Below are positions 1 through 64,000 of a stretch of DNA of 64,000 nt, in pieces (position 1 is the stretch's first letter; every line of letters starts with the position of its first letter). The translations under genes were made by a program, and so were the position numbers. The stretch is from an uncultured Bartonella sp. (lineage in GTDB: Bacteria > Pseudomonadota > Alphaproteobacteria > Rhizobiales > Rhizobiaceae). The DNA is taken from positions 248,001 to 312,000 of the forward strand of contig NZ_CALYPR010000003.1 of the NCBI RefSeq assembly GCF_945277285.1, written 5' to 3'. The notes beneath the pieces are model-generated. The model was not told where the DNA came from, ran no database searches, and saw nothing but the letters and a program-made list of their open reading frames with translations.

Positions 1-603
1 CAAACTTTTGGGATAACGGGGCATCAAGAATAGTGTTTTTAGCGGTTTTGCATTTTTTAATTCAAGAAATTTCTGCCATTTGTGATAAAAAATTGATACT
101 TGATATTTAAATAGTTTCAGGAAAATACTCGTAGGCTCGAATACTCTCTAAAATATTGCGCGCCAAAAATCTCCCGCCGTAAACCTACGGTTTAAGGTAA
201 TAACGTTGCTCCTTGCCATTTTTCCGGACGTTTCTATCCTGCTGAAAATTAAAGGAGCTGTATTAGCCGAAAGAACTCCTTTGACCGAAATCTGGCAACA
301 ACAGGTATCGTGCTGCTTGGTACACATATCGTACTGATCATTGAAAAAAATATCACCGTTTACGGTAAGTGATCTGGTGCCCCCCCGATAAAACAGTAAG
401 CCAAATTTAAAGGTATGACCAATGGCACAAATCGGTCATTTCAAATCACTATCGGGATAAAGCTTTTTTGAAAAATGTTGGTTTCAAACGCTAATGAAAG
501 GGCTTTTCATTGCCATACCTTGCCGACAAACTTCTATATTTTTTTCAATTGCAAACTTGATTATTTTTATATAGTTTACACCCTAAAATAAAATGAGGGT
601 GAC
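1..603. other. Intergenic DNA without a confident gene
   Basis: No complete gene is visible upstream of the importer operon. The minus strand holds an open frame of about 95 codons (roughly 435 down to 148) that starts after a stop codon and has no convincing start; its translation includes GGTRSLTVNGD and a Cys-rich stretch. It may be a remnant of a degraded gene, but I do not recognise the family. The last 60 bases before the ATPase are AT-rich and presumably contain the operon promoter; I could not identify a Fur, Irr or RirA operator with confidence. Confidence 0.4.
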
Positions 604-1404
604 ATGAAACTTGACTTGCAAAACGTCAAATCGGGATATGGCAGGAAGACAATTTTGCATGATATTTCGGTCAATTTTGTTCAAGGGCACGTCACAGCAC
701 TTATCGGCCAAAACGGGTGCGGAAAATCTACACTTCTCAAGACCATTATGGGATTTATTGACCTTCAATGTGGCTCAATCACTTTGGGTAATGTCGACAT
801 TCGAAAATTTCACCGCAAAAAGCTTGCGCAATTGATTTCCTATCTGCCACAAGAAAGCTACTGTCCGGACTACCTTACTTTAGGCCAACTTATCGAGCTT
901 TCGTCGTATACGCGACAATCACTGTTTTCAGGCCCGTCATCTGAAGACCGTCAATATTTTCATGAAGTGCTCGAGATCGTCGGTTTAGCTGACAAGGCGC
1001 ATATTCCCGTCAATATGCTCTCGGGTGGGCAAAAGCAAAGAGCCTGGATTGCTTTAGTTCTGGCTCAGAAAACCGATATGATTCTGCTTGATGAACCGGT
1101 CAATCATCTTGATGTCAAATATCAATATTCGATTTTAAAACTCATTCGCGAATTGAGTACCAAACTAAGAAAAACAATCATCGTCGTTCTTCATGATATC
1201 AATCTGGCAACCTATTTTGCCGATTATGTTGTCATGTTGAAAAAAGGCCAAATTTACGCCCACGGATCAACGCAAGACATTGTCACTCAGGAAAACTTGC
1301 AACAGGTTTTTGATATTCCGTCTGAATTGTTTGTCCACAATGGCCACCTCATTTGCCAACCTTATCCGGATTGCACTCAATCCGTTCGATATATGGAAGA
1401 CTGA
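604..1404 (+). CDS. Iron-siderophore ABC transporter, ATP-binding protein (FecE/FhuC-like)
   Basis: Cytoplasmic ATPase (266 aa) that would power uptake of a ferric siderophore or related chelate through the two permeases encoded next. Walker A GQNGCGKST begins near residue 35, the ABC signature LSGGQKQR near residue 139, and Walker B with ILLDEPVNHLD near residue 160; the H-loop is in VVLHDINLA. Length and motif spacing fit the FecE/FhuC family. The ATG lies just after a GAGGGTG sequence. It is the first gene of a tightly packed operon: the next gene begins 1 base after its stop. The substrate cannot be deduced from the sequence. Confidence 0.9.
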   Translation: MKLDLQNVKSGYGRKTILHDISVNFVQGHVTALIGQNGCGKSTLLKTIMGFIDLQCGSITLGNVDIRKFHRKKLAQLISYLPQESYCPDYLTLGQLIELSSYTRQSLFSGPSSEDRQYFHEVLEIVGLADKAHIPVNMLSGGQKQRAWIALVLAQKTDMILLDEPVNHLDVKYQYSILKLIRELSTKLRKTIIVVLHDINLATYFADYVVMLKKGQIYAHGSTQDIVTQENLQQVFDIPSELFVHNGHLICQPYPDCTQSVRYMED

Positions 1405-1405
1405 C

Positions 1406-2416
1406 ATGAATTTTTCCAAATTCTGGGTGCCCGGTTTTTTATTATTATTTGTTACTTTCTATCTTAGCATAGCATGGGGAGGGACTTTATCGTCTCCATC
1501 GGATGTCTTTCATGTATTGATCTCGCAAAAGCCTGATGGATATGAACAGGCATCCATTCTTTATCAAAGATTTCCACGCGCAATCATTGCCGTTTACGCC
1601 GGACTTATAATGGCAAGCTCGGGTCTCGTATTTCAAGGACTTATACGAAATCCGCTTGCTTCGCCTTCTTCCCTCGGCATTAATGCCGGAGCAACGCTTT
1701 TTGTTGTAGGCAGCGCCTTAATATTTCAGGCAAATCTGGCAGAGCAGGGGGTAGCTGCTCTAGGAGGCGGGCTTTTCGGTTTTATTCTTTGCACAATTAT
1801 CGCCCGTTTTGTGAGCGGCAATGAAAAAACCATGGGACTTATGCTGATTTTGTCGGGATCACTTGTGACCATGTTACTCATAGGTCTAAGCAATGCACTT
1901 CTGCTTTCCTATGCCGACCGAAGAAGCGAATTTCTTTCATGGATTGCGGGCAATATCAACCACGCTTATATTAATCGCCTTTATCAATTCTGGTGGATCG
2001 GTTTACTCGCTCTCACATTGGTCTTTCTGTTGTCAAAGCCGCTTACCCTTATTCTTCTCGGCGACGAAAAGGCAACCTCGATGGGTGTGAGAACAGTAGC
2101 AGTCTCACGCCTTGCCATGGCATGTGCTATCGTTGCTTCATGTGCTGCTGTGGCGGTTTGCGGGCCAATCAGCTTTATTGGTCTTATTGTGCCGCACATG
2201 ATTAGGCCACTCGTTGGGCAAAACTTTCGCATAACTTTGCCCGCATCTGCATTAAGCGGAGCAATTTTGTGTTTGCTAGCAACGACAATTTCGCAGAATG
2301 CCTTTCAGCCTTATATTGTCAATACCGGCATTATTCTTGATCTGTTCGGCGGAGTTGTATTCATTCTTTTGATCCGGAAATTCTATATTTCACCGGGAAA
2401 CCGGAGCAATATATGA
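1406..2416 (+). CDS. Iron-siderophore ABC transporter, permease (FecCD family)
   Basis: Polytopic inner-membrane permease (336 aa) of the FecCD/BtuC family. The ATG at 1406 was chosen because it sits directly after the ATPase stop and gives a normal N-terminus (MNFSKFWVPG) followed by the first hydrophobic helix; the frame is open further upstream, but only through the ATPase gene. Family hallmarks visible are RFPRAIIAVYAGLIMASSGLVFQGLIRNP near residues 60-95 and the late GPISFIGLIVPH segment that contacts the ATPase. The stop codon overlaps the start of the second permease (ATGA), indicating translational coupling. Confidence 0.9.
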   Translation: MNFSKFWVPGFLLLFVTFYLSIAWGGTLSSPSDVFHVLISQKPDGYEQASILYQRFPRAIIAVYAGLIMASSGLVFQGLIRNPLASPSSLGINAGATLFVVGSALIFQANLAEQGVAALGGGLFGFILCTIIARFVSGNEKTMGLMLILSGSLVTMLLIGLSNALLLSYADRRSEFLSWIAGNINHAYINRLYQFWWIGLLALTLVFLLSKPLTLILLGDEKATSMGVRTVAVSRLAMACAIVASCAAVAVCGPISFIGLIVPHMIRPLVGQNFRITLPASALSGAILCLLATTISQNAFQPYIVNTGIILDLFGGVVFILLIRKFYISPGNRSNI

Positions 2417-3474
2417 AAATTCGTGACACGCTTGATAAGCATCGTTCTATCCGTTTTTCCAATGGCAATGAAATTGTTATAAAAGATCTCCTCGTTGGCT
2501 TATTGCTGGTTTTTTTCATAATTGTTCTTTTTCTTGTGTCTTTGAACTTTGGGAGCATTAATACCGGCCTTAAAGACCTCTGGAAATTGCTCATTGGTGA
2601 AAATATCGACCAGCAATCCTATTTTGCATTACAGAATGTGCGACTTCCTAGACTGTTTCTTGCATTGCTGATCGGTTGGAGTGTTGCCGTCTCCGGTGCT
2701 ATACTACAACCAATTGCCCGCAATCCGTTGGCGGATCCCGGCCTATTTGGCATTAGCCATGGTTCTTTGACTACAACGATTGTCTTGCTGGCATTTATTC
2801 CAACGGCATCCCGTGTTCTTATCACTTTTGCCTCGCTTGTCGGCGGAGTAGTAACAGCTATTTTATTGATTGCTCTCGTCGGTATACGCCATTCGGCTGG
2901 TCTTGTTATTTTGCTTATGGGTATTGCTGTTGCCACTGTTCTTGCCTCGATCAACTCTTTTCTCATTCTCTATTTGCCGACAGAGGCTTCCTATAATGCA
3001 TCAAGCTGGATGGCTGGCTCACTTTTTCAGGCAAACTGGTCAGCTGTATTTGCTTTCACACCACTGTTTCTATTCAGTCTCATTGCTATGCTACTGGCAG
3101 GGCGATCTCTTAACCGTTTTGATTTAGGAAGTGAGTTGGCACTTTCGCTTGGTGAATCTGTTGTTACTTCTCGGCCGTTATTATTGATTTTTGCGGTTTT
3201 GTTGAGTTCGGCTTCGGTGACAATTGTTGGGCCGCTCGCTTTTCTCGGCATTCTAGCCCCCCAACTTGCCCAATTTTTGACGGGCACCAACGGTAGCGCC
3301 AGACTTTATCTTTCGGGGCTGGTTGGCTCCAATCTGGTGATTGGTGCCGATATTATTTCTAAAAATGCTACTACAATTTCAATGCCTTTAGGATTAACGA
3401 CGACAATTATCGGCGTTCCTCTTTTTATCATCATTCTGCGTCTTAGGACACTTAACCAATATTTTCACAAATAG
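2413..3474 (+). CDS. Iron-siderophore ABC transporter, second permease (FecCD family)
   Basis: Second FecCD-type permease (353 aa), which should form the heterodimeric membrane channel with the preceding gene. It has a hydrophilic N-terminal stretch of about 30 residues, then some nine or ten hydrophobic segments. The family signatures RLPRLFLALLIGWSVAVSGA and GPLAFLGILAPQLAQ are present, the latter being the coupling-helix region. It overlaps the upstream permease by 4 bases and is followed after 10 bases by the binding protein gene. Confidence 0.9.
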   Translation: MKIRDTLDKHRSIRFSNGNEIVIKDLLVGLLLVFFIIVLFLVSLNFGSINTGLKDLWKLLIGENIDQQSYFALQNVRLPRLFLALLIGWSVAVSGAILQPIARNPLADPGLFGISHGSLTTTIVLLAFIPTASRVLITFASLVGGVVTAILLIALVGIRHSAGLVILLMGIAVATVLASINSFLILYLPTEASYNASSWMAGSLFQANWSAVFAFTPLFLFSLIAMLLAGRSLNRFDLGSELALSLGESVVTSRPLLLIFAVLLSSASVTIVGPLAFLGILAPQLAQFLTGTNGSARLYLSGLVGSNLVIGADIISKNATTISMPLGLTTTIIGVPLFIIILRLRTLNQYFHK

Positions 3475-3484
3475 GGGAAATCTC

Positions 3485-4447
3485 ATGCCTATTAAACATT
3501 CGATCGTCTTATTGCTGGCGGCTTTACTTTCAATTTTGAGCAACGCCCATGCACGGGAAGTTGTTGATACAATGGGGCGAACGGTCGATATACCAGACCA
3601 TCCGAGCAGGGTAGTTGTCATGAGTGAACCAGCTATCGGCGTACCGATGATTGAACTTGGCATTGAACCGATAGGCAGTTTTGGTCGTGCAGATGACGGT
3701 ACATATCAGGTCGGGGCCGATTTTATCGACATCTTTTTTGGCCCGAAACAGAAAAAACCAAAAGGCATTGGTAATAATCGTCAGGTAGATCTTGAGAAGC
3801 TTTATGCAATGAAACCTGATCTCATTATTGGAACCGAATTCGATGTCAACAAGCTCAAACAGCTTTCCACAATCGCACCGGTTTATATGCAGCATTATAC
3901 AACCGGCCATCTTGATAATTTTGCAATTGAAGAAAATCTTGCCCAGCTTTTTAACAAAGAAAACACGTTTCAAGAATTAAAAGCAAAATATCTGGAGGAT
4001 GTCTCCGAGACAAAAAAACAGCTTTCTGAAAGCCTAGAAAACAAAACCTATTTGGCCGTCATTATTATGGATCAAATTAATATTGTCGGCGAGGGGATTG
4101 GCGTGTCGCAACCGCTTAATGATTTAGGTATGAAACCTTTTGAAGTGTCTAAAGACCAAATTCGTTCAGATGGTTCGCCGAGAATTGTATTGCCGATAAG
4201 TGCTGAAACATTTGGAACGCTTAATCCTGATATTTTGGTGGTTGTTATTAATTGGGGTGAACCTGACAAAAGTGTGGCAGCTACACGTGAAGCATTGAAT
4301 AAACTAGTTCCGGGATGGGAGAATTATGTGAAACCGGCCCGCGAAGGACGTGTCCTTTATCTTGACGGTTCCAAGGTTTTTACCCCGAGCTTCTTAAGTG
4401 CCCGTTACACTTTAGGCGAGATCAGAAACTGGGCGAAAATGAAATAA
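3485..4447 (+). CDS. Periplasmic iron-siderophore binding protein (PF01497-type)
   Basis: Substrate-binding protein (320 aa) that should deliver a ferric chelate to the FecCD-type permeases. A signal peptide is evident at residues 1-23 (MPIKHSIVLLLAALLSILSNAHA). The mature protein opens with REVVDTMGRTVDIPDHPSRVVV, typical of this family, and includes the GIEPIGSFG and YAMKPDLIIG segments of the N-terminal lobe. It has no lipobox, so it is probably soluble in the periplasm. A GGGGAAAT sequence just upstream can serve as ribosome binding site. Last ABC gene before the outer-membrane receptor. Confidence 0.88.
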   Translation: MPIKHSIVLLLAALLSILSNAHAREVVDTMGRTVDIPDHPSRVVVMSEPAIGVPMIELGIEPIGSFGRADDGTYQVGADFIDIFFGPKQKKPKGIGNNRQVDLEKLYAMKPDLIIGTEFDVNKLKQLSTIAPVYMQHYTTGHLDNFAIEENLAQLFNKENTFQELKAKYLEDVSETKKQLSESLENKTYLAVIIMDQINIVGEGIGVSQPLNDLGMKPFEVSKDQIRSDGSPRIVLPISAETFGTLNPDILVVVINWGEPDKSVAATREALNKLVPGWENYVKPAREGRVLYLDGSKVFTPSFLSARYTLGEIRNWAKMK

Positions 4448-4535
4448 TTTATTTCATACTATAAAATAATTGTTGACTAAAAATTAATCATGAGTAATAA
4501 AGTCATCTTTCTTTTGGCTATCAAGGGTTCATTCG

Positions 4536-6662
4536 ATGTCAACACCTTTATTGAAAACCAGATTTCTCATTACTACAGCTCATTACCGGTTGTTCTGTGG
4601 CTTCATTTTTTTGTCGGTTACCTTTCCCACTGCTTTTGCAGAAGAAAACAAAGAGCAACAGACCTCTGCCAACACCTCTGCCAACACTACTGTTTTGGAA
4701 AAAGTTGTTATTAGTGGCGAAAAAACTTTGAGATCGCTACAGCATACTACAAGTTCGGTCACTGCTATCAGTGGCAAAAGTATTGAAGAAAAACCTGCTA
4801 TCGCAACGCTTTCGGATTTGTTGAAAGGTGCGCCAAATGTTCTTTATACCAATGAAAGTGAGCCGCCAATTATCCGAGGTATTGATACCAAAGGACCGGT
4901 AGCCAAAGGCAACGCTTATCTTGCAAACCCTATTCCCCGTGCAACAATCAGCGTTGACGGACGCTATTTGAGCGCCGGAGAATTCGGCCTCGGTGCGGCC
5001 CCAATATGGGATGTTGAATCCGTCGAAGTTTTCCGTGGTCCACAAACAACAACGCAGGGTGCCAATGCAATTGCCGGAGCGATTGTCATCAACACCAAAG
5101 ATCCGACTTTTACTCCTGAAGCTGAACTGCAAACGCTTTACGGTACAAGGGAAGAAAAACGGGGTTCACTCATGGCCTCGGGACCATTGACAGAAGAGCT
5201 CGCAGGGCGTGTTGCACTGGATTATAGTGGCCGTGACACATTTATCAAATATACCAATCCACAATTTATGGATGGCGATATGGATAATGATCCAAGAAAC
5301 GTCAATGGCCGGGTCAAATTACTATGGAAGCCTTCTGAATTGCCCGGATTTGAAGGAAAACTCACGTATTCGCATATGGATGTAAAAAAACCGGCTTTTG
5401 AAATTGCATCCCATCCGTATCATTTGAATCATGATACTCGTGACAGTACCGACTATATCCAAACGAAAACTGACGCGGGGATTCTTGATCTCAAATACGA
5501 TCTAGGCAATACGATTGTTCTGTTCAACGAATTACAATATTCAAGCGGGGATTATAGCTACAATTTTGGTAAAGCCTTTGCCGGCACTGCAACAAAAGAT
5601 TACGATAACGTTGCCAACGAGTTTCGTGTTAATTTTGGCGATGAAACAACGACTTTGAGTGGTCTGGGAGGTGTCTTCTATTCAAAAAGCAAATCTAAAA
5701 ATAATTTGTTGAATTTATATGCATCAAGTGATTTCACCATAGATCAGGATAGCGTTGGCGTTTTCAGTGAATTGACCTATCGTTTTGCGGAAAAATGGGC
5801 ATTGACTGGCGGTTTGCGTTATCAATATGACGGAATTAGACATGATGGCGTTGCAAGTTATGTACTCGGTGTGCGCCATATCTATGACGACAGTTTCGAT
5901 GCGGTACTTCCCAAAATCTCGTTGTCTTATGACATTCTTGATGACGTGACCGTTGGTGTCATGGCTTCACGCGGTTATTTACCAGGCGGTACCGGTTTGA
6001 ACTTTTATGGTAAAAGATATTATTATTTCGATGCTGAAAAAGCCTGGAATTACGAGATATTCTCACGTATCAACGTGCTTGATAGCAAACTCTCACTTAC
6101 GCCAAACATCTTTTATACACGTTATACAGATGCACAACGTTCAGTGACCGATTATATTGAAGGTAAACCATGGGGATCTGTGATTGTCAACGCAGATGAA
6201 GCAAAGGCTTATGGCGTTGAAATGGGCGCAGATTACCAGCTGCTTGACAATTTGTTGTTGCGTGGCGGAGTTGGCATTCTGCGCACAGAAATCAATAAAT
6301 TTGGTGATATGCGTGGCAACGTTTTCAACGGAAAGGACTTTGCCAAGGCACCGGGATATATGTTCAATGTCGGTGCTGACTGGGATGTCATCGAGAAATT
6401 CCGCGTTAGTGGCGACGTTCGTTTCACCGATGATTATTATTCGACAGATGATAATGATCCGGCTTTGCGTGTTGGTTCTTATGCAATTGCAAACATGCAG
6501 ATATCCTATAAACCTAATGAAAATATGGAAATCTTCGGCTACGCTAAAAATCTGTTTGATGAACGTGTACCAACGGAAAAAAATCTGGATCGTGTCGTCG
6601 GTGTTCAGGCCTATATGACTGAACCGCGATCGTTTGGGGTTGGCTTGAAAACAAAATTCTAG
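4536..6662 (+). CDS. TonB-dependent outer-membrane siderophore receptor
   Basis: Outer-membrane gated barrel (708 aa) likely to import the chelate handled by the upstream ABC system. A signal peptide ends around residue 35 (FPTAFA, then EENKEQ). A TonB-box-like stretch EKVVISGEK follows, then a plug domain with TLSDLLKGAPNV, PPIIRGIDTKGP and VESVEVFRGPQTTTQGANAIAGAI, and a barrel ending in FGVGLKTKF with a terminal aromatic residue. A short Thr/Ala/Asn repeat (TSANTSANT) precedes the TonB box. It lies 88 bases after the binding protein and is probably co-transcribed. The ligand is unknown. Confidence 0.9.
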   Translation: MSTPLLKTRFLITTAHYRLFCGFIFLSVTFPTAFAEENKEQQTSANTSANTTVLEKVVISGEKTLRSLQHTTSSVTAISGKSIEEKPAIATLSDLLKGAPNVLYTNESEPPIIRGIDTKGPVAKGNAYLANPIPRATISVDGRYLSAGEFGLGAAPIWDVESVEVFRGPQTTTQGANAIAGAIVINTKDPTFTPEAELQTLYGTREEKRGSLMASGPLTEELAGRVALDYSGRDTFIKYTNPQFMDGDMDNDPRNVNGRVKLLWKPSELPGFEGKLTYSHMDVKKPAFEIASHPYHLNHDTRDSTDYIQTKTDAGILDLKYDLGNTIVLFNELQYSSGDYSYNFGKAFAGTATKDYDNVANEFRVNFGDETTTLSGLGGVFYSKSKSKNNLLNLYASSDFTIDQDSVGVFSELTYRFAEKWALTGGLRYQYDGIRHDGVASYVLGVRHIYDDSFDAVLPKISLSYDILDDVTVGVMASRGYLPGGTGLNFYGKRYYYFDAEKAWNYEIFSRINVLDSKLSLTPNIFYTRYTDAQRSVTDYIEGKPWGSVIVNADEAKAYGVEMGADYQLLDNLLLRGGVGILRTEINKFGDMRGNVFNGKDFAKAPGYMFNVGADWDVIEKFRVSGDVRFTDDYYSTDDNDPALRVGSYAIANMQISYKPNENMEIFGYAKNLFDERVPTEKNLDRVVGVQAYMTEPRSFGVGLKTKF

Positions 6663-7034
6663 TTGAGACTGAAACAATTGTTTCATAGCCTATATCGTTT
6701 ACCAAAGGCCACAGGAATCGAAATTCTAAGGCATTTTTCTGTATGTGCGAAAAGGCTCAATATTGTCCAACAAAACTATTTACTTCAACAGGTTAGCCAC
6801 TAATTCTTTCTTTGAATACGCAAGATATTAAAAATTGGCATTCAAACGAAAATTGAATAAGCCTTTAGAACGCGTTATAAATTTTTTGGCCGGCTTGCTG
6901 TCTTTTAAAATATGCAATACCTGAAGCCTACAAACAACAATTGCAAACCTGCTTTAATTGTGTCGATTACGGTTTTGTGATATAGTTTTTTCCAGAAAAT
7001 TGCACTTCACCATTAAAAAACTTGTAGGGCAGCT
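6663..7034. other. Intergenic region between receptor and TetR regulator, with a perfect palindrome
   Basis: No gene is seen. A perfect 16-base palindrome TGAAACAATTGTTTCA lies at 6670-6685, only 8 bases after the receptor stop codon. It could be the operator of a dimeric regulator or part of an RNA hairpin; there is no long T-run after it, so a classic terminator is less likely. The remainder is AT-rich and presumably contains the promoter of the TetR-family gene. Confidence 0.4.
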
Positions 7035-7655
7035 ATGAACAAAACACCCAAAAAAAACTTACGGGGTAGGCCGCCCACTATTACGCGCGAAAAAATTTTA
7101 GAAACAAGTATCAAGATCGGTCTGCCAAACATTACTTTTGTCGGCGTTGCGGAAAAACTGGGTGTCAGTCATATGGCACTCTATAACCACGTCAACGGCC
7201 TTGATGCATTAAAAACTCTGGTGGCAGAAACTATATTTTTAAACTGGAATTTGCCAGAAATTGATGCTGACTGTGCACTCGGGGACTATCTCATAAAACT
7301 TGCTGTATCAATGTGGAAGCTCGTTGAAACACACGCCGGGATAACACCTTATCTCTTGCGCCGTGATATGATTACACCGGCAATTGAACTCCGCATTGCT
7401 GACCATCAGGAAAAACTTGCAAAACAATATAACTTGCCTCTTATTCAAGCTCATTGGTTGGGGTTTACCATTTCCTATCATACGCTTTCGGTAGCCGATA
7501 GCGTTTTACCCGATAATACGGATGAAGAGGATCAAACGCGTTATCAATCAGACTTTGGCATTAATGGCATAGATGACGAATACGCTATTGGCATCCGCGC
7601 TTTAATCGCTGGTTGTCTTTCTATATTGAATGAAATTACTGAAAAACAACGATAG
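7035..7655 (+). CDS. TetR/AcrR-family transcriptional regulator
   Basis: Putative DNA-binding repressor (206 aa). The N-terminal region has the TetR layout: a basic start with GRPP, the sequence TREKILETSIKIGLPNITF, then the helix-turn-helix FVGVAEKLGVSHMALYNHV at about residues 36-54. The C-terminal half is helical and would form the ligand-binding and dimer domain; it does not point to a particular ligand. It is transcribed in the same direction as the iron uptake genes but separated by 372 bases, so it is probably an independent unit. Whether it controls the iron operon is unknown. Confidence 0.82.
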   Translation: MNKTPKKNLRGRPPTITREKILETSIKIGLPNITFVGVAEKLGVSHMALYNHVNGLDALKTLVAETIFLNWNLPEIDADCALGDYLIKLAVSMWKLVETHAGITPYLLRRDMITPAIELRIADHQEKLAKQYNLPLIQAHWLGFTISYHTLSVADSVLPDNTDEEDQTRYQSDFGINGIDDEYAIGIRALIAGCLSILNEITEKQR

Positions 7656-7979
7656 CCAAAATTGAAGTGTGATGCGCTATTGATGAACGATAAACGGCAA
7701 GGCCTAATTCCAAAAATTATCTAAAAGTTCCATAATATATCTTATGCAATTATTTCCGCCCACATAATTTGAAAAAATTTAAAATACGTATGGTCATTGA
7801 AATGAAAATTGCTCCCGGAAATAACTTTTTTGCCCTCGACCAGCATTCTGATCAAATATTTGTTAAGCAGCCGCTTTAAAATGAAAAAACGATATTGCTG
7901 TTTTTATCAGGCGCTTTTAATTTTCGTACGCACTCAATTAAAACCAAATAATGCTGCTCAAGCATGTAAAACGCTTGTA
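7656..7979. other. Intergenic region upstream of the lexA control region
   Basis: AT-rich sequence between the TetR-family gene and the SOS box of lexA. I see no gene, RNA or repeat here. Confidence 0.4.
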
Positions 7980-8020
7980 GAACATTAATAGAACATATAG
8001 TGTATGTTCTGGTTTTGTTT
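7980..8020. promoter_or_regulatory. SOS (LexA) box upstream of lexA, with a degenerate second site
   Basis: GAAC-ATTAATA-GAAC at 7980-7994 is the exact reverse complement of GTTC-N7-GTTC, the LexA operator established for Alphaproteobacteria. Twelve bases further on, GTTC-TGGTTTT-GTTT at 8006-8020 matches the same motif with one mismatch in the second half. The two sites lie 29-69 bases before the lexA start codon, consistent with autorepression and induction after DNA damage. The second site is an inference. Confidence 0.8.
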
Positions 8021-8048
8021 CTATTGATTCGCGTTGGTGGAGAGTTTT

Positions 8049-8768
8049 ATGCTAACCCGTAAGCAGTATGAATTGCTTCTATTCATTCATAACCGGCTTA
8101 AAGAAACCGGTATCCCTCCTTCTTATGATGAGATGAAGGAAGCTTTAGATCTCGCTTCAAAATCTGGCATTCACCGTTTGATTACCGCATTGGAAGAACG
8201 CGGTTTTATCCGCAGGCTACCTAATCGGGCACGCGCTTTAGAAGTGTTAAAATTGCCTGAAACGATGTTACAGAGCTTGAATAGTCCACGAAAATTTTTG
8301 CCAAATGTAATTGAAGGTACAAAAAATAAGCCGCTTAAAAATATTAGTCAGAAAGAAGTAGCGAGCGGTGAAAGCGGACAGGCTGCAAATGTAAATGTAC
8401 CTGTGATGGGACGTATTGCAGCGGGCGTTCCTATTTCTGCCATACAAAATCAAACCAATATGCTTTCATTACCACCTGATATGATTGGAAGTGGTGAACA
8501 CTACGCCCTCGAGGTTAGAGGGGATTCGATGATAAACGCAGGAATTTTTGACGGAGATACTGTTATTATCAAGCGCGGTGACACAGCAAATCCCGGAGAG
8601 ATTATCGTTGCACTTGTCGATGATGAAGAGGCAACGTTGAAGCGTTATCGTCGTAGAGGTGCCTCAATTGCTCTGGAAGCTGCCAATCCCGCCTATGAAA
8701 CCAGGATATTCGGCCCTAATCGTATCAAAATACAGGGGAAGCTGGTCGGGTTGATACGACGTTATTAA
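8049..8768 (+). CDS. lexA: LexA repressor, SOS regulator
   Basis: Repressor-protease (239 aa) of the SOS regulon. The ATG at 8049 was chosen because the protein then starts [10 protein letters not shown] as in other LexA proteins and GGTGGAGAG precedes it; in-frame upstream starts would add five residues. The N-terminal winged HTH covers roughly residues 1-65. The autocleavage pair is Ala125-Gly126 in GRIAAGVP; the catalytic dyad is Ser160 (RGDSM) and Lys198 (ATLKRY). A linker of about 60 residues between the domains is longer than in E. coli LexA, as usual in Rhizobiales. Regulated by the SOS box just upstream. Confidence 0.96.
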
Positions 8769-9080
8769 TTTCGCTAAGTTTTCATATTACCGACAGGCTG
8801 TATGCCCGTAAAAAGGTCTGCTGTAATTGTAAAAATATATGTATAAAAAAATATAGTGATTTTTGGTTTTCGGTTAGGCGTTCGTTTTTTAACTTCAATC
8901 TTTTACTTACAAACACCTGTGTATGTATGAAAAATAATTTTCTGAACCAAAAATCAAAAACCGTAGTGCGATTGGCTCGACTGGTATATTTTCACATATG
9001 TGACCTTGTATTTTTTTAAAAAAAGGTTAGGTCACTCGAAACGTGTTGTTGTTAGGTTTTGCATTGCTATAGGATATAAT
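8769..9080. other. Intergenic region lexA-rimO
   Basis: About 310 bases, AT-rich, without a recognisable gene or terminator hairpin. An open reading frame reaches into it from rimO, but its sequence before MSAPRV is not conserved-looking and is treated as leader. Confidence 0.4.
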
Positions 9081-10394
9081 ATGTCGGCCCCTCGTGTTAG
9101 TTTTGTTTCGTTAGGTTGCCCAAAAGCACTTGTCGATTCTGAACGCATTGTTACGAAATTACGTTCGGAAGGTTATGAGATTGCCCGCAATCATGATGGT
9201 GCTGACCTGGTGATTGTCAACACGTGCGCATTTATTGATTCAGCACGCGATGAATCGCTCACTAATATTGGCGATGCTATTAAAAAGAATGGCAAGGTGA
9301 TAGTGACCGGATGCCTAGGTGCTGAGCCGGATGTTATAACCAAAGCTTATCCGAATGTTTTTGCCGTTACCGGCCCTCAAGCTTATGAAAGCGTTATGGA
9401 AGCGGTTCATAAAGCTGCTCCACCCGTTCATGACCCATTTGTTGATCTGGTACCGCCGCAAGGCATTCGTTTGACACCACGCCATTATGCCTATTTAAAA
9501 ATCTCTGAAGGCTGTTCCAATCATTGCAGTTTCTGCATTATTCCGAAATTGCGCGGTGAACTTGTATCACGACCTGCGGCTGACGTGCTCAAAGAAGCAG
9601 AAAAACTCGTAAAGGCAGGAGTTAAAGAAATACTAGTTATTTCTCAAGACACCAGTGCCTATGGTCTTGATTTGAAATATAAAGAAAGTCCTTGGAAGGA
9701 TCACACAGTTCGTGCTCGTTTTTTAGATATTGCAAAAGAACTGGGAGATATGGGCGTATGGATCCGTATGCACTACGTTTACCCCTACCCCCATGTCGAT
9801 GATGTAATTGAGTTGATGGCTGAAGGCAAAATCCTCCCTTATCTTGATATACCCTTCCAGCACGCTTCGCCGAATGTTCTTCGCAATATGAAACGGCCGG
9901 CTCATCTGGAAAAAACCAATCAACGCATTGAAAAATGGCGTTCTATCTGCCCAGATTTAGCCTTAAGATCGACATTTATAGTAGGTTTTCCGGGAGAAAC
10001 GGAAGACGATTTCCAAATGCTTCTGGATTGGCTGACAGAGGTAAAAATTGACCGCGCCGGTTGCTTCAAATATGAGGCGGTTGCAGGCGCCGCTGCAAAT
10101 GATTTGGAATTAGATATTATTCCTGATGATGTGAAAGAAAGCCGTTGGCATCGTTTTATGGCACACCAGAAAAATATTTCGGCTAACCTGCTTAAAAGAA
10201 AAGTCGGCAAACGTTTGCAGGTTCTTGTCGACGAAGGAAATGGTCATAGCGGAATAGGACGCACAAAGTATGATGCACCGGAAATTGACGGAATTGTGCA
10301 TTTGACTTCTCGTCGCCCTGTTCGAACCGGTGAACTGGTGACAGTGAAAATTGAACAGTCTGATGATTACGATCTTTCTGGTATCATCGTTTAA
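9081..10394 (+). CDS. rimO: Ribosomal protein S12 methylthiotransferase RimO
   Basis: Radical-SAM enzyme (437 aa) that methylthiolates an aspartate of ribosomal protein S12. The start at 9081 gives [21 protein letters not shown], the typical RimO opening, and has AGGATAT just upstream. The N-terminal UPF0004 domain has its three cluster cysteines in LGCPK, NTCAF and TGCLG; the radical-SAM CxxxCxxC motif is in [10 protein letters not shown] near residue 150. A C-terminal TRAM domain ends the protein. The SLGCPK/VDSE sequence favours RimO over MiaB. Confidence 0.93.
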
Positions 10395-10503
10395 TCATCG
10401 AATTTTGGTATCGAACAGGCTCCTTAAAGACAATCAGCTAGCGCTATGAAACCGATTTCTTTCAGCGTGATTTTTTTAATTTTGGTGTTTTTATGCGATA
10501 AAT

Positions 10504-11250
10504 ATGACAAACAATAACAAAGAAGAACCGCAGTATTTTTTAACTGCCCCTGCCCCCTGCCCTTATCTTTCAGGACGTTCGGAGCGGAAAGTATTTACTT
10601 ATATTACCGGTCAATTTGCAAAAGAAAAAAACTCTGTGCTTACACAAAACGGGTTTCGACGGTCTCAGAATATCGCCTATCGTCCTGTTTGTGATGGGTG
10701 TCGTGCTTGCATTTCAATACGCATTATCGTGGATGATTTTGTTCCTGATCGCAGTATGAAACGTATTATTCGGAAAAACGCAGAGACTGATATTAAAGTT
10801 TGTCCGCCGCAAGCAACGATCGAGCAATATCGTTTGTTTAAGCATTATCTTGAAAAACGCCATGCTGATGGCGGTATGAACGGGATGACATTTCATGATT
10901 ATCAAATGATGGTTGACGACACTTTTGTTAATACGTCTCTTGTTGAATATCGACGCGCTTTGTCTGATGGTTCGGAACAAGGAAAGATTTTGCCGCTTAT
11001 AGCATCTTCATTGACCGACGTTGTCGAAGATGGTCTATCAATGGTTTATTCTTTTTTTTCTCCGGAAGAAAAGCATTTGTCATTAGGTACCTTTATGATT
11101 TTGGATCACATACGCCGAGCCAAATTTCTGGGCCTCCCTTATGTCTATTTAGGCTATTGGATCAAAGGATCAAAAAAAATGGACTATAAATCGCGTTTTT
11201 GGCCACAAGAACAATTGACTTCTAGCGGGTGGAAAATGACAACGGATTAA
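10504..11250 (+). CDS. bpt: Aspartate/glutamate leucyltransferase (bacterial N-end rule)
   Basis: Transfers leucine from Leu-tRNA to proteins with N-terminal Asp or Glu, marking them for ClpAP-type degradation. The 248-residue length and the N-terminal Cys-containing ATE_N region (PCPYLSGRSERKVF, then RPVCDGCRACISIRI) match Bpt. The C-terminal half contains SMVYSFFSPEEKHLSLGTFMILDHI and the YLGYWIKGSKKMDYKSRFWP stretch conserved in arginyl/leucyl transferases. It stands about 110 bases after rimO and may form its own unit with the next gene. Confidence 0.9.
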   Translation: MTNNNKEEPQYFLTAPAPCPYLSGRSERKVFTYITGQFAKEKNSVLTQNGFRRSQNIAYRPVCDGCRACISIRIIVDDFVPDRSMKRIIRKNAETDIKVCPPQATIEQYRLFKHYLEKRHADGGMNGMTFHDYQMMVDDTFVNTSLVEYRRALSDGSEQGKILPLIASSLTDVVEDGLSMVYSFFSPEEKHLSLGTFMILDHIRRAKFLGLPYVYLGYWIKGSKKMDYKSRFWPQEQLTSSGWKMTTD

Positions 11251-11278
11251 AACTTGTTTTTGTGGCGAGGCTAATTGT

Positions 11279-11902
11279 ATGTCGAATGAACTGATTGAAC
11301 TAAGAAAATCTGTACCGCATTTTAAAGGCAATGCGCGTCTCGTTTTTGTTCATCCTGACAATCCAGATTTATTGATAAAAGTACTTCGCCCTGAATGGAT
11401 TGCCAAAACAAAAGAAATACCGGAATGGAAAAAGAGGTTTAAACCTTTAGGAGCCAATTCCGTTAATATGCATGAGTTATATGAAATTGTTCGAGTTAAT
11501 CCCAGTGCAAAAGCTATGCAGCCCCACCTATTTTCAGTTGTAGGATTTCAGCAGACAGATCTCGGTTGGGGATTGGTCGTTAAAGCCGAAAAAGACGAAC
11601 AAAACAATTATGCACGACCATTATCATCGTTTGCCAAAAATATGGAAATGATTAGAGTGGCTCTTGATGATTTTGAACAGTGGATCAAAACAACCAATGT
11701 TGTTTTATATGACCTTAATCCTTGGAATTTGGTTCTGGCTCACCGCGGCGGCAAACAGGAAATTGTCATCATTGATGGCATCGCAGAAAAATCTGCCTTG
11801 AAAATGAGGACCTATTTCCCGTCGATTAATACGAAAAAAAATATGAAGGTATATGCCCGTTTTCTGCGATTTATGGAAAGAATTAAAAACGAAACGGATT
11901 GA
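11279..11902 (+). CDS. YrbL-like protein (PhoP regulatory network protein family)
   Basis: A 207-residue protein resembling the YrbL family, a kinase-fold-like group of unknown activity. Recognisable features are the N-terminal GNARLVFVHPDNPDLLIKVLRP, which resembles a nucleotide-binding beta hairpin with its lysine, and VVLYDLNPWNLVLA followed by IVIIDG, resembling the catalytic-loop and metal-binding Asp motifs of protein kinase folds. It starts 28 bases after bpt. Function, if any as a kinase, is unproven. Confidence 0.72.
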   Translation: MSNELIELRKSVPHFKGNARLVFVHPDNPDLLIKVLRPEWIAKTKEIPEWKKRFKPLGANSVNMHELYEIVRVNPSAKAMQPHLFSVVGFQQTDLGWGLVVKAEKDEQNNYARPLSSFAKNMEMIRVALDDFEQWIKTTNVVLYDLNPWNLVLAHRGGKQEIVIIDGIAEKSALKMRTYFPSINTKKNMKVYARFLRFMERIKNETD

Positions 11903-11941
11903 TTGCCTTTACAGTCGCAAGAAGCTTTGGTAGCCTGTTAT

Positions 11942-11976
11942 TTCCGGTCGCAGCCCACCCGGTTTTAAAACAAGGG
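11942..11976 (+). promoter_or_regulatory. preQ1-I riboswitch candidate in the queC leader
   Basis: The 35 bases before queC closely match the type-I preQ1 aptamer as known from Thermoanaerobacter tengcongensis. A short P1 stem CCGG (11944-11947) pairs with CCGG (11959-11962), the loop TCGCAG (11948-11953) is identical to that aptamer, a cytosine at 11958 next to the stem is placed to pair with preQ1, and the A-rich tail AAAACAAGGG (11967-11976) is nearly the same. The tail's AAGGG is also the Shine-Dalgarno sequence, 5 bases before the ATG, so binding would hide it and repress translation. The aptamer comparison is from memory. Confidence 0.82.
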
Positions 11977-11981
11977 ATAAA

Positions 11982-12680
11982 ATGAAAGCTTACCTCATCT
12001 GTTCTGGCGGTCTAGACTCCGTCACACTCGCCTATCGTCTAGCGCATAACAACAGTCTTAAAGGTGTTATTTCGTTTGACTACGGTCAACGTCATAAAAA
12101 AGAACTTATTTACGCAAAAAAATGCGCGAACCACCTCAAGGTCGATTACTATCCCATTGACCTTTCCGGAATTGGACAAAATTTATCCGGATCGTCGCTA
12201 ACCGACAATATAGCCGTTCCCGATGGTTATTACGCAGAAGAGATGATGAAATCAACTGTTGTCCCCAACCGGAATGCTATTTTCCTTGCAGCAGCGTTTG
12301 CCATTGCCGCCGCAAAAAATGGCGATACCGTCGCCATTGCCGTTCACGGTGGCGATCATTTCATTTATTCCGACTGTCGCCCGGAATTTATCGACGCTTT
12401 CAACAAAATGGAACAATTGTCGTTGGATGGAAAATGCCAACTTTACACCCCCTATGTGAATTGTGATAAATCACAAATCGTCAAGGACGGGCTTAAATAT
12501 AATGTTCCTTTTACCGATACATGGTCGTGCTATAAAGGTGGCCAACACCACTGTGGACGGTGTGGAACCTGTGTAGAACGTCGTGAAGCCTTTGCTATAG
12601 CCGGCGTGGTCGACCCAACCATCTATGAGGATAATACTTTTTGGCTTGAGGCTGTCGCACGCAACAAAAAGACATGCTGA
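11982..12680 (+). CDS. queC: 7-cyano-7-deazaguanine synthase QueC
   Basis: Makes preQ0 from 7-carboxy-7-deazaguanine and ammonia with ATP, in queuosine biosynthesis. The 232-residue protein has the N-type PPi-synthase loop CSGGLDSVT near residues 8-16, the FDYGQRHKKEL motif, and a C-terminal zinc site with Cys residues in SCYKGGQHHCGRCGTC. It is followed 48 bases later by queF and preceded by a preQ1-I type element, so the two genes probably respond to the end product of QueF. No queD or queE is in the window. Confidence 0.95.
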   Translation: MKAYLICSGGLDSVTLAYRLAHNNSLKGVISFDYGQRHKKELIYAKKCANHLKVDYYPIDLSGIGQNLSGSSLTDNIAVPDGYYAEEMMKSTVVPNRNAIFLAAAFAIAAAKNGDTVAIAVHGGDHFIYSDCRPEFIDAFNKMEQLSLDGKCQLYTPYVNCDKSQIVKDGLKYNVPFTDTWSCYKGGQHHCGRCGTCVERREAFAIAGVVDPTIYEDNTFWLEAVARNKKTC

Positions 12681-12728
12681 AACAGCTGTCTAGTCCGCAA
12701 AAATATATCTACTTTGAAAGTGCATAAA

Positions 12729-13199
12729 ATGAACTCACGACACTCAATTTACGAGAGCCTGCAACAATTGGGTAAAAAAACTCCTTTTCCAGCTTCACCC
12801 GAAGAAGCTGTGCTGGAGAAAGTTCCAAATCCGCAGGCTGACATCAAATATTGTGTGCGTTTTACTGCGCCGGAATTTACTTCTTTGTGTCCGATTACCA
12901 GTCAGCCGGATTTCGCCTATCTGATGATCGATTATGTGCCAGATAAATGGCTTGTTGAAAGCAAATCTCTGAAACTTTATTTGGGGTCATTCCGAAACCA
13001 CGGTGCTTTTCACGAAGATTGCACAATAACGATTGCGCGTCGTCTGATAGACCTTTTGTCACCCCACTGGTTACGAATTGGCGGCTATTGGTATCCGCGC
13101 GGAGGAATACCGATTGACGTTTTCTGGCAGACTGGCCCTATTCCACAAGACCTATGGGTACCTGATCAGAATGTAAAAAATTACCAAGGGCGCGGCTAA
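12729..13199 (+). CDS. queF: NADPH-dependent 7-cyano-7-deazaguanine reductase QueF
   Basis: Reduces preQ0 to preQ1 using NADPH, the step after QueC. At 156 residues it is the short, unimodular QueF type. The catalytic Cys is in [14 protein letters not shown], and the substrate-binding Glu is in [11 protein letters not shown], followed by the conserved NHGAFHEDC stretch. I chose the ATG at 12729 ([11 protein letters not shown]); an in-frame upstream start 15 bases earlier is possible. It is probably co-transcribed with queC. Confidence 0.94.
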
Positions 13200-13258
13200 G
13201 AAGATATTCTAAAGCATTATACGTAACTTCATAATTGCGTACAACGTTGCCGACTAAA

Positions 13259-15508
13259 CTAGCCGGAAAATTTCCCGGATCTCGGGAAACCTTTCGGAAC
13301 CATTCGCCCTACCCCAGCGCGTGAACCTAACCATTCAATCAATTCGGAAGCATTGCGGGTAAAACTGCGATCTGCTGCATCTCGCCACGTAAGACCTTCG
13401 GCTATATTGAAAGTGGTTGCATCACTGACTCCACCATCTTTATAGCGTTGTAAGCGCACCCCTTTTCCTCTTGTCATTTCCGATATCTGGTTGAGTGGAA
13501 AAACAAGCATTTTTCTATTCTCGCCAATAATTGCCACATGATCCCCGTTTATTGGCAAACATAGTTTGGCTTCATCAGGAAGTTTCACATTCATGACTTG
13601 CTTTCCCTTGCGGGTATTTGCAAGAACATCATTTTCGGCAACGATAAACCCATTTCCTTGATGAGAAACAAGAAGAAGTTTTCGGTCAGGAATATGGACA
13701 AAAGCAGTCAAGACATCTTCGTCATTATCCATATCAACAAGAATACGGATTGGCTCACCATGACCACGACCTCCGGGAAGTGCATTGGCTATGATCGTAA
13801 AGAACTTGCCTCCTGTACTCATAATAACAATTTTATCAGTTGTCATTGCTGGAAAAGCGATTTTCAACCGGTCGTCTTCTTTAAAAGTAAGACTTGAGTA
13901 GTCTGTAAGATGGCCTTTCAACGCTCTGAGCCAGCCTTTTTCCGAGATAACAATTGTTACCGGCTCCTTTTCTATCATAGCCTGCTGGATATCTTCTATA
14001 TCGTGATCTGGAGCGTCTTCAAAAGTTGTACGGCGCTTACCCAACGGTGTATCAGGCCCAAAGATTCTTTTAACCTTTGCTATTTCACCGGCAATTGCTT
14101 TCCATTGCTTAGTACTCGATTGCAAAAGCGCATTCAACTCGGATTCTTCTGCTTTCAATCCATCAAACTCTTTGCGGATTTCCATCTCTTCCAAGCGTCG
14201 CAATGACCGCAACCGCATATTCAAAATCGCTTCTGCCTGATTATCGGTTAACGAAAAACTATCCATCAACTGCTTTTTCGGCTCGTCTTCTTCCCGAATA
14301 ATCCGGATTACTTCATCAAGATTGAGATATGCAATCAGATAACCACCCAAAATTTCCAAACGGCGGGTGATTTCATTAAGACGAAATTGCGAACGACGCA
14401 CAAGAACGTCTTTGCGATGATTCAGCCATTGTTGTAAAGTTTCAGCAAGGGAAAGAACATTTGGCACTTTACCGAGTGTCAATACATTAAGATTAAGTGG
14501 AATGCGCACCTCAAAGTCGGTCAATTTGAAGATTGATTCCATCAATAATTCCGGATCAACTGTTCGCGTTTTCGGTTCCAGAACAATGCGAATATCTTTA
14601 GTTGATTCATCACGAATATCGTCAAGCATTGGCAAACGCCGCGCCAGCAACAATTCGGCCGTTTTTTCAACAAGCCGCGACTTTTGCACCTGATAAGGAA
14701 TTTCAGTCACAACTATCGAGTAAGTTCCACGGCTTCCTTCTTCCCGATGCCAACGTGCTCTTAGCCTGAATACACCACGCCCCGTACGATAGGATTCTCG
14801 AATACTTTCAGCCGGTTCAACCAATATACCGCCTGTTGGAAAATCAGGCCCCTGCACATATTTGACAAGATCATCATTTGTTGCATCGGGATTGGCTATT
14901 AAATAGGTAGCAGCATCGCAAAGCTCGGCAACATTGTGCGGTGGAATTGATGTCGCCATCCCTACAGCAATTCCGGAAGATCCATTTGCCAGCAAGTTTG
15001 GAAATGCCGCAGGCAAAACTATTGGTTCTTCATCTTCCTCATTGTAGGTCGGCCGAAAATCAACGGCATTTTCATTTAAACCGTCAAGAAGAAGTGTCGC
15101 AACCTCCGTCATCCGTGCTTCGGTATAGCGCATCGCCGCGGCGTTATCACCGTCAATATTGCCAAAATTTCCTTGTCCATCGACTAGCGGATAGCGAACC
15201 GCAAAATCTTGAGCCAAGCGTACCAATGCATCATAGATGGATGAATCTCCATGAGGATGAAATTTCCCCATCACATCACCAACAATACGTGCACATTTTG
15301 CATAAGCTTGATCAGGATTGAGCTTTAATAGACGCATTGCATGGAGAATACGGCGGTGAACAGGTTTCAAACCATCACGAACATCTGGCAGGGCACGATC
15401 CATAATCGTAGAAAGCGCGTAAGCCAAATAGCGTTCTTGCAAAGCAGAACGCAGTTCTATCGGTTCGATATGATCTTTATCTGTTAAGCGAATCACTTTG
15501 TCGGACAT
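13259..15508 (-). CDS. parC: DNA topoisomerase IV subunit A
   Basis: Cleavage subunit of topoisomerase IV, which decatenates daughter chromosomes with ParE. About 749 residues. The N-terminal domain has [30 protein letters not shown] and the active-site tyrosine in [10 protein letters not shown]; a beta-pinwheel C-terminal domain follows. The start at 15508 ([10 protein letters not shown]) is preferred because a GGTAGG sequence precedes it; an in-frame start at 15529 would add seven residues. GyrA is excluded by its length and by the absence of a clear GyrA-box (QRRGGKG) motif. Convergent with queF. Confidence 0.93.
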
Positions 15509-15640
15509 GCCTACCGAATAGCAATTCATAAAATTGACCGCAAGTCTTCCACTCCTTTTCTGTTTTACTTACTTGCAGGAAAAATTCGGCACTGATACTT
15601 ATATTTCAGAGAGTTAGCAAACAAATAAGGAATCCAGCAC

Positions 15641-16900
15641 ATGAAACGATTTCGAAGTGCATTGACGTTATCTGCTTTCACCATACTGGCTGCAACATCG
15701 TTTCATGGTACAGTCTGGGCTGTTGATGCGACGTCATTTACCCAACGTTTACAAAACAACCTAAAGGCAAGTGGTTGGACACTTTCATCATCTAAAAGTG
15801 AAACAGTTGGCAACGACATCGTTTTGCATGACGTAGATCTCAGTGCAATTGAGATAAAAGATGAGCAACCGCAACAAGCCCAATCCGCTGCTGAAAGTCA
15901 AAATCAATCTTCACCTGAGGAGCCAACGTTCAAGTTCGATAGAATTGACGAATTGCGCTTTAAAAATGTCACAGAAGATAAAGAGGGAAACTATCTTGTC
16001 GAGAATCTAGTATTACCGACACTTTCAACAGAAACTAAAGATTTCAAACTTTTTGTCAAAGATACAGCATTTTCCAATATTAAGCTCGCATCTGACAACA
16101 GTAGTAACCCATTGACCACTTATATACCTTACGAGACCTTAAAGATCAGTCAGCTTTATTTGACCCATGACGATCAGACTTTTCTATCTCTTGATCAAAT
16201 TGCCTTAAAATATACTCCGCAACCGGACAAAAAGATTATTGATATTTCAGCAGGTATTCAATCATTCAACTATGATCCTGAAAAAACAGGAGTTCCTGAC
16301 GCTGCAGCTTGGCTCACTGTTGTAGGTTACAATAATTTGGCTGGTTCATTTCAAAGCCATGCATTGTGGGATATTGAGAATGGAAAATATAATGCTGACA
16401 GCAATGAAATCACCATCAACAATGCCGGAAAACTGAATATTACCTTGGGTCTTGAAGGCATTACAGAAGATTTTGTCCAAAACATTGCAACACTTCGCAA
16501 GACGGTGTTGGCTCAAGATCAGAATGAAAATGCGTTAGCGATCAGCTATTTGGGCGTTATTCAACAAATCAAATTCGCCAACATTAAAATTCGTTATGAC
16601 GATAATTCTCTCACCAATAGAATCCTTGATTATTTTGCCAAGCAAAATAATGTTAGCCGCACTGATTTCATCAAACAGATCAAAACAACGCTTCCGATTA
16701 TTGGCACTCAGATCAACTATCCGGAATTTGTCAAAAAAACGACTGATCAGTTGGAAACGTTTTTGGATAATCCACGATCTCTCACAATAAGTGCAACGCC
16801 TGATAAACCAGTTTCATTGCCTATATTGATGGCGACAGGCACAGCATCACATGCTCAACTCATTGATCTATTAAAAGTTAAAGTGGAAGCCAATAAATAA
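15641..16900 (+). CDS. Secreted protein of unknown function
   Basis: A 419-residue protein with a clear signal peptide (KRFRSALTLSAFTILAATSFHGTVWA, cleavage near residue 28). The mature part is hydrophilic with alternating short strands and helices, a Gln/Ser-rich stretch (QPQQAQSAAESQNQSSPEE) near residues 78-95, and no cysteine or lipobox. It is probably periplasmic. I do not recognise a catalytic motif. It is divergent from parC and convergent with aspS, with a terminator between. Probably a Rhizobiales conserved protein, but this is an impression. Confidence 0.7.
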   Translation: MKRFRSALTLSAFTILAATSFHGTVWAVDATSFTQRLQNNLKASGWTLSSSKSETVGNDIVLHDVDLSAIEIKDEQPQQAQSAAESQNQSSPEEPTFKFDRIDELRFKNVTEDKEGNYLVENLVLPTLSTETKDFKLFVKDTAFSNIKLASDNSSNPLTTYIPYETLKISQLYLTHDDQTFLSLDQIALKYTPQPDKKIIDISAGIQSFNYDPEKTGVPDAAAWLTVVGYNNLAGSFQSHALWDIENGKYNADSNEITINNAGKLNITLGLEGITEDFVQNIATLRKTVLAQDQNENALAISYLGVIQQIKFANIKIRYDDNSLTNRILDYFAKQNNVSRTDFIKQIKTTLPIIGTQINYPEFVKKTTDQLETFLDNPRSLTISATPDKPVSLPILMATGTASHAQLIDLLKVKVEANK

Positions 16901-16917
16901 TTCTTCCTAACAAAAAA

Positions 16918-16946
16918 CAAAAAGCCCGGTTCAACCGGGCTTTTTT
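16918..16946. terminator. Bidirectional Rho-independent terminator
   Basis: AAAAAGCCCGGTT-CAA-CCGGGCTTTTTT forms a GC-rich hairpin with an A-run on one side and a T-run on the other. It can end both the preceding + strand gene and the convergent aspS. Confidence 0.9.
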
Positions 16947-16961
16947 CGTTTTATTTTATTC

Positions 16962-18749
16962 TTAATCCTTTTTAACCGGAGCAAGACGAAGCGATAAATC
17001 GCGTAATTGCGCTGCTGTCACTTCTGAAGGTGCCCCCATCAATAAATCCAGTGCCTGTTGATTCATCGGAAACAATGAGATTTCACGCAAATTCTTGACG
17101 CCAAGCAACAGCATAACCATGCGATCAATACCGCAAGCCATGCCACCATGCGGAGGAGCGCCATAATGGAAAGCACGGTAAAGTGCACCAAAACGCTCTT
17201 CAACGGTTTCACGAGAAAGCCCCGCTATTTCGAATGCTCGAACCATTGTCTCTGGAGAATGGTTGCGTATACCACCAGAACCGAGTTCGAAACCATTGCA
17301 TACGACGTCATATTGATAGGCTTTAATGTTGAGCGGTTCTTCATTGTCCAAGGCCTGTTTTCCACCCTGTGGCATAGAGAATGGATTGTGCGAAAACTCT
17401 ATGCACTTTTCATCCTCGTTCCATTCATAAAATGGAAAATCGACAATCCAGGCCAATGAAAATTGTTCGCGGTCAATAAGATTGAGTTCTTCGCCTGCTC
17501 TTGTTCTGGCTGCACCGGCAAAAATCGCAAACTTGCGTGGATCCCCGGCAACGAAGAAACACGCATCTCCATCTTCAAGTTTGAGCTGGTTGCGTATCGC
17601 TTCAACCCGTTCTGGACCAATGTTCTTGGCAATAGGCCCAGCCCCTTCAATGCCATTTGCTTCCTTACGCCAGAAAATATAACCGAGCCCGGGCTGTCCT
17701 TCACCTTGCGCCCACGAATTCATACGATCACAAAACGCACGGCTACCACCCGTTTTGACAGGAATTGCCCAGACTTCCGATTTTTCATCATTAGCCAGAA
17801 TATTGGCAAATACTTTAAAACCTGAATTACGGAAATGTTGGGACACTTCTTCCATAACAATCGGATTACGCAAATCCGGTTTGTCTGACCCATATTTTCT
17901 CATTGCTTCGTGATAAGGAATGCGAGGGAATTTCTGCGTGACCGTTTTACCATTGGCAAATTCTTCGAATATTCCGCGAATAATGGGCTCCATAACTTGC
18001 AAGATATCTTCCTGCTCGACAAAGCTCATTTCCATATCCAGCTGATAAAATTCACCTGGCAAACGATCAGCACGCGGATCTTCATCACGAAAACATGGCG
18101 CAATCTGGAAATAGCGATCAAAACCCGACATCATCAAAAGTTGTTTATATTGTTGCGGAGCTTGCGGAAGCGCATAAAATTTACCGGGATGAATACGACT
18201 CGGCACCAAAAAATCACGAGCACCTTCTGGCGATGAGGCTGTCAGAATCGGTGTGTTAAATTCAGTAAATTCAGCTTCCTGCATGCGACGACGAATAGCC
18301 GCAATAATTCTTGTTCGCTGTAAGATATTTTTATGTAGTGTATCGCGGCGTAGATCCAGAAAACGATATTTCAAGCGAATATCTTCTGGGTAATCCGGCT
18401 CTCCAAATACTGGCAAGGGCAATTCATCGGATTTCGATAGAATCTCGATTTCAGTAGCAAACACTTCTACTTCGCCGGTTGGCAAATTGGTATTTATAGT
18501 ATCAGAGGAACGAGCCCGTACTTCTCCATCAACTCGCAAAACCCATTCGCTTCTTACCATTTCGGCAACTTTAAAGGCTGGCGAATCCGGATCGGCAACA
18601 ATTTGGGTTATGCCGTAATTGTCTCGCAGATCGATAAATAATATTCCACCGTGATCACGAACACGATTGACCCATCCCGAGAGACGAACTTTTGATTGAA
18701 CATCGCTCTTACGAAGAGCGGCACAGTTATGGTTGCGATAACGATGCAT
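16962..18749 (-). CDS. aspS: Aspartyl-tRNA synthetase (bacterial type)
   Basis: Class II synthetase charging tRNA-Asp (595 residues). It begins [17 protein letters not shown] with an OB-fold anticodon-binding domain ([23 protein letters not shown]). Motif 2 is seen in [15 protein letters not shown], with QLDMEMSFV after it; a GAD insertion domain lies near residues 290-420, and motif 3 is [15 protein letters not shown] near the C-terminus. Rhizobiales often use a non-discriminating AspRS that also charges tRNA-Asn together with GatCAB; the sequence alone does not let me decide. Divergent from rnd. Confidence 0.95.
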
Positions 18750-18899
18750 AATCTTGCCTTCTTGTTTTCATGCATACTTAAATTGTCAACTTGTGCGCAA
18801 AAGCGCATTTTGCCGCACATTTGTCAAGCTGTTGAAGGATTGTGTATGAAAAAATATAGCAAAAGACAAACGCAATATATTAGGTTATAGCCAAAAACT

Positions 18900-20051
18900 A
18901 TGAAACTTATTACCGATATAAAAACACTTGAAGATGTTGTCAAAACACTGTCCAAATCCGATTTTGTGACGGTTGATACCGAATTTATCCGTGAATCAAC
19001 TTATTGGCCGGAATTGTGTCTGATACAACTCGCCTCCCCCGAGATCGCCGTTATTGTCGACCCGCTTGCACCGGATATCAACCTTGAGCCGCTTTGCAAG
19101 CTTATGGAAAACAAAAATGTTGTAAAAGTTTTTCATGCGGCACGTCAGGACGTTGAAATAATTTATAAACTTGGAAACATCATCCCCACACCGTTATTCG
19201 ATACTCAAATTGCGGGTTCTGTTTGCGGTTTCGGTGAAAGCATTTCCTATGAACAGATTGTCGAGCGCATTACGGGCGAGCACATTGACAAGTCATCGCG
19301 TTATACCGATTGGAGCCTGCGTCCACTTAGTGAAAAACAATTATCTTATGCCCTTGCCGATGTGACACATTTGCGTGACGTTTATCTATATCTTAAAAAA
19401 CAACTTGAAAAAAATGGCAGAACTCATTGGATAGACGATGAAATGTCCATTTTAAATTCAACAAAAACCTATGACATGCCCGATGAGGATGCATGGAAAC
19501 GAATTAAAGGTCGCATAAGAAAACCTCGTGAACTTGCAGTATTGCAGAAGATAGCAGCGTGGCGCGAACAGGAAGCAAAAAGTCGCAATGTGCCGCGTGG
19601 ACGGATTTTGAAAGATGAAGGTCTGATTGAAATTGCTACTCAACAGCCGAAAGATGAAACAGCACTCTCTCGATTACGAAGTATTCCGAAAGGGTGGGAG
19701 CGCTCGGCAAGCGCTGAAGAATTGTTGAAAGCTGTAAAAGCCGGTCTGAAAGTTGATCTAGCTAGTCTGCCGCCTATCCATAAACACGTTGCCCCTAACA
19801 ATGGAACTGCCGCAGCAATTGAACTTCTACGTGTACTTTTAAAGTTGGTTGCTGATGAAGAAGGCATTGCACCTCGTATCATCGCAAATAATGATGATCT
19901 GGAAAAAATTGCTAAGCAAGAAAAAAAATCCGATATAATGGCTTTAACTGGTTGGCGTTACAAATTATTTGGCGAAAAAGCTGAAAAAATGTTAAATGGC
20001 CGTCTGGGGTTTTACTTTCAAAACGGGAAAATATTGACAAAAGAGCTATAG
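18900..20051 (+). CDS. rnd: Ribonuclease D
   Basis: 3'-5' exoribonuclease that trims tRNA and other structured RNA 3' ends (383 residues). The DEDDy exonuclease motifs are visible: VTVDTEFIRE (Exo I), VFHAARQDVEI (Exo II) and LSYALADVTHLRDVY (Exo III with the Tyr spacing). An HRDC domain follows at about residues 210-290 (ELAVLQKIAAWREQEAKSRNVPRG). It lies next to aspS in divergent orientation, an arrangement seen in Rhizobiales. Confidence 0.93.
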   Translation: MKLITDIKTLEDVVKTLSKSDFVTVDTEFIRESTYWPELCLIQLASPEIAVIVDPLAPDINLEPLCKLMENKNVVKVFHAARQDVEIIYKLGNIIPTPLFDTQIAGSVCGFGESISYEQIVERITGEHIDKSSRYTDWSLRPLSEKQLSYALADVTHLRDVYLYLKKQLEKNGRTHWIDDEMSILNSTKTYDMPDEDAWKRIKGRIRKPRELAVLQKIAAWREQEAKSRNVPRGRILKDEGLIEIATQQPKDETALSRLRSIPKGWERSASAEELLKAVKAGLKVDLASLPPIHKHVAPNNGTAAAIELLRVLLKLVADEEGIAPRIIANNDDLEKIAKQEKKSDIMALTGWRYKLFGEKAEKMLNGRLGFYFQNGKILTKEL

Positions 20052-20118
20052 CCATAAAAACTATTCGAGAACAATTTTTTTCTTAAAGAACAGTGCACTT
20101 TATTTGCAGAGACAGACA

Positions 20119-21084
20119 ATGGAAAAAGTCCTTACAGTTACGTTCAACCCGACAGTTGATGCTGCCAGTGAAGCAGAAGTAGTGCGACCAACACATAAAA
20201 TCCGCACAAGTGATGAAAGCTTCCATCCTGGTGGCGGCGGAATCAATGTTGCGCGCGTCATCCATCGCTTGGGCGGCGATGTGACAGCTCTCTATGCTTG
20301 TGGTGGTATTATGGGTAATGTTTTGAGCCACTTGATGGATGAACGCAGCATTCGATGTGTCAAAATTCCTATTTCTGGAAACACCCGCGTCAATAATGTA
20401 ATTCATGAACGTGCTTCTGGCATGGAATATCGTTTCGTTGCCGAAGGACCAATCATGGAAGAGGCTGAATGGAACGCCATTATTGATGAAACGACAAAAC
20501 TTGAATGGGACTGGTTGGTCGTAAGCGGCAGTTTGCCGCGCAATGTTCCAATTAATGTCTATGACACGCTGATTGATATCGCGCATAAACGCAATGCGCG
20601 TATTGTAGCAGACACATCAGGAGAAGCGCTCAAACATGTATTGAAAAAAGGCGGTTTAACACTGGTCAAACCAAGCCAAGGAGAATTTGAAGCATGTACA
20701 GGAAAAACATACAGTTTGACCGATGATATTGCCAAAGCAGCTCAGGAATATTGCATCAATGGAGCCTCCGAGATTATCACTGTAACGCTCGGGCATCAGG
20801 GGGCGGTATTAGCAACAAAAGATAAAACACTTTATCTTCCTTCACCTCATGTCAGGGTAATCAGTGCTTCTGGTGCCGGTGATAGTTTTGTTGCTGGAAT
20901 GGTTCATGGTCTTGCTGCTGGTTGGGAACCGGAAGATGCTTTCCGTCTAGCAACAGCTTGTGGCACTGCTGCTGTTGCCGAAAAAGGAACAGGTCTTAGC
21001 CAGATTGCTAATATCAAACGCCTATACAAATATCTTGCACGTAAAGACAAAAACGTTGGTCCGGCGACATTATCACTAGATTAA
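20119..21084 (+). CDS. PfkB-family sugar kinase (phosphofructokinase 2 / 1-phosphofructokinase-like)
   Basis: Carbohydrate kinase (321 residues) of the ribokinase/PfkB superfamily. The first signature HPGGGGINVARVIHRLGG is at about residues 35-52, as in E. coli PfkB, and the second signature with the catalytic base is ASGAGDSFVAGMV near residue 250. VVSGSLPRNVP and TLVKPSQGEFE are also conserved in the tagatose/fructose phosphate kinase branch. The start at 20119 (MEKVLTVTFNP) is chosen over an upstream one by homology. The substrate is probably fructose-6-phosphate or a related phosphosugar. Confidence 0.85.
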   Translation: MEKVLTVTFNPTVDAASEAEVVRPTHKIRTSDESFHPGGGGINVARVIHRLGGDVTALYACGGIMGNVLSHLMDERSIRCVKIPISGNTRVNNVIHERASGMEYRFVAEGPIMEEAEWNAIIDETTKLEWDWLVVSGSLPRNVPINVYDTLIDIAHKRNARIVADTSGEALKHVLKKGGLTLVKPSQGEFEACTGKTYSLTDDIAKAAQEYCINGASEIITVTLGHQGAVLATKDKTLYLPSPHVRVISASGAGDSFVAGMVHGLAAGWEPEDAFRLATACGTAAVAEKGTGLSQIANIKRLYKYLARKDKNVGPATLSLD

Positions 21085-21604
21085 TAAGTGTGCTTCATTC
21101 AGATTTTTCGTTTTTCGTAACGATTACTGTTTGAGATAATACAGTTTTAGTCAATCAATAACAAAGATTGTCTATTATGGTGTCAAATTATGCTCGGCCA
21201 ATATAGAAACGAGGCATGATCTTGTTTAAGACAATTTTTCTCTTAAATTTTAATTGAAAAAATGGATAGTTCTGAAACTTTTAAATCATTATGAAGCATG
21301 ATAATTCACAAGATATATGTTGTTTAACTTGGATTTCAAAAAGGTATAAATAAAAACACGATAATATTTTAAAAGAATTAATATTATGTTTAATTAACTT
21401 TGTATAATTTTTATTATTTTTAATTATACAAAATATTTTATCAGTTGTTTACACGTCTTCCAAACATTAAAAATTAAATCAAATGATGAACAACGAATCA
21501 TAACAGCTTATCTAAATAGAATACAGAAATGATTGAAATAAATCAATAATTTTTATTTGTCATTAATATTCTAAGTCAAATAATAAGAATTTTTTACACC
21601 ATCT
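21085..21604. other. AT-rich intergenic region
   Basis: About 520 bases between two convergent genes (the PfkB-type kinase and ppx). The sequence is very AT-rich, especially from 21250 onward, and I find no gene, RNA or clear GC-rich terminator. Confidence 0.4.
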
Positions 21605-23119
21605 TTAAATAATTTCATAACTCAAATCTTTTTCCGTTACCTTGGCTAGTTGTTCCAGTCGCCCCCATGGCCGCTCAGCAATAAGATCGGCATGGCGTCT
21701 TGGAATTGTCAGAACAATTTTCTTTTTTTCCGCTTTCCATATTAAATCAGTCAGGATTCCCGCGGTTGATGCCGAAAATAGATTGGCTACACGCATGAGG
21801 CCTCCTAAAAAGCGTGCTCTTTCTAATGTCGTCTTATCAGCCAATTTTATAATTGCTGGTGCATCATCATCAACAAACAGTCCTTCATTACGATAAAAAA
21901 CCGATAGAGCTACATAGACCCGCCCGTGGTGTGTAATCCCCGGATAAGGACCAAATGCAACTTGATTAGCAGATTGATCGCCACGGTAGTCAGGATGGAA
22001 ACGCCAGCCGATATCAGCTAGCAAACAGGCAGCTTCCCGGTATCTTTTTTGTTCTTCATTTTCCTGAATTTTAAAAACATCAAAAGCGTTTTTGGTGAAT
22101 CCGATCATCTCATAGGCTTGCTCGGGTGAACGGGCCCTCAGTGTCGCCATTTCCTGACAAGCGGCAATAAGCGGATCATCATTTTGCAATTTGGGAGACA
22201 ATTGCGAAAACATAAATCCTTCTCTGACACCAGCCCCCGAAAAAATTATTTTCTTGGGCTTCAAACAACGCAATAGCTCGGTGAGCACGGCTGCGCCATA
22301 AGAGAGCAATTGCCGACGATTTTTGGATATTGCCGAGATATTTTTGAGCTGCTCGATTTCTCCCTTGGTTACCCGGCGAAGAAATGTTTCCATATCTGAA
22401 AAGTCGACTTCGTAACCGTGCATAACCGGAAGTGGATAACGTTTAAAGGCAATATGAAGTTTTGCGAGATTGCGCCATGTCCCACCTACAGCATAAAAAT
22501 TCCGCCCCCTATTTTTACTCAATATCTCGCAATTTTTAAGATAGTTCCGGGCAATTTTTGTTGCTTCGGCAAGGTTATTATCCGACATATCCTGAAGCCG
22601 TAAACCACCAAGTGGCAATGTAATGCCGTCATCTCCGACATTCATTTCATGAATATCTACAAGTTCAAGGCTCCCTCCCCCCAAATCGCCCGCTATTCCA
22701 TCAGGATGATGAAATGTGGAAACAATACCATAGGCAGAAAACGTTGCCTCCTCTTTGCCGCTTAAAACCTTGATACCGGTTTTGAGAATTTTTTCTGCAT
22801 CATTGATGAAAGCAGGCCCGTTTTTGGCTTCACGCGCTGCAGCTGTTGCCAGAGTATGTATTTCACTAACGCCAATTTGCTCACAAATAGCATGGAAGCG
22901 TCGCAAGGTGCGTAGTGCCATTTCAACAGAGTCAACTTCCAGACATCCAGTCTTTGCAACGCCTTTGCCTAGACCACAAAGAATTTTTTCATTGAATAAT
23001 ACAGTTGGGGAGCGCACCAAACCTTCATAAACGACCAGACGAACCGAGTTTGAACCGATGTCGATTACAGCAACCGGTTTACGACCTTTTAACCGGCCTT
23101 GAGCCATAGAATTTTCCAT
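21605..23119 (-). CDS. ppx: Exopolyphosphatase / pppGpp phosphohydrolase family
   Basis: Releases phosphate from polyphosphate chains (504 residues). ASKHA-fold motifs are visible: PVAVIDIGSNSVRLVVYEG near the N-terminus, and IAGDLGGGSLELVDI near residue 140, the phosphate-binding loops of the Ppx/GppA family. An HD-like C-terminal domain follows. A six-base gap separates it from ppk upstream, so both are very likely one operon controlling polyphosphate levels. An internal ATG (MAQGRL) four codons later is an alternative start. Confidence 0.92.
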   Translation of the reverse strand: MENSMAQGRLKGRKPVAVIDIGSNSVRLVVYEGLVRSPTVLFNEKILCGLGKGVAKTGCLEVDSVEMALRTLRRFHAICEQIGVSEIHTLATAAAREAKNGPAFINDAEKILKTGIKVLSGKEEATFSAYGIVSTFHHPDGIAGDLGGGSLELVDIHEMNVGDDGITLPLGGLRLQDMSDNNLAEATKIARNYLKNCEILSKNRGRNFYAVGGTWRNLAKLHIAFKRYPLPVMHGYEVDFSDMETFLRRVTKGEIEQLKNISAISKNRRQLLSYGAAVLTELLRCLKPKKIIFSGAGVREGFMFSQLSPKLQNDDPLIAACQEMATLRARSPEQAYEMIGFTKNAFDVFKIQENEEQKRYREAACLLADIGWRFHPDYRGDQSANQVAFGPYPGITHHGRVYVALSVFYRNEGLFVDDDAPAIIKLADKTTLERARFLGGLMRVANLFSASTAGILTDLIWKAEKKKIVLTIPRRHADLIAERPWGRLEQLAKVTEKDLSYEII

Positions 23120-23125
23120 AAATTT

Positions 23126-25330
23126 TCAGTCTTTATTCGTAGTTTCTGTTTGTTGGCGGCGAAGCGCGATAATACGTGGTGCAGAAGATCTTAATGATTT
23201 TCCGCGACCGGAAAGGCTTGGATTTGTCATAAAATATTCCTGTGCATTGAACGGCTTCTCACCTTTAAGAGGCGTAATGCGGCGTGACGTGCCATCACTT
23301 AATATTTCGAAACTCTGCTGATTGTCGATAATATTTGCCAACATGATCTGTGAAAGTATTTGCTGATGCACCGTTTTGTTGAAGACCGGTACTAATGTTT
23401 CAACACGCCTGTCAAGATTTCTTGTCATCATATCAGCCGAACCAAAATAAACGATTGCATTTTCGTTTGGCAAATCCTCGCCATTGCCGAAGCAGAATAT
23501 GCGACTATGTTCCAGAAAACGCCCGACAATTGATTTTGCCCGGATATTGTCAGAAAACCCGGGAATCCCCGGACGTAGACAACAAATGCCGCGAACGACT
23601 AGATCAACCTGAACACCTGCCTGCCCAGCTCGATACAGAGCGTCAATGATTTGCGGATCGACGAGCGAATTCATTTTCATCCAGATTGCCGCCGGCTTTC
23701 CTTCTCTTGCATGGGCAATTTCATCTTCAATATGCCCGATAATGCGACGGCGCAAAGTCAATGGAGAAAAAGCAAGCTTCATCGGTTCATCCGGTTGCGC
23801 ATAACCGGTAATATAATTAAAGATCAACTGGACGTCATGTCCGATATTGTCATCAGTCGTAAAGAATGACAAATCGGTGTAAATTTTGGCGGTGATAGGA
23901 TGATAATTGCCTGTCCCCAAATGGACATAAGAGCGCAATCGGTTTTCTTCCCGACGCACGACAAGTGACATTTTTGCATGTGTTTTGAGCTCAATAAAGC
24001 CGAAAACAACCTGAACCCCAGCCCTTTCAAGATCCCTTGCCCAGCGGATATTTGCCTCTTCATCAAAGCGGGCTTTCAATTCGACCAGAGCCGTAACAGA
24101 TTTTCCAGCTTCCGATGCATCAATGAGTGCCCGTACAATCGGGCTATCATTGGATGTCCGATAAAGCGTTTGTTTGATTGCCAAAACATCAGTATCGGCA
24201 GCGGCTTGACGAAGAAACTGCACGACCACATCGAACGATTCATAGGGATGGTGAACGACAATATCTTTTTCACGAATTGCCGCAAAACAATCTCCTGCAT
24301 GCTCTCTGATCCGCTCTGGAAAGCGTGGATTATAAGGAACGAATTTCAAGTCTTCACGCGGAATCGAAACAATTTCGGAAATCATATTAAGTGCCAACAG
24401 CCCGTCCTGAACACTGATACGATTATCCGGCACGCCAAGCTCTGTTGTAACGAACTGGCGTAAATCATCCGGCATTTCAGCGTCAAATTCGATACGGATA
24501 ACTTGACCGCGCCGTCTGCGCTTCAACGCTGTTTCAAACAACCGAACCAAGTCTTCTGCTTCTTCTTCGACTTCAATATCGCTGTCACGAATAACTCTGA
24601 AAGTTCCAGCCCCGTTTACTTCATATCCCGGGAAAAGACGACCAATAAACAGGCTTACAATATCTTCTAATGAAATAAAGCGATAGCCGTGCCCTTCATC
24701 AGGCAAAAGTGTAAAGCGTTTGAGTGCTGTCGGGAGCCTTAGAAGTGCTGTCATCGGTTGGTGGTCAGCTCGCCGGAGCAAATGAAGAGCAATCGAAAAC
24801 CCCAAGTTCGGTATAAAAGGGAACGGATGCGCCGGATCAATTGAAAGCGGGGTAAGAACCGGAAATATTGTTTCGAGAAAATGGGTCTCGAGCCAGCTTT
24901 TTTCGGTGTCCGTCAAACGATCCGGACGGATAATGGAGATTTTTTCCTGTTCAAGTTCATGGCGCAACGCGCGCAATTCCTGTTGCTGGTTTGATTGCAA
25001 ACGCGCAACTTCGGCTAGCACAAAGTCGAGCTGTTCCTGTGGCGTACGCCCGTCAGCGCTGTGTGTTACAATTCCAGCTCGCACTTGACCCGCGAGCCCA
25101 GCAATGCGCACCATAAAAAACTCGTCAAGGTTGGTTGCAGAGATTGATAAAAACCTTAGACGTTCAAGCAATGGATGTTTTTTATTTGCTGCTTCCATTA
25201 ACACCCTGCTATTAAATTGGAGCCAGGAAAACTCGCGATTTATGAAACGTTCGGGCGTTTCCATGTTGATCGCGTCAGCATTTGGCTGTTCTGCCACAGA
25301 ATTCGATGAGTTTTTTGTGCGTAGAGCCAT
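23126..25330 (-). CDS. ppk: Polyphosphate kinase 1
   Basis: Reversible enzyme that builds polyphosphate from ATP (734 residues, normal PPK1 length). The N-terminal domain has [16 protein letters not shown] and [16 protein letters not shown]; the central head domain has [18 protein letters not shown]; the autophosphorylated catalytic histidine lies in [18 protein letters not shown], followed by GYAQPDEP. The C-terminal domain has [18 protein letters not shown]. The first 20 residues are Ser/Asn-rich and probably disordered. First gene of the ppk-ppx operon. Confidence 0.95.
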
Positions 25331-25890
25331 AATTGCTTTCCCTTTATCCTATTGTTTTTATGCAGCAACCATTTTAGTTAGAGTACCGAATAAAATACAA
25401 AATCTGTCTGAATGAACAAGTTCACAATGATCGCTGTTGGAACTTTACAACCCGTACTCCATAATGACAAATCAATATCAGGTTTTTGAGCAATATTATT
25501 TTTTCTCGCTATTTTGCTCATAATCCTCTTATTGGTTCTTATAAAACAGTTTGCTGGAAATTTCGTTTGACAGCAAATTAGATCACAACATCGTCATTCA
25601 TAGCCATTTGGCCCAAACTCGAAGTAGCCCTGTTGGTTTTTCAATATTTGCAAACAACCGCGTTGATTGATTTTCTAATGTATCGCCGGTTTTAGGTTTA
25701 CGTGAACAATTAACAAGTATATTTTATCATCTGTTACAGCTAAAAATTTATTATTTCTTAAACATTAATTTCGCGTTATCTGTATAATATAAAACCTGAG
25801 TTTCTACTATTAACGTTAAATGGAACATTACAATTCGCGAAAATCGGTCGATGCCAAATTCTAGCTTTTTTTGCTTTACATCTGTTATTA
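25331..25890. other. Intergenic region upstream of ppk, with the leader of the next gene
   Basis: About 560 bases, AT-rich, holding divergent promoters for ppk and for the protein at 25.9 kb. No gene was recognised. A run of seven T at 25866-25872 lies just after an out-of-frame ATG at 25851, discussed with the next gene. Confidence 0.4.
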
Positions 25891-26622
25891 TTGTTTACAG
25901 AAATAGCTTATACGCAAAGCACGAACTCTTCGTCATTCCAACAACCAGAAAAAATGCAAACAAGCTTTAAATTGGCGTATTTTGTTCCTGATGGCTGGGA
26001 TATAGAATTTCTTGATCAGGACGATCTTAATGATGATGGCGAACTTGACACTGTCATGCTCCTTCACGAAAGAGATATAAAAAAATTTAAAACACCTGAT
26101 GACATTGATCCAAGTGAGCACACTAATAGCTATCAGCGTGATACCAATCCTCGTAAATTACGCGTTTTATTCGGCGAGGGAAAAATGTGGCGGCTCGTTA
26201 TTGATAACACAAATTTTATCCCGCAAATGACCGCAAATATGGATGACACTCAAGATCCTTTTAATGATGTAACTGGAGGATATGTTGCAACACAAAAAGG
26301 CAAGTTAATTTTTAGGTTAGGCTCGTTCAGTGATTCAATTGATTATAAAATTTACACTTTCCGTTGGCAGAATGATAATTTTACCCTGATTGGTTATGAC
26401 ACCTATAGTCATCACCGTTATACCGGTGATGAGACCGATAAAAGTTATAATTTTTTGACTTATCGGGAAAAAATTATAACGGAAAATTCAAGCGAAAGTG
26501 AAAATTATAAGCCGCAAACAATCATTTGGAAAAATTTGAAGCATCTTCCACTAATGACAATTGATAAGATCAACGAAGGCAACATTTCTGAGTATTTAAA
26601 AATGTGTGGCGATGTCGATTAA
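25891..26622 (+). CDS. Unrecognised, probably exported protein with uncertain start
   Basis: A 243-residue frame opening with a TTG codon. The codons immediately upstream in the same frame read ILAFFALHLLLLF and continue into TEIAYTQ, which looks like a signal peptide, but this frame has no ATG. An ATG at 25851 is one base out of frame, and removing one T from the seven-T run at 25866-25872 would join them as MPNSSFFALHLLLLF. The mature part is acidic, with an EF-hand-like DQDDLNDDGELD stretch and Trp/Tyr-rich strands (KIYTFRWQNDNFTLIGYDTYSHHRYTGDE). I do not know the family. It may be a pseudogene or a phase-variable gene. Confidence 0.6.
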   Translation: MFTEIAYTQSTNSSSFQQPEKMQTSFKLAYFVPDGWDIEFLDQDDLNDDGELDTVMLLHERDIKKFKTPDDIDPSEHTNSYQRDTNPRKLRVLFGEGKMWRLVIDNTNFIPQMTANMDDTQDPFNDVTGGYVATQKGKLIFRLGSFSDSIDYKIYTFRWQNDNFTLIGYDTYSHHRYTGDETDKSYNFLTYREKIITENSSESENYKPQTIIWKNLKHLPLMTIDKINEGNISEYLKMCGDVD

Positions 26623-27537
26623 TTTTAAAGTGAATTTGTCTCCTTTAATCATTTTCTTGACTCCAGCTCCAGTTTTTCAAACAAGATAAAATCATTGGTG
26701 CGAGCGATGTTGAAGAGATAGAATTCATATTGATCAGATCATGAGTAAATGTATAAATGCCCCCTTAAATTTTTTGGTAAACTGATCCTTTTTTAAAGTC
26801 ATCACGTTAAAGTAGAGGCCTACAGTTTCATAGATCCTTCGGCGTGTTAACGCTTAAACATATTTTATAAAGCTCGTTAAAACTAATCTTTCCATGCCAT
26901 AATTTCTTTCGACATTGAGTGTTAAGATATTTAGCGATGCAGGCTAAAATACTACGACTCCCGCCTGCTTTTTCGTCATTCAACGGTGTTTCGGGTAAAA
27001 CTCAAATGCATTTCATTGTTTCTTGCTCTGCTAACAAACATTGTGTTGTTTTAGTTTAAAACCTTTACGTATCTGATATGTCATAGATATCCTTTTACAT
27101 TTAAAAATCGACCGCCGGACGCCTGCCTTAAAATATCTGTCATAATGATAATTCATATAAGCGAGCGTCTATCTAGTCAAAGGTAGCAAAAAGGCGGTCA
27201 TTCCTGAAGTATCCCACTCATCCCAAAGCTCTGAAGCACTTTCACTCATCGACAAGTGCTTCGTGTTATTGCGCCTTATGTTCGGTACAACAGCCAAACA
27301 TAGTAAGACTGTCGTTGGACCTTTCTGTCACTATGATGCGCAGCCAACCTTTTTACTTAATAACAAAACGTTAAAATCGACATTTTTTCGCCGGCTCAGA
27401 AAATGAATTCACTCATCAGACTTTATTCAATTAAACCAATGAACCACGAATGACAGAAAACTTGATTTAAAAAATCAACATGTCACAACCATTATATTTA
27501 TAAAAAGGAAGAGACTTCTGTCCGATAAACATTCATG
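26623..27537. other. Gene-poor region beside the prfB fragment
   Basis: More than 900 bases without a convincing gene. One frame on the + strand stays open for about 80 codons (roughly 27160-27405) but lacks a good start and has no recognisable motif. The sequence is less AT-rich than the island's own spacers, so it may contain eroded genes. I saw no integrase or transposase remnant, though short degraded pieces would escape reading by eye. Confidence 0.4.
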
Positions 27538-27574
27538 AAAAAAGCCCGCTTCAGATCCAGATAAAGCCGGGCTT
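27538..27574 (-). terminator. Rho-independent terminator, apparently the original prfB terminator
   Basis: Read on the minus strand, AAGCCCG pairs with CGGGCTT, with CTT/AAG extending the stem across a one-base bulge, a 12-base loop and a following T-run. It lies 30 bases downstream of the stop codon of the partial prfB copy, the position expected for the terminator of prfB. The intact prfB at 50.1 kb has no comparable structure downstream. Confidence 0.82.
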
Positions 27575-27603
27575 CTATGGTGTTGGAGAAGACAGTGGAT
27601 GTG

Positions 27604-28067
27604 TTATGTTACATCTTCCACATGTTCAACTCCGCCTTTGATGCGTTGCGCAAGCGCGGCTTCCATAAATGCATCAATATCTCCGTCAAACACAGCTTGC
27701 GGGTCGGTATTTTCAACTCCGGTACGCAAATCTTTTACCAGCTGATATGGTTGCAAAACATAGGAACGTATCTGATGCCCCCAACCTATTTCTGTTTTTG
27801 AAGCCTCAAGTGCATTTGCTTCGTTTTCACGCCTTTTTAATTCTTCTTCATAAAGACGCGCTCTCAACATTGCCCAAGCGGTCGCACGGTTTTTATGTTG
27901 TGATCTCTCAGCTTGACATTGGACAACAATGCCGGTTTTCAGGTGTGTAATGCGAACCGCAGAATCCGTTGTATTAATATGTTGCCCACCAGCACCCGAT
28001 GCACGATAGGTATCAATGCGAACGTCAGATTCTGAAACATCAACCTCGATATTGTCGTCAATGACCG
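27604..28067 (-). pseudogene. Partial duplicate of the 3' end of prfB (release factor 2)
   Basis: 464 bases that align without gaps to 50109-50572, the last 154 codons of the intact prfB. It contains the GGQ loop region ([19 protein letters not shown]) through the C-terminus ([10 protein letters not shown]), but has no N-terminal domain and no start for a functional factor. Only five mismatches are visible (27605, 27607, 27631, 27678, 27690), all in the distal 87 bases; 27691-28067 is identical. Two mismatches change residues (Leu to Phe and Leu to Ile). The stop is TAA here and TGA in the intact gene. The similarity ends abruptly at 28067. Confidence 0.95.
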
Positions 28068-28700
28068 CTTTTCCTATATAAAGTTAATCGTGTAATTATC
28101 TGTCGTTATGTGTATTTTGAAACAATATACTATTATCCAGATATATTCCTTACGCTGTACTAACCACATTATTAAATATAATATATTTTTAATGAAATAT
28201 GCTACCCTATTGAAAATCAATATAAACACTGTTAAACTAATATAGAACGGATACATATAAAAGATATAATATTTCAAATATATTATAGATAATACATACA
28301 ATATACATAAAATATAAATACGAAATGAAAAATTTTAAAGAACAAAATTAAATACATATTGAAAAATTAAAATAGCATCTTTTCAATTTACGAAACTTTC
28401 CGTTCTCTGACGTCAATTTTAATTATTGAATTTAAACTTCGCACACCTAATAAATTGATAAAGTCTGAAATGTGTTTTTTCTCTCAGTATTGTTAACACA
28501 TTAACAATCTTTTCCACAACTTAATCAACTTTGATTTAAATATATAAATAAATAAATTCAATAGGTTAGTTTTTTAATTAAAAAATATTCAGGTACAATT
28601 TTCCGATTTTTCAAACTCGTATGTGATTTTGGGTTATAAAATTAAACAGCATTAGAATATGTGCTCATTTTATCAAAAGCAAATTCAACCGGTTTTGTTT
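28068..28700. other. Very AT-rich left end of the island
   Basis: About 630 bases immediately after the prfB repeat, extremely rich in A and T and in ATAT-type repeats, without a gene I can support. The sharp change of composition at 28068 marks the repeat boundary. Confidence 0.5.
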
Positions 28701-28991
28701 ATGTCCTATTTACGTGCTTTGCTAATGAGTTTAATTGCACCTTGTTTAATATTAACGGGATGCACTACATCAGAGGTCGGAGCTGCGAAATGGGCCGTAG
28801 GCGGCGCAGCAGTTGGGGCAGCTGGCGGCGCTCTATTCGGACATCATGAAAAAGCGATCTATGCCAGTGCTGCTACAGGTGCAGTTGCCGGGGGTTTAGT
28901 AGGTTATATACGCAATAAAGATGAAACCCGCTATTGTAGATTTTATGATAAGGACGGTTTTCCTTACGACGCACCTTGTAACAAACCTTGA
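28701..28991 (+). CDS. Small glycine-zipper lipoprotein
   Basis: A 96-residue protein with a lipoprotein signal: MSYLRALLMSLIAPCLILTGC, lipobox LTGC with the lipidated Cys at residue 21. A glycine-zipper follows (AAKWAVGGAAVGAAGGALFGHH, then SAATGAVAGGLVGYI), as in the rickettsial 17-kDa antigen and related outer-membrane lipoproteins. The C-terminal tail has two Cys (RYCRFYDKDGFPYDAPCNKP). The ATG at 28701 is chosen because it starts the signal peptide. It is the first gene inside the island, about 530 bases ahead of tssB; a link to the T6SS is unproven. Confidence 0.8.
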   Translation: MSYLRALLMSLIAPCLILTGCTTSEVGAAKWAVGGAAVGAAGGALFGHHEKAIYASAATGAVAGGLVGYIRNKDETRYCRFYDKDGFPYDAPCNKP

Positions 28992-29520
28992 TTAATCCCA
29001 CTGTTTAACAACAGTCCGTAAGTTTGAAAAATCCTTTTCAATTTTTTATTGGAACATTCAATTTATAAAAATTTAAGTTATTATTCAAATATATATCAAA
29101 AATTAATTAACTGGCTTAATATTTTTGAGTTTATATAACATCTAAATTATTTGGTTTTCTAAAAAATAATAAAAATATATTTGACAAACCCATTTTATAC
29201 AACTAACAGTCAGTTAATTAAATAATAGTTTATGGAAGAAATGTGATGGTACTTTTTGATAAAAACGTTATTTTTCGTTTTTTTGTAAAGGAGTTTATAT
29301 TTTTTGATTTAAAACAATTTTTGATATTATTTGATTCAAATCAATAATATTATATAATTAAATAATCTATTGTGTAAATACAAGGTATTGCGTATCAAGA
29401 TATTATTTTATATTTAATTTTTATAAAAAATTACCAATACGAATGATAATATACCTTATTTACGTGAGGATGTATTTGATTTTTCTGTCATTATCAGTGG
29501 CTAACGAATTGGAGAAAAAT
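28992..29520. other. AT-rich leader of the T6SS operon
   Basis: About 530 bases, strikingly AT-rich, which should hold the operon promoter. A TTGACA hexamer at 29181-29186 is a possible -35 element, but the -10 at the right distance is weak. I did not find a GG-N10-GC sigma-54 promoter here. A longer frame reaching 29443 is not needed for TssB. Confidence 0.4.
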
Positions 29521-30033
29521 ATGTCTAAAGGATCTCGAGAAGGATCAGTTGCACCTAAAGAACGCATTAATATTAAATATATACCAGCTACGGGTGGACA
29601 ACAGGAGGAGAAGGAACTTCCCCTGCGTATGATGTTCGTCGGTGATTTTACGGGTAGAGATGATCCAACGTTAGTCGAGGAAAGAAAAGTTGTTTCGGTA
29701 GATAAGAATACTTTTGCAAATGTAATGGAACAGCAAAATATTTCTCTTAATTTAACAGTTCCGAACACGTTGACCGAAAACAAAGATGATGAACTAAAAG
29801 CAAACCTAAAGATATCTTCGCTGGATGACTTTTCGCCTGACTCCGTTGCAAAGCAGATTCCTGAAACACGGAAATTATTAGAACTGCGGGATGCGCTTAA
29901 CGCCTTGAAAGGGCCTCTCGGCAATATTCCTTCTTTCAGACACGCCATTCAAAGCATCATTGAGGATCCGACACTGAGGGATGAAATCGTCAGAGAGTTA
30001 GCAGCATACGAAAAAGCTGAAAAATCGCATTAA
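29521..30033 (+). CDS. tssB: T6SS contractile sheath small subunit TssB (VipA)
   Basis: Small sheath protein (170 residues) which assembles with TssC into the contractile tube. The start at 29521 (MSKGSREGSVAPKERINIKY) is preceded by TTGGAGAAAA and fits TssB length. The core sequence ELPLRMMFVGDFTGRDD and the C-terminal LRDALNALKGPLGNIPSFRHAI are characteristic. An in-frame upstream start at 29443 would add a hydrophobic leader that is not expected. First gene of the T6SS operon, with tssC 39 bases downstream. Confidence 0.93.
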   Translation: MSKGSREGSVAPKERINIKYIPATGGQQEEKELPLRMMFVGDFTGRDDPTLVEERKVVSVDKNTFANVMEQQNISLNLTVPNTLTENKDDELKANLKISSLDDFSPDSVAKQIPETRKLLELRDALNALKGPLGNIPSFRHAIQSIIEDPTLRDEIVRELAAYEKAEKSH

Positions 30034-30072
30034 TTTGCTGTCTGAAAAGCTCGATAAAAAAGGAGAATGGCC

Positions 30073-31590
30073 ATGGCCGTGGCTAAGTCGAAAGAAGTAT
30101 CTGTTCAAAATTCAAAAAATGTTGCTTCCTCTTCTATTCTTGATACTCTACTCGAAAAAACTACTTTCACCAAAGAACAAGAAGAATATAGCGTCGCAAA
30201 AACTGGTTTAGAACTATTTATTGGTGATTTGTTAAAAAATAAAAAACCTGACGAAAAAGTAAATAAAAAAACGATTGACCGCATGATTGCAGAACTTGAT
30301 CGTAAAATTAGTCTACAAATTGATCAAGTTATTCATAATAAACAGTTTCAAGAAGTTGAAGCCGCTTGGAGAGGTTTGAAATTCGTCGTCGAGCGAACAG
30401 ATTTTCGTGAAAATATCAAATTTGATGTTTTGTCCGTAAAAAAAGATGAACTTCTTGACGATTTTGACCAGGCTCCTGAAGTTGTTCAATCGGGTCTTTA
30501 TAAACACGTATATTCTGCTCATTATGGTCAGTTTGGCGGTGAGCCAGTAGGTGCAATTATTGCGAATTACGAATTTGGACCTTCAACACCAGATATTAGA
30601 TTACTGCAATATGTTTCGTCAGTCGGAGCCATGGCACACGCACCTTTTATAGCAGGTGCTTCACCACAAATGTATGGAGTAAAAAGCAATCTACAGCTTC
30701 CCGCGGTCAAAGAACTTTCTTCTGTTTATGAGAGCCCCCGTTTTCGTAAATGGAATAGTTTACGCGAAACAGAAGATGCTCGTTATATAGGTTTGACTGG
30801 GCCAAGATTTTTGTTGCGTCAGCCATATGATCCGCTCGACAATCCGGTCCGTTCGTTTGTTTATACGGAAGACGTAGCCTCTGAACACGAAAATTATCTA
30901 TGGGGCAATACAGCTTTTGCGTTCGCAACCAGACTTACCGAAAGTTTTGCTAAATATCGTTTCTGTGCCAATATTATAGGCCCACAAAGCGGTGGTTCTG
31001 TTTATGACCTTCCAGTTCACGTCTATGAAGCTATGGGCCAGCTTGATGCCAAAATTCCGACTGAAGTACTAATCACCGATCGTCGTGAGCTGGAGATGGC
31101 TGACCAAGGTTTCATTGCGCTTACAATGCGGAAAGGTTCAGACAATGCGGCTTTTTTCTCAGCTAATAGCATACAGATGCCCAAACGTTTCCCGAATACT
31201 AAAGAGGGAAAAATAGCCGAAACGAATTACAAACTTGGCACTCAACTCCCTTATATGATGATTGTTAATCGTCTTGCACACTACCTCAAAGTGCTGCAGC
31301 GTGAACAACTAGGCTCGTGGAAAGAACGTGAGGATTTAGAGCGTGAGCTCAATATTTGGTTGAAGCAATATGTCGCCGATCAAGAGAACCCTCCGTCAGA
31401 TGTTCGTAGCAAACGTCCTCTTCGTGCAGCAAGTGTAGAGGTTTCTGATGTTGCTGGCGATCCTGGTTGGTATCAGGTTGTACTGAAGGTTCGTCCACAT
31501 TTCAAATATATGGGTGCAAATTTCGAGCTTTCTCTTGTTGGCAAGTTAGATAAGAAAGATGCAACCGTCATTACAGACGCGATGGATTAA
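30073..31590 (+). CDS. tssC: T6SS contractile sheath large subunit TssC (VipB)
   Basis: Large sheath subunit (505 residues) with the full TssC fold: LDRKISLQIDQVIHNKQFQEVEAAWRGL near residue 85, EFGPSTPDIRLLQYVSSVGAMAHAPF, YIGLTGPRFLLRQPYDP and the C-terminal YQVVLKVRPHFKYMGANFELSLVGKLDKK. Two starts are adjacent. AGGAG at 30061-30065 is only one base before the ATG at 30067 but seven bases before the ATG at 30073, so I take the latter (MAVAKSKEV). The interaction with TssB and recycling by ClpV are known for the family. Confidence 0.95.
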   Translation: MAVAKSKEVSVQNSKNVASSSILDTLLEKTTFTKEQEEYSVAKTGLELFIGDLLKNKKPDEKVNKKTIDRMIAELDRKISLQIDQVIHNKQFQEVEAAWRGLKFVVERTDFRENIKFDVLSVKKDELLDDFDQAPEVVQSGLYKHVYSAHYGQFGGEPVGAIIANYEFGPSTPDIRLLQYVSSVGAMAHAPFIAGASPQMYGVKSNLQLPAVKELSSVYESPRFRKWNSLRETEDARYIGLTGPRFLLRQPYDPLDNPVRSFVYTEDVASEHENYLWGNTAFAFATRLTESFAKYRFCANIIGPQSGGSVYDLPVHVYEAMGQLDAKIPTEVLITDRRELEMADQGFIALTMRKGSDNAAFFSANSIQMPKRFPNTKEGKIAETNYKLGTQLPYMMIVNRLAHYLKVLQREQLGSWKEREDLERELNIWLKQYVADQENPPSDVRSKRPLRAASVEVSDVAGDPGWYQVVLKVRPHFKYMGANFELSLVGKLDKKDATVITDAMD

Positions 31591-31592
31591 CA

Positions 31593-32078
31593 ATGAAAAT
31601 TTACTCATCGCCATCAAAGACAAGAAACCAAGCAGTCAAGAACGTTGTACTTGATTCAAAAACGCGGTTTGCTTCAGGGAGCCTTATTGATCGTTTAATG
31701 TTGGATGATGAAGACATTGAAATATCACGGCACCACTTTGTCGTTGATGGCGTTTTGAGCTCTATAAAACGAAATCTCGGTCGGACGTTGAATATCCACG
31801 CAGGCAGCGCACAGTCTAATACAGAAATTGGAATACCCGATTTCAATCATAGTACAGTAAACTCGCTTGATGTTTCAACCCACATTATCGACGCTATTCG
31901 TAGGTGCATTGAAGTTGCGGAACCAAGATTGAAGAATATTGAGGTGAAATCAATCTCGGATATGCATTCAGCTATGGATCTGGATTTTTTAATCACAGCG
32001 GATCTTAGCGTTTCTTCTGAAGACGAGCAAATACGTATCGATATTGCCATGAGGGATGGCCACTTTTTCCCTCATTGA
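31593..32078 (+). CDS. tssE: T6SS baseplate protein TssE (gp25-like)
   Basis: Baseplate wedge component (161 residues) related to phage T4 gp25. SLIDRLMLDD at the N-terminus, SIKRNLGRTLNIHAGSA and IGIPDFNHST in the middle, and a C-terminal beta region are the usual TssE landmarks. It starts two bases after the tssC stop. The same transcript continues into tssF after 58 bases. Confidence 0.88.
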   Translation: MKIYSSPSKTRNQAVKNVVLDSKTRFASGSLIDRLMLDDEDIEISRHHFVVDGVLSSIKRNLGRTLNIHAGSAQSNTEIGIPDFNHSTVNSLDVSTHIIDAIRRCIEVAEPRLKNIEVKSISDMHSAMDLDFLITADLSVSSEDEQIRIDIAMRDGHFFPH

Positions 32079-32136
32079 GCTCTGCATATCGTTGACTGAA
32101 ATACTGAGTATAAAACATAGATCTTTGGCTTTTAAA

Positions 32137-33900
32137 ATGAACCGATTGTTTCAGGATGAATTGAGTTATTTAAGGGATACAGGTCGTGAATTTGCACATC
32201 TAAATCCCAAATTGGCTCGTTATTTAGCCGATAAAAGTACTGACCCTGATGTTGAACGGCTTTTAGAAGGTTTTGCGTTTTTAACAAGCCGTGTACGTGA
32301 GAAAATTGACGATGAGATGTCCGAATTTACTACTTCAGTTATCAAATTGTTGTGGCCAAATTTCCTTCGTCCTTTTCCATCAACAACGATGATGAAGTTC
32401 ACACCAATAGACCGTTCAATTACAGAAAGGCAAATTTTACCAAAAGGTACCGTTATCCTCTCAAATCCCATCCGAGACCAGCAATGTGTTTTTCAGACCG
32501 TAGCCGACTGCACAATATATCCATTAGAAATTGCCCACATAGGTTTGGAAAGATCGCGTGATAGCGCGCGGATTAAAATTTTTTTCAATACTCTTTCCGG
32601 TCTTCCACTTAGTCAAACCGGTATAAAAGATCTCCGTTTGACGCTTTGTGGGGATATGACGGTCCGCCAAACGCTTTATTTGTGGATCGGTCGTTATCTT
32701 GAAAAAGCCACGATATTCTATGCCGATGGTAAAACAGTAAATGTGCCATTAAAAGATATTCAACCGATTGGATTCGATAATTCAGAAGCTGTTTTATCTC
32801 AGCAAACAGCTGCTTTTTCAGGACATAGGTTGTTACAAGAATATTTTGTATTTCCTGATAAATTCTATGGTTACGATCTTGTTCATCTATCAAAATTTTT
32901 CGATGGACACGACGAAACTGAATTTTCTTTAGTGTTAGAATTTGAACGTTCAATTCCGCCTGAAGTGCGGTTGAAAACGGACAATATTCGGCTTCATTGT
33001 ATGCCAGCAGTCAACCTTTTCGAGACTGATGCTGAACCGCTTATTATTAAACACACAAAAAATAGCTACCGAATACGGCCTCTTGGATTTGACACTGATC
33101 ATTTCGAGATTTTTTCAATTGATAGTGTGAAAGGTCAGCATGCTTCTAACAATAATGAGCAATTTCTGGTCGAACGTGATTACCCATCATTTGAATCGTT
33201 TAATCATGAAATTGGTGAGGACCAGATGGGCGAACAGATTTTTTTCTACAGCCATGCACAGAAATCGTTAAGCCATAAGGGCTTCGATTATGATATGTCC
33301 TTTATTCTACACAACGCTGAGCCGGCTGTTCCAAACGAAGAAACAATTTCCATTGATATTACTTGTTTCAATCGGGATCTTTGCAGTGAACTCGCGGTAG
33401 GTGATGTTTGTATTCGTTCAGAAACAGCGCCTGTATTTGTAGAATATAGTAATATTACGCGACCAACAGAACCAGTTTATCCACCACTTGATGGTACTTT
33501 GAATTGGAATTTGATTTCTAATCTCTCGCTGAACTATATGTCATTGCTAAGTCATGATGCATTGGCAGCAATGCTTTCTATTTATGATTATCAGAGTTTA
33601 ACAAACCGCCAAGCAGAGCGGGCAGCTAAACAGCGTATCGGAGGGATAGTTGATTTAAAGACTACTCCGACTGATATCGTTTTTAATGGGCTACCAATAC
33701 GTGGCTTAAAATCAATTATGAAAATGAACGAAAGTGCATTTCAAACCGAAGGAGAAATGTACCTATTCGCAGCAATTCTCGCTGAGTTTTTCACTCTTTA
33801 TGCAACTGTCAATTCTTTTCATGTGCTGGAAGTTCATGGAATGGAAAATGGAGAGATTTATAAATGGCCTGCAAAGATCGGACGTCAGCCGCTGATCTAA
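32137..33900 (+). CDS. tssF: T6SS baseplate protein TssF
   Basis: Baseplate wedge protein (587 residues) that with TssG and TssE surrounds the TssK-linked hub. The start at 32137 (MNRLFQDELSYLRDTGREFAHLNPKLARYLA) is the near-universal TssF opening; the frame is open 81 bases further up but with an unlike sequence, overlapping the end of tssE. No strong Shine-Dalgarno sequence precedes it. VERLLEGFAFLTSRVREKIDDE and LWPNFLRPFPS are further family signatures. Its end overlaps the start of tssG by 37 bases. Confidence 0.93.
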   Translation: MNRLFQDELSYLRDTGREFAHLNPKLARYLADKSTDPDVERLLEGFAFLTSRVREKIDDEMSEFTTSVIKLLWPNFLRPFPSTTMMKFTPIDRSITERQILPKGTVILSNPIRDQQCVFQTVADCTIYPLEIAHIGLERSRDSARIKIFFNTLSGLPLSQTGIKDLRLTLCGDMTVRQTLYLWIGRYLEKATIFYADGKTVNVPLKDIQPIGFDNSEAVLSQQTAAFSGHRLLQEYFVFPDKFYGYDLVHLSKFFDGHDETEFSLVLEFERSIPPEVRLKTDNIRLHCMPAVNLFETDAEPLIIKHTKNSYRIRPLGFDTDHFEIFSIDSVKGQHASNNNEQFLVERDYPSFESFNHEIGEDQMGEQIFFYSHAQKSLSHKGFDYDMSFILHNAEPAVPNEETISIDITCFNRDLCSELAVGDVCIRSETAPVFVEYSNITRPTEPVYPPLDGTLNWNLISNLSLNYMSLLSHDALAAMLSIYDYQSLTNRQAERAAKQRIGGIVDLKTTPTDIVFNGLPIRGLKSIMKMNESAFQTEGEMYLFAAILAEFFTLYATVNSFHVLEVHGMENGEIYKWPAKIGRQPLI

Positions 33901-34889
33901 GTGGCTTTTTAAACAAAAATGCACGATATTTCTCAGCTTTCGAAATGATCGAATTGATTGAGGATATACTTGATAACGGAAAAGAAGTTGGCACACATGA
34001 ACTAGCCTCTGATGAAAAAATATTTTTCTCGGTTGATTCAAGCTTGAGTTTTCCTACTTCAGACGTCGTTCAGGTCAAGCAAATTCCACCGGCAGAATTA
34101 AAAAAGTGCCCACGCTATAATATTGAAGTTACGTTTATGGGACTTCATGGCTCCGGAACAGTATTACCATCTTATTATGCCGAACAGATTGCCCAATATG
34201 ATCCGGATGACTCTACGACAAAAGACTTCTTTGACTTTTTTCATAATCGTCTTATCGGGCTTTTTTACCGTGCTTGGCGCAAGCCACGCTATTCAAGAAG
34301 ATACCGTCCTCATGGAGTTGATAAATTCTCTAACTGGATATTCTCAATGTTCGGTTTGGGAAATCCAGAATCCAGAAATTTTACCAATGTTTATTGGCCT
34401 AGGCTGTTATGCTTTGCAGGACTTTTATCTACCCGCAACCGTTCACCTGCTCTTTTTTCAACGGTTATTACACGGGCGTTTAATCTTGATACGGTTTCAA
34501 TTGAAGAGTGGACGAAAAGAAAGGTAAAAATATCGGCTAGTCAGCTTACACGGATTGGCAAAAAAAATTCTCTCCTTGGACAGAACTTTATTCTCGGTCA
34601 AAACACTCTTGATATTCAAGGAAAAATTCGCGTCGTTATTCGTAATCTCGATTTTTCTCGGTTTCAAGATTTTTTGCCACATGGAAAAGATTTTAAAAGT
34701 TTACGTGGACTCGTTGAATTCATGTTTCGAGACCAACTCGGTTACGACTTAAAACTTGGATTAAAACCTCTACAAGCATATCCGATTACACTCGACAAAT
34801 CATGTCCCTGCCGGCTCGGTTGGTCATCATTTCTTGGAAACAGCCTAACCCACGAAATACGCGATGTTATCATTAAGGTTAGGAGTTAA
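33864..34889 (+). CDS. tssG: T6SS baseplate protein TssG
   Basis: Baseplate protein (341 residues) partnering TssF. The family landmarks FFDFFHNRLIGLFYRAWRKPRY near residue 115 and LRGLVEFMFRDQLGYDLKL near the end are clear, as is the VTFMGLHGSGTVLPSYYAEQI stretch. The start at 33864 gives a normal length and an overlap with tssF, as is common. The fha gene follows after one base. Confidence 0.9.
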   Translation: MACKDRTSAADLSGFLNKNARYFSAFEMIELIEDILDNGKEVGTHELASDEKIFFSVDSSLSFPTSDVVQVKQIPPAELKKCPRYNIEVTFMGLHGSGTVLPSYYAEQIAQYDPDDSTTKDFFDFFHNRLIGLFYRAWRKPRYSRRYRPHGVDKFSNWIFSMFGLGNPESRNFTNVYWPRLLCFAGLLSTRNRSPALFSTVITRAFNLDTVSIEEWTKRKVKISASQLTRIGKKNSLLGQNFILGQNTLDIQGKIRVVIRNLDFSRFQDFLPHGKDFKSLRGLVEFMFRDQLGYDLKLGLKPLQAYPITLDKSCPCRLGWSSFLGNSLTHEIRDVIIKVRS

Positions 34890-34890
34890 A

Positions 34891-36411
34891 ATGCATTTAC
34901 GCTTGGTAATTAATAATACCGATGACCTTAGTGGTGGCTATAGTGCTGTCAAAGATTTTGACATCAAAGGTGGGACTATTGGCACAGCAGACGAAAGCAC
35001 ATGGCAAATAGTAGATCGAAATGGAACAGTAGCCTCCACTCATGTAGTCGTAAGTGTTGTTGATAACCAGTTCTGTTTTGAAACTCCGGTTAGCAATAGC
35101 CTTCACATCAATCACAGTAAATCACCCATTCCGACTAGACAAAAAGTGCAAATTACCGATGGCGACGTTATCCAAATAGGTAAATTTGAAATTACCGCCT
35201 TCGTTGATCTTTCGCCTGATGAAATGGATACTTTAGAAAAACGTGGGGAGAGATGGTCGAAACGCTTTGTTTCAATTGGATCACTCGTTGATCATAATTA
35301 TGAAGAAAATATTACGGCTCAAAACTTCTTTGAAAGCAAGACGTTACAGAAGCCGGGAAAATTCTACATGCGCGAGACTGCAAAGAGAGAACAAGAGGTC
35401 GATCCTATCAATCTGATCGATGACTCTTGGAAAAGTAGGTCGACAAATGAAGTTGACCCGCTACGCCTAATCAATAGCGATAGAACAGCGGAGAAAGATG
35501 AAATGAAGAGTAAATTGGGTGATATTATCAATGTTGATCCTGAAGATGAAACAACGGTCAATATACCCGATGATCTTCAGCCCGGATCTGCTTATATGGA
35601 TATTCCAAAAGCAAAAACAGTAAAAATAAAAACTAAAAAACAAGCGGACGTTTCAAAACAAGAGCCTAACAATTCTGAAGAGAATATCGATGCCTATCTT
35701 GAGAATATTGCCAATAACGCGCGTGTTGCAGACGATGTTACAAAGAAAGAGGTTCGGGATGTCGCTATCCGTGACGATTATTTCGAGGAAGTCGAGCTTG
35801 ATAAGAATGAAGACGGAGAACTGATAGACCACGTGCTTTTACGTCCATTATGCATTGCAATGGGATTACCTATTCAAAAAATGACAGTTCCGAACGCCAA
35901 TCGATTAATGCGCGATATTGGCGAAGCTGTTAAGGCTACGGTAGCCGGCCTAATCGAAGCTCATAAGAGAGAACTTTCAGATAAAAGCCATTTATCGGAA
36001 ACACATCTTCACGCTATCGAAGATAACCCTTTGCGGCTTGACAAATCTACAGATGATGTCATTCGCGATCTTTTTCTTATTAATAGTCCTGTCCATCTTT
36101 CAGCGTCGGCAGCTATTGCAGAAAGTCTTGAACTTTTACAATATCATGAGAAAGCTAGCGAGATAGCCGCTGATGAAGCCCTTGATGCCGTTTTACGTGC
36201 ACTGGGACCATTTCAACTTGCCAAGAGATTTAAAAAATATAAAGGCCACGCGCCTCGTGCCGGCGACCTCGATGCGTGGCATTGGAAAATGTATCAATAT
36301 TACTACAATGAAATACGTTCCGAAAAACAGGGGGGACTAGCTCGTATGTTTTGGGAGGTCTTCCGACAAGTTTATGACCGCGAAATGCGCGAACAATCAT
36401 TGGAAGGCTAA
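34891..36411 (+). CDS. T6SS FHA-domain protein (Fha / TagH)
   Basis: Scaffold or regulatory protein (506 residues). The N-terminal FHA domain (about residues 1-110) has RLVINN, GGTIGTADESTWQI and a following Ser/His region; it would bind a phosphothreonine peptide. The C-terminal half is the TagH-type domain with LLRPLCIAMGLP, DNPLRLDKS (Asn379) and PAGDLDAWHWKMYQYYY-like sequence. Between them is an acidic, probably disordered linker with two similar motifs, EVDPINLIDDS (from residue 169) and EVDPLRLINSD (from 187). A Thr kinase/phosphatase pair (PpkA/PppA) is not present nearby. Confidence 0.88.
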   Translation: MHLRLVINNTDDLSGGYSAVKDFDIKGGTIGTADESTWQIVDRNGTVASTHVVVSVVDNQFCFETPVSNSLHINHSKSPIPTRQKVQITDGDVIQIGKFEITAFVDLSPDEMDTLEKRGERWSKRFVSIGSLVDHNYEENITAQNFFESKTLQKPGKFYMRETAKREQEVDPINLIDDSWKSRSTNEVDPLRLINSDRTAEKDEMKSKLGDIINVDPEDETTVNIPDDLQPGSAYMDIPKAKTVKIKTKKQADVSKQEPNNSEENIDAYLENIANNARVADDVTKKEVRDVAIRDDYFEEVELDKNEDGELIDHVLLRPLCIAMGLPIQKMTVPNANRLMRDIGEAVKATVAGLIEAHKRELSDKSHLSETHLHAIEDNPLRLDKSTDDVIRDLFLINSPVHLSASAAIAESLELLQYHEKASEIAADEALDAVLRALGPFQLAKRFKKYKGHAPRAGDLDAWHWKMYQYYYNEIRSEKQGGLARMFWEVFRQVYDREMREQSLEG

Positions 36412-36416
36412 GAGTG

Positions 36417-36962
36417 ATGTCGGTCAAATCAATCCTATTGTGCACTGTGTTGGGATTGACCTCATTAACAGTAACTGGATGTTCGCCGTCACAAAGCATC
36501 CAAGCACTGGATAAAATGGGGCAGATCATGAAAAACCCCAATACTCCCGTAGGCCAACAGACTGAGGTAAAACCCTCGACCGCGCAGGTTATTATTTACG
36601 CTGATAGCAATGCAAACACTTCTGAATATGGCGATGCACCAGTCGATGTGTGGTTGTTTCAATTAAAAGATTCAGATGAACTCAATAATGTTGATTATTA
36701 CTCACTTTCTGAGGATCCCAAGAAAGCGCTGCCGTCCTCTTACATCAGGCACATAACGAAACAAGTCAATCCTGGCGAATCCGCCGTCATTACTCCGTTT
36801 AAATTTACCGACGATACTAATTTTATTGGCGTTGTCGTGGCCTATGGAAATCTTGAAAAAGTTACTTGGAAAGCAACAGAAAAAGTAAACCCCAGCGGTG
36901 AACAATATAAAATTTTAATACCGGTAACTCGCAAAGGTGTTTCGATCCAAGTTCATCGATAA
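36417..36962 (+). CDS. tssJ: T6SS outer-membrane lipoprotein TssJ
   Basis: Membrane-complex lipoprotein that anchors TssM to the outer membrane (about 181 residues). The signal peptide SVKSILLCTVLGLTSLTVTGC carries a lipobox (VTGC). The mature domain has the transthyretin-like beta pattern seen in SciN/TssJ: QVIIYADSNANTS, PVDVWLFQLKDSDELNNVDYYSL, IGVVVAYGNLEKVTWKA. An in-frame GTG three bases earlier could also start translation. It lies between fha and tssK as in V. cholerae VAS. Confidence 0.9.
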   Translation: MSVKSILLCTVLGLTSLTVTGCSPSQSIQALDKMGQIMKNPNTPVGQQTEVKPSTAQVIIYADSNANTSEYGDAPVDVWLFQLKDSDELNNVDYYSLSEDPKKALPSSYIRHITKQVNPGESAVITPFKFTDDTNFIGVVVAYGNLEKVTWKATEKVNPSGEQYKILIPVTRKGVSIQVHR

Positions 36963-36973
36963 TAGAGTATAAA

Positions 36974-38335
36974 ATGTCATTACGTAACCCACCAATATGG
37001 AAAGACGGACAATTTATCCGCCCAAACCATTTTCAACAACAGTCGCGTTATCATGACTACGTTATAAGACGTCGAGGAGATGCGATTAACGCTTATCAAT
37101 GTGGCCTAGAGTCAATAGAGATCAACCATGAAAACTTGCTTCACGGTAGAATATCAATTGTAAATGCAAGTGGTATTTTTCCTGATCGAACAGTATTTGA
37201 AATTCCGGGAGAAACTCCCCCACCCCAGCCGTTGGATGTAGGAGACGCAACTATTATTAATGAGGTAATCTACCTGTGTTTACCACTCTGGACAAATGGT
37301 ATTCCAGAAATTCTGACAGATGAGAGTGCAGAAGAATCTGCACGGCTTCATGTCTTTAACCAAGAAACGCGTGATGTAACAAGTGATGATGCCGATCCAT
37401 GGGAAATAGAAATTGGGCAATTGCGTTTATCGCTACTTACTGAACAAAGTGATAGAAGTTCATACAGTTGTATTCCTATTTGCAAAGTAAAAGAAAAGCG
37501 TAACGATGGAAGCATCGTTCTCGATAACGATTTTATGCCGATGTCATACGACATCGATGCTATACCCCAATTACATCACGCACTGGATGATTTTACCGGT
37601 CTATTAAGCCAGCGTGCTCAGCAAATTGCAAAACGATTAGGCGGTTTATCTCAAGGAGGTGTAGCTGATGTCGCCGATTTCATGCTTCTACAGACAATTA
37701 ATCGACTGAGTCCGACTTTTCGGCATTTAAGCACTATCCAACGTGTTCACCCTGAACGCCTTTACGAGTTGTTAGCAGGAGCAGCGGGGGAACTTGCAAC
37801 ATTTACGCACGAAGGACGACTCCCAGATAGTTGGCCAATTTACAATCATGAAAGTCCCCAAATCTGCTTTCATCCATTAATAGCGTCACTTCGTAAATCA
37901 TTAAGTGTAATGCTTGAACCAAATGCGATAGCTTTGCCGCTCAAGAAACTGAAATATGGCATTCTCACTTCACCAATTAGCGAACGCAAAATCATTGAAA
38001 CTTGCGTCTTTGTATTGGCGGTTAAAGCAGCAATGCCATTGGATAAATTGTCTAAAATTTTTCCATCGCAGGTCAAAATATCCTCAATCGAAAAAATTCG
38101 CGAGCTTGTCCAATCGCACTTACCTGGCGTCAAAGTTCAGGCTTTGCCTACAGCCCCAAGGCAATTGCCTTATCACGCAGATTATACTTACTTTTTACTA
38201 GACCATAATTCAATTGGTTGGAAGGAAATCATTAAATCTAGCGGTTTTGCATTTCACATTGCCGGAGAGTTTCCAGAATTAGAAATGCAATTCTGGGCAA
38301 TTAGAGGACGTAGAGATAATGGAGGTATGGAATGA
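36974..38335 (+). CDS. tssK: T6SS baseplate-membrane connector TssK
   Basis: Trimeric protein (453 residues) that links the baseplate to the TssJLM complex. It opens MSLRNPPIWKDGQFIRPNHFQQQ, a sequence very typical of TssK, and contains LLQTINRLSPTFRHL and LYELLAGAAGELATF-type motifs. The C-terminal region has a PLHADY-type strand (LPYHADYTYFLLDHN). Its stop overlaps the tssL start by four bases (ATGA), pointing to coupled translation. Confidence 0.95.
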   Translation: MSLRNPPIWKDGQFIRPNHFQQQSRYHDYVIRRRGDAINAYQCGLESIEINHENLLHGRISIVNASGIFPDRTVFEIPGETPPPQPLDVGDATIINEVIYLCLPLWTNGIPEILTDESAEESARLHVFNQETRDVTSDDADPWEIEIGQLRLSLLTEQSDRSSYSCIPICKVKEKRNDGSIVLDNDFMPMSYDIDAIPQLHHALDDFTGLLSQRAQQIAKRLGGLSQGGVADVADFMLLQTINRLSPTFRHLSTIQRVHPERLYELLAGAAGELATFTHEGRLPDSWPIYNHESPQICFHPLIASLRKSLSVMLEPNAIALPLKKLKYGILTSPISERKIIETCVFVLAVKAAMPLDKLSKIFPSQVKISSIEKIRELVQSHLPGVKVQALPTAPRQLPYHADYTYFLLDHNSIGWKEIIKSSGFAFHIAGEFPELEMQFWAIRGRRDNGGME

Positions 38336-39183
38336 CCGACCCTCAAAATATTGACACACCAATTCCACACTCGGAAGATAGTGGCTTTTATCTTACAAAA
38401 ACGTCCAACGGTAGTGATAGAGCCAAGCCACCTGCTGACCACAAAACACTTAAAACTTCACTGGCGGATATTAACAACAACTTCGGATTTGCTTTACGTG
38501 GGCTGTCTATCAATAAAATAATAGATTGTGCATCACCATTGATAGCACTGATTATGCGTATTGGAACCTTAAGCCGTTTTCACGATATTGAAGATTTGCA
38601 TAAGCGTTGTCGGGCCGAAATTGATGCAATTGAGCTTGAATTGCATAAGGAAGGGTATGATCGTGTGACAGCACTAGCATTCCGCTATTGTCTATGTAGT
38701 GTGATAGATGAAACAGTTCTCGTCACACCGTGGGGTGAACAAAGCGGTTGGTCACAAAACAGCCTTTTGGCAATTTATCATCAAGAAACATGGGGTGGCG
38801 AAAAATTTTTTGAAATAGTTATTAAGTTAATGGACGACCCGCACCGGTACATTGACTTAATCGAATTTCTCTATCTTTGTATGGTACTCGGATATGAAGG
38901 TCGCTACCGTCCGCAACATAATGGTAAGCTTAATCTCGAAGCCTTTATGAAGGAGGTCCATGACGTCATTCGTAAAGAGCGTGGTTATCCTGATGTTTTA
39001 AAGACATTTGAAGGCAGCGATATTGTCTCCAAAGAACATGTCATCAAATGGCAAACGCCTATTATGGTTGTTATCTTCACAACGATTGTTATCGCCATCA
39101 TTCTTTATATCATCTATTTTTTTTATACTGAACATTACACCGATGGCGTCCTCAAAGAATTATCGCACGTTTTAAACGGATAA
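38332..39183 (+). CDS. tssL: T6SS inner-membrane protein TssL (DotU family)
   Basis: Inner-membrane component (283 residues) of the TssJLM envelope complex. The cytoplasmic DotU domain spans residues 50-230, with CASPLIALIMRIGTL, FRYCLCSVIDETVLVTPWG and FLYLCMVLGYEGRYR, the last being the hallmark of the family. One C-terminal transmembrane segment is at about residues 240-263 (MVVIFTTIVIAIILYIIYFF). There is no OmpA-like peptidoglycan-binding extension, as in V. cholerae VasF-type TssL. Confidence 0.93.
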   Translation: MTDPQNIDTPIPHSEDSGFYLTKTSNGSDRAKPPADHKTLKTSLADINNNFGFALRGLSINKIIDCASPLIALIMRIGTLSRFHDIEDLHKRCRAEIDAIELELHKEGYDRVTALAFRYCLCSVIDETVLVTPWGEQSGWSQNSLLAIYHQETWGGEKFFEIVIKLMDDPHRYIDLIEFLYLCMVLGYEGRYRPQHNGKLNLEAFMKEVHDVIRKERGYPDVLKTFEGSDIVSKEHVIKWQTPIMVVIFTTIVIAIILYIIYFFYTEHYTDGVLKELSHVLNG

Positions 39184-39187
39184 GATC

Positions 39188-41857
39188 ATGGCTACTATCA
39201 ATAATCGTAAAGAACTCGTCGGTCATTTAAATGAAGCGTGTCTCAACGCATTTGAAAACGCATCAAACCTTTGTGTTTCTTATGGCCATATTAATGTGAC
39301 TATTGAGCATTTACTATGTTCATTGTGTGAACAAAGCGGAAATGACATTCGCAACATATTCAACAAACTTAATAAAGATATTGACGTTTTTAAAGAAAAT
39401 GTCAGTCAATCCTTTAATCGCTTTAAACACCTTGATGGTGAACTTCCTTCTTTGTCATCACATTTATTTGACCTTTTTGAAAGCGCTTGGCTCATCAGTT
39501 CTCTTGAACTTAACGAAACAAAAATTCGTAGCGGTGCGCTACTTCTTGCTCTTTTACGTGAAACTGACAAATATTGCCGTTATGAATACATCGATTATTT
39601 AGAAAAACTTTCCCCCGAGGTAATTAAAACCAACTTTTTAAAGCTCACTGAAGGATCAATCGAGCAAGTATATAATGATTTTTCGACATCTAAAGATGAG
39701 CTCCAGACTAATCCCCATGGAGAAACGAGTGCACTTGACAAATATGCCGAAAATTTCACTGAACAAGCCAGACAAGGAAAAATCGATCCGGTTTTTTGCC
39801 GTGATAACGAAATCCAACAAATTATCGACATTTTAGCAAGGCGTCGCAAAAATAACCCGATTTGTGTAGGTGAAGCTGGAGTAGGTAAAACTGCAGTTGT
39901 TGAAGGACTATCTTTGAGAATAGTCAATGACGAGGTACCACTAAGTTTAATTGGAGCGGAAATATATGGTTTAGATATGGGGGCATTGGAAGCTGGCGCT
40001 TCTGTCAAGGGGGAATTTGAGAAACGTTTAAAATCCGTCTTGGATGAAGTTAAAAAGGCTGACAAAAACATTATCCTTTTTATTGACGAAGCTCATACAC
40101 TTATTGGAGCGGGTAACAATGCAGGTGGGAGTGATGCAGCAAACCTTTTAAAACCGGCATTAGCCCGTGGAGAAATCAAGACAATCGCTGCTACAACATG
40201 GTCTGAATACAAAAAATATTTTGAAAAAGATCCGGCCTTAACTCGGCGTTTTCAACTAGTCAAGCTTGACGAACCAACGGTAGAGCAGACATGCACAATC
40301 GTGCGTGGTCTTGTTCCAGCTTATGAAAAAGCTCACGATGGAGTTTACATAAGTGAAGCTGGTGTCGAAGCCGCAGTAAAACTTTCCTCGCGTTATGTTA
40401 CAGGCCGTCAACTCCCTGACAAAGCTATTGACGTGCTGGATACTGCATGTGCGCGAGTTAAAGCAGCTAAAACAGGCGTTCCTCTCATTATCGAAAAATT
40501 GACACACCAAGAACAAGCATTTGAACGCGAAAAATTAACACTAGAAAGAGACCTCGAAACGGGCCATGAAGAAAAATCAATTGCCGAACGGATCGTTATT
40601 ATTAACGAAAATTACGCGAAGATTCATGATGAAAAAGAGCGCCTTATAAAAATTCACTCTGAACAGAAAGGGTTAGTGGAGAAGCTTCAAGAACTACGTG
40701 CCAAAGCCCAAACCGATAATAAAAATAAAACATTACATGACGAAATTGTTTCGACCCGAAATAAATTTGATGCATTGCGCAAAGACAAATCCCTTATCAG
40801 CCTAGAAGTAGGTCCCGAGGAAATAGCATCGGTTATTTCTGATTGGACGGGTATACCAGTTTCCTCAATGGCTCAGGATGAAATTGACAAACTTTTGAAC
40901 CTCAAAAAGAACATTCAACTGGTTATCAAAGGTCAAGATCAGGCTTTGCAAATCATTCAGGAACAATTACAGTCATCACGTCTTGATTTGCATAAATCAG
41001 GCCGACCATTAGGCGTCTTTTTACTTGTTGGTCCATCTGGCGTTGGAAAGACGGAAACTGCAATTCAGGTTTGTAATAAATTATTTGGCGGCGAACAATT
41101 CATGACTTCTGTCAATATGACGGAATTCCAAGAAAAACATACTGTATCGCGATTAATCGGTTCGCCTCCCGGTTATGTTGGATATGGCGAAGGCGGGCTG
41201 CTTACTGAAGCAATTCGCAAAAAGCCATACTCAGTTGTTTTACTTGATGAAGTCGAAAAAGCAGACCCCGACGTTTTGAATCTATTCTATCAGGTCTTTG
41301 ACAAAGGCGTTTTAACAGACGGAGAAGGTAGAGAGATAGACTGTAAAAATGTTATTTTCTTTCTTTGTTCGAATCTTGCTACCAGCCGGATTATCGATTT
41401 AACCAATAAAAACAAAAATATAACTGCGGAAGAGGTGTTGCAAGAAATAAAGCCTGCTTTGTCAGAACATTTCAAACCTGCCCTGCTTGCTCGTATGCAA
41501 CCCATTATCTATATGCCGCTCAATCAACATGTAATGCAAGAAATTATCAAGGCAAAACTGGATGATCTTAAACATATGTTTATGTCTAGACAGGGAATCT
41601 CGTTCTCTATTGACGACAAAGCAGTAAAACATCTCGAGATGTTGTGTAATGAAGCCTCGAGCGGAGCACGTCTGATTGACCAACTCATCCAAAAAAGAAT
41701 CTTGCCAACTATTTCAAATGCAATTCTCGAACGGCGTTTGGCAGAAAAAACGCTAACAAGAGTTTATGTTTCTGTAAGTAAAAGTGGTGATTTTTCTTTT
41801 TCTTTTAATGAAAAACATCCGTTTAAAAGCAACGGTAAAAAGGTAATACAATGTTAA
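39188..41857 (+). CDS. clpV: T6SS sheath-recycling ATPase ClpV (TssH)
   Basis: AAA+ unfoldase that recycles contracted TssB/TssC sheaths (889 residues). It has a Clp N-domain, a first AAA module with Walker A GEAGVGKT near residue 228 and Walker B ILFIDEAHTLIGAG, a coiled-coil middle domain near residues 420-540, and a second AAA module with Walker A GPSGVGKTETA near residue 615 and VVLLDEVEKADPDVLNLFYQ. Unlike ClpB, its context and N-terminal region place it in the ClpV class. It overlaps the next gene by seven bases. Confidence 0.93.
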   Translation: MATINNRKELVGHLNEACLNAFENASNLCVSYGHINVTIEHLLCSLCEQSGNDIRNIFNKLNKDIDVFKENVSQSFNRFKHLDGELPSLSSHLFDLFESAWLISSLELNETKIRSGALLLALLRETDKYCRYEYIDYLEKLSPEVIKTNFLKLTEGSIEQVYNDFSTSKDELQTNPHGETSALDKYAENFTEQARQGKIDPVFCRDNEIQQIIDILARRRKNNPICVGEAGVGKTAVVEGLSLRIVNDEVPLSLIGAEIYGLDMGALEAGASVKGEFEKRLKSVLDEVKKADKNIILFIDEAHTLIGAGNNAGGSDAANLLKPALARGEIKTIAATTWSEYKKYFEKDPALTRRFQLVKLDEPTVEQTCTIVRGLVPAYEKAHDGVYISEAGVEAAVKLSSRYVTGRQLPDKAIDVLDTACARVKAAKTGVPLIIEKLTHQEQAFEREKLTLERDLETGHEEKSIAERIVIINENYAKIHDEKERLIKIHSEQKGLVEKLQELRAKAQTDNKNKTLHDEIVSTRNKFDALRKDKSLISLEVGPEEIASVISDWTGIPVSSMAQDEIDKLLNLKKNIQLVIKGQDQALQIIQEQLQSSRLDLHKSGRPLGVFLLVGPSGVGKTETAIQVCNKLFGGEQFMTSVNMTEFQEKHTVSRLIGSPPGYVGYGEGGLLTEAIRKKPYSVVLLDEVEKADPDVLNLFYQVFDKGVLTDGEGREIDCKNVIFFLCSNLATSRIIDLTNKNKNITAEEVLQEIKPALSEHFKPALLARMQPIIYMPLNQHVMQEIIKAKLDDLKHMFMSRQGISFSIDDKAVKHLEMLCNEASSGARLIDQLIQKRILPTISNAILERRLAEKTLTRVYVSVSKSGDFSFSFNEKHPFKSNGKKVIQC

Positions 41858-43431
41858 AAGCATCAGAGGCTATTACACGTTGTACTGATCTTCTGCGACT
41901 AACACAGATGAACCGTGCACGACATTTTATGGCTGAGACAATGGCCCTATTATTCGATGCTGAACATGTTTCAATTATTGGTAGAGATATTACTAATGAA
42001 AATTATCTCGAATTGGCGGCAACACCCCGAAAAGAAAACTACTTTGAGACAACAATAGAGAACAGCGAGCGCAATGGCGATCTTCTTTCTTGGGCATTCT
42101 TACAGATTGGTATTCAACACCTGGATTTTGCAGAAGGTGCCGATTACATTCGCGAACTTATAGAAAAATTCTTTTTCCCTATAAACACCCAATATGCCTA
42201 TATTATACCGGGTATAGTCAAACCCGATAAATATGCTGATCTCATTTTTTTAGTCTCGTTGAAAACCGATAATGTCGCGTTAAGAACGATTGATGTTGCA
42301 CAAGCTTTGGCTAATTTTTTTGCAACTTTTAATCGCTTTAGTGTCAATTGCAACAAAGTTGAATTTCATGAAGAAGTTCTCGAAAAATCTGTTGCGGCTT
42401 TATCCTCGACACTTAAAAAGCATGATGGCTTGGTCGAAGAACAGGTCTCTAATACGCTAATTGGAATATCAAGTAATATAGAAAAAATCCGTAATGAAAT
42501 CCGGCTTTTTGGTCCAATGAATACAGCTGTCCTCATACAAGGGGATACTGGAACAGGAAAAGAACTCGTAGCTAAAGCACTTCATAACTTTTCAAACCGG
42601 AAAACAGAGCCATTTGTTGCTGTCAACATGGCATCTCTCAATTCGAATCTAATGGAAAGCGAATTTTTTGGCTACGTCAAAGGTGCATTTACCGGTGCAG
42701 AAAAGAACAAAGAAGGTTATCTGGGGGCTGCTGGTAAAGGCACACTATTTCTTGATGAAATCGGAGATTTGACTCCTCAGCTCCAAGCAAAATTGCTTCG
42801 CGTTCTTCAAGAAAAAAAATTCAATCCCGTTGGTTCAACCAAAGAGTGCCATTTTCAGGCAAGGGTTGTTTCGGCTACACATAAAAACCTCGCTGAGATG
42901 GTGAACAATGGTACTTTTCGCAAAGACTTATATTATCGCATTGCTGAAAGTCTGATTAGCATTTCTAATTTAGCCGAGAGGCCAACGGATATCCGCCCGT
43001 TGTCCATAGCTTTTGTCAATGATTACAATCGCGCCGTTGGAACAGATTTTAAACTTTCATGCGAAAGTCTAGATACGTTGATGGAACTCGATTACCCTGG
43101 AAATGTCCGGCAATTGAAATCTCTTATTATTAATATTTGTGCAATTGCCAATACTGTGGAAGCAGTTACACCAGAGATTATCAAAACGATTTATAATAAT
43201 GACATCGTTAACAAGACAACAAATGAAAAAAGCCCGTTCGCTCTGATGCATACAAAAGGTCTAATCGAGGCCTGTAATGCGTTTGAAAAAGATGCTTTAA
43301 TAAAATTTTCTCACGAATTCCGAGGCCCGCGCTCGGCTATGGCGCATGCGTTAAAGATCTCAGAACGTTCACTTTACAACAAGTTTAAAAAATATGGTTT
43401 GGAAGGATCAGGCAATGAGGCTTTGGTATAA
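41851..43431 (+). CDS. Sigma-54-dependent transcriptional activator (VasH-like)
   Basis: Enhancer-binding protein (526 residues) resembling V. cholerae VasH. An N-terminal GAF-like sensory region (residues 20-170) is followed by the AAA+ module with Walker A GDTGTGKE near residue 231, the sigma-54 contact loop GAFTGA near residue 278, and Walker B GTLFLDEIGDL. A Fis-type HTH is at the C-terminus (AMAHALKISERSLYNKFKKYG). VasH controls hcp/vgrG operons in V. cholerae; here its targets are not in the window, and a functional RpoN would be needed elsewhere in the genome. Confidence 0.9.
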   Translation: MLKASEAITRCTDLLRLTQMNRARHFMAETMALLFDAEHVSIIGRDITNENYLELAATPRKENYFETTIENSERNGDLLSWAFLQIGIQHLDFAEGADYIRELIEKFFFPINTQYAYIIPGIVKPDKYADLIFLVSLKTDNVALRTIDVAQALANFFATFNRFSVNCNKVEFHEEVLEKSVAALSSTLKKHDGLVEEQVSNTLIGISSNIEKIRNEIRLFGPMNTAVLIQGDTGTGKELVAKALHNFSNRKTEPFVAVNMASLNSNLMESEFFGYVKGAFTGAEKNKEGYLGAAGKGTLFLDEIGDLTPQLQAKLLRVLQEKKFNPVGSTKECHFQARVVSATHKNLAEMVNNGTFRKDLYYRIAESLISISNLAERPTDIRPLSIAFVNDYNRAVGTDFKLSCESLDTLMELDYPGNVRQLKSLIINICAIANTVEAVTPEIIKTIYNNDIVNKTTNEKSPFALMHTKGLIEACNAFEKDALIKFSHEFRGPRSAMAHALKISERSLYNKFKKYGLEGSGNEALV

Positions 43432-44224
43432 TTTACGGCTTTTAGATTTCTTTCTCATAATCATGGGACTATTCATGAGTATTGGCTATGCCGAAGATGC
43501 TTTAAGTCTTGAAAAAGCGACCGAATGCAGCAAAATTGGTGATCGTGTCCAACGGCTCTATTGTTTCGACACATTATTTAATAGCCCGGTTCCTACCTCA
43601 TCTGCAAAAAAAATTAGCGAAAAACCTATTGAACAACCTGACGGCCCACTAAAAAGCCTAGCAAGTTTACTTGAACGGCAGAGGACGGCAGATGACACAA
43701 ATTGGGTTTTACGAATGCGTCCATGGCATGAAACAACACTTCTGACTATTGATGATTTCAATCGAATTTTGACAAATACCGCTAATCGACATTCTGTTAA
43801 CGAAAAAGAATCAGAACAAAGTTTGTCTCCACAGACTGTAGACGTTTTTCTAACAACTCGTGAAGTAAAGATCCCTGACAACATTAATTTTTTAAAAGAA
43901 GCAATTATGATGCTGAGTTGCGAAAACGATATCACCACACTTGCTGTACTACTTCCCAAGCCAATTACCACATTACAGGCTAATATCACTCTTTCGTCTG
44001 GAAATGGGAGCATTTTTAAGCTTCATTGGCGGGACGTTGAAAACGGAGGGGTTATTATTGCAGGGCGTGGCCTCGAAAGTATCGACACCATCAAAACGAT
44101 CGCAAATTATCCCCGTGTTCAACTCCAAGTGAACTATCCCGATGATGGCCCACGCGTGTTTATTTTTGACATGAATGATTTAGGAAACAAGCTAAAGCCT
44201 TTGCGCTTGGCATGTCATTGGTAG
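43415..44224 (+). CDS. T6SS-associated protein VasI / TagO
   Basis: Exported accessory protein (269 residues) of the T6SS locus. A signal peptide is visible (LLDFFLIIMGLFMSIGYA). The mature start contains EKATECSKIGDRVQRLYCFDTLF, the two-Cys sequence usual in VasI/TagO, and the rest is a beta-rich domain including DRVQ and IMMLSCENDITTLAVLLPKPI. I place the start at 43415 (MRLWYNL), overlapping the activator gene by 17 bases; the frame is open seven codons further up. TagO proteins are thought to aid assembly of the envelope complex. Confidence 0.8.
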   Translation: MRLWYNLRLLDFFLIIMGLFMSIGYAEDALSLEKATECSKIGDRVQRLYCFDTLFNSPVPTSSAKKISEKPIEQPDGPLKSLASLLERQRTADDTNWVLRMRPWHETTLLTIDDFNRILTNTANRHSVNEKESEQSLSPQTVDVFLTTREVKIPDNINFLKEAIMMLSCENDITTLAVLLPKPITTLQANITLSSGNGSIFKLHWRDVENGGVIIAGRGLESIDTIKTIANYPRVQLQVNYPDDGPRVFIFDMNDLGNKLKPLRLACHW

Positions 44225-44236
44225 GAGACGTTTAAC

Positions 44237-47200
44237 ATGCAACAGATTTCAGAGGCAACATCAGTTATTAACCGTATCCAATATGGCATACGCACAATAG
44301 GCCGTGGCCTAAAAAGCGGATTTTTCCTAAGTACAGTTTTGCTCATCCTTTTATGTGTGATTATCTGGTATTGGGGGCCTGCCTTTAAATACTTAGAATA
44401 TGCTCCTTTTCGACCTATTGCAAACAGGATCATTGCAATTGGTGTTTTAGTAGTATTGTGGGGAATTAATAATTACTTTCTAGCCCGAGCGGCAATACGT
44501 AAAAAACCCAAAGCTATGGTTGAAAACGAGTTGAAGCCACGCGATCCCCTAGAAGAACTAATCACAATTTTGCAGTTGTCTTTTCGATCTACAATGAAAA
44601 TTATCAAAGATAAATGGACCGGTAAAGATCACTCAAACCGTACTCTCTATGCAATGCCTTGGTATATTATTCTAGGACCATCTCAATCAGGAAAAACATC
44701 TTTAGTTCTCCAATCCGAATTGAGCTTTCCGCTTGCACATGAACTTAAAGAGAGCCACGTCAATAAAACAATTGCACAAGAATTACCTCAATACTGGGTT
44801 ACGAGGGAAAGTGTTCTTTTCGATATTCCCGGTACTTGGCTGAATATGAAGAAACCGATCTCAGTCGATCTTTTTGACGATGATGAATTTGATCCCAATA
44901 TTCCTGTTATAAAGACGCCAGCGAAGGAAGGCCGAAGAAAGCTTTGGAACGCATTTACTGATCTTCTCAACGATGTTCGCTCACGTCGACCAATCAACGG
45001 CGTCATCATTACCTATAGTATTTTAGACCTCATACGTATGAGCAATGAGCAACGTGCAAATGAAGCAATGAATATTCATGCACGTTTAGTTGAAATAGCG
45101 GAAAAGCTTGGAACTCGTTTTACTGTTAATATAGTTCTGACAAAACTTGATAAACTTTCCGGTTTTAAAGAATACTTTTCAAAACTTTCAAAGCTAGAAC
45201 GCCAAGAGCCTTTTGGCTTTTCTTTTCCGATCTATAGCGAGATTGATGCTGATAAATGGGCTATTGACTTTGAAAAAAAATTCTCTGCTTTCATTGACGT
45301 TGCCAATAACGATATTATTGATCGCGTTGATAGCTGCCATGAAACGGAAATTCGTAAAAGCATGTATACGTTTTTGCGTGAATTTACCGCTACAGGTCAA
45401 ATTGTATGTGATTTTTTTAAGAAAGCTTTATTATCTGATCGTTTTTCGACGCCCCCTCTTGTTCGCGGTATTTACTATGTTTCTACGACGCAGGAAGGTG
45501 CACCATTTAATGCACTTCTTACCAAGATTTCAAATGATTACCATATGGTACCACCCGTTACGCCGGCTTATTCCGGTAATCCTACTCCCTATTTCAACGG
45601 TAAACTTTTTACTGATGTTATTTTTAAGGAAGCTGGACTTGCAGGAGACAATCATAAAGTCGAACGTCATAAACGCCTCGTTTTGCGCAGTTCTATTTTA
45701 GCCAGCGTTCTTATACTTCTCGGATTCGGTTTTTTGTTAAATGAAACGATGGAAGATAATACCACACGTGCTGAAAATGTACTTTCAAAAAGTAAAGCAT
45801 TTATTGATTTACCTAGAGATGTCCAAATTAGTGGCTCTGAAGCACAATTTCTTCCTGCTTTAGATGCTATCTCCTCTGCGAATAACGAATATCCTGGTTG
45901 GGAAGACAAAAGTGACATACGGCGATATACCGCTCTTTATCAAGGGCGCCGTGTCGGCCCGGAAGTTCGTAAGGCCTACGAAAAACTTTTACAAGAACGG
46001 TTTTTACCCAGCATATCAAACAAAATCGCTAATGAAATAGTGCGATTAGGCCAGAATCCCGAGACATATAACAGCGATGAAAGATTGGATGCTTTGCGTG
46101 TCTACCTCCTGTTAGGTGATATCCAGAGACGTAAAGAACTTGACGATAGTGATGATACCATGTCCCTCGGTAAAGCAGCTGTATTGGCATGGTTGAAAAA
46201 CAAATGGCAGCAACGCTTTGAAGGGCAAGATGATATTCAGTCGGATCTAAAAAAGCATATTGAATATGCACTTAATACAAATCGGATTGCTGCACCGATA
46301 GATGATAAACTTGTTGCCGATACCCAAGCAGCATTACGTGAAGTACCACGCGATGTGCGACTCTACCGGGGGTTAAAAGCTCTTGCTGCTCGTCAGGTAC
46401 CCAATGGTTTAAGCTTACGCAATATGGTCGGGCCAAGTTTTGATATAGTGTTTAAACAGAACGGAGATGAAGTAGCCAACAACCAAAACGACGTTGTCGT
46501 TCCGTATTTCTATACAAAACGCGGTTTTCATGAATTTTTTATTCCCAAAAACAAAGATCTATCAATTATTGCTGTTGAAGATGCATGGGTAACAGGAGAA
46601 CGTGAGCGTGTCCGTTATTCTGAAGAAGATTTACAGGCTTTTATGGAAAAAATCCGTTATTATTACGCGACAGATTACATCAATTTCTGGCATAATATGA
46701 TAGACAATCTTAATATTGTTGATTTCCGTAATATTGATGATGCTGTTCGGGTTTTGTCCGAAATTGATGGCCCATCCAATCCTTTTGGGCGATTACTTAA
46801 TGTTATCAAATCAGAAACTGAAATTTATCCTCTAGAACCTGCTAAAACAGATAAAGAACAATCACAAACTGAAATTGCATTTGATCGAAACAGGGAACAT
46901 GGTTTGCGTATTGCCCGGGCTTTTTCTGATCTTTCAGCATTGGTTACAGCCAAAGAAGGAGAAAAACAGCCTCTTGAAGAAATGCTTGGCACGATGACTA
47001 GCTTGGAAAGCTATCTAAGTAATATCCAGAGCGGTCAACAATCAAGCAAGCCAATCGCACTTGAAAAAGCGCAAGAGCGCGCGAAATTGCAAGGCGATGA
47101 CCCGATCTTTATCGTTCGCCGAACGGGAGGCAATTTGCCGAAACCATTTGATAAGTATTTCAACCAAATAGCAGACAACAGCTGGAAAGTTATATTAGAT

Positions 47201-47896
47201 GCTGCAAAAATTGATTTACAAATGGTTTGGCAAAATAATGTATATCGCACTTTTAATGTGGAATTGGCTGGGCGGTACCCATTCAATGTGGTAAGTAGTG
47301 AAGATGTTACCTTAGACGAATTTCAACACTTTTTTGGACCTAAGGGCGAATTTGATAATTTTTTCAACGATCATCTTAAAAACTTTATAAATCCAAACAA
47401 TGGCACGCCAATTCTGATTGATGGTCAAAGTTTGAGTGTTAGTGATGAATTCATTGAACAAATTAAAAAAATTCGAGCGATCCGTAATATATTTTTCAAT
47501 GCTGATGGTGTACCAACACTTCGTTATACGATCGAACCAGTTGGCATGAGCGGCAATATAAGTCGTTCTGTGTTGAACATTGAAGGACAATTGATACCCT
47601 ATAGTCATGGCCCAACTCGTCCAATAGCTATTCTTTGGCCTAATGCTTTATCAAGCAAACAAGATATTAGCCAAGTTTCCACAGCGCAAGGCGCGAGCAT
47701 CAGTTATTCTGGTCTGTGGTCGAGCTTTAGACTGTTTGACCGTGCTACTATCACAAATAATACACCGGATACTGCTGATGTTGTTTTTAATCTCAACGGA
47801 GGACAGATAAAATATCGCATTAAAATGTCAGCTACAGATAAAAATCCGTTTGTATTGAAACCTCTGACATCAATGAAACTTCCTGAACAGTTGTGA
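44237..47896 (+). CDS. tssM: T6SS inner-membrane protein TssM (IcmF family)
   Basis: Largest component of the envelope complex (1219 residues). Two transmembrane segments lie near residues 30-50 and 58-78, a third near residue 475-492 (SSILASVLILLGFGFLL). Between them is the cytoplasmic NTPase-like domain with Walker A GPSQSGKTS near residue 147 and SVLFDIPGTWLN. The large periplasmic part includes AARQVPNGLSLRNMVGP and ends in a beta domain (WSSFRLFDRATI) that contacts TssJ. It overlaps the next gene slightly. Confidence 0.94.
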   Translation: MQQISEATSVINRIQYGIRTIGRGLKSGFFLSTVLLILLCVIIWYWGPAFKYLEYAPFRPIANRIIAIGVLVVLWGINNYFLARAAIRKKPKAMVENELKPRDPLEELITILQLSFRSTMKIIKDKWTGKDHSNRTLYAMPWYIILGPSQSGKTSLVLQSELSFPLAHELKESHVNKTIAQELPQYWVTRESVLFDIPGTWLNMKKPISVDLFDDDEFDPNIPVIKTPAKEGRRKLWNAFTDLLNDVRSRRPINGVIITYSILDLIRMSNEQRANEAMNIHARLVEIAEKLGTRFTVNIVLTKLDKLSGFKEYFSKLSKLERQEPFGFSFPIYSEIDADKWAIDFEKKFSAFIDVANNDIIDRVDSCHETEIRKSMYTFLREFTATGQIVCDFFKKALLSDRFSTPPLVRGIYYVSTTQEGAPFNALLTKISNDYHMVPPVTPAYSGNPTPYFNGKLFTDVIFKEAGLAGDNHKVERHKRLVLRSSILASVLILLGFGFLLNETMEDNTTRAENVLSKSKAFIDLPRDVQISGSEAQFLPALDAISSANNEYPGWEDKSDIRRYTALYQGRRVGPEVRKAYEKLLQERFLPSISNKIANEIVRLGQNPETYNSDERLDALRVYLLLGDIQRRKELDDSDDTMSLGKAAVLAWLKNKWQQRFEGQDDIQSDLKKHIEYALNTNRIAAPIDDKLVADTQAALREVPRDVRLYRGLKALAARQVPNGLSLRNMVGPSFDIVFKQNGDEVANNQNDVVVPYFYTKRGFHEFFIPKNKDLSIIAVEDAWVTGERERVRYSEEDLQAFMEKIRYYYATDYINFWHNMIDNLNIVDFRNIDDAVRVLSEIDGPSNPFGRLLNVIKSETEIYPLEPAKTDKEQSQTEIAFDRNREHGLRIARAFSDLSALVTAKEGEKQPLEEMLGTMTSLESYLSNIQSGQQSSKPIALEKAQERAKLQGDDPIFIVRRTGGNLPKPFDKYFNQIADNSWKVILDAAKIDLQMVWQNNVYRTFNVELAGRYPFNVVSSEDVTLDEFQHFFGPKGEFDNFFNDHLKNFINPNNGTPILIDGQSLSVSDEFIEQIKKIRAIRNIFFNADGVPTLRYTIEPVGMSGNISRSVLNIEGQLIPYSHGPTRPIAILWPNALSSKQDISQVSTAQGASISYSGLWSSFRLFDRATITNNTPDTADVVFNLNGGQIKYRIKMSATDKNPFVLKPLTSMKLPEQL

Positions 47897-47898
47897 AA

Positions 47899-49422
47899 AT
47901 GATGGATAATTGTGATCAAAATACATTTACAGGTGTAGATTGGATTGACCGCAATCCTTTGTTCGTTGCTGTCGGCTCTTCTCTACAAAAACCTGAACAG
48001 CAAGGTGTAGACCTCATAGAAAACGAACTTTTTGATGAGGTCGATACTGAACTGATGAAACGAGGTACATTGAATCACTCGTCAATCCGTTGGGATTGGG
48101 TCTGTGAACAATGTGCTAAACTTCTTTCGCAAGAATCGAAAGATTTTCGATTACTTCTATATATTTTACAAAGTTTGCCTAACGTTAAAAATTACGGTTC
48201 ACCATTAACATTAGGAACTGTTTTAACATCACGGTTTGTCGGTATTTGGGGTGATGTTGCCTATCCGGTAAAAAAGAAACGTCTTCCTATTCTCCGTAAA
48301 ATTGTTGATGCTTTAGAAACACTTATAGAGCATTCAAAAAAATTCAATTTAGAACAAGAAAATATAGAACTTTCTGCACGTTCTTTGAGACAATGTGTTG
48401 ATTTTTTCAAAAATATTGATCGAAATTTTGAACAGCAGCTCTTTTTAATGGCAAACCGTATCGAGGCTGCAGCCATTCCTGATGAAAACGATGGAAGTCA
48501 GTCACTTGAGAAAATCATCAAAGAGCCATTTGTACCAAAACCTATACTAGAAATTAAAGAAAATGAAGGTAATTCCCAACAAACATTGGAGCTTCATCCA
48601 GAGAATTTAGTTCTGAATGAAAAGAGTGAACGAGCCTTAAAACAAAGTCTAACTATTGTAGCCGATTTTATCCTTCATATGGATATAGAAAATCCACTTT
48701 CTTACAGGCTAAGACGTTTTGCGACCTGGTATGGTATTACAAATGCACCAGAACAAAGAAGAAAGGACGATTTAAAGACGGTAATCCTTCCGGTGTCGAC
48801 TAATGCTCTAGATGAATATAGGACAGCTGCTGAACGTGGACAAACTGATTTTGATATCGCATATAAGTTAGAAAAAAGCTGCCATAACCAACCTTTCTGG
48901 TTAGAAGGGCAATATCTTTCTTACAAGTTAGCAGTAATCTGTAACCGTCAATCGGCCGCCGAAGCAATTTTGGAGACGACCTACAGTTTCGTTAGCAAAA
49001 CCGAATGGCTTAAACGTTTGCAATTTGCTGATGGCTCACCATTTATGCCAGAAGCAGTTAAAACATGGATAGATACCTATGGCAGAGCATCAACAACCGG
49101 AGCTTCTCTTTTGCGTGTAGAAAATGAAATGATTGGCGGCGAGATGCAAGCAATCGCGCTCAAAGCACGAGAAAAAGCAAATCATGGTAATACTGATGAA
49201 GCTATCCGCATATTGGAGTCTGCAAAACCTAATCAAGACACTCCTCGTTCAAAAACGCTATGGGAAATGCTTATGTTAGAATGTATAAGTGATTGGGGAA
49301 TGAAAAATCTTGTTTCTACACAAGCAAAGCGATTAAAAAAAGATATTGAAAGTATGATGGTGAAAGACTATGAACCTGACATTATTGACAGGATATCTCG
49401 TTTAGAGATACTCACAAAATAA
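47899..49422 (+). CDS. tssA: T6SS protein TssA (VCA0119/VasJ-like)
   Basis: TssA-type cap or priming protein (507 residues). The N-terminal ImpA-like domain has VDWIDRNPLF and SIRWDWVCEQCAKLLSQESKDFRLLLYIL; the C-terminal region (STTGASLLRVENEMIGGEMQAIALKAREKANHGNTDEAI) matches the VasJ branch. Three start codons lie together (GTG 47893, ATG 47899, ATG 47902); I take 47899. It is the last T6SS gene of the block. In V. cholerae the VasJ gene precedes vasK; here it follows, so it could also correspond to VasL. Confidence 0.8.
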   Translation: MMDNCDQNTFTGVDWIDRNPLFVAVGSSLQKPEQQGVDLIENELFDEVDTELMKRGTLNHSSIRWDWVCEQCAKLLSQESKDFRLLLYILQSLPNVKNYGSPLTLGTVLTSRFVGIWGDVAYPVKKKRLPILRKIVDALETLIEHSKKFNLEQENIELSARSLRQCVDFFKNIDRNFEQQLFLMANRIEAAAIPDENDGSQSLEKIIKEPFVPKPILEIKENEGNSQQTLELHPENLVLNEKSERALKQSLTIVADFILHMDIENPLSYRLRRFATWYGITNAPEQRRKDDLKTVILPVSTNALDEYRTAAERGQTDFDIAYKLEKSCHNQPFWLEGQYLSYKLAVICNRQSAAEAILETTYSFVSKTEWLKRLQFADGSPFMPEAVKTWIDTYGRASTTGASLLRVENEMIGGEMQAIALKAREKANHGNTDEAIRILESAKPNQDTPRSKTLWEMLMLECISDWGMKNLVSTQAKRLKKDIESMMVKDYEPDIIDRISRLEILTK

Positions 49423-50108
49423 CGAAAATTTCCAGTTAGAATTAATAGTAGAACTCATTGTCTGAGTTTATGATTAGTTGTTTATGAGTAAAAAACACTC
49501 AATATGTTCTTACGGCGACTCATAAATCAAGGAATTTATGATATTCATTCGATACTTGAATGTTGCCAAATATACGACATAAACAAAATTCCTTTTAATT
49601 ATTTCGCTTTATAAAAAGCGAGCAATAATATGAGTGTTAACAATAGTGATATTTTGGTCAGCGTCCCTCACTTATCCATAAAATCAAGGTTTATAACCTC
49701 TTATAATATCCAAATAGCAAAGGAGCATTTAAAAACGTTATTTAGGAACGCACTGATTACTATTACTAAATACATTTTTTGTTGCTTTACGCACGTTTTG
49801 ATAAGAATCAACGTTATTCGGACTGTACTTAGCAATAAATAACCAATTTTATATTATCCGAGTCACTTTATCAGCTCAATAAAAAAAGTCATACGCCGGT
49901 CATTTTTCCGCTTTTAAACAAATTCGCTTATCGGCACCACTATTCATCAAATTGATCAAACTAAAATTAACCAAAAAACTTAAAAACAACATGTTTTTAA
50001 GTTTATTTCTGATAAAATGACAATGATTCCAACCAAAAAGATAACAATTAACCCATTTTATAGCTTATAAAAGCTATTAAGTGGCCATTGGTAATTAAAG
50101 AAAAACAA
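49423..50108. other. Right end of the island, no confident gene
   Basis: About 690 AT-rich bases between tssA and prfB. A 70-codon frame at 49630-49842 (MSVNNSDILVSVPHLS) has no clear family and only a weak ribosome binding site. The region contains a long AT-rich inverted repeat (annotated separately) and an ATAGCTT/AAGCTAT hairpin near 50060-50080. Confidence 0.4.
49976..50004. repeat. 29-base AT-rich inverted repeat downstream of the T6SS operon
   Basis: A 13-base arm AAACTTAAAAACA is followed by ACA and the perfect complement TGTTTTTAAGTTT. It sits about 550 bases after tssA and 105 bases before prfB. It may be a weak bidirectional terminator or a feature of the island end. There are no flanking GC-rich stems and no long T-run. 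Confidence 0.6.
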
Positions 50109-51237
50109 TCAGGTTACATCTTCCACATGTTCAACACCGCCTTTGATGCGTTGCGCAAGCGCGGCTTCCATAAATGCATCAAGATCTCCGTCAAGCACAG
50201 CTTGCGGGTCGGTATTTTCAACTCCGGTACGCAAATCTTTTACCAGCTGATATGGTTGCAAAACATAGGAACGTATCTGATGCCCCCAACCTATTTCTGT
50301 TTTTGAAGCCTCAAGTGCATTTGCTTCGTTTTCACGCCTTTTTAATTCTTCTTCATAAAGACGCGCTCTCAACATTGCCCAAGCGGTCGCACGGTTTTTA
50401 TGTTGTGATCTCTCAGCTTGACATTGGACAACAATGCCGGTTTTCAGGTGTGTAATGCGAACCGCAGAATCCGTTGTATTAATATGTTGCCCACCAGCAC
50501 CCGATGCACGATAGGTATCAATGCGAACGTCAGATTCTGAAACATCAACCTCGATATTGTCGTCAATGACCGGATAAACCCAGACGCTGGCAAAAGACGT
50601 ATGTCGCCGTGCATTCGAATCATATGGCGAAATACGAACCAGCCGATGCACGCCCGATTCGGTCTTCAACAGACCGTAAGCGTTATATCCTTTAATCAGA
50701 ATCGTTGCCGATTTTATACCCGCTTCTTCGCCATCATGAACTTCCAGCAACTCCACCTTCATGGAGTGCTTTTCTGCCCATCGCGTATACATACGAAGAA
50801 GCATAGATGCCCAATCCTGACTTTCGGTACCGCCAGCGCCAGAATGAATTTCTAGGTAGGTATCATTGGCATCGACTTCACCCGATAGCAGCATTTCAAT
50901 CTGGCGTTTGTCAAGTTCGCCTTTTAGCGAATAGATTGCATTCTCCGCATCCTTGATAATCGTTTCATCGCCTTCCTCTTCACCCATAGCAATAAGTTCA
51001 ACATTATCATTGAGTGCTTGCGTCAAATGTTTGATATTATTGACCCCGTCATCAAGACGTTGGCGCTCGCGCATCAATTCCTGCGCTTTTTCAGCATTCT
51101 CCCATAAGGTAGGATCTTCCGCTCTTTCATTGAGATATTCCAGACGTTTTATCGACTGATCCCAGTCAAAGATGCCTCCTCAGCAAGCCGATAGCCTGCT
51201 TGATTTCTTCGACCAAAGTTTCGATTTCTGCTCGCAT
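50109..51237 (-). CDS. prfB: Peptide chain release factor 2, expressed by +1 programmed frameshift
   Basis: Release factor for UGA and UAA stops (about 375 residues after shifting). The first 23 codons from the ATG at 51237 (MRAEIETLVEEIK...) end in CTT-TGA, with the UGA at 51168-51166. A +1 shift reads CTTT-GAC and joins the long frame (DWDQSIKRLEYL). The catalytic GGQ is in [12 protein letters not shown]. The tripeptide usually SPF reads SPY in ISPYDSNARRH. The 3' 464 bases are repeated at 27604. It is in line with mrcA and the amidase, all on the minus strand. Confidence 0.95.
51166..51186 (-). promoter_or_regulatory. prfB +1 programmed frameshift site
   Basis: Reading the minus strand: an internal Shine-Dalgarno-like AGGAGG, then CAT, then CTT-TGA-C. 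This is the same arrangement as the established E. coli prfB frameshift (SD-like element, CUU slippery codon, UGA). Low release factor 2 prolongs the pause at UGA and raises shifting, so the gene regulates itself. The total span 50109-51237 is 1129 bases, one base over a multiple of three, as needed for +1. Confidence 0.93.
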
Positions 51238-51398
51238 GATAACCCGTTTTTCCTGACCGTATTATTCTCATTATCGGTTGTTTGAGTGTTGAACCAATCG
51301 CCAAACAACAGACACATTCAATCATTTTGAAAGCATTTTTCTTCTAACAATTTGCCTGCAATAGCCACATCATAGCATCTTTGTCAAAGAACAAATGG

Positions 51399-53873
51399 TT
51401 AATAAAGACCACCCGAACCACTTTGAATGGCTTTGTTGACCTGCGGCGAAGTCGGAGCAACCGGAACACCTTCTTTAAACGATGTTGTGCCACCAATGAC
51501 CTGATAAACATCCGCAGGCCCCGTACCAGGTTTGAACGCTTCAACAATAACGTTGCTATCCCCCGGTTCGGCACGCATACCAGTTTTACGATCAATTGCA
51601 ATCTGCATCATGCCATCCGGTACTTTAAAATCGACATCGGGCACCCCTTTCATAGCATTTTCCATAAATTCACCAAATATTGGAACGGCTAAAGAACTGC
51701 CTGTCCCACCATACCCCAACGTTGCAGGTTGGTCGTAACCAATGAAAACACCAACAACAATATTTGGTGTAAATCCCATAAACCATGCATCTTTCGAATC
51801 ATTCGTCGTTCCGGTTTTACCCGCTATATGGCGATTGAGATAATTAAGCCGCGCAGCAGTGCCCCGTTGTACCACCCCTTCCATCATCGACGTAATCTGA
51901 TAGGCTGTCATCGGATCCAGAACCTGATCGCGCTCGTCAATCAATGTCGGTTCAGGCTGATTATCCCATGCTTTGACGTTACATCCTTCGCATTTACGTT
52001 GGTCATGACGATAAATTGTTGTTCCGTAACGATCCTGAATACGATCAATGAGCGAGGGGGAAATGGAACGGCCACCATTTGCTATCACCGAATAAGCTGT
52101 AACCATCCGCAAAACTGTAGTTTCTCCGGCCCCCAATGCCATTGGCAGATAAGGTTGTAATTTGTCGTAAAGTCCAAAACGTTCTGCATATTCGGAAACG
52201 ATAGGCATACCGAGATCATTTGCAAGTCGAACAGTCATCAGGTTACGGGAATGTTCAATACCGTAGCGTAATGTCGACGGGCCGGCAAAAGTACCGCCGT
52301 AATTTTTCGGCCGCCAGATCTCGCCATTTCCTTGTTTGATTTCTACCGGTCCATCAAGCACAACCGAAGCAGGTGTGTAACCATTATCAAGTGCAGCAGC
52401 GTAGACAAAAGGTTTAAACGACGAACCGGGCTGGCGGTAAGCCTGAGTTGCACGATTAAATTCCGATTCGGCAAATGAAAATCCACCGACCATGGCAATC
52501 ACGCGCCCTGTCCGTGGTTCCATAGCCACCATCGCCCCTTCTATCTTGGGGGGTTGTCGCAACAGGTAATTTCCTTCACTTCCTGATTTCTTCTCGACAA
52601 AAACAACGTCACCGACATTCAAAACACCAGCCGGGCTATTGGCGGATGAACGCCGTTGATTTTTATCGACCATACGATAAGCCCATTTCATGTCGCTTGC
52701 CGAAATCGTGGCAACATCACGTTCAGCTGATAGAGCCCCTGACACTTCTCTTTTCGGTTGTAAACCAATTTTCACTTTGTCGGCAGCAACTGATAATACC
52801 ACTGCCAAACGCCATTCGGGCACATCGCTAAAACCGCTAACTTCACCGAGCGCAACGCCCCAATCATCAGAAATATCTATGTGTTTGTAAGCGCCCCGCC
52901 AACCATGATTTTGATCATATTTGACAAGTCCATCCTGCAATGCACGACGCGCCATAACCTGCAAATTGGGATCCAGCGTTGTGCGGACGGATAACCCTCC
53001 CTCATAAAGGGCTTTCGAACCATAACGATTAATCAGCTGGCGTCGTACTTCTTCGGTGAAATAATCGGCAGCAAAAATATAGGTATCATCACCGCGCAAA
53101 GTAACTCCAAGAGGTTTCAACTTTGCCTGTTCGCCTTGGCTCTGCGTCGCGTAACCGTTTTCCACGATGCGATCAATCACCCAATTGCGCCGGTCCAGAG
53201 CCCGTTGGGTATGTTTGAATGGATCATAATTGCTCGGTCCTTTCGGCAATGATGCAAGATAGGCACATTCTTCCAATGTAAGTTCATTTACCGACTTATT
53301 GAAATAGGTAAGAGCAGCCGCGGCAATTCCATATGCACCGCGCCCCAAATAAATTTCATTCAAATAAAGTTCAAGAATGCGATCTTTTGAATAGGCACGT
53401 TCTATGCGCATAGCCAAAATCGCTTCTTTTATCTTACGTTCCATTGTCGCATCGGAACTTAATAAAAAATTCTTTGCGACCTGTTGGGTAATCGTTGAAG
53501 CACCTTCCGGTCTGCGCCCTGTTCCAATGTTTTTGACATTGCTCACCATCGCACGAGCCAAACCCTCGGGGTCAAGCCCGAAATGCGTATAAAAATTCTT
53601 GTCTTCGGCCGAAATGAATGCTGATTTCACCAAGTCAGGAACTGATTGAATAGGTAGATAGAGACGGCGATTGGTTGCAAATTCTGCCATCAATCCGCCA
53701 TCAGCGGCATGGATACGCGTCATCACTGGCGGTTCATAATTGGCAAGCACCTGATAATCTGGAAGTTCATCGTCTTGCTGCTGATTATTCTCAGCACTTG
53801 CCAGACCTGTTAATGGCACACTCAAGCCAAAAACTACTCCAGCGGCAACAAAAAATCTAAAAAACTTCATCAT
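51399..53873 (-). CDS. mrcA: Penicillin-binding protein 1A (peptidoglycan glycosyltransferase/transpeptidase)
   Basis: Bifunctional class A PBP (about 824 residues) that polymerises and cross-links peptidoglycan. A signal-anchor segment is at the N-terminus (FFRFFVAAGVVFGLSVPLTGL). The glycosyltransferase domain has FISAEDKNFYTHFG and EGASTITQQVAKNFLL; the transpeptidase has the active-site serine in PGSSFKPFVYA, SRN in HSRNLMTVRL, and KTGTTND. The frame is open to 54029, but I start at MMKFFRF (53873) because this gives a normal cytoplasmic tail and anchor. Confidence 0.93.
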   Translation of the reverse strand: MMKFFRFFVAAGVVFGLSVPLTGLASAENNQQQDDELPDYQVLANYEPPVMTRIHAADGGLMAEFATNRRLYLPIQSVPDLVKSAFISAEDKNFYTHFGLDPEGLARAMVSNVKNIGTGRRPEGASTITQQVAKNFLLSSDATMERKIKEAILAMRIERAYSKDRILELYLNEIYLGRGAYGIAAAALTYFNKSVNELTLEECAYLASLPKGPSNYDPFKHTQRALDRRNWVIDRIVENGYATQSQGEQAKLKPLGVTLRGDDTYIFAADYFTEEVRRQLINRYGSKALYEGGLSVRTTLDPNLQVMARRALQDGLVKYDQNHGWRGAYKHIDISDDWGVALGEVSGFSDVPEWRLAVVLSVAADKVKIGLQPKREVSGALSAERDVATISASDMKWAYRMVDKNQRRSSANSPAGVLNVGDVVFVEKKSGSEGNYLLRQPPKIEGAMVAMEPRTGRVIAMVGGFSFAESEFNRATQAYRQPGSSFKPFVYAAALDNGYTPASVVLDGPVEIKQGNGEIWRPKNYGGTFAGPSTLRYGIEHSRNLMTVRLANDLGMPIVSEYAERFGLYDKLQPYLPMALGAGETTVLRMVTAYSVIANGGRSISPSLIDRIQDRYGTTIYRHDQRKCEGCNVKAWDNQPEPTLIDERDQVLDPMTAYQITSMMEGVVQRGTAARLNYLNRHIAGKTGTTNDSKDAWFMGFTPNIVVGVFIGYDQPATLGYGGTGSSLAVPIFGEFMENAMKGVPDVDFKVPDGMMQIAIDRKTGMRAEPGDSNVIVEAFKPGTGPADVYQVIGGTTSFKEGVPVAPTSPQVNKAIQSGSGGLY

Positions 53874-54038
53874 GGACTCGGATGTCGCTTTCTCCCTAGC
53901 ACATGCGTGCAGGACTTTCATTAGTAAGTCTCGTTGCCTGTGCACCGGAATTTCGGTAGAAACAAGGCTAAATTTCACTATTAAATATATTAATGTCAAA
54001 GTTAAGATCACTAGGCCCGTTTTTCTCAAACAATTTTG

Positions 54039-55274
54039 TCATGGTTGTGGATTATTTCCATATTTGTTTCGGTAAATAGCAAATTGTTGCACTGCCGAGG
54101 CAATGGCGGTAGCAGCTTTTTTTCGCCAAAGCGGGTCGGTAATTAATTTTTCATCCTCTTTATTGGAGAGATACCCGATTTCAATGAGAACTGACGGGAT
54201 ATCAGGGGCTTTAAGCACCTGAAAACCGGCATAACGATGCGGATTTTTTATGAGATTAATATTTTCTTGTTCAAGACTTAAAATAACGCGGTCAGCGAAA
54301 TTAACTGAAAAAACCAGCGTTTCTCTGCGTGCCAGATCAATAAGAATATCTGTAATTTCCGGTGCTTCATCTGCCGGAAGCCCATCAAGAAGGTCTGCTT
54401 TGTTTTCGCGATCTGCCAATGCTTTTGCAAGATCATCCGACGCCCTGTCGGAAATTGTATAGACAGTAGCTCCCCGCATTGCGCTCATATTAATCGTGTC
54501 AGCATGAATTGAAATAAAAAGGTCTGCACCATAGCTTCTTGCTTTTTCGACTCTTTCGTTCAATCGTAAGAAAACATCTGAATCGCGTGTCAAGAAAACT
54601 TCTAGATCCAAGTTTTTCTCCAGTTCATCGCGCAACGTGCGCGCAAAAGCCAAAGTCACATTTTTTTCAATGACTCCGCTAATACCTTCAGCGCCACTAT
54701 CGACACCTCCATGCCCGGCATCAACGACAACGCGAAATGGCTTTTTTTCCGGTGGCTTACCATCGTTGGTTCTGCTATCTCCGTTTCCCTGCTTTGTTAG
54801 AAGTTGTTGAAAATTTGCCTCATTATCTCTGGTAATATCGACTATCAATTGCCAAAGTCCGCTGTCCAGCCGCTCCACTTTATGATTTTCAACAGCAAAA
54901 GGACTATTCGTTGTTAAAATAATTCGCGATGTATTAGGCCCTGACAAACCATATCTTAAATCGGAAACCATACCGAGTTTTATTGGCGGTTGTTTTTGAG
55001 AAGAAAAATCAACACTGGGAAGGTTTATGACAAGCCGGTACGGCTGCTTGAGAAATTGCAACGAATAAGTCGGATTAGCGGAAAAAACCGCGATAAGCCG
55101 TGTCCGGTTTTGATCGCCGACAGCTCTCATATTAACAAGATTAAGCTGCTCGGCCGCAGCGTTCGTGATATTGCTGAAAACATTAATAATTAAAAAGGAC
55201 AGAAAAAGGACAATAAGCCACCTGAATTTTGATAAATTGACAGGACCAACGGATTGTTGTCTGTTTGGATCCAT
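54039..55274 (-). CDS. N-acetylmuramoyl-L-alanine amidase with AMIN domain (AmiC-type)
   Basis: Periplasmic cell-separation amidase (411 residues). An N-terminal membrane or signal segment (FRWLIVLFLSFLIINVFSNITNA) precedes an AMIN domain (LNLVNMRAVGDQNRTRLIAVFSANP to about residue 160). The Amidase_3 catalytic domain follows with the zinc ligands in VVDAGHGGVDSGAEG, ISIHADT and the catalytic Glu in VLIEIGYLSN. It is in line with mrcA and divergent from rne. Confidence 0.92.
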   Translation of the reverse strand: MDPNRQQSVGPVNLSKFRWLIVLFLSFLIINVFSNITNAAAEQLNLVNMRAVGDQNRTRLIAVFSANPTYSLQFLKQPYRLVINLPSVDFSSQKQPPIKLGMVSDLRYGLSGPNTSRIILTTNSPFAVENHKVERLDSGLWQLIVDITRDNEANFQQLLTKQGNGDSRTNDGKPPEKKPFRVVVDAGHGGVDSGAEGISGVIEKNVTLAFARTLRDELEKNLDLEVFLTRDSDVFLRLNERVEKARSYGADLFISIHADTINMSAMRGATVYTISDRASDDLAKALADRENKADLLDGLPADEAPEITDILIDLARRETLVFSVNFADRVILSLEQENINLIKNPHRYAGFQVLKAPDIPSVLIEIGYLSNKEDEKLITDPLWRKKAATAIASAVQQFAIYRNKYGNNPQP

Positions 55275-55877
55275 TTTAATAGGCCCTTTTTACCGTTTTT
55301 TTTATGTTCACGAAGCGAATTAATTTTGCGATCTTTATTTGGCAATTTTAAGATTTTTTCAATGTTTTACCCAGCAGCCACGTTAAACATCAACAAATCA
55401 TGTTTTTAAGCGAATAATGTGAGCGTCCTCATAAAGTCACTTGTGTTCAAAACAATATCGACTTAAAAGCATACATGTCTTAGTTGGTTTGGAAAGACAG
55501 CTAATGGGCATGAAGTTAACTAGTCCATTAAATGACTTTTCCCCCAGAAGTCTGCAAACTTTAAACTTTTTGCGTCTTTGGCAATATGCCTTTGAATGAC
55601 GTGAATGAAGAAGTTTGTAACAGTTAAGTTTCACTGGTTCGAACACTCGGACTATTTTAAAAACGTTTTGCCGGAGACTCGCTAAGTATGGGTCAAACGA
55701 AACTTATAATGGAAATTAATTTGCGAGCAGCGCATGCTGGCGGGGATGTGCGCGCTCATTTTCATTGTGGTTTGATGGCAAAATTTCTTTTGATCGGCAG
55801 ACAGAGTCAAGTTTTGGTAGGTTTTCGGAAAGCCTATATTGGCTGCTTGATACGTGTCGCCTGCAGGATTTTCTATA
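55275..55877. promoter_or_regulatory. Long divergent control region and probable 5' leader of rne
   Basis: About 600 bases between the amidase gene and rne without a convincing protein gene. The rne-proximal 250 bases are less AT-rich and contain several short complementary segments, suggesting a structured leader like the one through which RNase E limits its own mRNA in E. coli. The transcription start is not identifiable by eye. A frame opening at 55688 (MGQTKLIMEI) is probably fortuitous. Confidence 0.45.
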
Positions 55878-58601
55878 ATGTCAAACAAAATGCTTATCGA
55901 TGCCTCCCACCCGGAGGAAACTCGTGTTGTCGTTGTTCGTGGTAATCGTATCGAAGAATTCGATTTTGAATCAGAACATAAAAAACTATTAAAGGGAAAT
56001 ATCTATCTAGCACGTGTGACACGTGTCGAACCCTCTCTACAAGCTGCGTTCGTTGAATATGGCGGAAATCGCCATGGCTTTTTGGCTTTTTCGGAAATTC
56101 ATCCCGATTACTATCAAATTCCTGTCGCCGATCGTCAGGCACTTCTTGAAGAAGAGGAAAAGGCTTCTTTTGGCGATGATGACGATGATATTGATATTGA
56201 AAAAAGCTCCAAGAATAGGCGCTCTAGAAAAGGTAAATCATCGGAAGTCAATCATGAAAGCGATGTAGTTTCCGTTGCTGCTGAAGATGATGATTTAGAA
56301 GAGCATACAATTGACACAGGTGAAGACAGTGTCGAACTTGTCGGAGCTGAAGACGCGTTGGAAGAGGTTCCTACCCGTGAACGCGCTCCTCGTCGTCAAT
56401 ATAAAATTCAGGAAGTGATAAAACGGCGTCAGGTTTTATTGGTACAAGTTGTCAAAGAGGAGCGTGGCAACAAAGGTGCTGCTTTGACGACTTATTTGTC
56501 TCTAGCTGGGCGTTATTCGGTGTTAATGCCCAATACTGCCCGAGGGGGTGGAATTTCTCGCAAAATTACCAATATTCAAGACCGCAAACGCCTGAAGGAA
56601 GTTGTCAAAGATCTTCACGTACCAAAAGGAATGGGCGTCATTCTTCGCACAGCTGGGGCGAATCGCACAAAAGCTGAGATTAAACGTGACTATGAATATC
56701 TTATGCGGCTTTGGGAAAATGTTCGCACACTTACACTCGAATCAGTAGCTCCCTGCCTTGTCTATGAAGAGGGAAGCCTTATCAAGCGTTCCATTCGTGA
56801 TCTTTATAATAAGGACATTAATGAAATTCTTGTTTCAGGCGAACAAGGTTATCGTGAAGCAAAAGACTTTATGCGCATGCTCATGCCAAGTCATGCGAAA
56901 GTTGTACAGCCTTATCGTAATCCGTTGCCAATCTTTGCCCATAATGGAATTGAAGCTCAGCTTGATGGTATGCTACAACCGGAAGTAACTTTGAAATCGG
57001 GTGGTTATCTTGTTATCAATCAAACCGAAGCCCTTGTTGCAATTGATGTAAATTCGGGGCGGTCAACAAAAGAACATTCAATTGAGGAGACTGCTTGCCA
57101 GACCAATCTCGAAGCAGCCGAAGAAGTTGCTAGACAATTGCGATTGCGCGATCTTGCCGGCCTTGTCGTCATCGACTTCATTGATATGGAAGAAAAACGT
57201 AACAACCGGCTGGTGGAGAAAAAACTAAAAGATTGTTTGAAAGATGATCGTGCACGTATTCAGGTGGGCCGTATCTCTCATTTCGGGCTTATGGAAATGA
57301 GCCGTCAACGTATCCGTGCTTCTGTTCTTGAAAGCACGATGCAGCCCTGCCCCCATTGTCATGGGACCGGATTTATACGTTCTGACTCATCCTTAGCTCT
57401 CCATGTTCTCCGTTCTATAGAAGAATTTTTGCTGCGGAATCCTAATTTTAACATTGTCGTTCGAACCTCTGTAGCTACGGCCCTTTATGTCTTGAACCAT
57501 AAACGACAGGCACTTTCTGATCTTGAACACCGTTTCGGCCTCACAATCAATATTGAAGCCGATGATGAGGTCGGGGCGCAGAACATTGCAATTTACAAAA
57601 GCACTGCAGCAGAAGGGACACCCGCTTTTATCCCAGAGCTTCCGGTCGCTGATGATACGAGTGATGACGACATCGTTGACGATAGCGACTTCGACGAAGA
57701 AAAAACACAAAATGATAACGGTGGAGCGACAAACGATCAAAAACGCAAACGGCGCAACCGTGGAAAATTCAACGATCGTAACAATGAAGAAAAGTCACAG
57801 CGTAACAATGCCGAAGATGACGTCGTGCGCAATGATGATGATAACAGGCGGCGGCGGCGGCGCGGGCGCCGTGGTGGTCGCCGCTATCGTGAAGGTGACT
57901 TTGAACGCCGTAGAACTCCGTATGCGGAACCTGTCGGAGATTTTGCCGAAAAAGCGCTTGCCGAAGTTATCGCAGCACGCAGGCAACGCAGGTTCCCGGC
58001 TGCAGAACCTGTCGGTTTCGATGATATAAAGACAGAGACGGAAGCTGCACCAATTGTTACGGAAAAAGTGATTGTTACAGAAATTTCTGACGAGAAAACA
58101 ACCGAAAATAACAAGGAACCGGTGAAGCCCCGTAAGAGAAGGACAAAAAAAGCACCGGCCCAAACAGAACAACAATCCTCTGATGTAACAGCGGAGGAAA
58201 AAGCCGAACGACAAAAAGACGAAGAACAACCTAAAGCGCCTGCTCGTAGGCGTAAAGCAGAAAGCAAAGCAAAATCCGATAAAATAATTGAGCCGGAACA
58301 TTCGGGCGAAACGAGTACTTCTGATGACCAATCAGAGCAGAAAACGACACAAAAGGTCAGCGAAAAGGTAACAAGGCGGCCACGCAAAACCAAGGTTGAA
58401 GATAATTCCTCAAATGCACCCCAAAATGAAGATGAAAAACAACCGGTTGAGTCAGAAAAAGGTTCTTCGCGCAAACGTACAAAACGTAAAACCGTTTCTG
58501 AAGCAGCTCCGGCAGAACCCGTCTTGACTTCTTCATCTGATGAAAAGGAAGAAGATAAACCCAAACGTGTTGGCTGGTGGCAAAGAAAAGGTTTTTTCTA
58601 A
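55878..58601 (+). CDS. rne: Ribonuclease E (degradosome endoribonuclease)
   Basis: Main mRNA-decay and rRNA-processing endonuclease (907 residues). The start at 55878 gives MSNKMLIDASHPEETRVVVV, as in alphaproteobacterial RNase E. The S1 domain is interrupted by an acidic insert (residues 95-165), then the catalytic core with Asp390 in AIDVNSGRST and the FIDMEEKRNN motif, and the zinc-link CPHCHGTG. The C-terminal third is low-complexity: acidic stretches, an Arg-rich RRRRRGRRGGRR segment, Lys/Glu-rich repeats, and a final GWWQRKGFF. Confidence 0.95.
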   Translation: MSNKMLIDASHPEETRVVVVRGNRIEEFDFESEHKKLLKGNIYLARVTRVEPSLQAAFVEYGGNRHGFLAFSEIHPDYYQIPVADRQALLEEEEKASFGDDDDDIDIEKSSKNRRSRKGKSSEVNHESDVVSVAAEDDDLEEHTIDTGEDSVELVGAEDALEEVPTRERAPRRQYKIQEVIKRRQVLLVQVVKEERGNKGAALTTYLSLAGRYSVLMPNTARGGGISRKITNIQDRKRLKEVVKDLHVPKGMGVILRTAGANRTKAEIKRDYEYLMRLWENVRTLTLESVAPCLVYEEGSLIKRSIRDLYNKDINEILVSGEQGYREAKDFMRMLMPSHAKVVQPYRNPLPIFAHNGIEAQLDGMLQPEVTLKSGGYLVINQTEALVAIDVNSGRSTKEHSIEETACQTNLEAAEEVARQLRLRDLAGLVVIDFIDMEEKRNNRLVEKKLKDCLKDDRARIQVGRISHFGLMEMSRQRIRASVLESTMQPCPHCHGTGFIRSDSSLALHVLRSIEEFLLRNPNFNIVVRTSVATALYVLNHKRQALSDLEHRFGLTINIEADDEVGAQNIAIYKSTAAEGTPAFIPELPVADDTSDDDIVDDSDFDEEKTQNDNGGATNDQKRKRRNRGKFNDRNNEEKSQRNNAEDDVVRNDDDNRRRRRRGRRGGRRYREGDFERRRTPYAEPVGDFAEKALAEVIAARRQRRFPAAEPVGFDDIKTETEAAPIVTEKVIVTEISDEKTTENNKEPVKPRKRRTKKAPAQTEQQSSDVTAEEKAERQKDEEQPKAPARRRKAESKAKSDKIIEPEHSGETSTSDDQSEQKTTQKVSEKVTRRPRKTKVEDNSSNAPQNEDEKQPVESEKGSSRKRTKRKTVSEAAPAEPVLTSSSDEKEEDKPKRVGWWQRKGFF

Positions 58602-58636
58602 GTAAACTCTAATTAACTTATCATATTTGTGGTTCT

Positions 58637-58685
58637 AAATAAGTCCCACTTCCCCTTAAAAAAAGGCGGGCTGCGGGACTTATTT
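58637..58685. terminator. Terminator hairpin after rne
   Basis: AATAAGTCCC at 58638-58647 pairs with GGGACTTATT at 58675-58684, with GC-rich sequence in the loop. The inverted repeat is flanked by A and T runs and lies 37 bases after the rne stop. It could act in both directions. Confidence 0.7.
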
Positions 58686-58719
58686 ATGAAAATTACAGAT
58701 TGGCCGCATCTCAATATTT

Positions 58720-59184
58720 TTATTTAAAACTCTTTTCGAAAAGATTATATAGAAATTTTAACCATTTTAAAAATTTAAAAGTATTACAAATATGGTATGT
58801 TATAATTCGAGATATGGCTGTTGAACTTTTTATAATCTTCTCCTTTTCCAGATCGATTAACATGGTTCGCCCCTCTAACGTTGGGGCCAGCACGAACTTT
58901 CCTTCCAGACGTAAATCACTTTCATTCCGATAAGGTGAAAAAAAGCTTTTTGAAGCTTTCATCTTGTTCGCAATCAGATCTGCTACTCTCATTATGCATA
59001 GATGATCATCAGCAAGGAACACAACTTTCGATTTATAAAAAAAGAAACCATCCAAAAATCCAAAATAATCAATTAAACGCCCTTGAACTTCATTTGTGAA
59101 CAAGAAGCAGTCATTATTAGATGTGAATACGATAAAAACATTTTTGTTATAAAAATCCACATATGCGGACTGTTCCTGATCCAA
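58720..59184 (-). CDS. Unrecognised protein, possibly truncated at its 5' end
   Basis: A 154-codon frame beginning with TTG. The same frame is open upstream to 59346 (translation includes KLIKHGGVIEIARYKSTEIKI and STLAIYNNGKIVARL), but holds no ATG or GTG start, so the true start may have been lost by a frameshift or deletion. The predicted protein is beta-rich and hydrophobic (NVFIVFTSNNDCFLFTN, RLIDYFGFLDGFFFY). I do not recognise a family. It may be a pseudogene. Confidence 0.5.
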   Translation of the reverse strand: MDQEQSAYVDFYNKNVFIVFTSNNDCFLFTNEVQGRLIDYFGFLDGFFFYKSKVVFLADDHLCIMRVADLIANKMKASKSFFSPYRNESDLRLEGKFVLAPTLEGRTMLIDLEKEKIIKSSTAISRIITYHICNTFKFLKWLKFLYNLFEKSFK

Positions 59185-59651
59185 TCGCGCAACAATTTTG
59201 CCATTATTATAAATTGCTAAAGTCGATTTCTCTCTAAAGACATCAATGATATATTCATTAATAATTTTTATTTCAGTGCTCTTATATCTAGCAATTTCAA
59301 TAACACCCCCGTGCTTAATTAATTTTACCCTTTTCCAATTTGTTATTTATGATCTACATAATGTTTTGAAATAGAGCTCTAATTTTACAGATAAAATATT
59401 GTTATATATTTTGTATAATTAAAACTCTGAAAATGTTTTTAATAAAAATTGAACTTATCAAACTTAAAATTTGAAAAACTGGTTCTGTTACCGTTATTCT
59501 TATGACTCTAAAAAGTCTTGAGTAGAATTATAAGCTAGAGATTAATAATCTAAACCCTTCAGGTCGAAACAATACAAACTCAAAATGTATTTTTTATTTC
59601 AGAAATTATCTTTTTCCCCTTAAACTATTTTTTGCGTTGTTTTATCTGTTT
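59185..59651. other. AT-rich region upstream of the truncated frame
   Basis: Holds the extra 160 bases of open frame described for the gene at 58.7 kb and otherwise AT-rich sequence. No other gene is visible before the tRNA. Confidence 0.4.
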
Positions 59652-59728
<77 letters not shown>

Positions 59729-59914
59729 AAAACTGACAATCACTTACGTGAACGTTTTCTAACCGATCATGGATAATGGTTCAATGGTGAAATAGCACTC
59801 TTTACTCTGATAGTTAAAAAAAATCTTAAAAAACGACATTTGGTTACCGGAGAACTTTCAAAGGAGCTGTTGCAGTTTTTTACCCTTTCTAACAGAGTTT
59901 CACAAAACGGTCTT

Positions 59915-60274
59915 TCACTTTTTAGTATTTATCATAAAACCTTGCCAGCCCGCGCGGAGCGCGGTTGCTGATAATGGTTTGCGCGGTTTGAACATCTTGC
60001 TGTTTTGTAGATCGGCAGAAAGATAATAAATTGAATAAGCATCCAGTTTATTTATCAAAACAATAAAAAGCGGAAAATATATAGCTGCACCCATTCTTTC
60101 GCTTTGAGGTCCCCACGCAGCCCCCAATATCCGATCTGGAACGCTCGTAATATTATTGACGCGAACTGTTTTCACTTGTGCTAGATAGCCACAAAAATCA
60201 TAGAGAATCTCAGCACATTTAAAATTTGCAGGAAGTCTCACCAATGTTCCCGTTTTTTTATTGCGGGCAGCCAC
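59915..60274 (-). CDS. Small conserved-looking protein of unknown function
   Basis: A 119-residue protein starting at GTG; an in-frame stop lies three codons upstream, so GTG is the first possible start. Its first 25 residues are basic, with no signal peptide. The middle is hydrophobic (YFPLFIVLINKLDAYSIYYLSADL), and the end is FMINTKK. I do not recognise the family. The frame lies between tRNA-Arg and the DUF1090-like gene on the same strand. Confidence 0.6.
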   Translation of the reverse strand: MAARNKKTGTLVRLPANFKCAEILYDFCGYLAQVKTVRVNNITSVPDRILGAAWGPQSERMGAAIYFPLFIVLINKLDAYSIYYLSADLQNSKMFKPRKPLSATALRAGWQGFMINTKK

Positions 60275-60410
60275 ATTGCTTTATGACATATTTTTCCCCT
60301 AGTTCTCCTAGCTTTTGCCTGTCTGTTTACATGTTAACTTATTAATTTTCCTGATTTACTGGACCAACCATTGTTCTTACCCCAAACAACTGCCATCGTA
60401 ATTGTGCCTC

Positions 60411-60794
60411 TTAGCGATTCAGTTGTTCCTTTGCCTCATTTAACTCTTGTTTGGCATTTTCGAGTTTTTCGGTTTTTTTGACTATTCTTTTCTGATCACC
60501 ATTTTTTTTTGCTGCATTGAGTTCAGCTTCTCTTTCCGAAACTTTTCTTGTCTTTTCAGCTATTTTTTGTTGGCGTTCAGCATTGAGTTTAGCATCATCA
60601 CAATGGGCAATATTTTCCTTGAGAGCTTTTTCCAGTCGTTTTGCTTTATAAATATTATTATATTGACGCGCATTTTCGAGCTCTGATTCAATACTATGCT
60701 TTTTGGCCGCGCATCCTTTCAACGTTGGATCGGCAAAAGCGTTTGAAAAAGATCCGAACACAATAATTAAACTCAACAACAATTTAATGCCCAT
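60411..60794 (-). CDS. DUF1090 (YqjC-like) periplasmic protein
   Basis: A small secreted protein (127 residues). The start at 60794 (MGIKLLLSLIIVFGSFSNAFA) yields a clean signal peptide with cleavage after AFA; the frame is open further up without signal character. The mature protein is highly charged and helical, with two Cys (KGCAAKKHSIESELENAR and NIAHCDDAKL) in the pattern of DUF1090, followed by a coiled-coil tail rich in Lys/Glu (EREAELNAAKKNGDQKRI). Its function is unknown. Confidence 0.8.
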   Translation of the reverse strand: MGIKLLLSLIIVFGSFSNAFADPTLKGCAAKKHSIESELENARQYNNIYKAKRLEKALKENIAHCDDAKLNAERQQKIAEKTRKVSEREAELNAAKKNGDQKRIVKKTEKLENAKQELNEAKEQLNR

Positions 60795-61020
60795 AACTTC
60801 TATCCTCGTTAAATTTGCTTCAGAAAATGCATCGGTCAATTTCGACAAAATATGTCTCAACAACATTTGCCATTATTCATCCGGTTTGTCAGCATCAAAT
60901 ATGGATGATTGTAAAAGGTGTTGTGCCAAGCTAAATAAACCGTGATTTATTTTCACGAGAATATTGAATATTAACGAATAATCGTCAGATCATTACACCT
61001 AGAAAAACGGATTGAACTTT

Positions 61021-61794
61021 ATGGAACATTCGATAGAGCGGTTTCATTTTATAGCGGCAAAAACTGAACAGGCTCAAAATTCCTTATATGCATTGACAGA
61101 CAGATATGGGCAATCAACGGTTGACGATGCGGACGTTATCGTTGTCTTGGGCGGTGACGGAACCATGTTGGAAGCGTTGCGTAACTTCATGAATTCCGGA
61201 AAACTTATTTACGGAATGAATCGTGGATCTGTCGGCTTTCTTATGAATGAATATCGACTGGGAAATTTACCCCATCGTATTGCAAAAGCGCACAAAGAAG
61301 AAATACGGCCACTTAGAATGGTGGCAGATTCAACTCTGGAAGGCCATGTCGAAGCTTTGGCTATCAATGAAGTATCGCTTTTTCGCCAATCCTATCAGGC
61401 TGCAAAAATTAAAATTAGCATTGACGACAAGGTGCGGATGGAAGAACTCAATTGCGATGGTGTAATGGTGGCAACCCCCGCCGGCTCAACGGCCTATAAT
61501 CTTTCAGCCCAGGGGCCTATTTTACCACTTCTGGCTCCGTTACTGGCGCTCACACCGGTTAGCCCTTTCCGCCCCCGTCGTTGGCATGGCGCTTTATTAC
61601 CAAACTCTGTAACAGTTCGCTTTGATATGCTTGAAATAGATAAACGCCCTGTCAATGCCGCAGCCGATAATGTCGAAGTAAAATCCGTAACCTCGGTGGT
61701 TATTTCATCGGCAAAAGGAGTTAAAGCGTCAATTTTATTTGACCCAAATCACTCATGGGACGAGAGGATATTGTCTGAACAATTCCGTTATTAA
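61021..61794 (+). CDS. nadK: NAD kinase
   Basis: Phosphorylates NAD to NADP (257 residues, the usual alphaproteobacterial length). The start ATG at 61021 follows a weak GAACTTT leader. The catalytic GGDGTMLEAL motif is at about residues 43-52, the NE/D motif in AINEVSLFR, and the NAD-binding TPAGSTAYNLSAQGPI stretch near residue 155. A short intergenic region separates it from the helicase gene. Confidence 0.94.
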   Translation: MEHSIERFHFIAAKTEQAQNSLYALTDRYGQSTVDDADVIVVLGGDGTMLEALRNFMNSGKLIYGMNRGSVGFLMNEYRLGNLPHRIAKAHKEEIRPLRMVADSTLEGHVEALAINEVSLFRQSYQAAKIKISIDDKVRMEELNCDGVMVATPAGSTAYNLSAQGPILPLLAPLLALTPVSPFRPRRWHGALLPNSVTVRFDMLEIDKRPVNAAADNVEVKSVTSVVISSAKGVKASILFDPNHSWDERILSEQFRY

Positions 61795-61935
61795 AAGCTA
61801 TACCCTTTAAAAGGCACTACAAACAATGGTTTTTGTTGACTTTTTTATTAATGCACCGTAACGCCTTTGTTAGCGGTACAACATGGCTGACTTGTCCTGA
61901 CCATGGTTAAAAGAGTTAGGTAAAGATAAGAAAGA

Positions 61936-63387
61936 GTGATAGCGCCTTTGACCAGTTTCAATGATTTGGGCCTTTCTGAAAAGGTTCTCAAAGCAGTAAA
62001 AGCTATAGGATATGAAAAACCGACGCCAATTCAGTTTGGTGCTATTCCTCATGTCTTAAAACGCGAAGATGTGTTAGGAATTGCACAAACGGGTACAGGG
62101 AAAACCGCTTCATTTGTGCTTCCGATGTTGACTCTGCTTGAAAAAGGACGCGCAAGGGCACGGATGCCACGTACGCTTATTCTCGAGCCAACACGTGAAC
62201 TCGCCGCTCAGGTGAAAGAAAATTTTGACCAATATGGCATCAATCATCATTTAAGCGTAGCGCTCCTAATCGGCGGTGTTTCGTTTGATGATCAAGATCG
62301 CAAACTCGACCGCGGTGCTGATGTGTTGATTGCAACTCCAGGCCGTCTTCTGGATCATTTCGAGCGCGGCAAGCTTCTGCTTACAGGGGTAGAAATTCTG
62401 GTGATCGACGAAGCTGATCGTATGCTGGACATGGGATTCATCCCTGATATTGAGAGAATCTGCAAACTCATTCCATTTACTCGCCAAACATTGTTTTTCT
62501 CCGCCACAATGGCACCTGAAATCACAAAACTGACGGAACAATTTTTACATAACCCGGTCAGAATTGAAATTGCCAAAGCTTCTTCCACAGCTACCACGAT
62601 TACTCAAAAGCTCGTTGCATCAGGACGTAAGCCGTGGGAAAAACGCGCCGTTTTACGGGAAATTCTTCGTAACGAAGGCGATGATTTAAAAAACGCGATC
62701 ATCTTTTGTAACCGCAAAAAAGATATATCCGAACTTTTTCGTTCTCTCGTGCGGCATGATTTTAACGTCGGCGCACTTCATGGTGATATGGATCAACGTT
62801 CACGCATGTCTATGCTGGCAAATTTCAAAGATGATAAAATCACTCTTCTCGTTGCTTCAGATGTTGCAGCAAGAGGCCTTGATATTCCAGATGTGAGCCA
62901 CGTATTCAATTATGATGTCCCCACACATGCGGAAGATTATGTTCATCGTATTGGGCGAACTGGACGCGCTGGAAAATCCGGAAAAGCTTTCACTATTGTA
63001 ACAGCAGCTGATAAAAAATATATTGATGCCATTGAGAAAATGAGTGATCAGAAAATCGAGTGGTATAACGGTGATCTTTCTTCGCTCAAACAAGAAGAAA
63101 ATAAGTCAGAGACCGAACAAAAACCTACGAAATTGGCAATTTCACAATCCAAATTAGTTAAAAAACCATCCGATAAAGCAGAAAAACAAAATTCCAAAAA
63201 ACGGATGAAAACGGTTTCCAAACAATCAGAAAAGCTGTGTGAAAATAAAGAGACATCGCTCTCTATCAAGCCAAACAAATCAGAACCGCAAAGCACCGGT
63301 CAGGACAAACTTTCTAAAGAACCGGAATCCGTAAAGGGCTTTGGCAATGATATTCCTGCTTTTATGTTGATTGACACGCGAGGGTAA
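61936..63387 (+). CDS. DEAD-box ATP-dependent RNA helicase (RhlE-like)
   Basis: RNA unwinding enzyme (483 residues). Motifs in order: Q-motif (GYEKPTPIQFGAIP), motif I AQTGTGKT, Ia PTRELAAQV, motif II VIDEADRMLDMG, motif III FFSATM, and in domain 2 AARGLDIPDVSHV and HRIGRTGRAG. A Lys/Ser/Glu-rich, probably disordered tail occupies the last 120 residues. The start is GTG at 61936 (MIAPLTSFNDLGL); TTG four codons later is an alternative. No ATG is near. Confidence 0.92.
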   Translation: MIAPLTSFNDLGLSEKVLKAVKAIGYEKPTPIQFGAIPHVLKREDVLGIAQTGTGKTASFVLPMLTLLEKGRARARMPRTLILEPTRELAAQVKENFDQYGINHHLSVALLIGGVSFDDQDRKLDRGADVLIATPGRLLDHFERGKLLLTGVEILVIDEADRMLDMGFIPDIERICKLIPFTRQTLFFSATMAPEITKLTEQFLHNPVRIEIAKASSTATTITQKLVASGRKPWEKRAVLREILRNEGDDLKNAIIFCNRKKDISELFRSLVRHDFNVGALHGDMDQRSRMSMLANFKDDKITLLVASDVAARGLDIPDVSHVFNYDVPTHAEDYVHRIGRTGRAGKSGKAFTIVTAADKKYIDAIEKMSDQKIEWYNGDLSSLKQEENKSETEQKPTKLAISQSKLVKKPSDKAEKQNSKKRMKTVSKQSEKLCENKETSLSIKPNKSEPQSTGQDKLSKEPESVKGFGNDIPAFMLIDTRG

Positions 63388-63460
63388 CACTCCCTCCTTT
63401 TGCTGAAAAAACTAGATTTTTAGTTCGAATGTAATCAATCGTTGCCATTTTATAATAAAT

Positions 63461-63495
63461 AAAACGCAGTTTACAACCATGTAAACTGCGTTTTA
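63461..63495. terminator. Long perfect hairpin between convergent helicase and gltX genes
   Basis: AAAACGCAGTTTACA pairs over 15 bases with TGTAAACTGCGTTTT around the loop ACCA. Its A-run and T-run ends mean it can stop transcription from both sides. Confidence 0.88.
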
Positions 63496-63522
63496 AAATT
63501 CTGCCTATCTGTTTTCCTTTTA

Positions 63523-64000
63523 TCAGGATTTCAGGCGTTGTAGAACCTTCGTTTTTCCTATCAGCGGCAAAAGTGTTGCCATTTCCGGGCCATGATCCAT
63601 GCCGGTCAAAGCTTGACGAAGTGGCATAAAAAGTGCCCTGCCCTTGCGTCCCGTTGTTTTTTTCAAAGAATCTGTCCAGACTTTCCAGCTATTATTATCC
63701 AACTTTTCTTCCGGTAAGAACGAAGCCGATTGATGGACATAATCGCGATCTTCGGCAGAAACCTCATTGAATACTTGATTTCCTTCAATGATATTCCACC
63801 AATTTTTAGCATCGCGTACTTTATCTATATTTCCTCTCACAGCATGCCAAAAGGACGATGCTTCTTTCCCATTTATCCCGAGTTTATGCAAACGATCTTT
63901 GACTTCATCAAATTCAAGTGAATGAACAATGTGCTTGTTAAGGGTTAAAAGGTCTGCTGGATCGAATTTTGCTGAGGATTTGGATGCCGAAGCAAGATTA
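63523..64000 (-). CDS. gltX: Glutamyl-tRNA synthetase, C-terminal part (cut by the window)
   Basis: The visible 158 codons form the anticodon-binding end of a bacterial GluRS. FDPADLLTLNKHIVHSL begins the segment just after the catalytic half, then the helical region (DRDYVHQSASFLPEE), and LFMPLRQALTGMDHGPEMATLLPLIG near the end, which is typical. The frame continues without interruption beyond the window edge, so the N-terminal catalytic domain lies outside. Many alphaproteobacteria carry two gltX genes; I cannot tell which this is. Confidence 0.92.
   Translation of the reverse strand, partial: NLASASKSSAKFDPADLLTLNKHIVHSLEFDEVKDRLHKLGINGKEASSFWHAVRGNIDKVRDAKNWWNIIEGNQVFNEVSAEDRDYVHQSASFLPEEKLDNNSWKVWTDSLKKTTGRKGRALFMPLRQALTGMDHGPEMATLLPLIGKTKVLQRLKS

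Follow-up and report, generated by a model that had tools for sequence, protein, structure and literature searches.

A relative of Bartonella apis carries all T6SS core genes, in two blocks that lie at the two ends of a chromosomal inversion, and one of these blocks bears what appears to be a scar in a housekeeping gene, prfB. We propose, with a probability of roughly 45%, that this block (hereafter the core) came to sit next to prfB, at one breakpoint of the ~97-kb inversion, through recombination that was anchored in the gene itself; the route is one that we infer, and the core may have arrived before or after the inversion. The partial copy of prfB that flanks the core points to a mark left by such recombination more than to a conventional integrated island.

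A second prfB 3' end beyond the core

The window, meaning the whole stretch of 64,000 nucleotides that was analysed, covers positions 248,001 to 312,000 of contig C3 of genome G000, an assembly of 2.45 Mb in 9 contigs with 100% completeness. The following features of the window are used below (coordinates, strand, description, basis).

21605..25330, minus: ppx and ppk, native genes at the right end of the segment that is inverted (Pfam; block comparison)
25370..27603, no strand: DNA without native counterpart, from ppk to the prfB fragment, at the right inversion junction (block comparison)
25891..26622, plus: accessory ORF of 243 aa within the right junction, assigned to no family (Pfam; genome and plasmid searches)
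about 27538..27575, minus: G+C-rich hairpin and U run behind the fragment (fold against shuffles, z -1.7; absent from a simple terminator scan)
27604..28067, minus: partial copy of the prfB 3' end, the fragment (alignment; genus search)
28659..28991, plus: gene upstream of tssB for a small protein resembling a glycine zipper (two Pfam families, neither reaching the cut-off; G012 and G017 have relatives of it next to the core)
29443..34889, plus: tssB, tssC, tssE, tssF, tssG (Pfam)
34864..39183, plus: tagH (FHA), tssJ, tssK, tssL (Pfam)
39188..44224, plus: clpV/tssH, sigma-54 activator, VasI-type protein (Pfam)
44237..49422, plus: tssM, tssA (Pfam)
about 49976..50004, minus: A+T-rich hairpin and U run that follow the intact prfB (fold of the stretch against shuffles, z -2.5; absent from a simple terminator scan)
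50109..50572, minus: the segment of prfB that recurs at 27604-28067 (alignment)
50109..51237, minus: intact prfB, with a +1 frameshift near its start (translation and sequence)

The fragment corresponds to the last third of prfB: it holds about the last 154 codons including the GGQ stretch, lacks a start and ends in a stop of its own (TAA). It aligns to the intact gene at an offset of 22,505 bases, on the same strand, with 459 of 464 positions identical. The frameshift site of the intact gene is one that we take to be the CTTTGAC motif. All five mismatches between the copies (27605, 27607, 27631, 27678 and 27690) fall within the distal 87 bases (27604-27690), and the other 377 bases are identical; under uniform substitution such clustering has a probability of ~2e-4, as a post hoc test. 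The alignment and the recomputed probability both agree with an earlier sequence-only reading of this DNA, which had described a 464-base copy in the same orientation 22.5 kb from the intact gene, with mismatches clustered to a degree expected about 2 times in 10,000.

Among the 71 Bartonella genomes searched, the duplicated 3' end is present in this one alone, where it occurs at exactly two places. Each of the other 70 has a single prfB match; in some, further hits cover no more than 26-173 bases of the query, mostly in the GGQ stretch common to other release factors, and presumably represent prfA. The fragment thus occurs in none of the 70, T6SS-less relatives included, which accords with the earlier reading. 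The nearest named prfB proteins are those of Bartonella apis PEB0122 and of an uncultured Bartonella (92% identity); the source of this DNA is a relative of a honeybee gut species.

The fragment ends in ACA TAA, like prfB of G012, and the intact gene in ACC TGA, like that of G007, G020 and G017; the ends found elsewhere are ACC TAA (G008, G006 and B. apis, L039) and ACT TGA (L040). One position of the fragment is Phe, whereas Leu stands there in every one of the 118 other loci that have a residue (123 loci compared, some non-independent; the three with Phe are the fragment itself, L001, and, judged by their ranges, stretches of this genome that hold it, and two have no residue there). At its second changed residue, Ile or Val is found elsewhere too. 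A Phe at an otherwise constant Leu indicates that drift has acted on the left copy, as the earlier reading had supposed, and that not all five mismatches need be differences brought by a donor.

A G+C-rich terminator had also been read behind the left copy and denied to the intact gene. A hairpin with a U run is indeed present behind the fragment, but 10 of 200 shuffles fold equally well, a moderate excess only, and the simple terminator scan does not list it. Nor is the intact gene plainly without a terminator: the A+T-rich stretch behind it is matched by 1 of 200 shuffles, though it too is missing from the simple scan. No recognisable relatives of the terminator and spacer DNA were found, the best matches outside the locus being 20-24 bases long; comparisons of the spacer gave nothing better than shuffles, with the start of hcp itself as the sole clear match, and the prfB-orf73 spacers of relatives can be aligned only within close groups.

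Two T6SS blocks at the ends of an inversion

We compared 162 kb of C3 with 160 kb of the one-contig genome G020, the only genome in this block comparison. C3:150.0-169.4 kb corresponds to G020 1353-1334 kb in reverse, C3:176.5-273.4 kb to 1230-1333 kb in the forward direction, and C3:298.1 kb onward to 1229.7 kb downward, again reversed. These three collinear blocks imply that ~97 kb are inverted, from the gap between prfB and orf73 to the gap between ppk and a zinc-finger gene. The cumulative GC skew peaks inside this segment, which is a terminus-spanning inversion with the window at one of its breakpoints; dif gave no match by a strict pattern and one weak candidate otherwise.

The gene order of relatives indicates which arrangement is the derived one. 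In all 15 relatives examined, out of the 70 other genomes of the genus (G007, G020, G008, G012, G006, G017, G354, G355, G335, G360, G361, G333, G003, G035 and G013), prfB is followed by bcp and never adjoined by ppk. The usual order is the small orf73, bcp and then yhdP, with bcp found in 15/15, yhdP in 13/15 and orf73 in 12/15 within the fetched DNA behind prfB, and bcp is next to prfB in four more named species (L041, L042, L045, L051). ppk, in turn, adjoins the zinc-finger gene in 8 of the 9 genomes examined, the exception being G012, which has other genes there. Both adjacencies are broken in G000, whose bcp-yhdP-tyrS lies at C3:176.4-182.2 kb, and because both are conserved elsewhere we regard the arrangement in G000 as derived. 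On a shared contig prfB and ppk are 22 to 333 kb apart in seven genomes (~100 kb in G020, 116 kb in G007, 22 kb on the other side in G008 and G006, 231 kb in G003, 333 kb in G035, 201 kb in G013), so that the layout varies among relatives while both adjacencies persist. An empty site consisting of prfB, terminator and ppk, which the sequence-only reading had predicted, is therefore contradicted by these relatives.

Both inversion junctions carry DNA without native counterpart: 6.8 kb at the left (C3:169,430-176,225, 0.28% of the genome) and 24.7 kb at the right, which contains the fragment and the core. ppk lies beyond the fragment because of the inversion, and we therefore rejected the idea that the fragment is a displaced native 3' end beside its native downstream DNA. 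The 243-aa ORF of the right junction was matched in 4 of 61 genomes, its own included, and in two records of the plasmid collection (33% and 29%), one of them without a T6SS gene within 9 kb. Pfam searches of ten junction pieces gave nothing near the cut-off, so that C3:169.5-171.5 kb at most bears a resemblance to insertion-sequence remnants.

The interval between the two prfB copies encodes TssA, B, C, E, F, G, H, J, K, L and M. It had been described as holding the whole T6SS; this is right for these 11 components, but hcp, vgrG and PAAR lie at C3:172.1-175.5 kb, ~100 kb to the left of the core, at the other inversion junction. That junction also holds a decayed second vgrG piece; its hcp is the only one in the genome, and its vgrG the only intact one. 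All 13 components TssA-TssM are present, 11 in the window and Hcp (TssD) and VgrG (TssI) at the other junction, and the two blocks are probably parts of the same T6SS. Hcp was found in 2 of 71 Bartonella genomes (G000 and G017) and TssF in 3 of 37 (G000, G012 and G017). The scanned core ORFs, junction proteins and ten junction pieces contained no recombinase family, and the scanned core proteins no replication gene.

Possible routes of the core to prfB

Recombination anchored in prfB could have taken either of two forms. In a one-ended event on linear DNA, a homologous crossover in prfB would have formed one side, and an illegitimate joint inside prfB, ~460 bases from the stop, the other; alternatively, a circle carrying a prfB 3' end would have integrated by a single crossover. 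Either form would preserve a complete prfB and place an extra 3' end beyond the core; the extra copy would then have drifted, its 377 identical bases being original or kept alike by gene conversion. If a one-ended crossover fell within ~87 bases of the stop, the rest would be recipient sequence present twice and hence identical, with only the last stretch differing. The clustering of the mismatches is as such an event could give; gene conversion could equally have preserved the identity of the 377 bases.

Cargo enclosed by directly repeated host-gene sequence, an intact prfB and a fragment ending in its own stop all fit this prfB-anchored route, as do the occurrence of the duplication in 1 of 71 genomes, the two broken adjacencies, the three blocks that one inversion explains with foreign DNA at both junctions, and the lack of a recombinase family among the scanned proteins. 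A further point in its favour is that the only hcp and the only intact vgrG of the genome lie at the other junction, in 0.28% of its length, and we infer that the two T6SS blocks share one history. This sharing is less than certain, since in Bartonella sp. HY761 the core and hcp-vgrG are on separate replicons. Speaking against the explanation, the divergent order of core and hcp-vgrG in G017 is not convertible to the layout of G000 by a single inversion; by our reasoning, an ancestor with hcp-vgrG and the core in one direction, in an island at prfB or ppk, would give the present layout by one inversion that broke between them. We also found no donor that has the core next to prfB: the fetched HY761 plasmids have no prfB, and the 31 plasmid-collection records that match the fragment do so at 60-80%, with no Bartonella among the 20 of 31 listed. 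The Phe of the fragment and the rarity of one-ended recombination where it has been measured (PMC3240628) weigh on the same side.

Several ways of producing the inversion or the repeat were rejected. Recombination between the prfB copies fails because they are direct and no piece of prfB lies at the other junction; other repeats now common to the junctions fail because the left junction and two right stretches have matches of at most 14 bases, decayed repeats being possible. By reasoning, a staggered-break inversion would give inverted copies, and the orientations do not fit a single inversion splitting a G017-type divergent island as the sole explanation.

Other origins of the fragment appear less probable than recombination anchored in prfB. 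It could be filler DNA: repair of the breaks behind the inversion, or of a later break, would have copied some 460 bases of prfB to where the ppk end meets the core, with no integration into prfB at all. Its place at an inversion junction, with a template only 22.5 kb away, would suit such copying, which would moreover require no donor with the core beside prfB. We nevertheless think it rather unlikely, as the copy ends in an in-frame stop different from that of its template, where a random cut would by our reasoning give a stop about once in 20 times, and as the position of tssA directly behind prfB is left unexplained. Mis-assembly is the least probable account, and very improbable: two copies threaded wrongly, with the core really a circle or elsewhere. 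In principle 377 identical bases permit two readings of the assembly graph, and differences near only one unique flank can arise from bubble removal. The assembly, however, has 9 contigs and 100% completeness, mis-threading would leave the inversion junctions unexplained, and a free circle is unlikely given that the scanned core proteins include no replication gene.

An integrase could also have placed a T6SS element in the 3' end of prfB, the element rebuilding that end, with the integrase lost and the inversion coming later. A gene 3' end repeated around cargo is what this would leave, and G012 has a phage-type integrase gene close to a vgrG remnant. We hold it to be improbable: the scanned proteins include no recombinase, which leaves prfB as an integrase target, an idea of the sequence-only reading, unsupported; the repeat is as long as 464 bases; hcp-vgrG-PAAR is outside it; bcp, the expected neighbour of a displaced 3' end, is ~100 kb away; and among the literature matches listed no paper concerns prfB as an integration target, nor does any title concern prfB as an island target or the T6SS of this Bartonella group. 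What stands of the proposed insertion into prfB is that T6SS DNA absent from most relatives lies directly behind the gene, with an additional 3' end beyond that DNA; the empty-site check speaks against the insertion.

Related T6SS loci and known recombination systems

TssM matches occur in 48 of 297 sampled genomes of the order, own included (a sample from which G012 and G017 were evidently left out), and the long ones outside G000 are ~24-28% identical. The best matches in the plasmid collection are at 70%, on 56-kb plasmids of two bat-faeces strains, Bartonella sp. HY761 and HY406 (NZ_CP104889.1 and NZ_CP104895.1), the next being at 34%; TssC and TssK of these plasmids are 82% and 81% identical to those of G000, and the HY761 core has the same order from tssB to tssA. 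It stands beside transport and PTS-type genes and without prfB, whereas the core of G000 is chromosomal and behind prfB. The HY761 core plasmid has no hcp or vgrG; both are carried by another plasmid of this strain, 15 kb in size (NZ_CP104891.1; hcp 92%, vgrG 74% identical), in a comparison that covers the plasmids of HY761, the collection being without its chromosome.

In G017 the core and hcp-vgrG are adjacent and divergent; their contig shows no similarity to the G020 stretch, and they are thus at another site than in G000. The core of G012 lies beside cas9, which in G000 is on another contig; this cas9 and some of the tss genes of G012 read in pieces, which may reflect decay or assembly error. 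Both genomes (~85% complete and fragmented, with prfB of G017 cut by contig ends) have the core order of G000 where it is seen, and both keep prfB-bcp. Core DNA of G012 is 77% identical to that of G000 over 6.7 kb (prfB 80%, ppk 79%), and that of G017 66-76%, below its prfB and ppk (80-84%). With the locations in G000, G017, G012 and HY761/HY406, four different surroundings of the core are represented among five Bartonella. A study of 198 bee-gut isolate genomes reported no complete T6SS in Bartonella apis (PMC8125069).

One could speculate, at long odds, that the Bartonella T6SS has two parts, the core and the tip (hcp-vgrG), which move on replicons of their own and then insert together, rearranging the terminus region, and that in G000 the identical 377-base repeats still let RecA release a 22.5-kb circle, leaving a single whole prfB. 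If true, such release of the core would make possession of the T6SS reversible within a population. Apart from this speculation, the locus offers a case of how a large killing machine can be acquired by way of a housekeeping gene, can change between plasmid and chromosome in one genus, and can perhaps be lost again by simple recombination.

Islands at gene 3' ends, as in tRNA genes and trmE, resemble the locus in that the 3' end is repeated around the cargo and the host gene is intact; prfC is another such target. G000 likewise keeps the target gene intact and has a second copy of that gene's 3' end beyond the cargo. It differs in the recombinase, of which none was found among the scanned core, junction proteins and pieces, although one may have been lost, in the long repeat, in the site, no uninterrupted prfB with the same neighbours being found in the 15 relatives, and in that the repeat does not enclose all of the system. 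Cargo with a gene 3' end repeated around it need not mean an integrase island. The anatomy of G000 also fits homology-facilitated illegitimate recombination, with one anchor, no recombinase found and a displaced 3' end, though no donor was found. One-ended recombination has been proposed for T6SS effector arrays of Vibrio cholerae (PMC5361080) and is rare in E. coli where measured (PMC3240628). These systems would share with G000 one homologous anchor, displaced gene 3' ends downstream and no recombinase; the Vibrio arrays consist of small effector-immunity modules, whereas in G000 a 22-kb core is anchored in a housekeeping gene.

Layout around ppk and prfB in relatives

The gene next to ppk differs in G012, a Bartonella genome that carries the T6SS core. 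On the upstream side of ppk (L159, G012:C72, 1-5934) the zinc-finger gene is replaced by genes for a putative molybdopterin-type oxidoreductase and putative cytochrome c-like proteins, and the ppk joint is therefore altered in another lineage too. In two other Bartonella genomes (G008:C2 and G006:C2) only ~22 kb separate prfB from ppk, which lies on the upstream side of prfB, implying that the region has been rearranged in these genomes as well. Both adjacencies, prfB-bcp and ppk-zinc finger, are kept in the two genomes despite this altered layout.

Remnants of T6SS genes

At the left inversion junction of the source genome, a stretch of decayed DNA with a piece of vgrG (G000:C3, 169.5-171.5 kb; L143/L144) separates the zinc-finger gene from the hcp-vgrG-PAAR block. 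This block formerly contained a second vgrG.

A vgrG remnant is also found in G012 (L173, G012:C85, 1779-3937), with a phage-type integrase gene ~0.5 kb away and an adjoining gene that is presumably metE-like. Elsewhere in this genome, cas9 lies ~2 kb from the T6SS core (L126, G012:C58, 7202-11776); its reading is broken into several pieces, and several tss genes of the core are likewise fragmented.

On the T6SS plasmid of the bat-faeces Bartonella sp. HY761, genes for replication, RelE/ParE and ParA are present twice (L198, NZ_CP104889.1, 121-7085). The two sets are mirror images, with identical protein accessions.

A dif-like candidate

Near the GC-skew switch we noted a dif-like candidate of 28 bases (window 7725-7752). 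It recurs with one mismatch on the opposite strand of G020, another Bartonella genome, where it adjoins a stretch in which G020 has ~3 kb extra. Compared with the E. coli dif motif, the window candidate agrees at 17 of its 28 positions.
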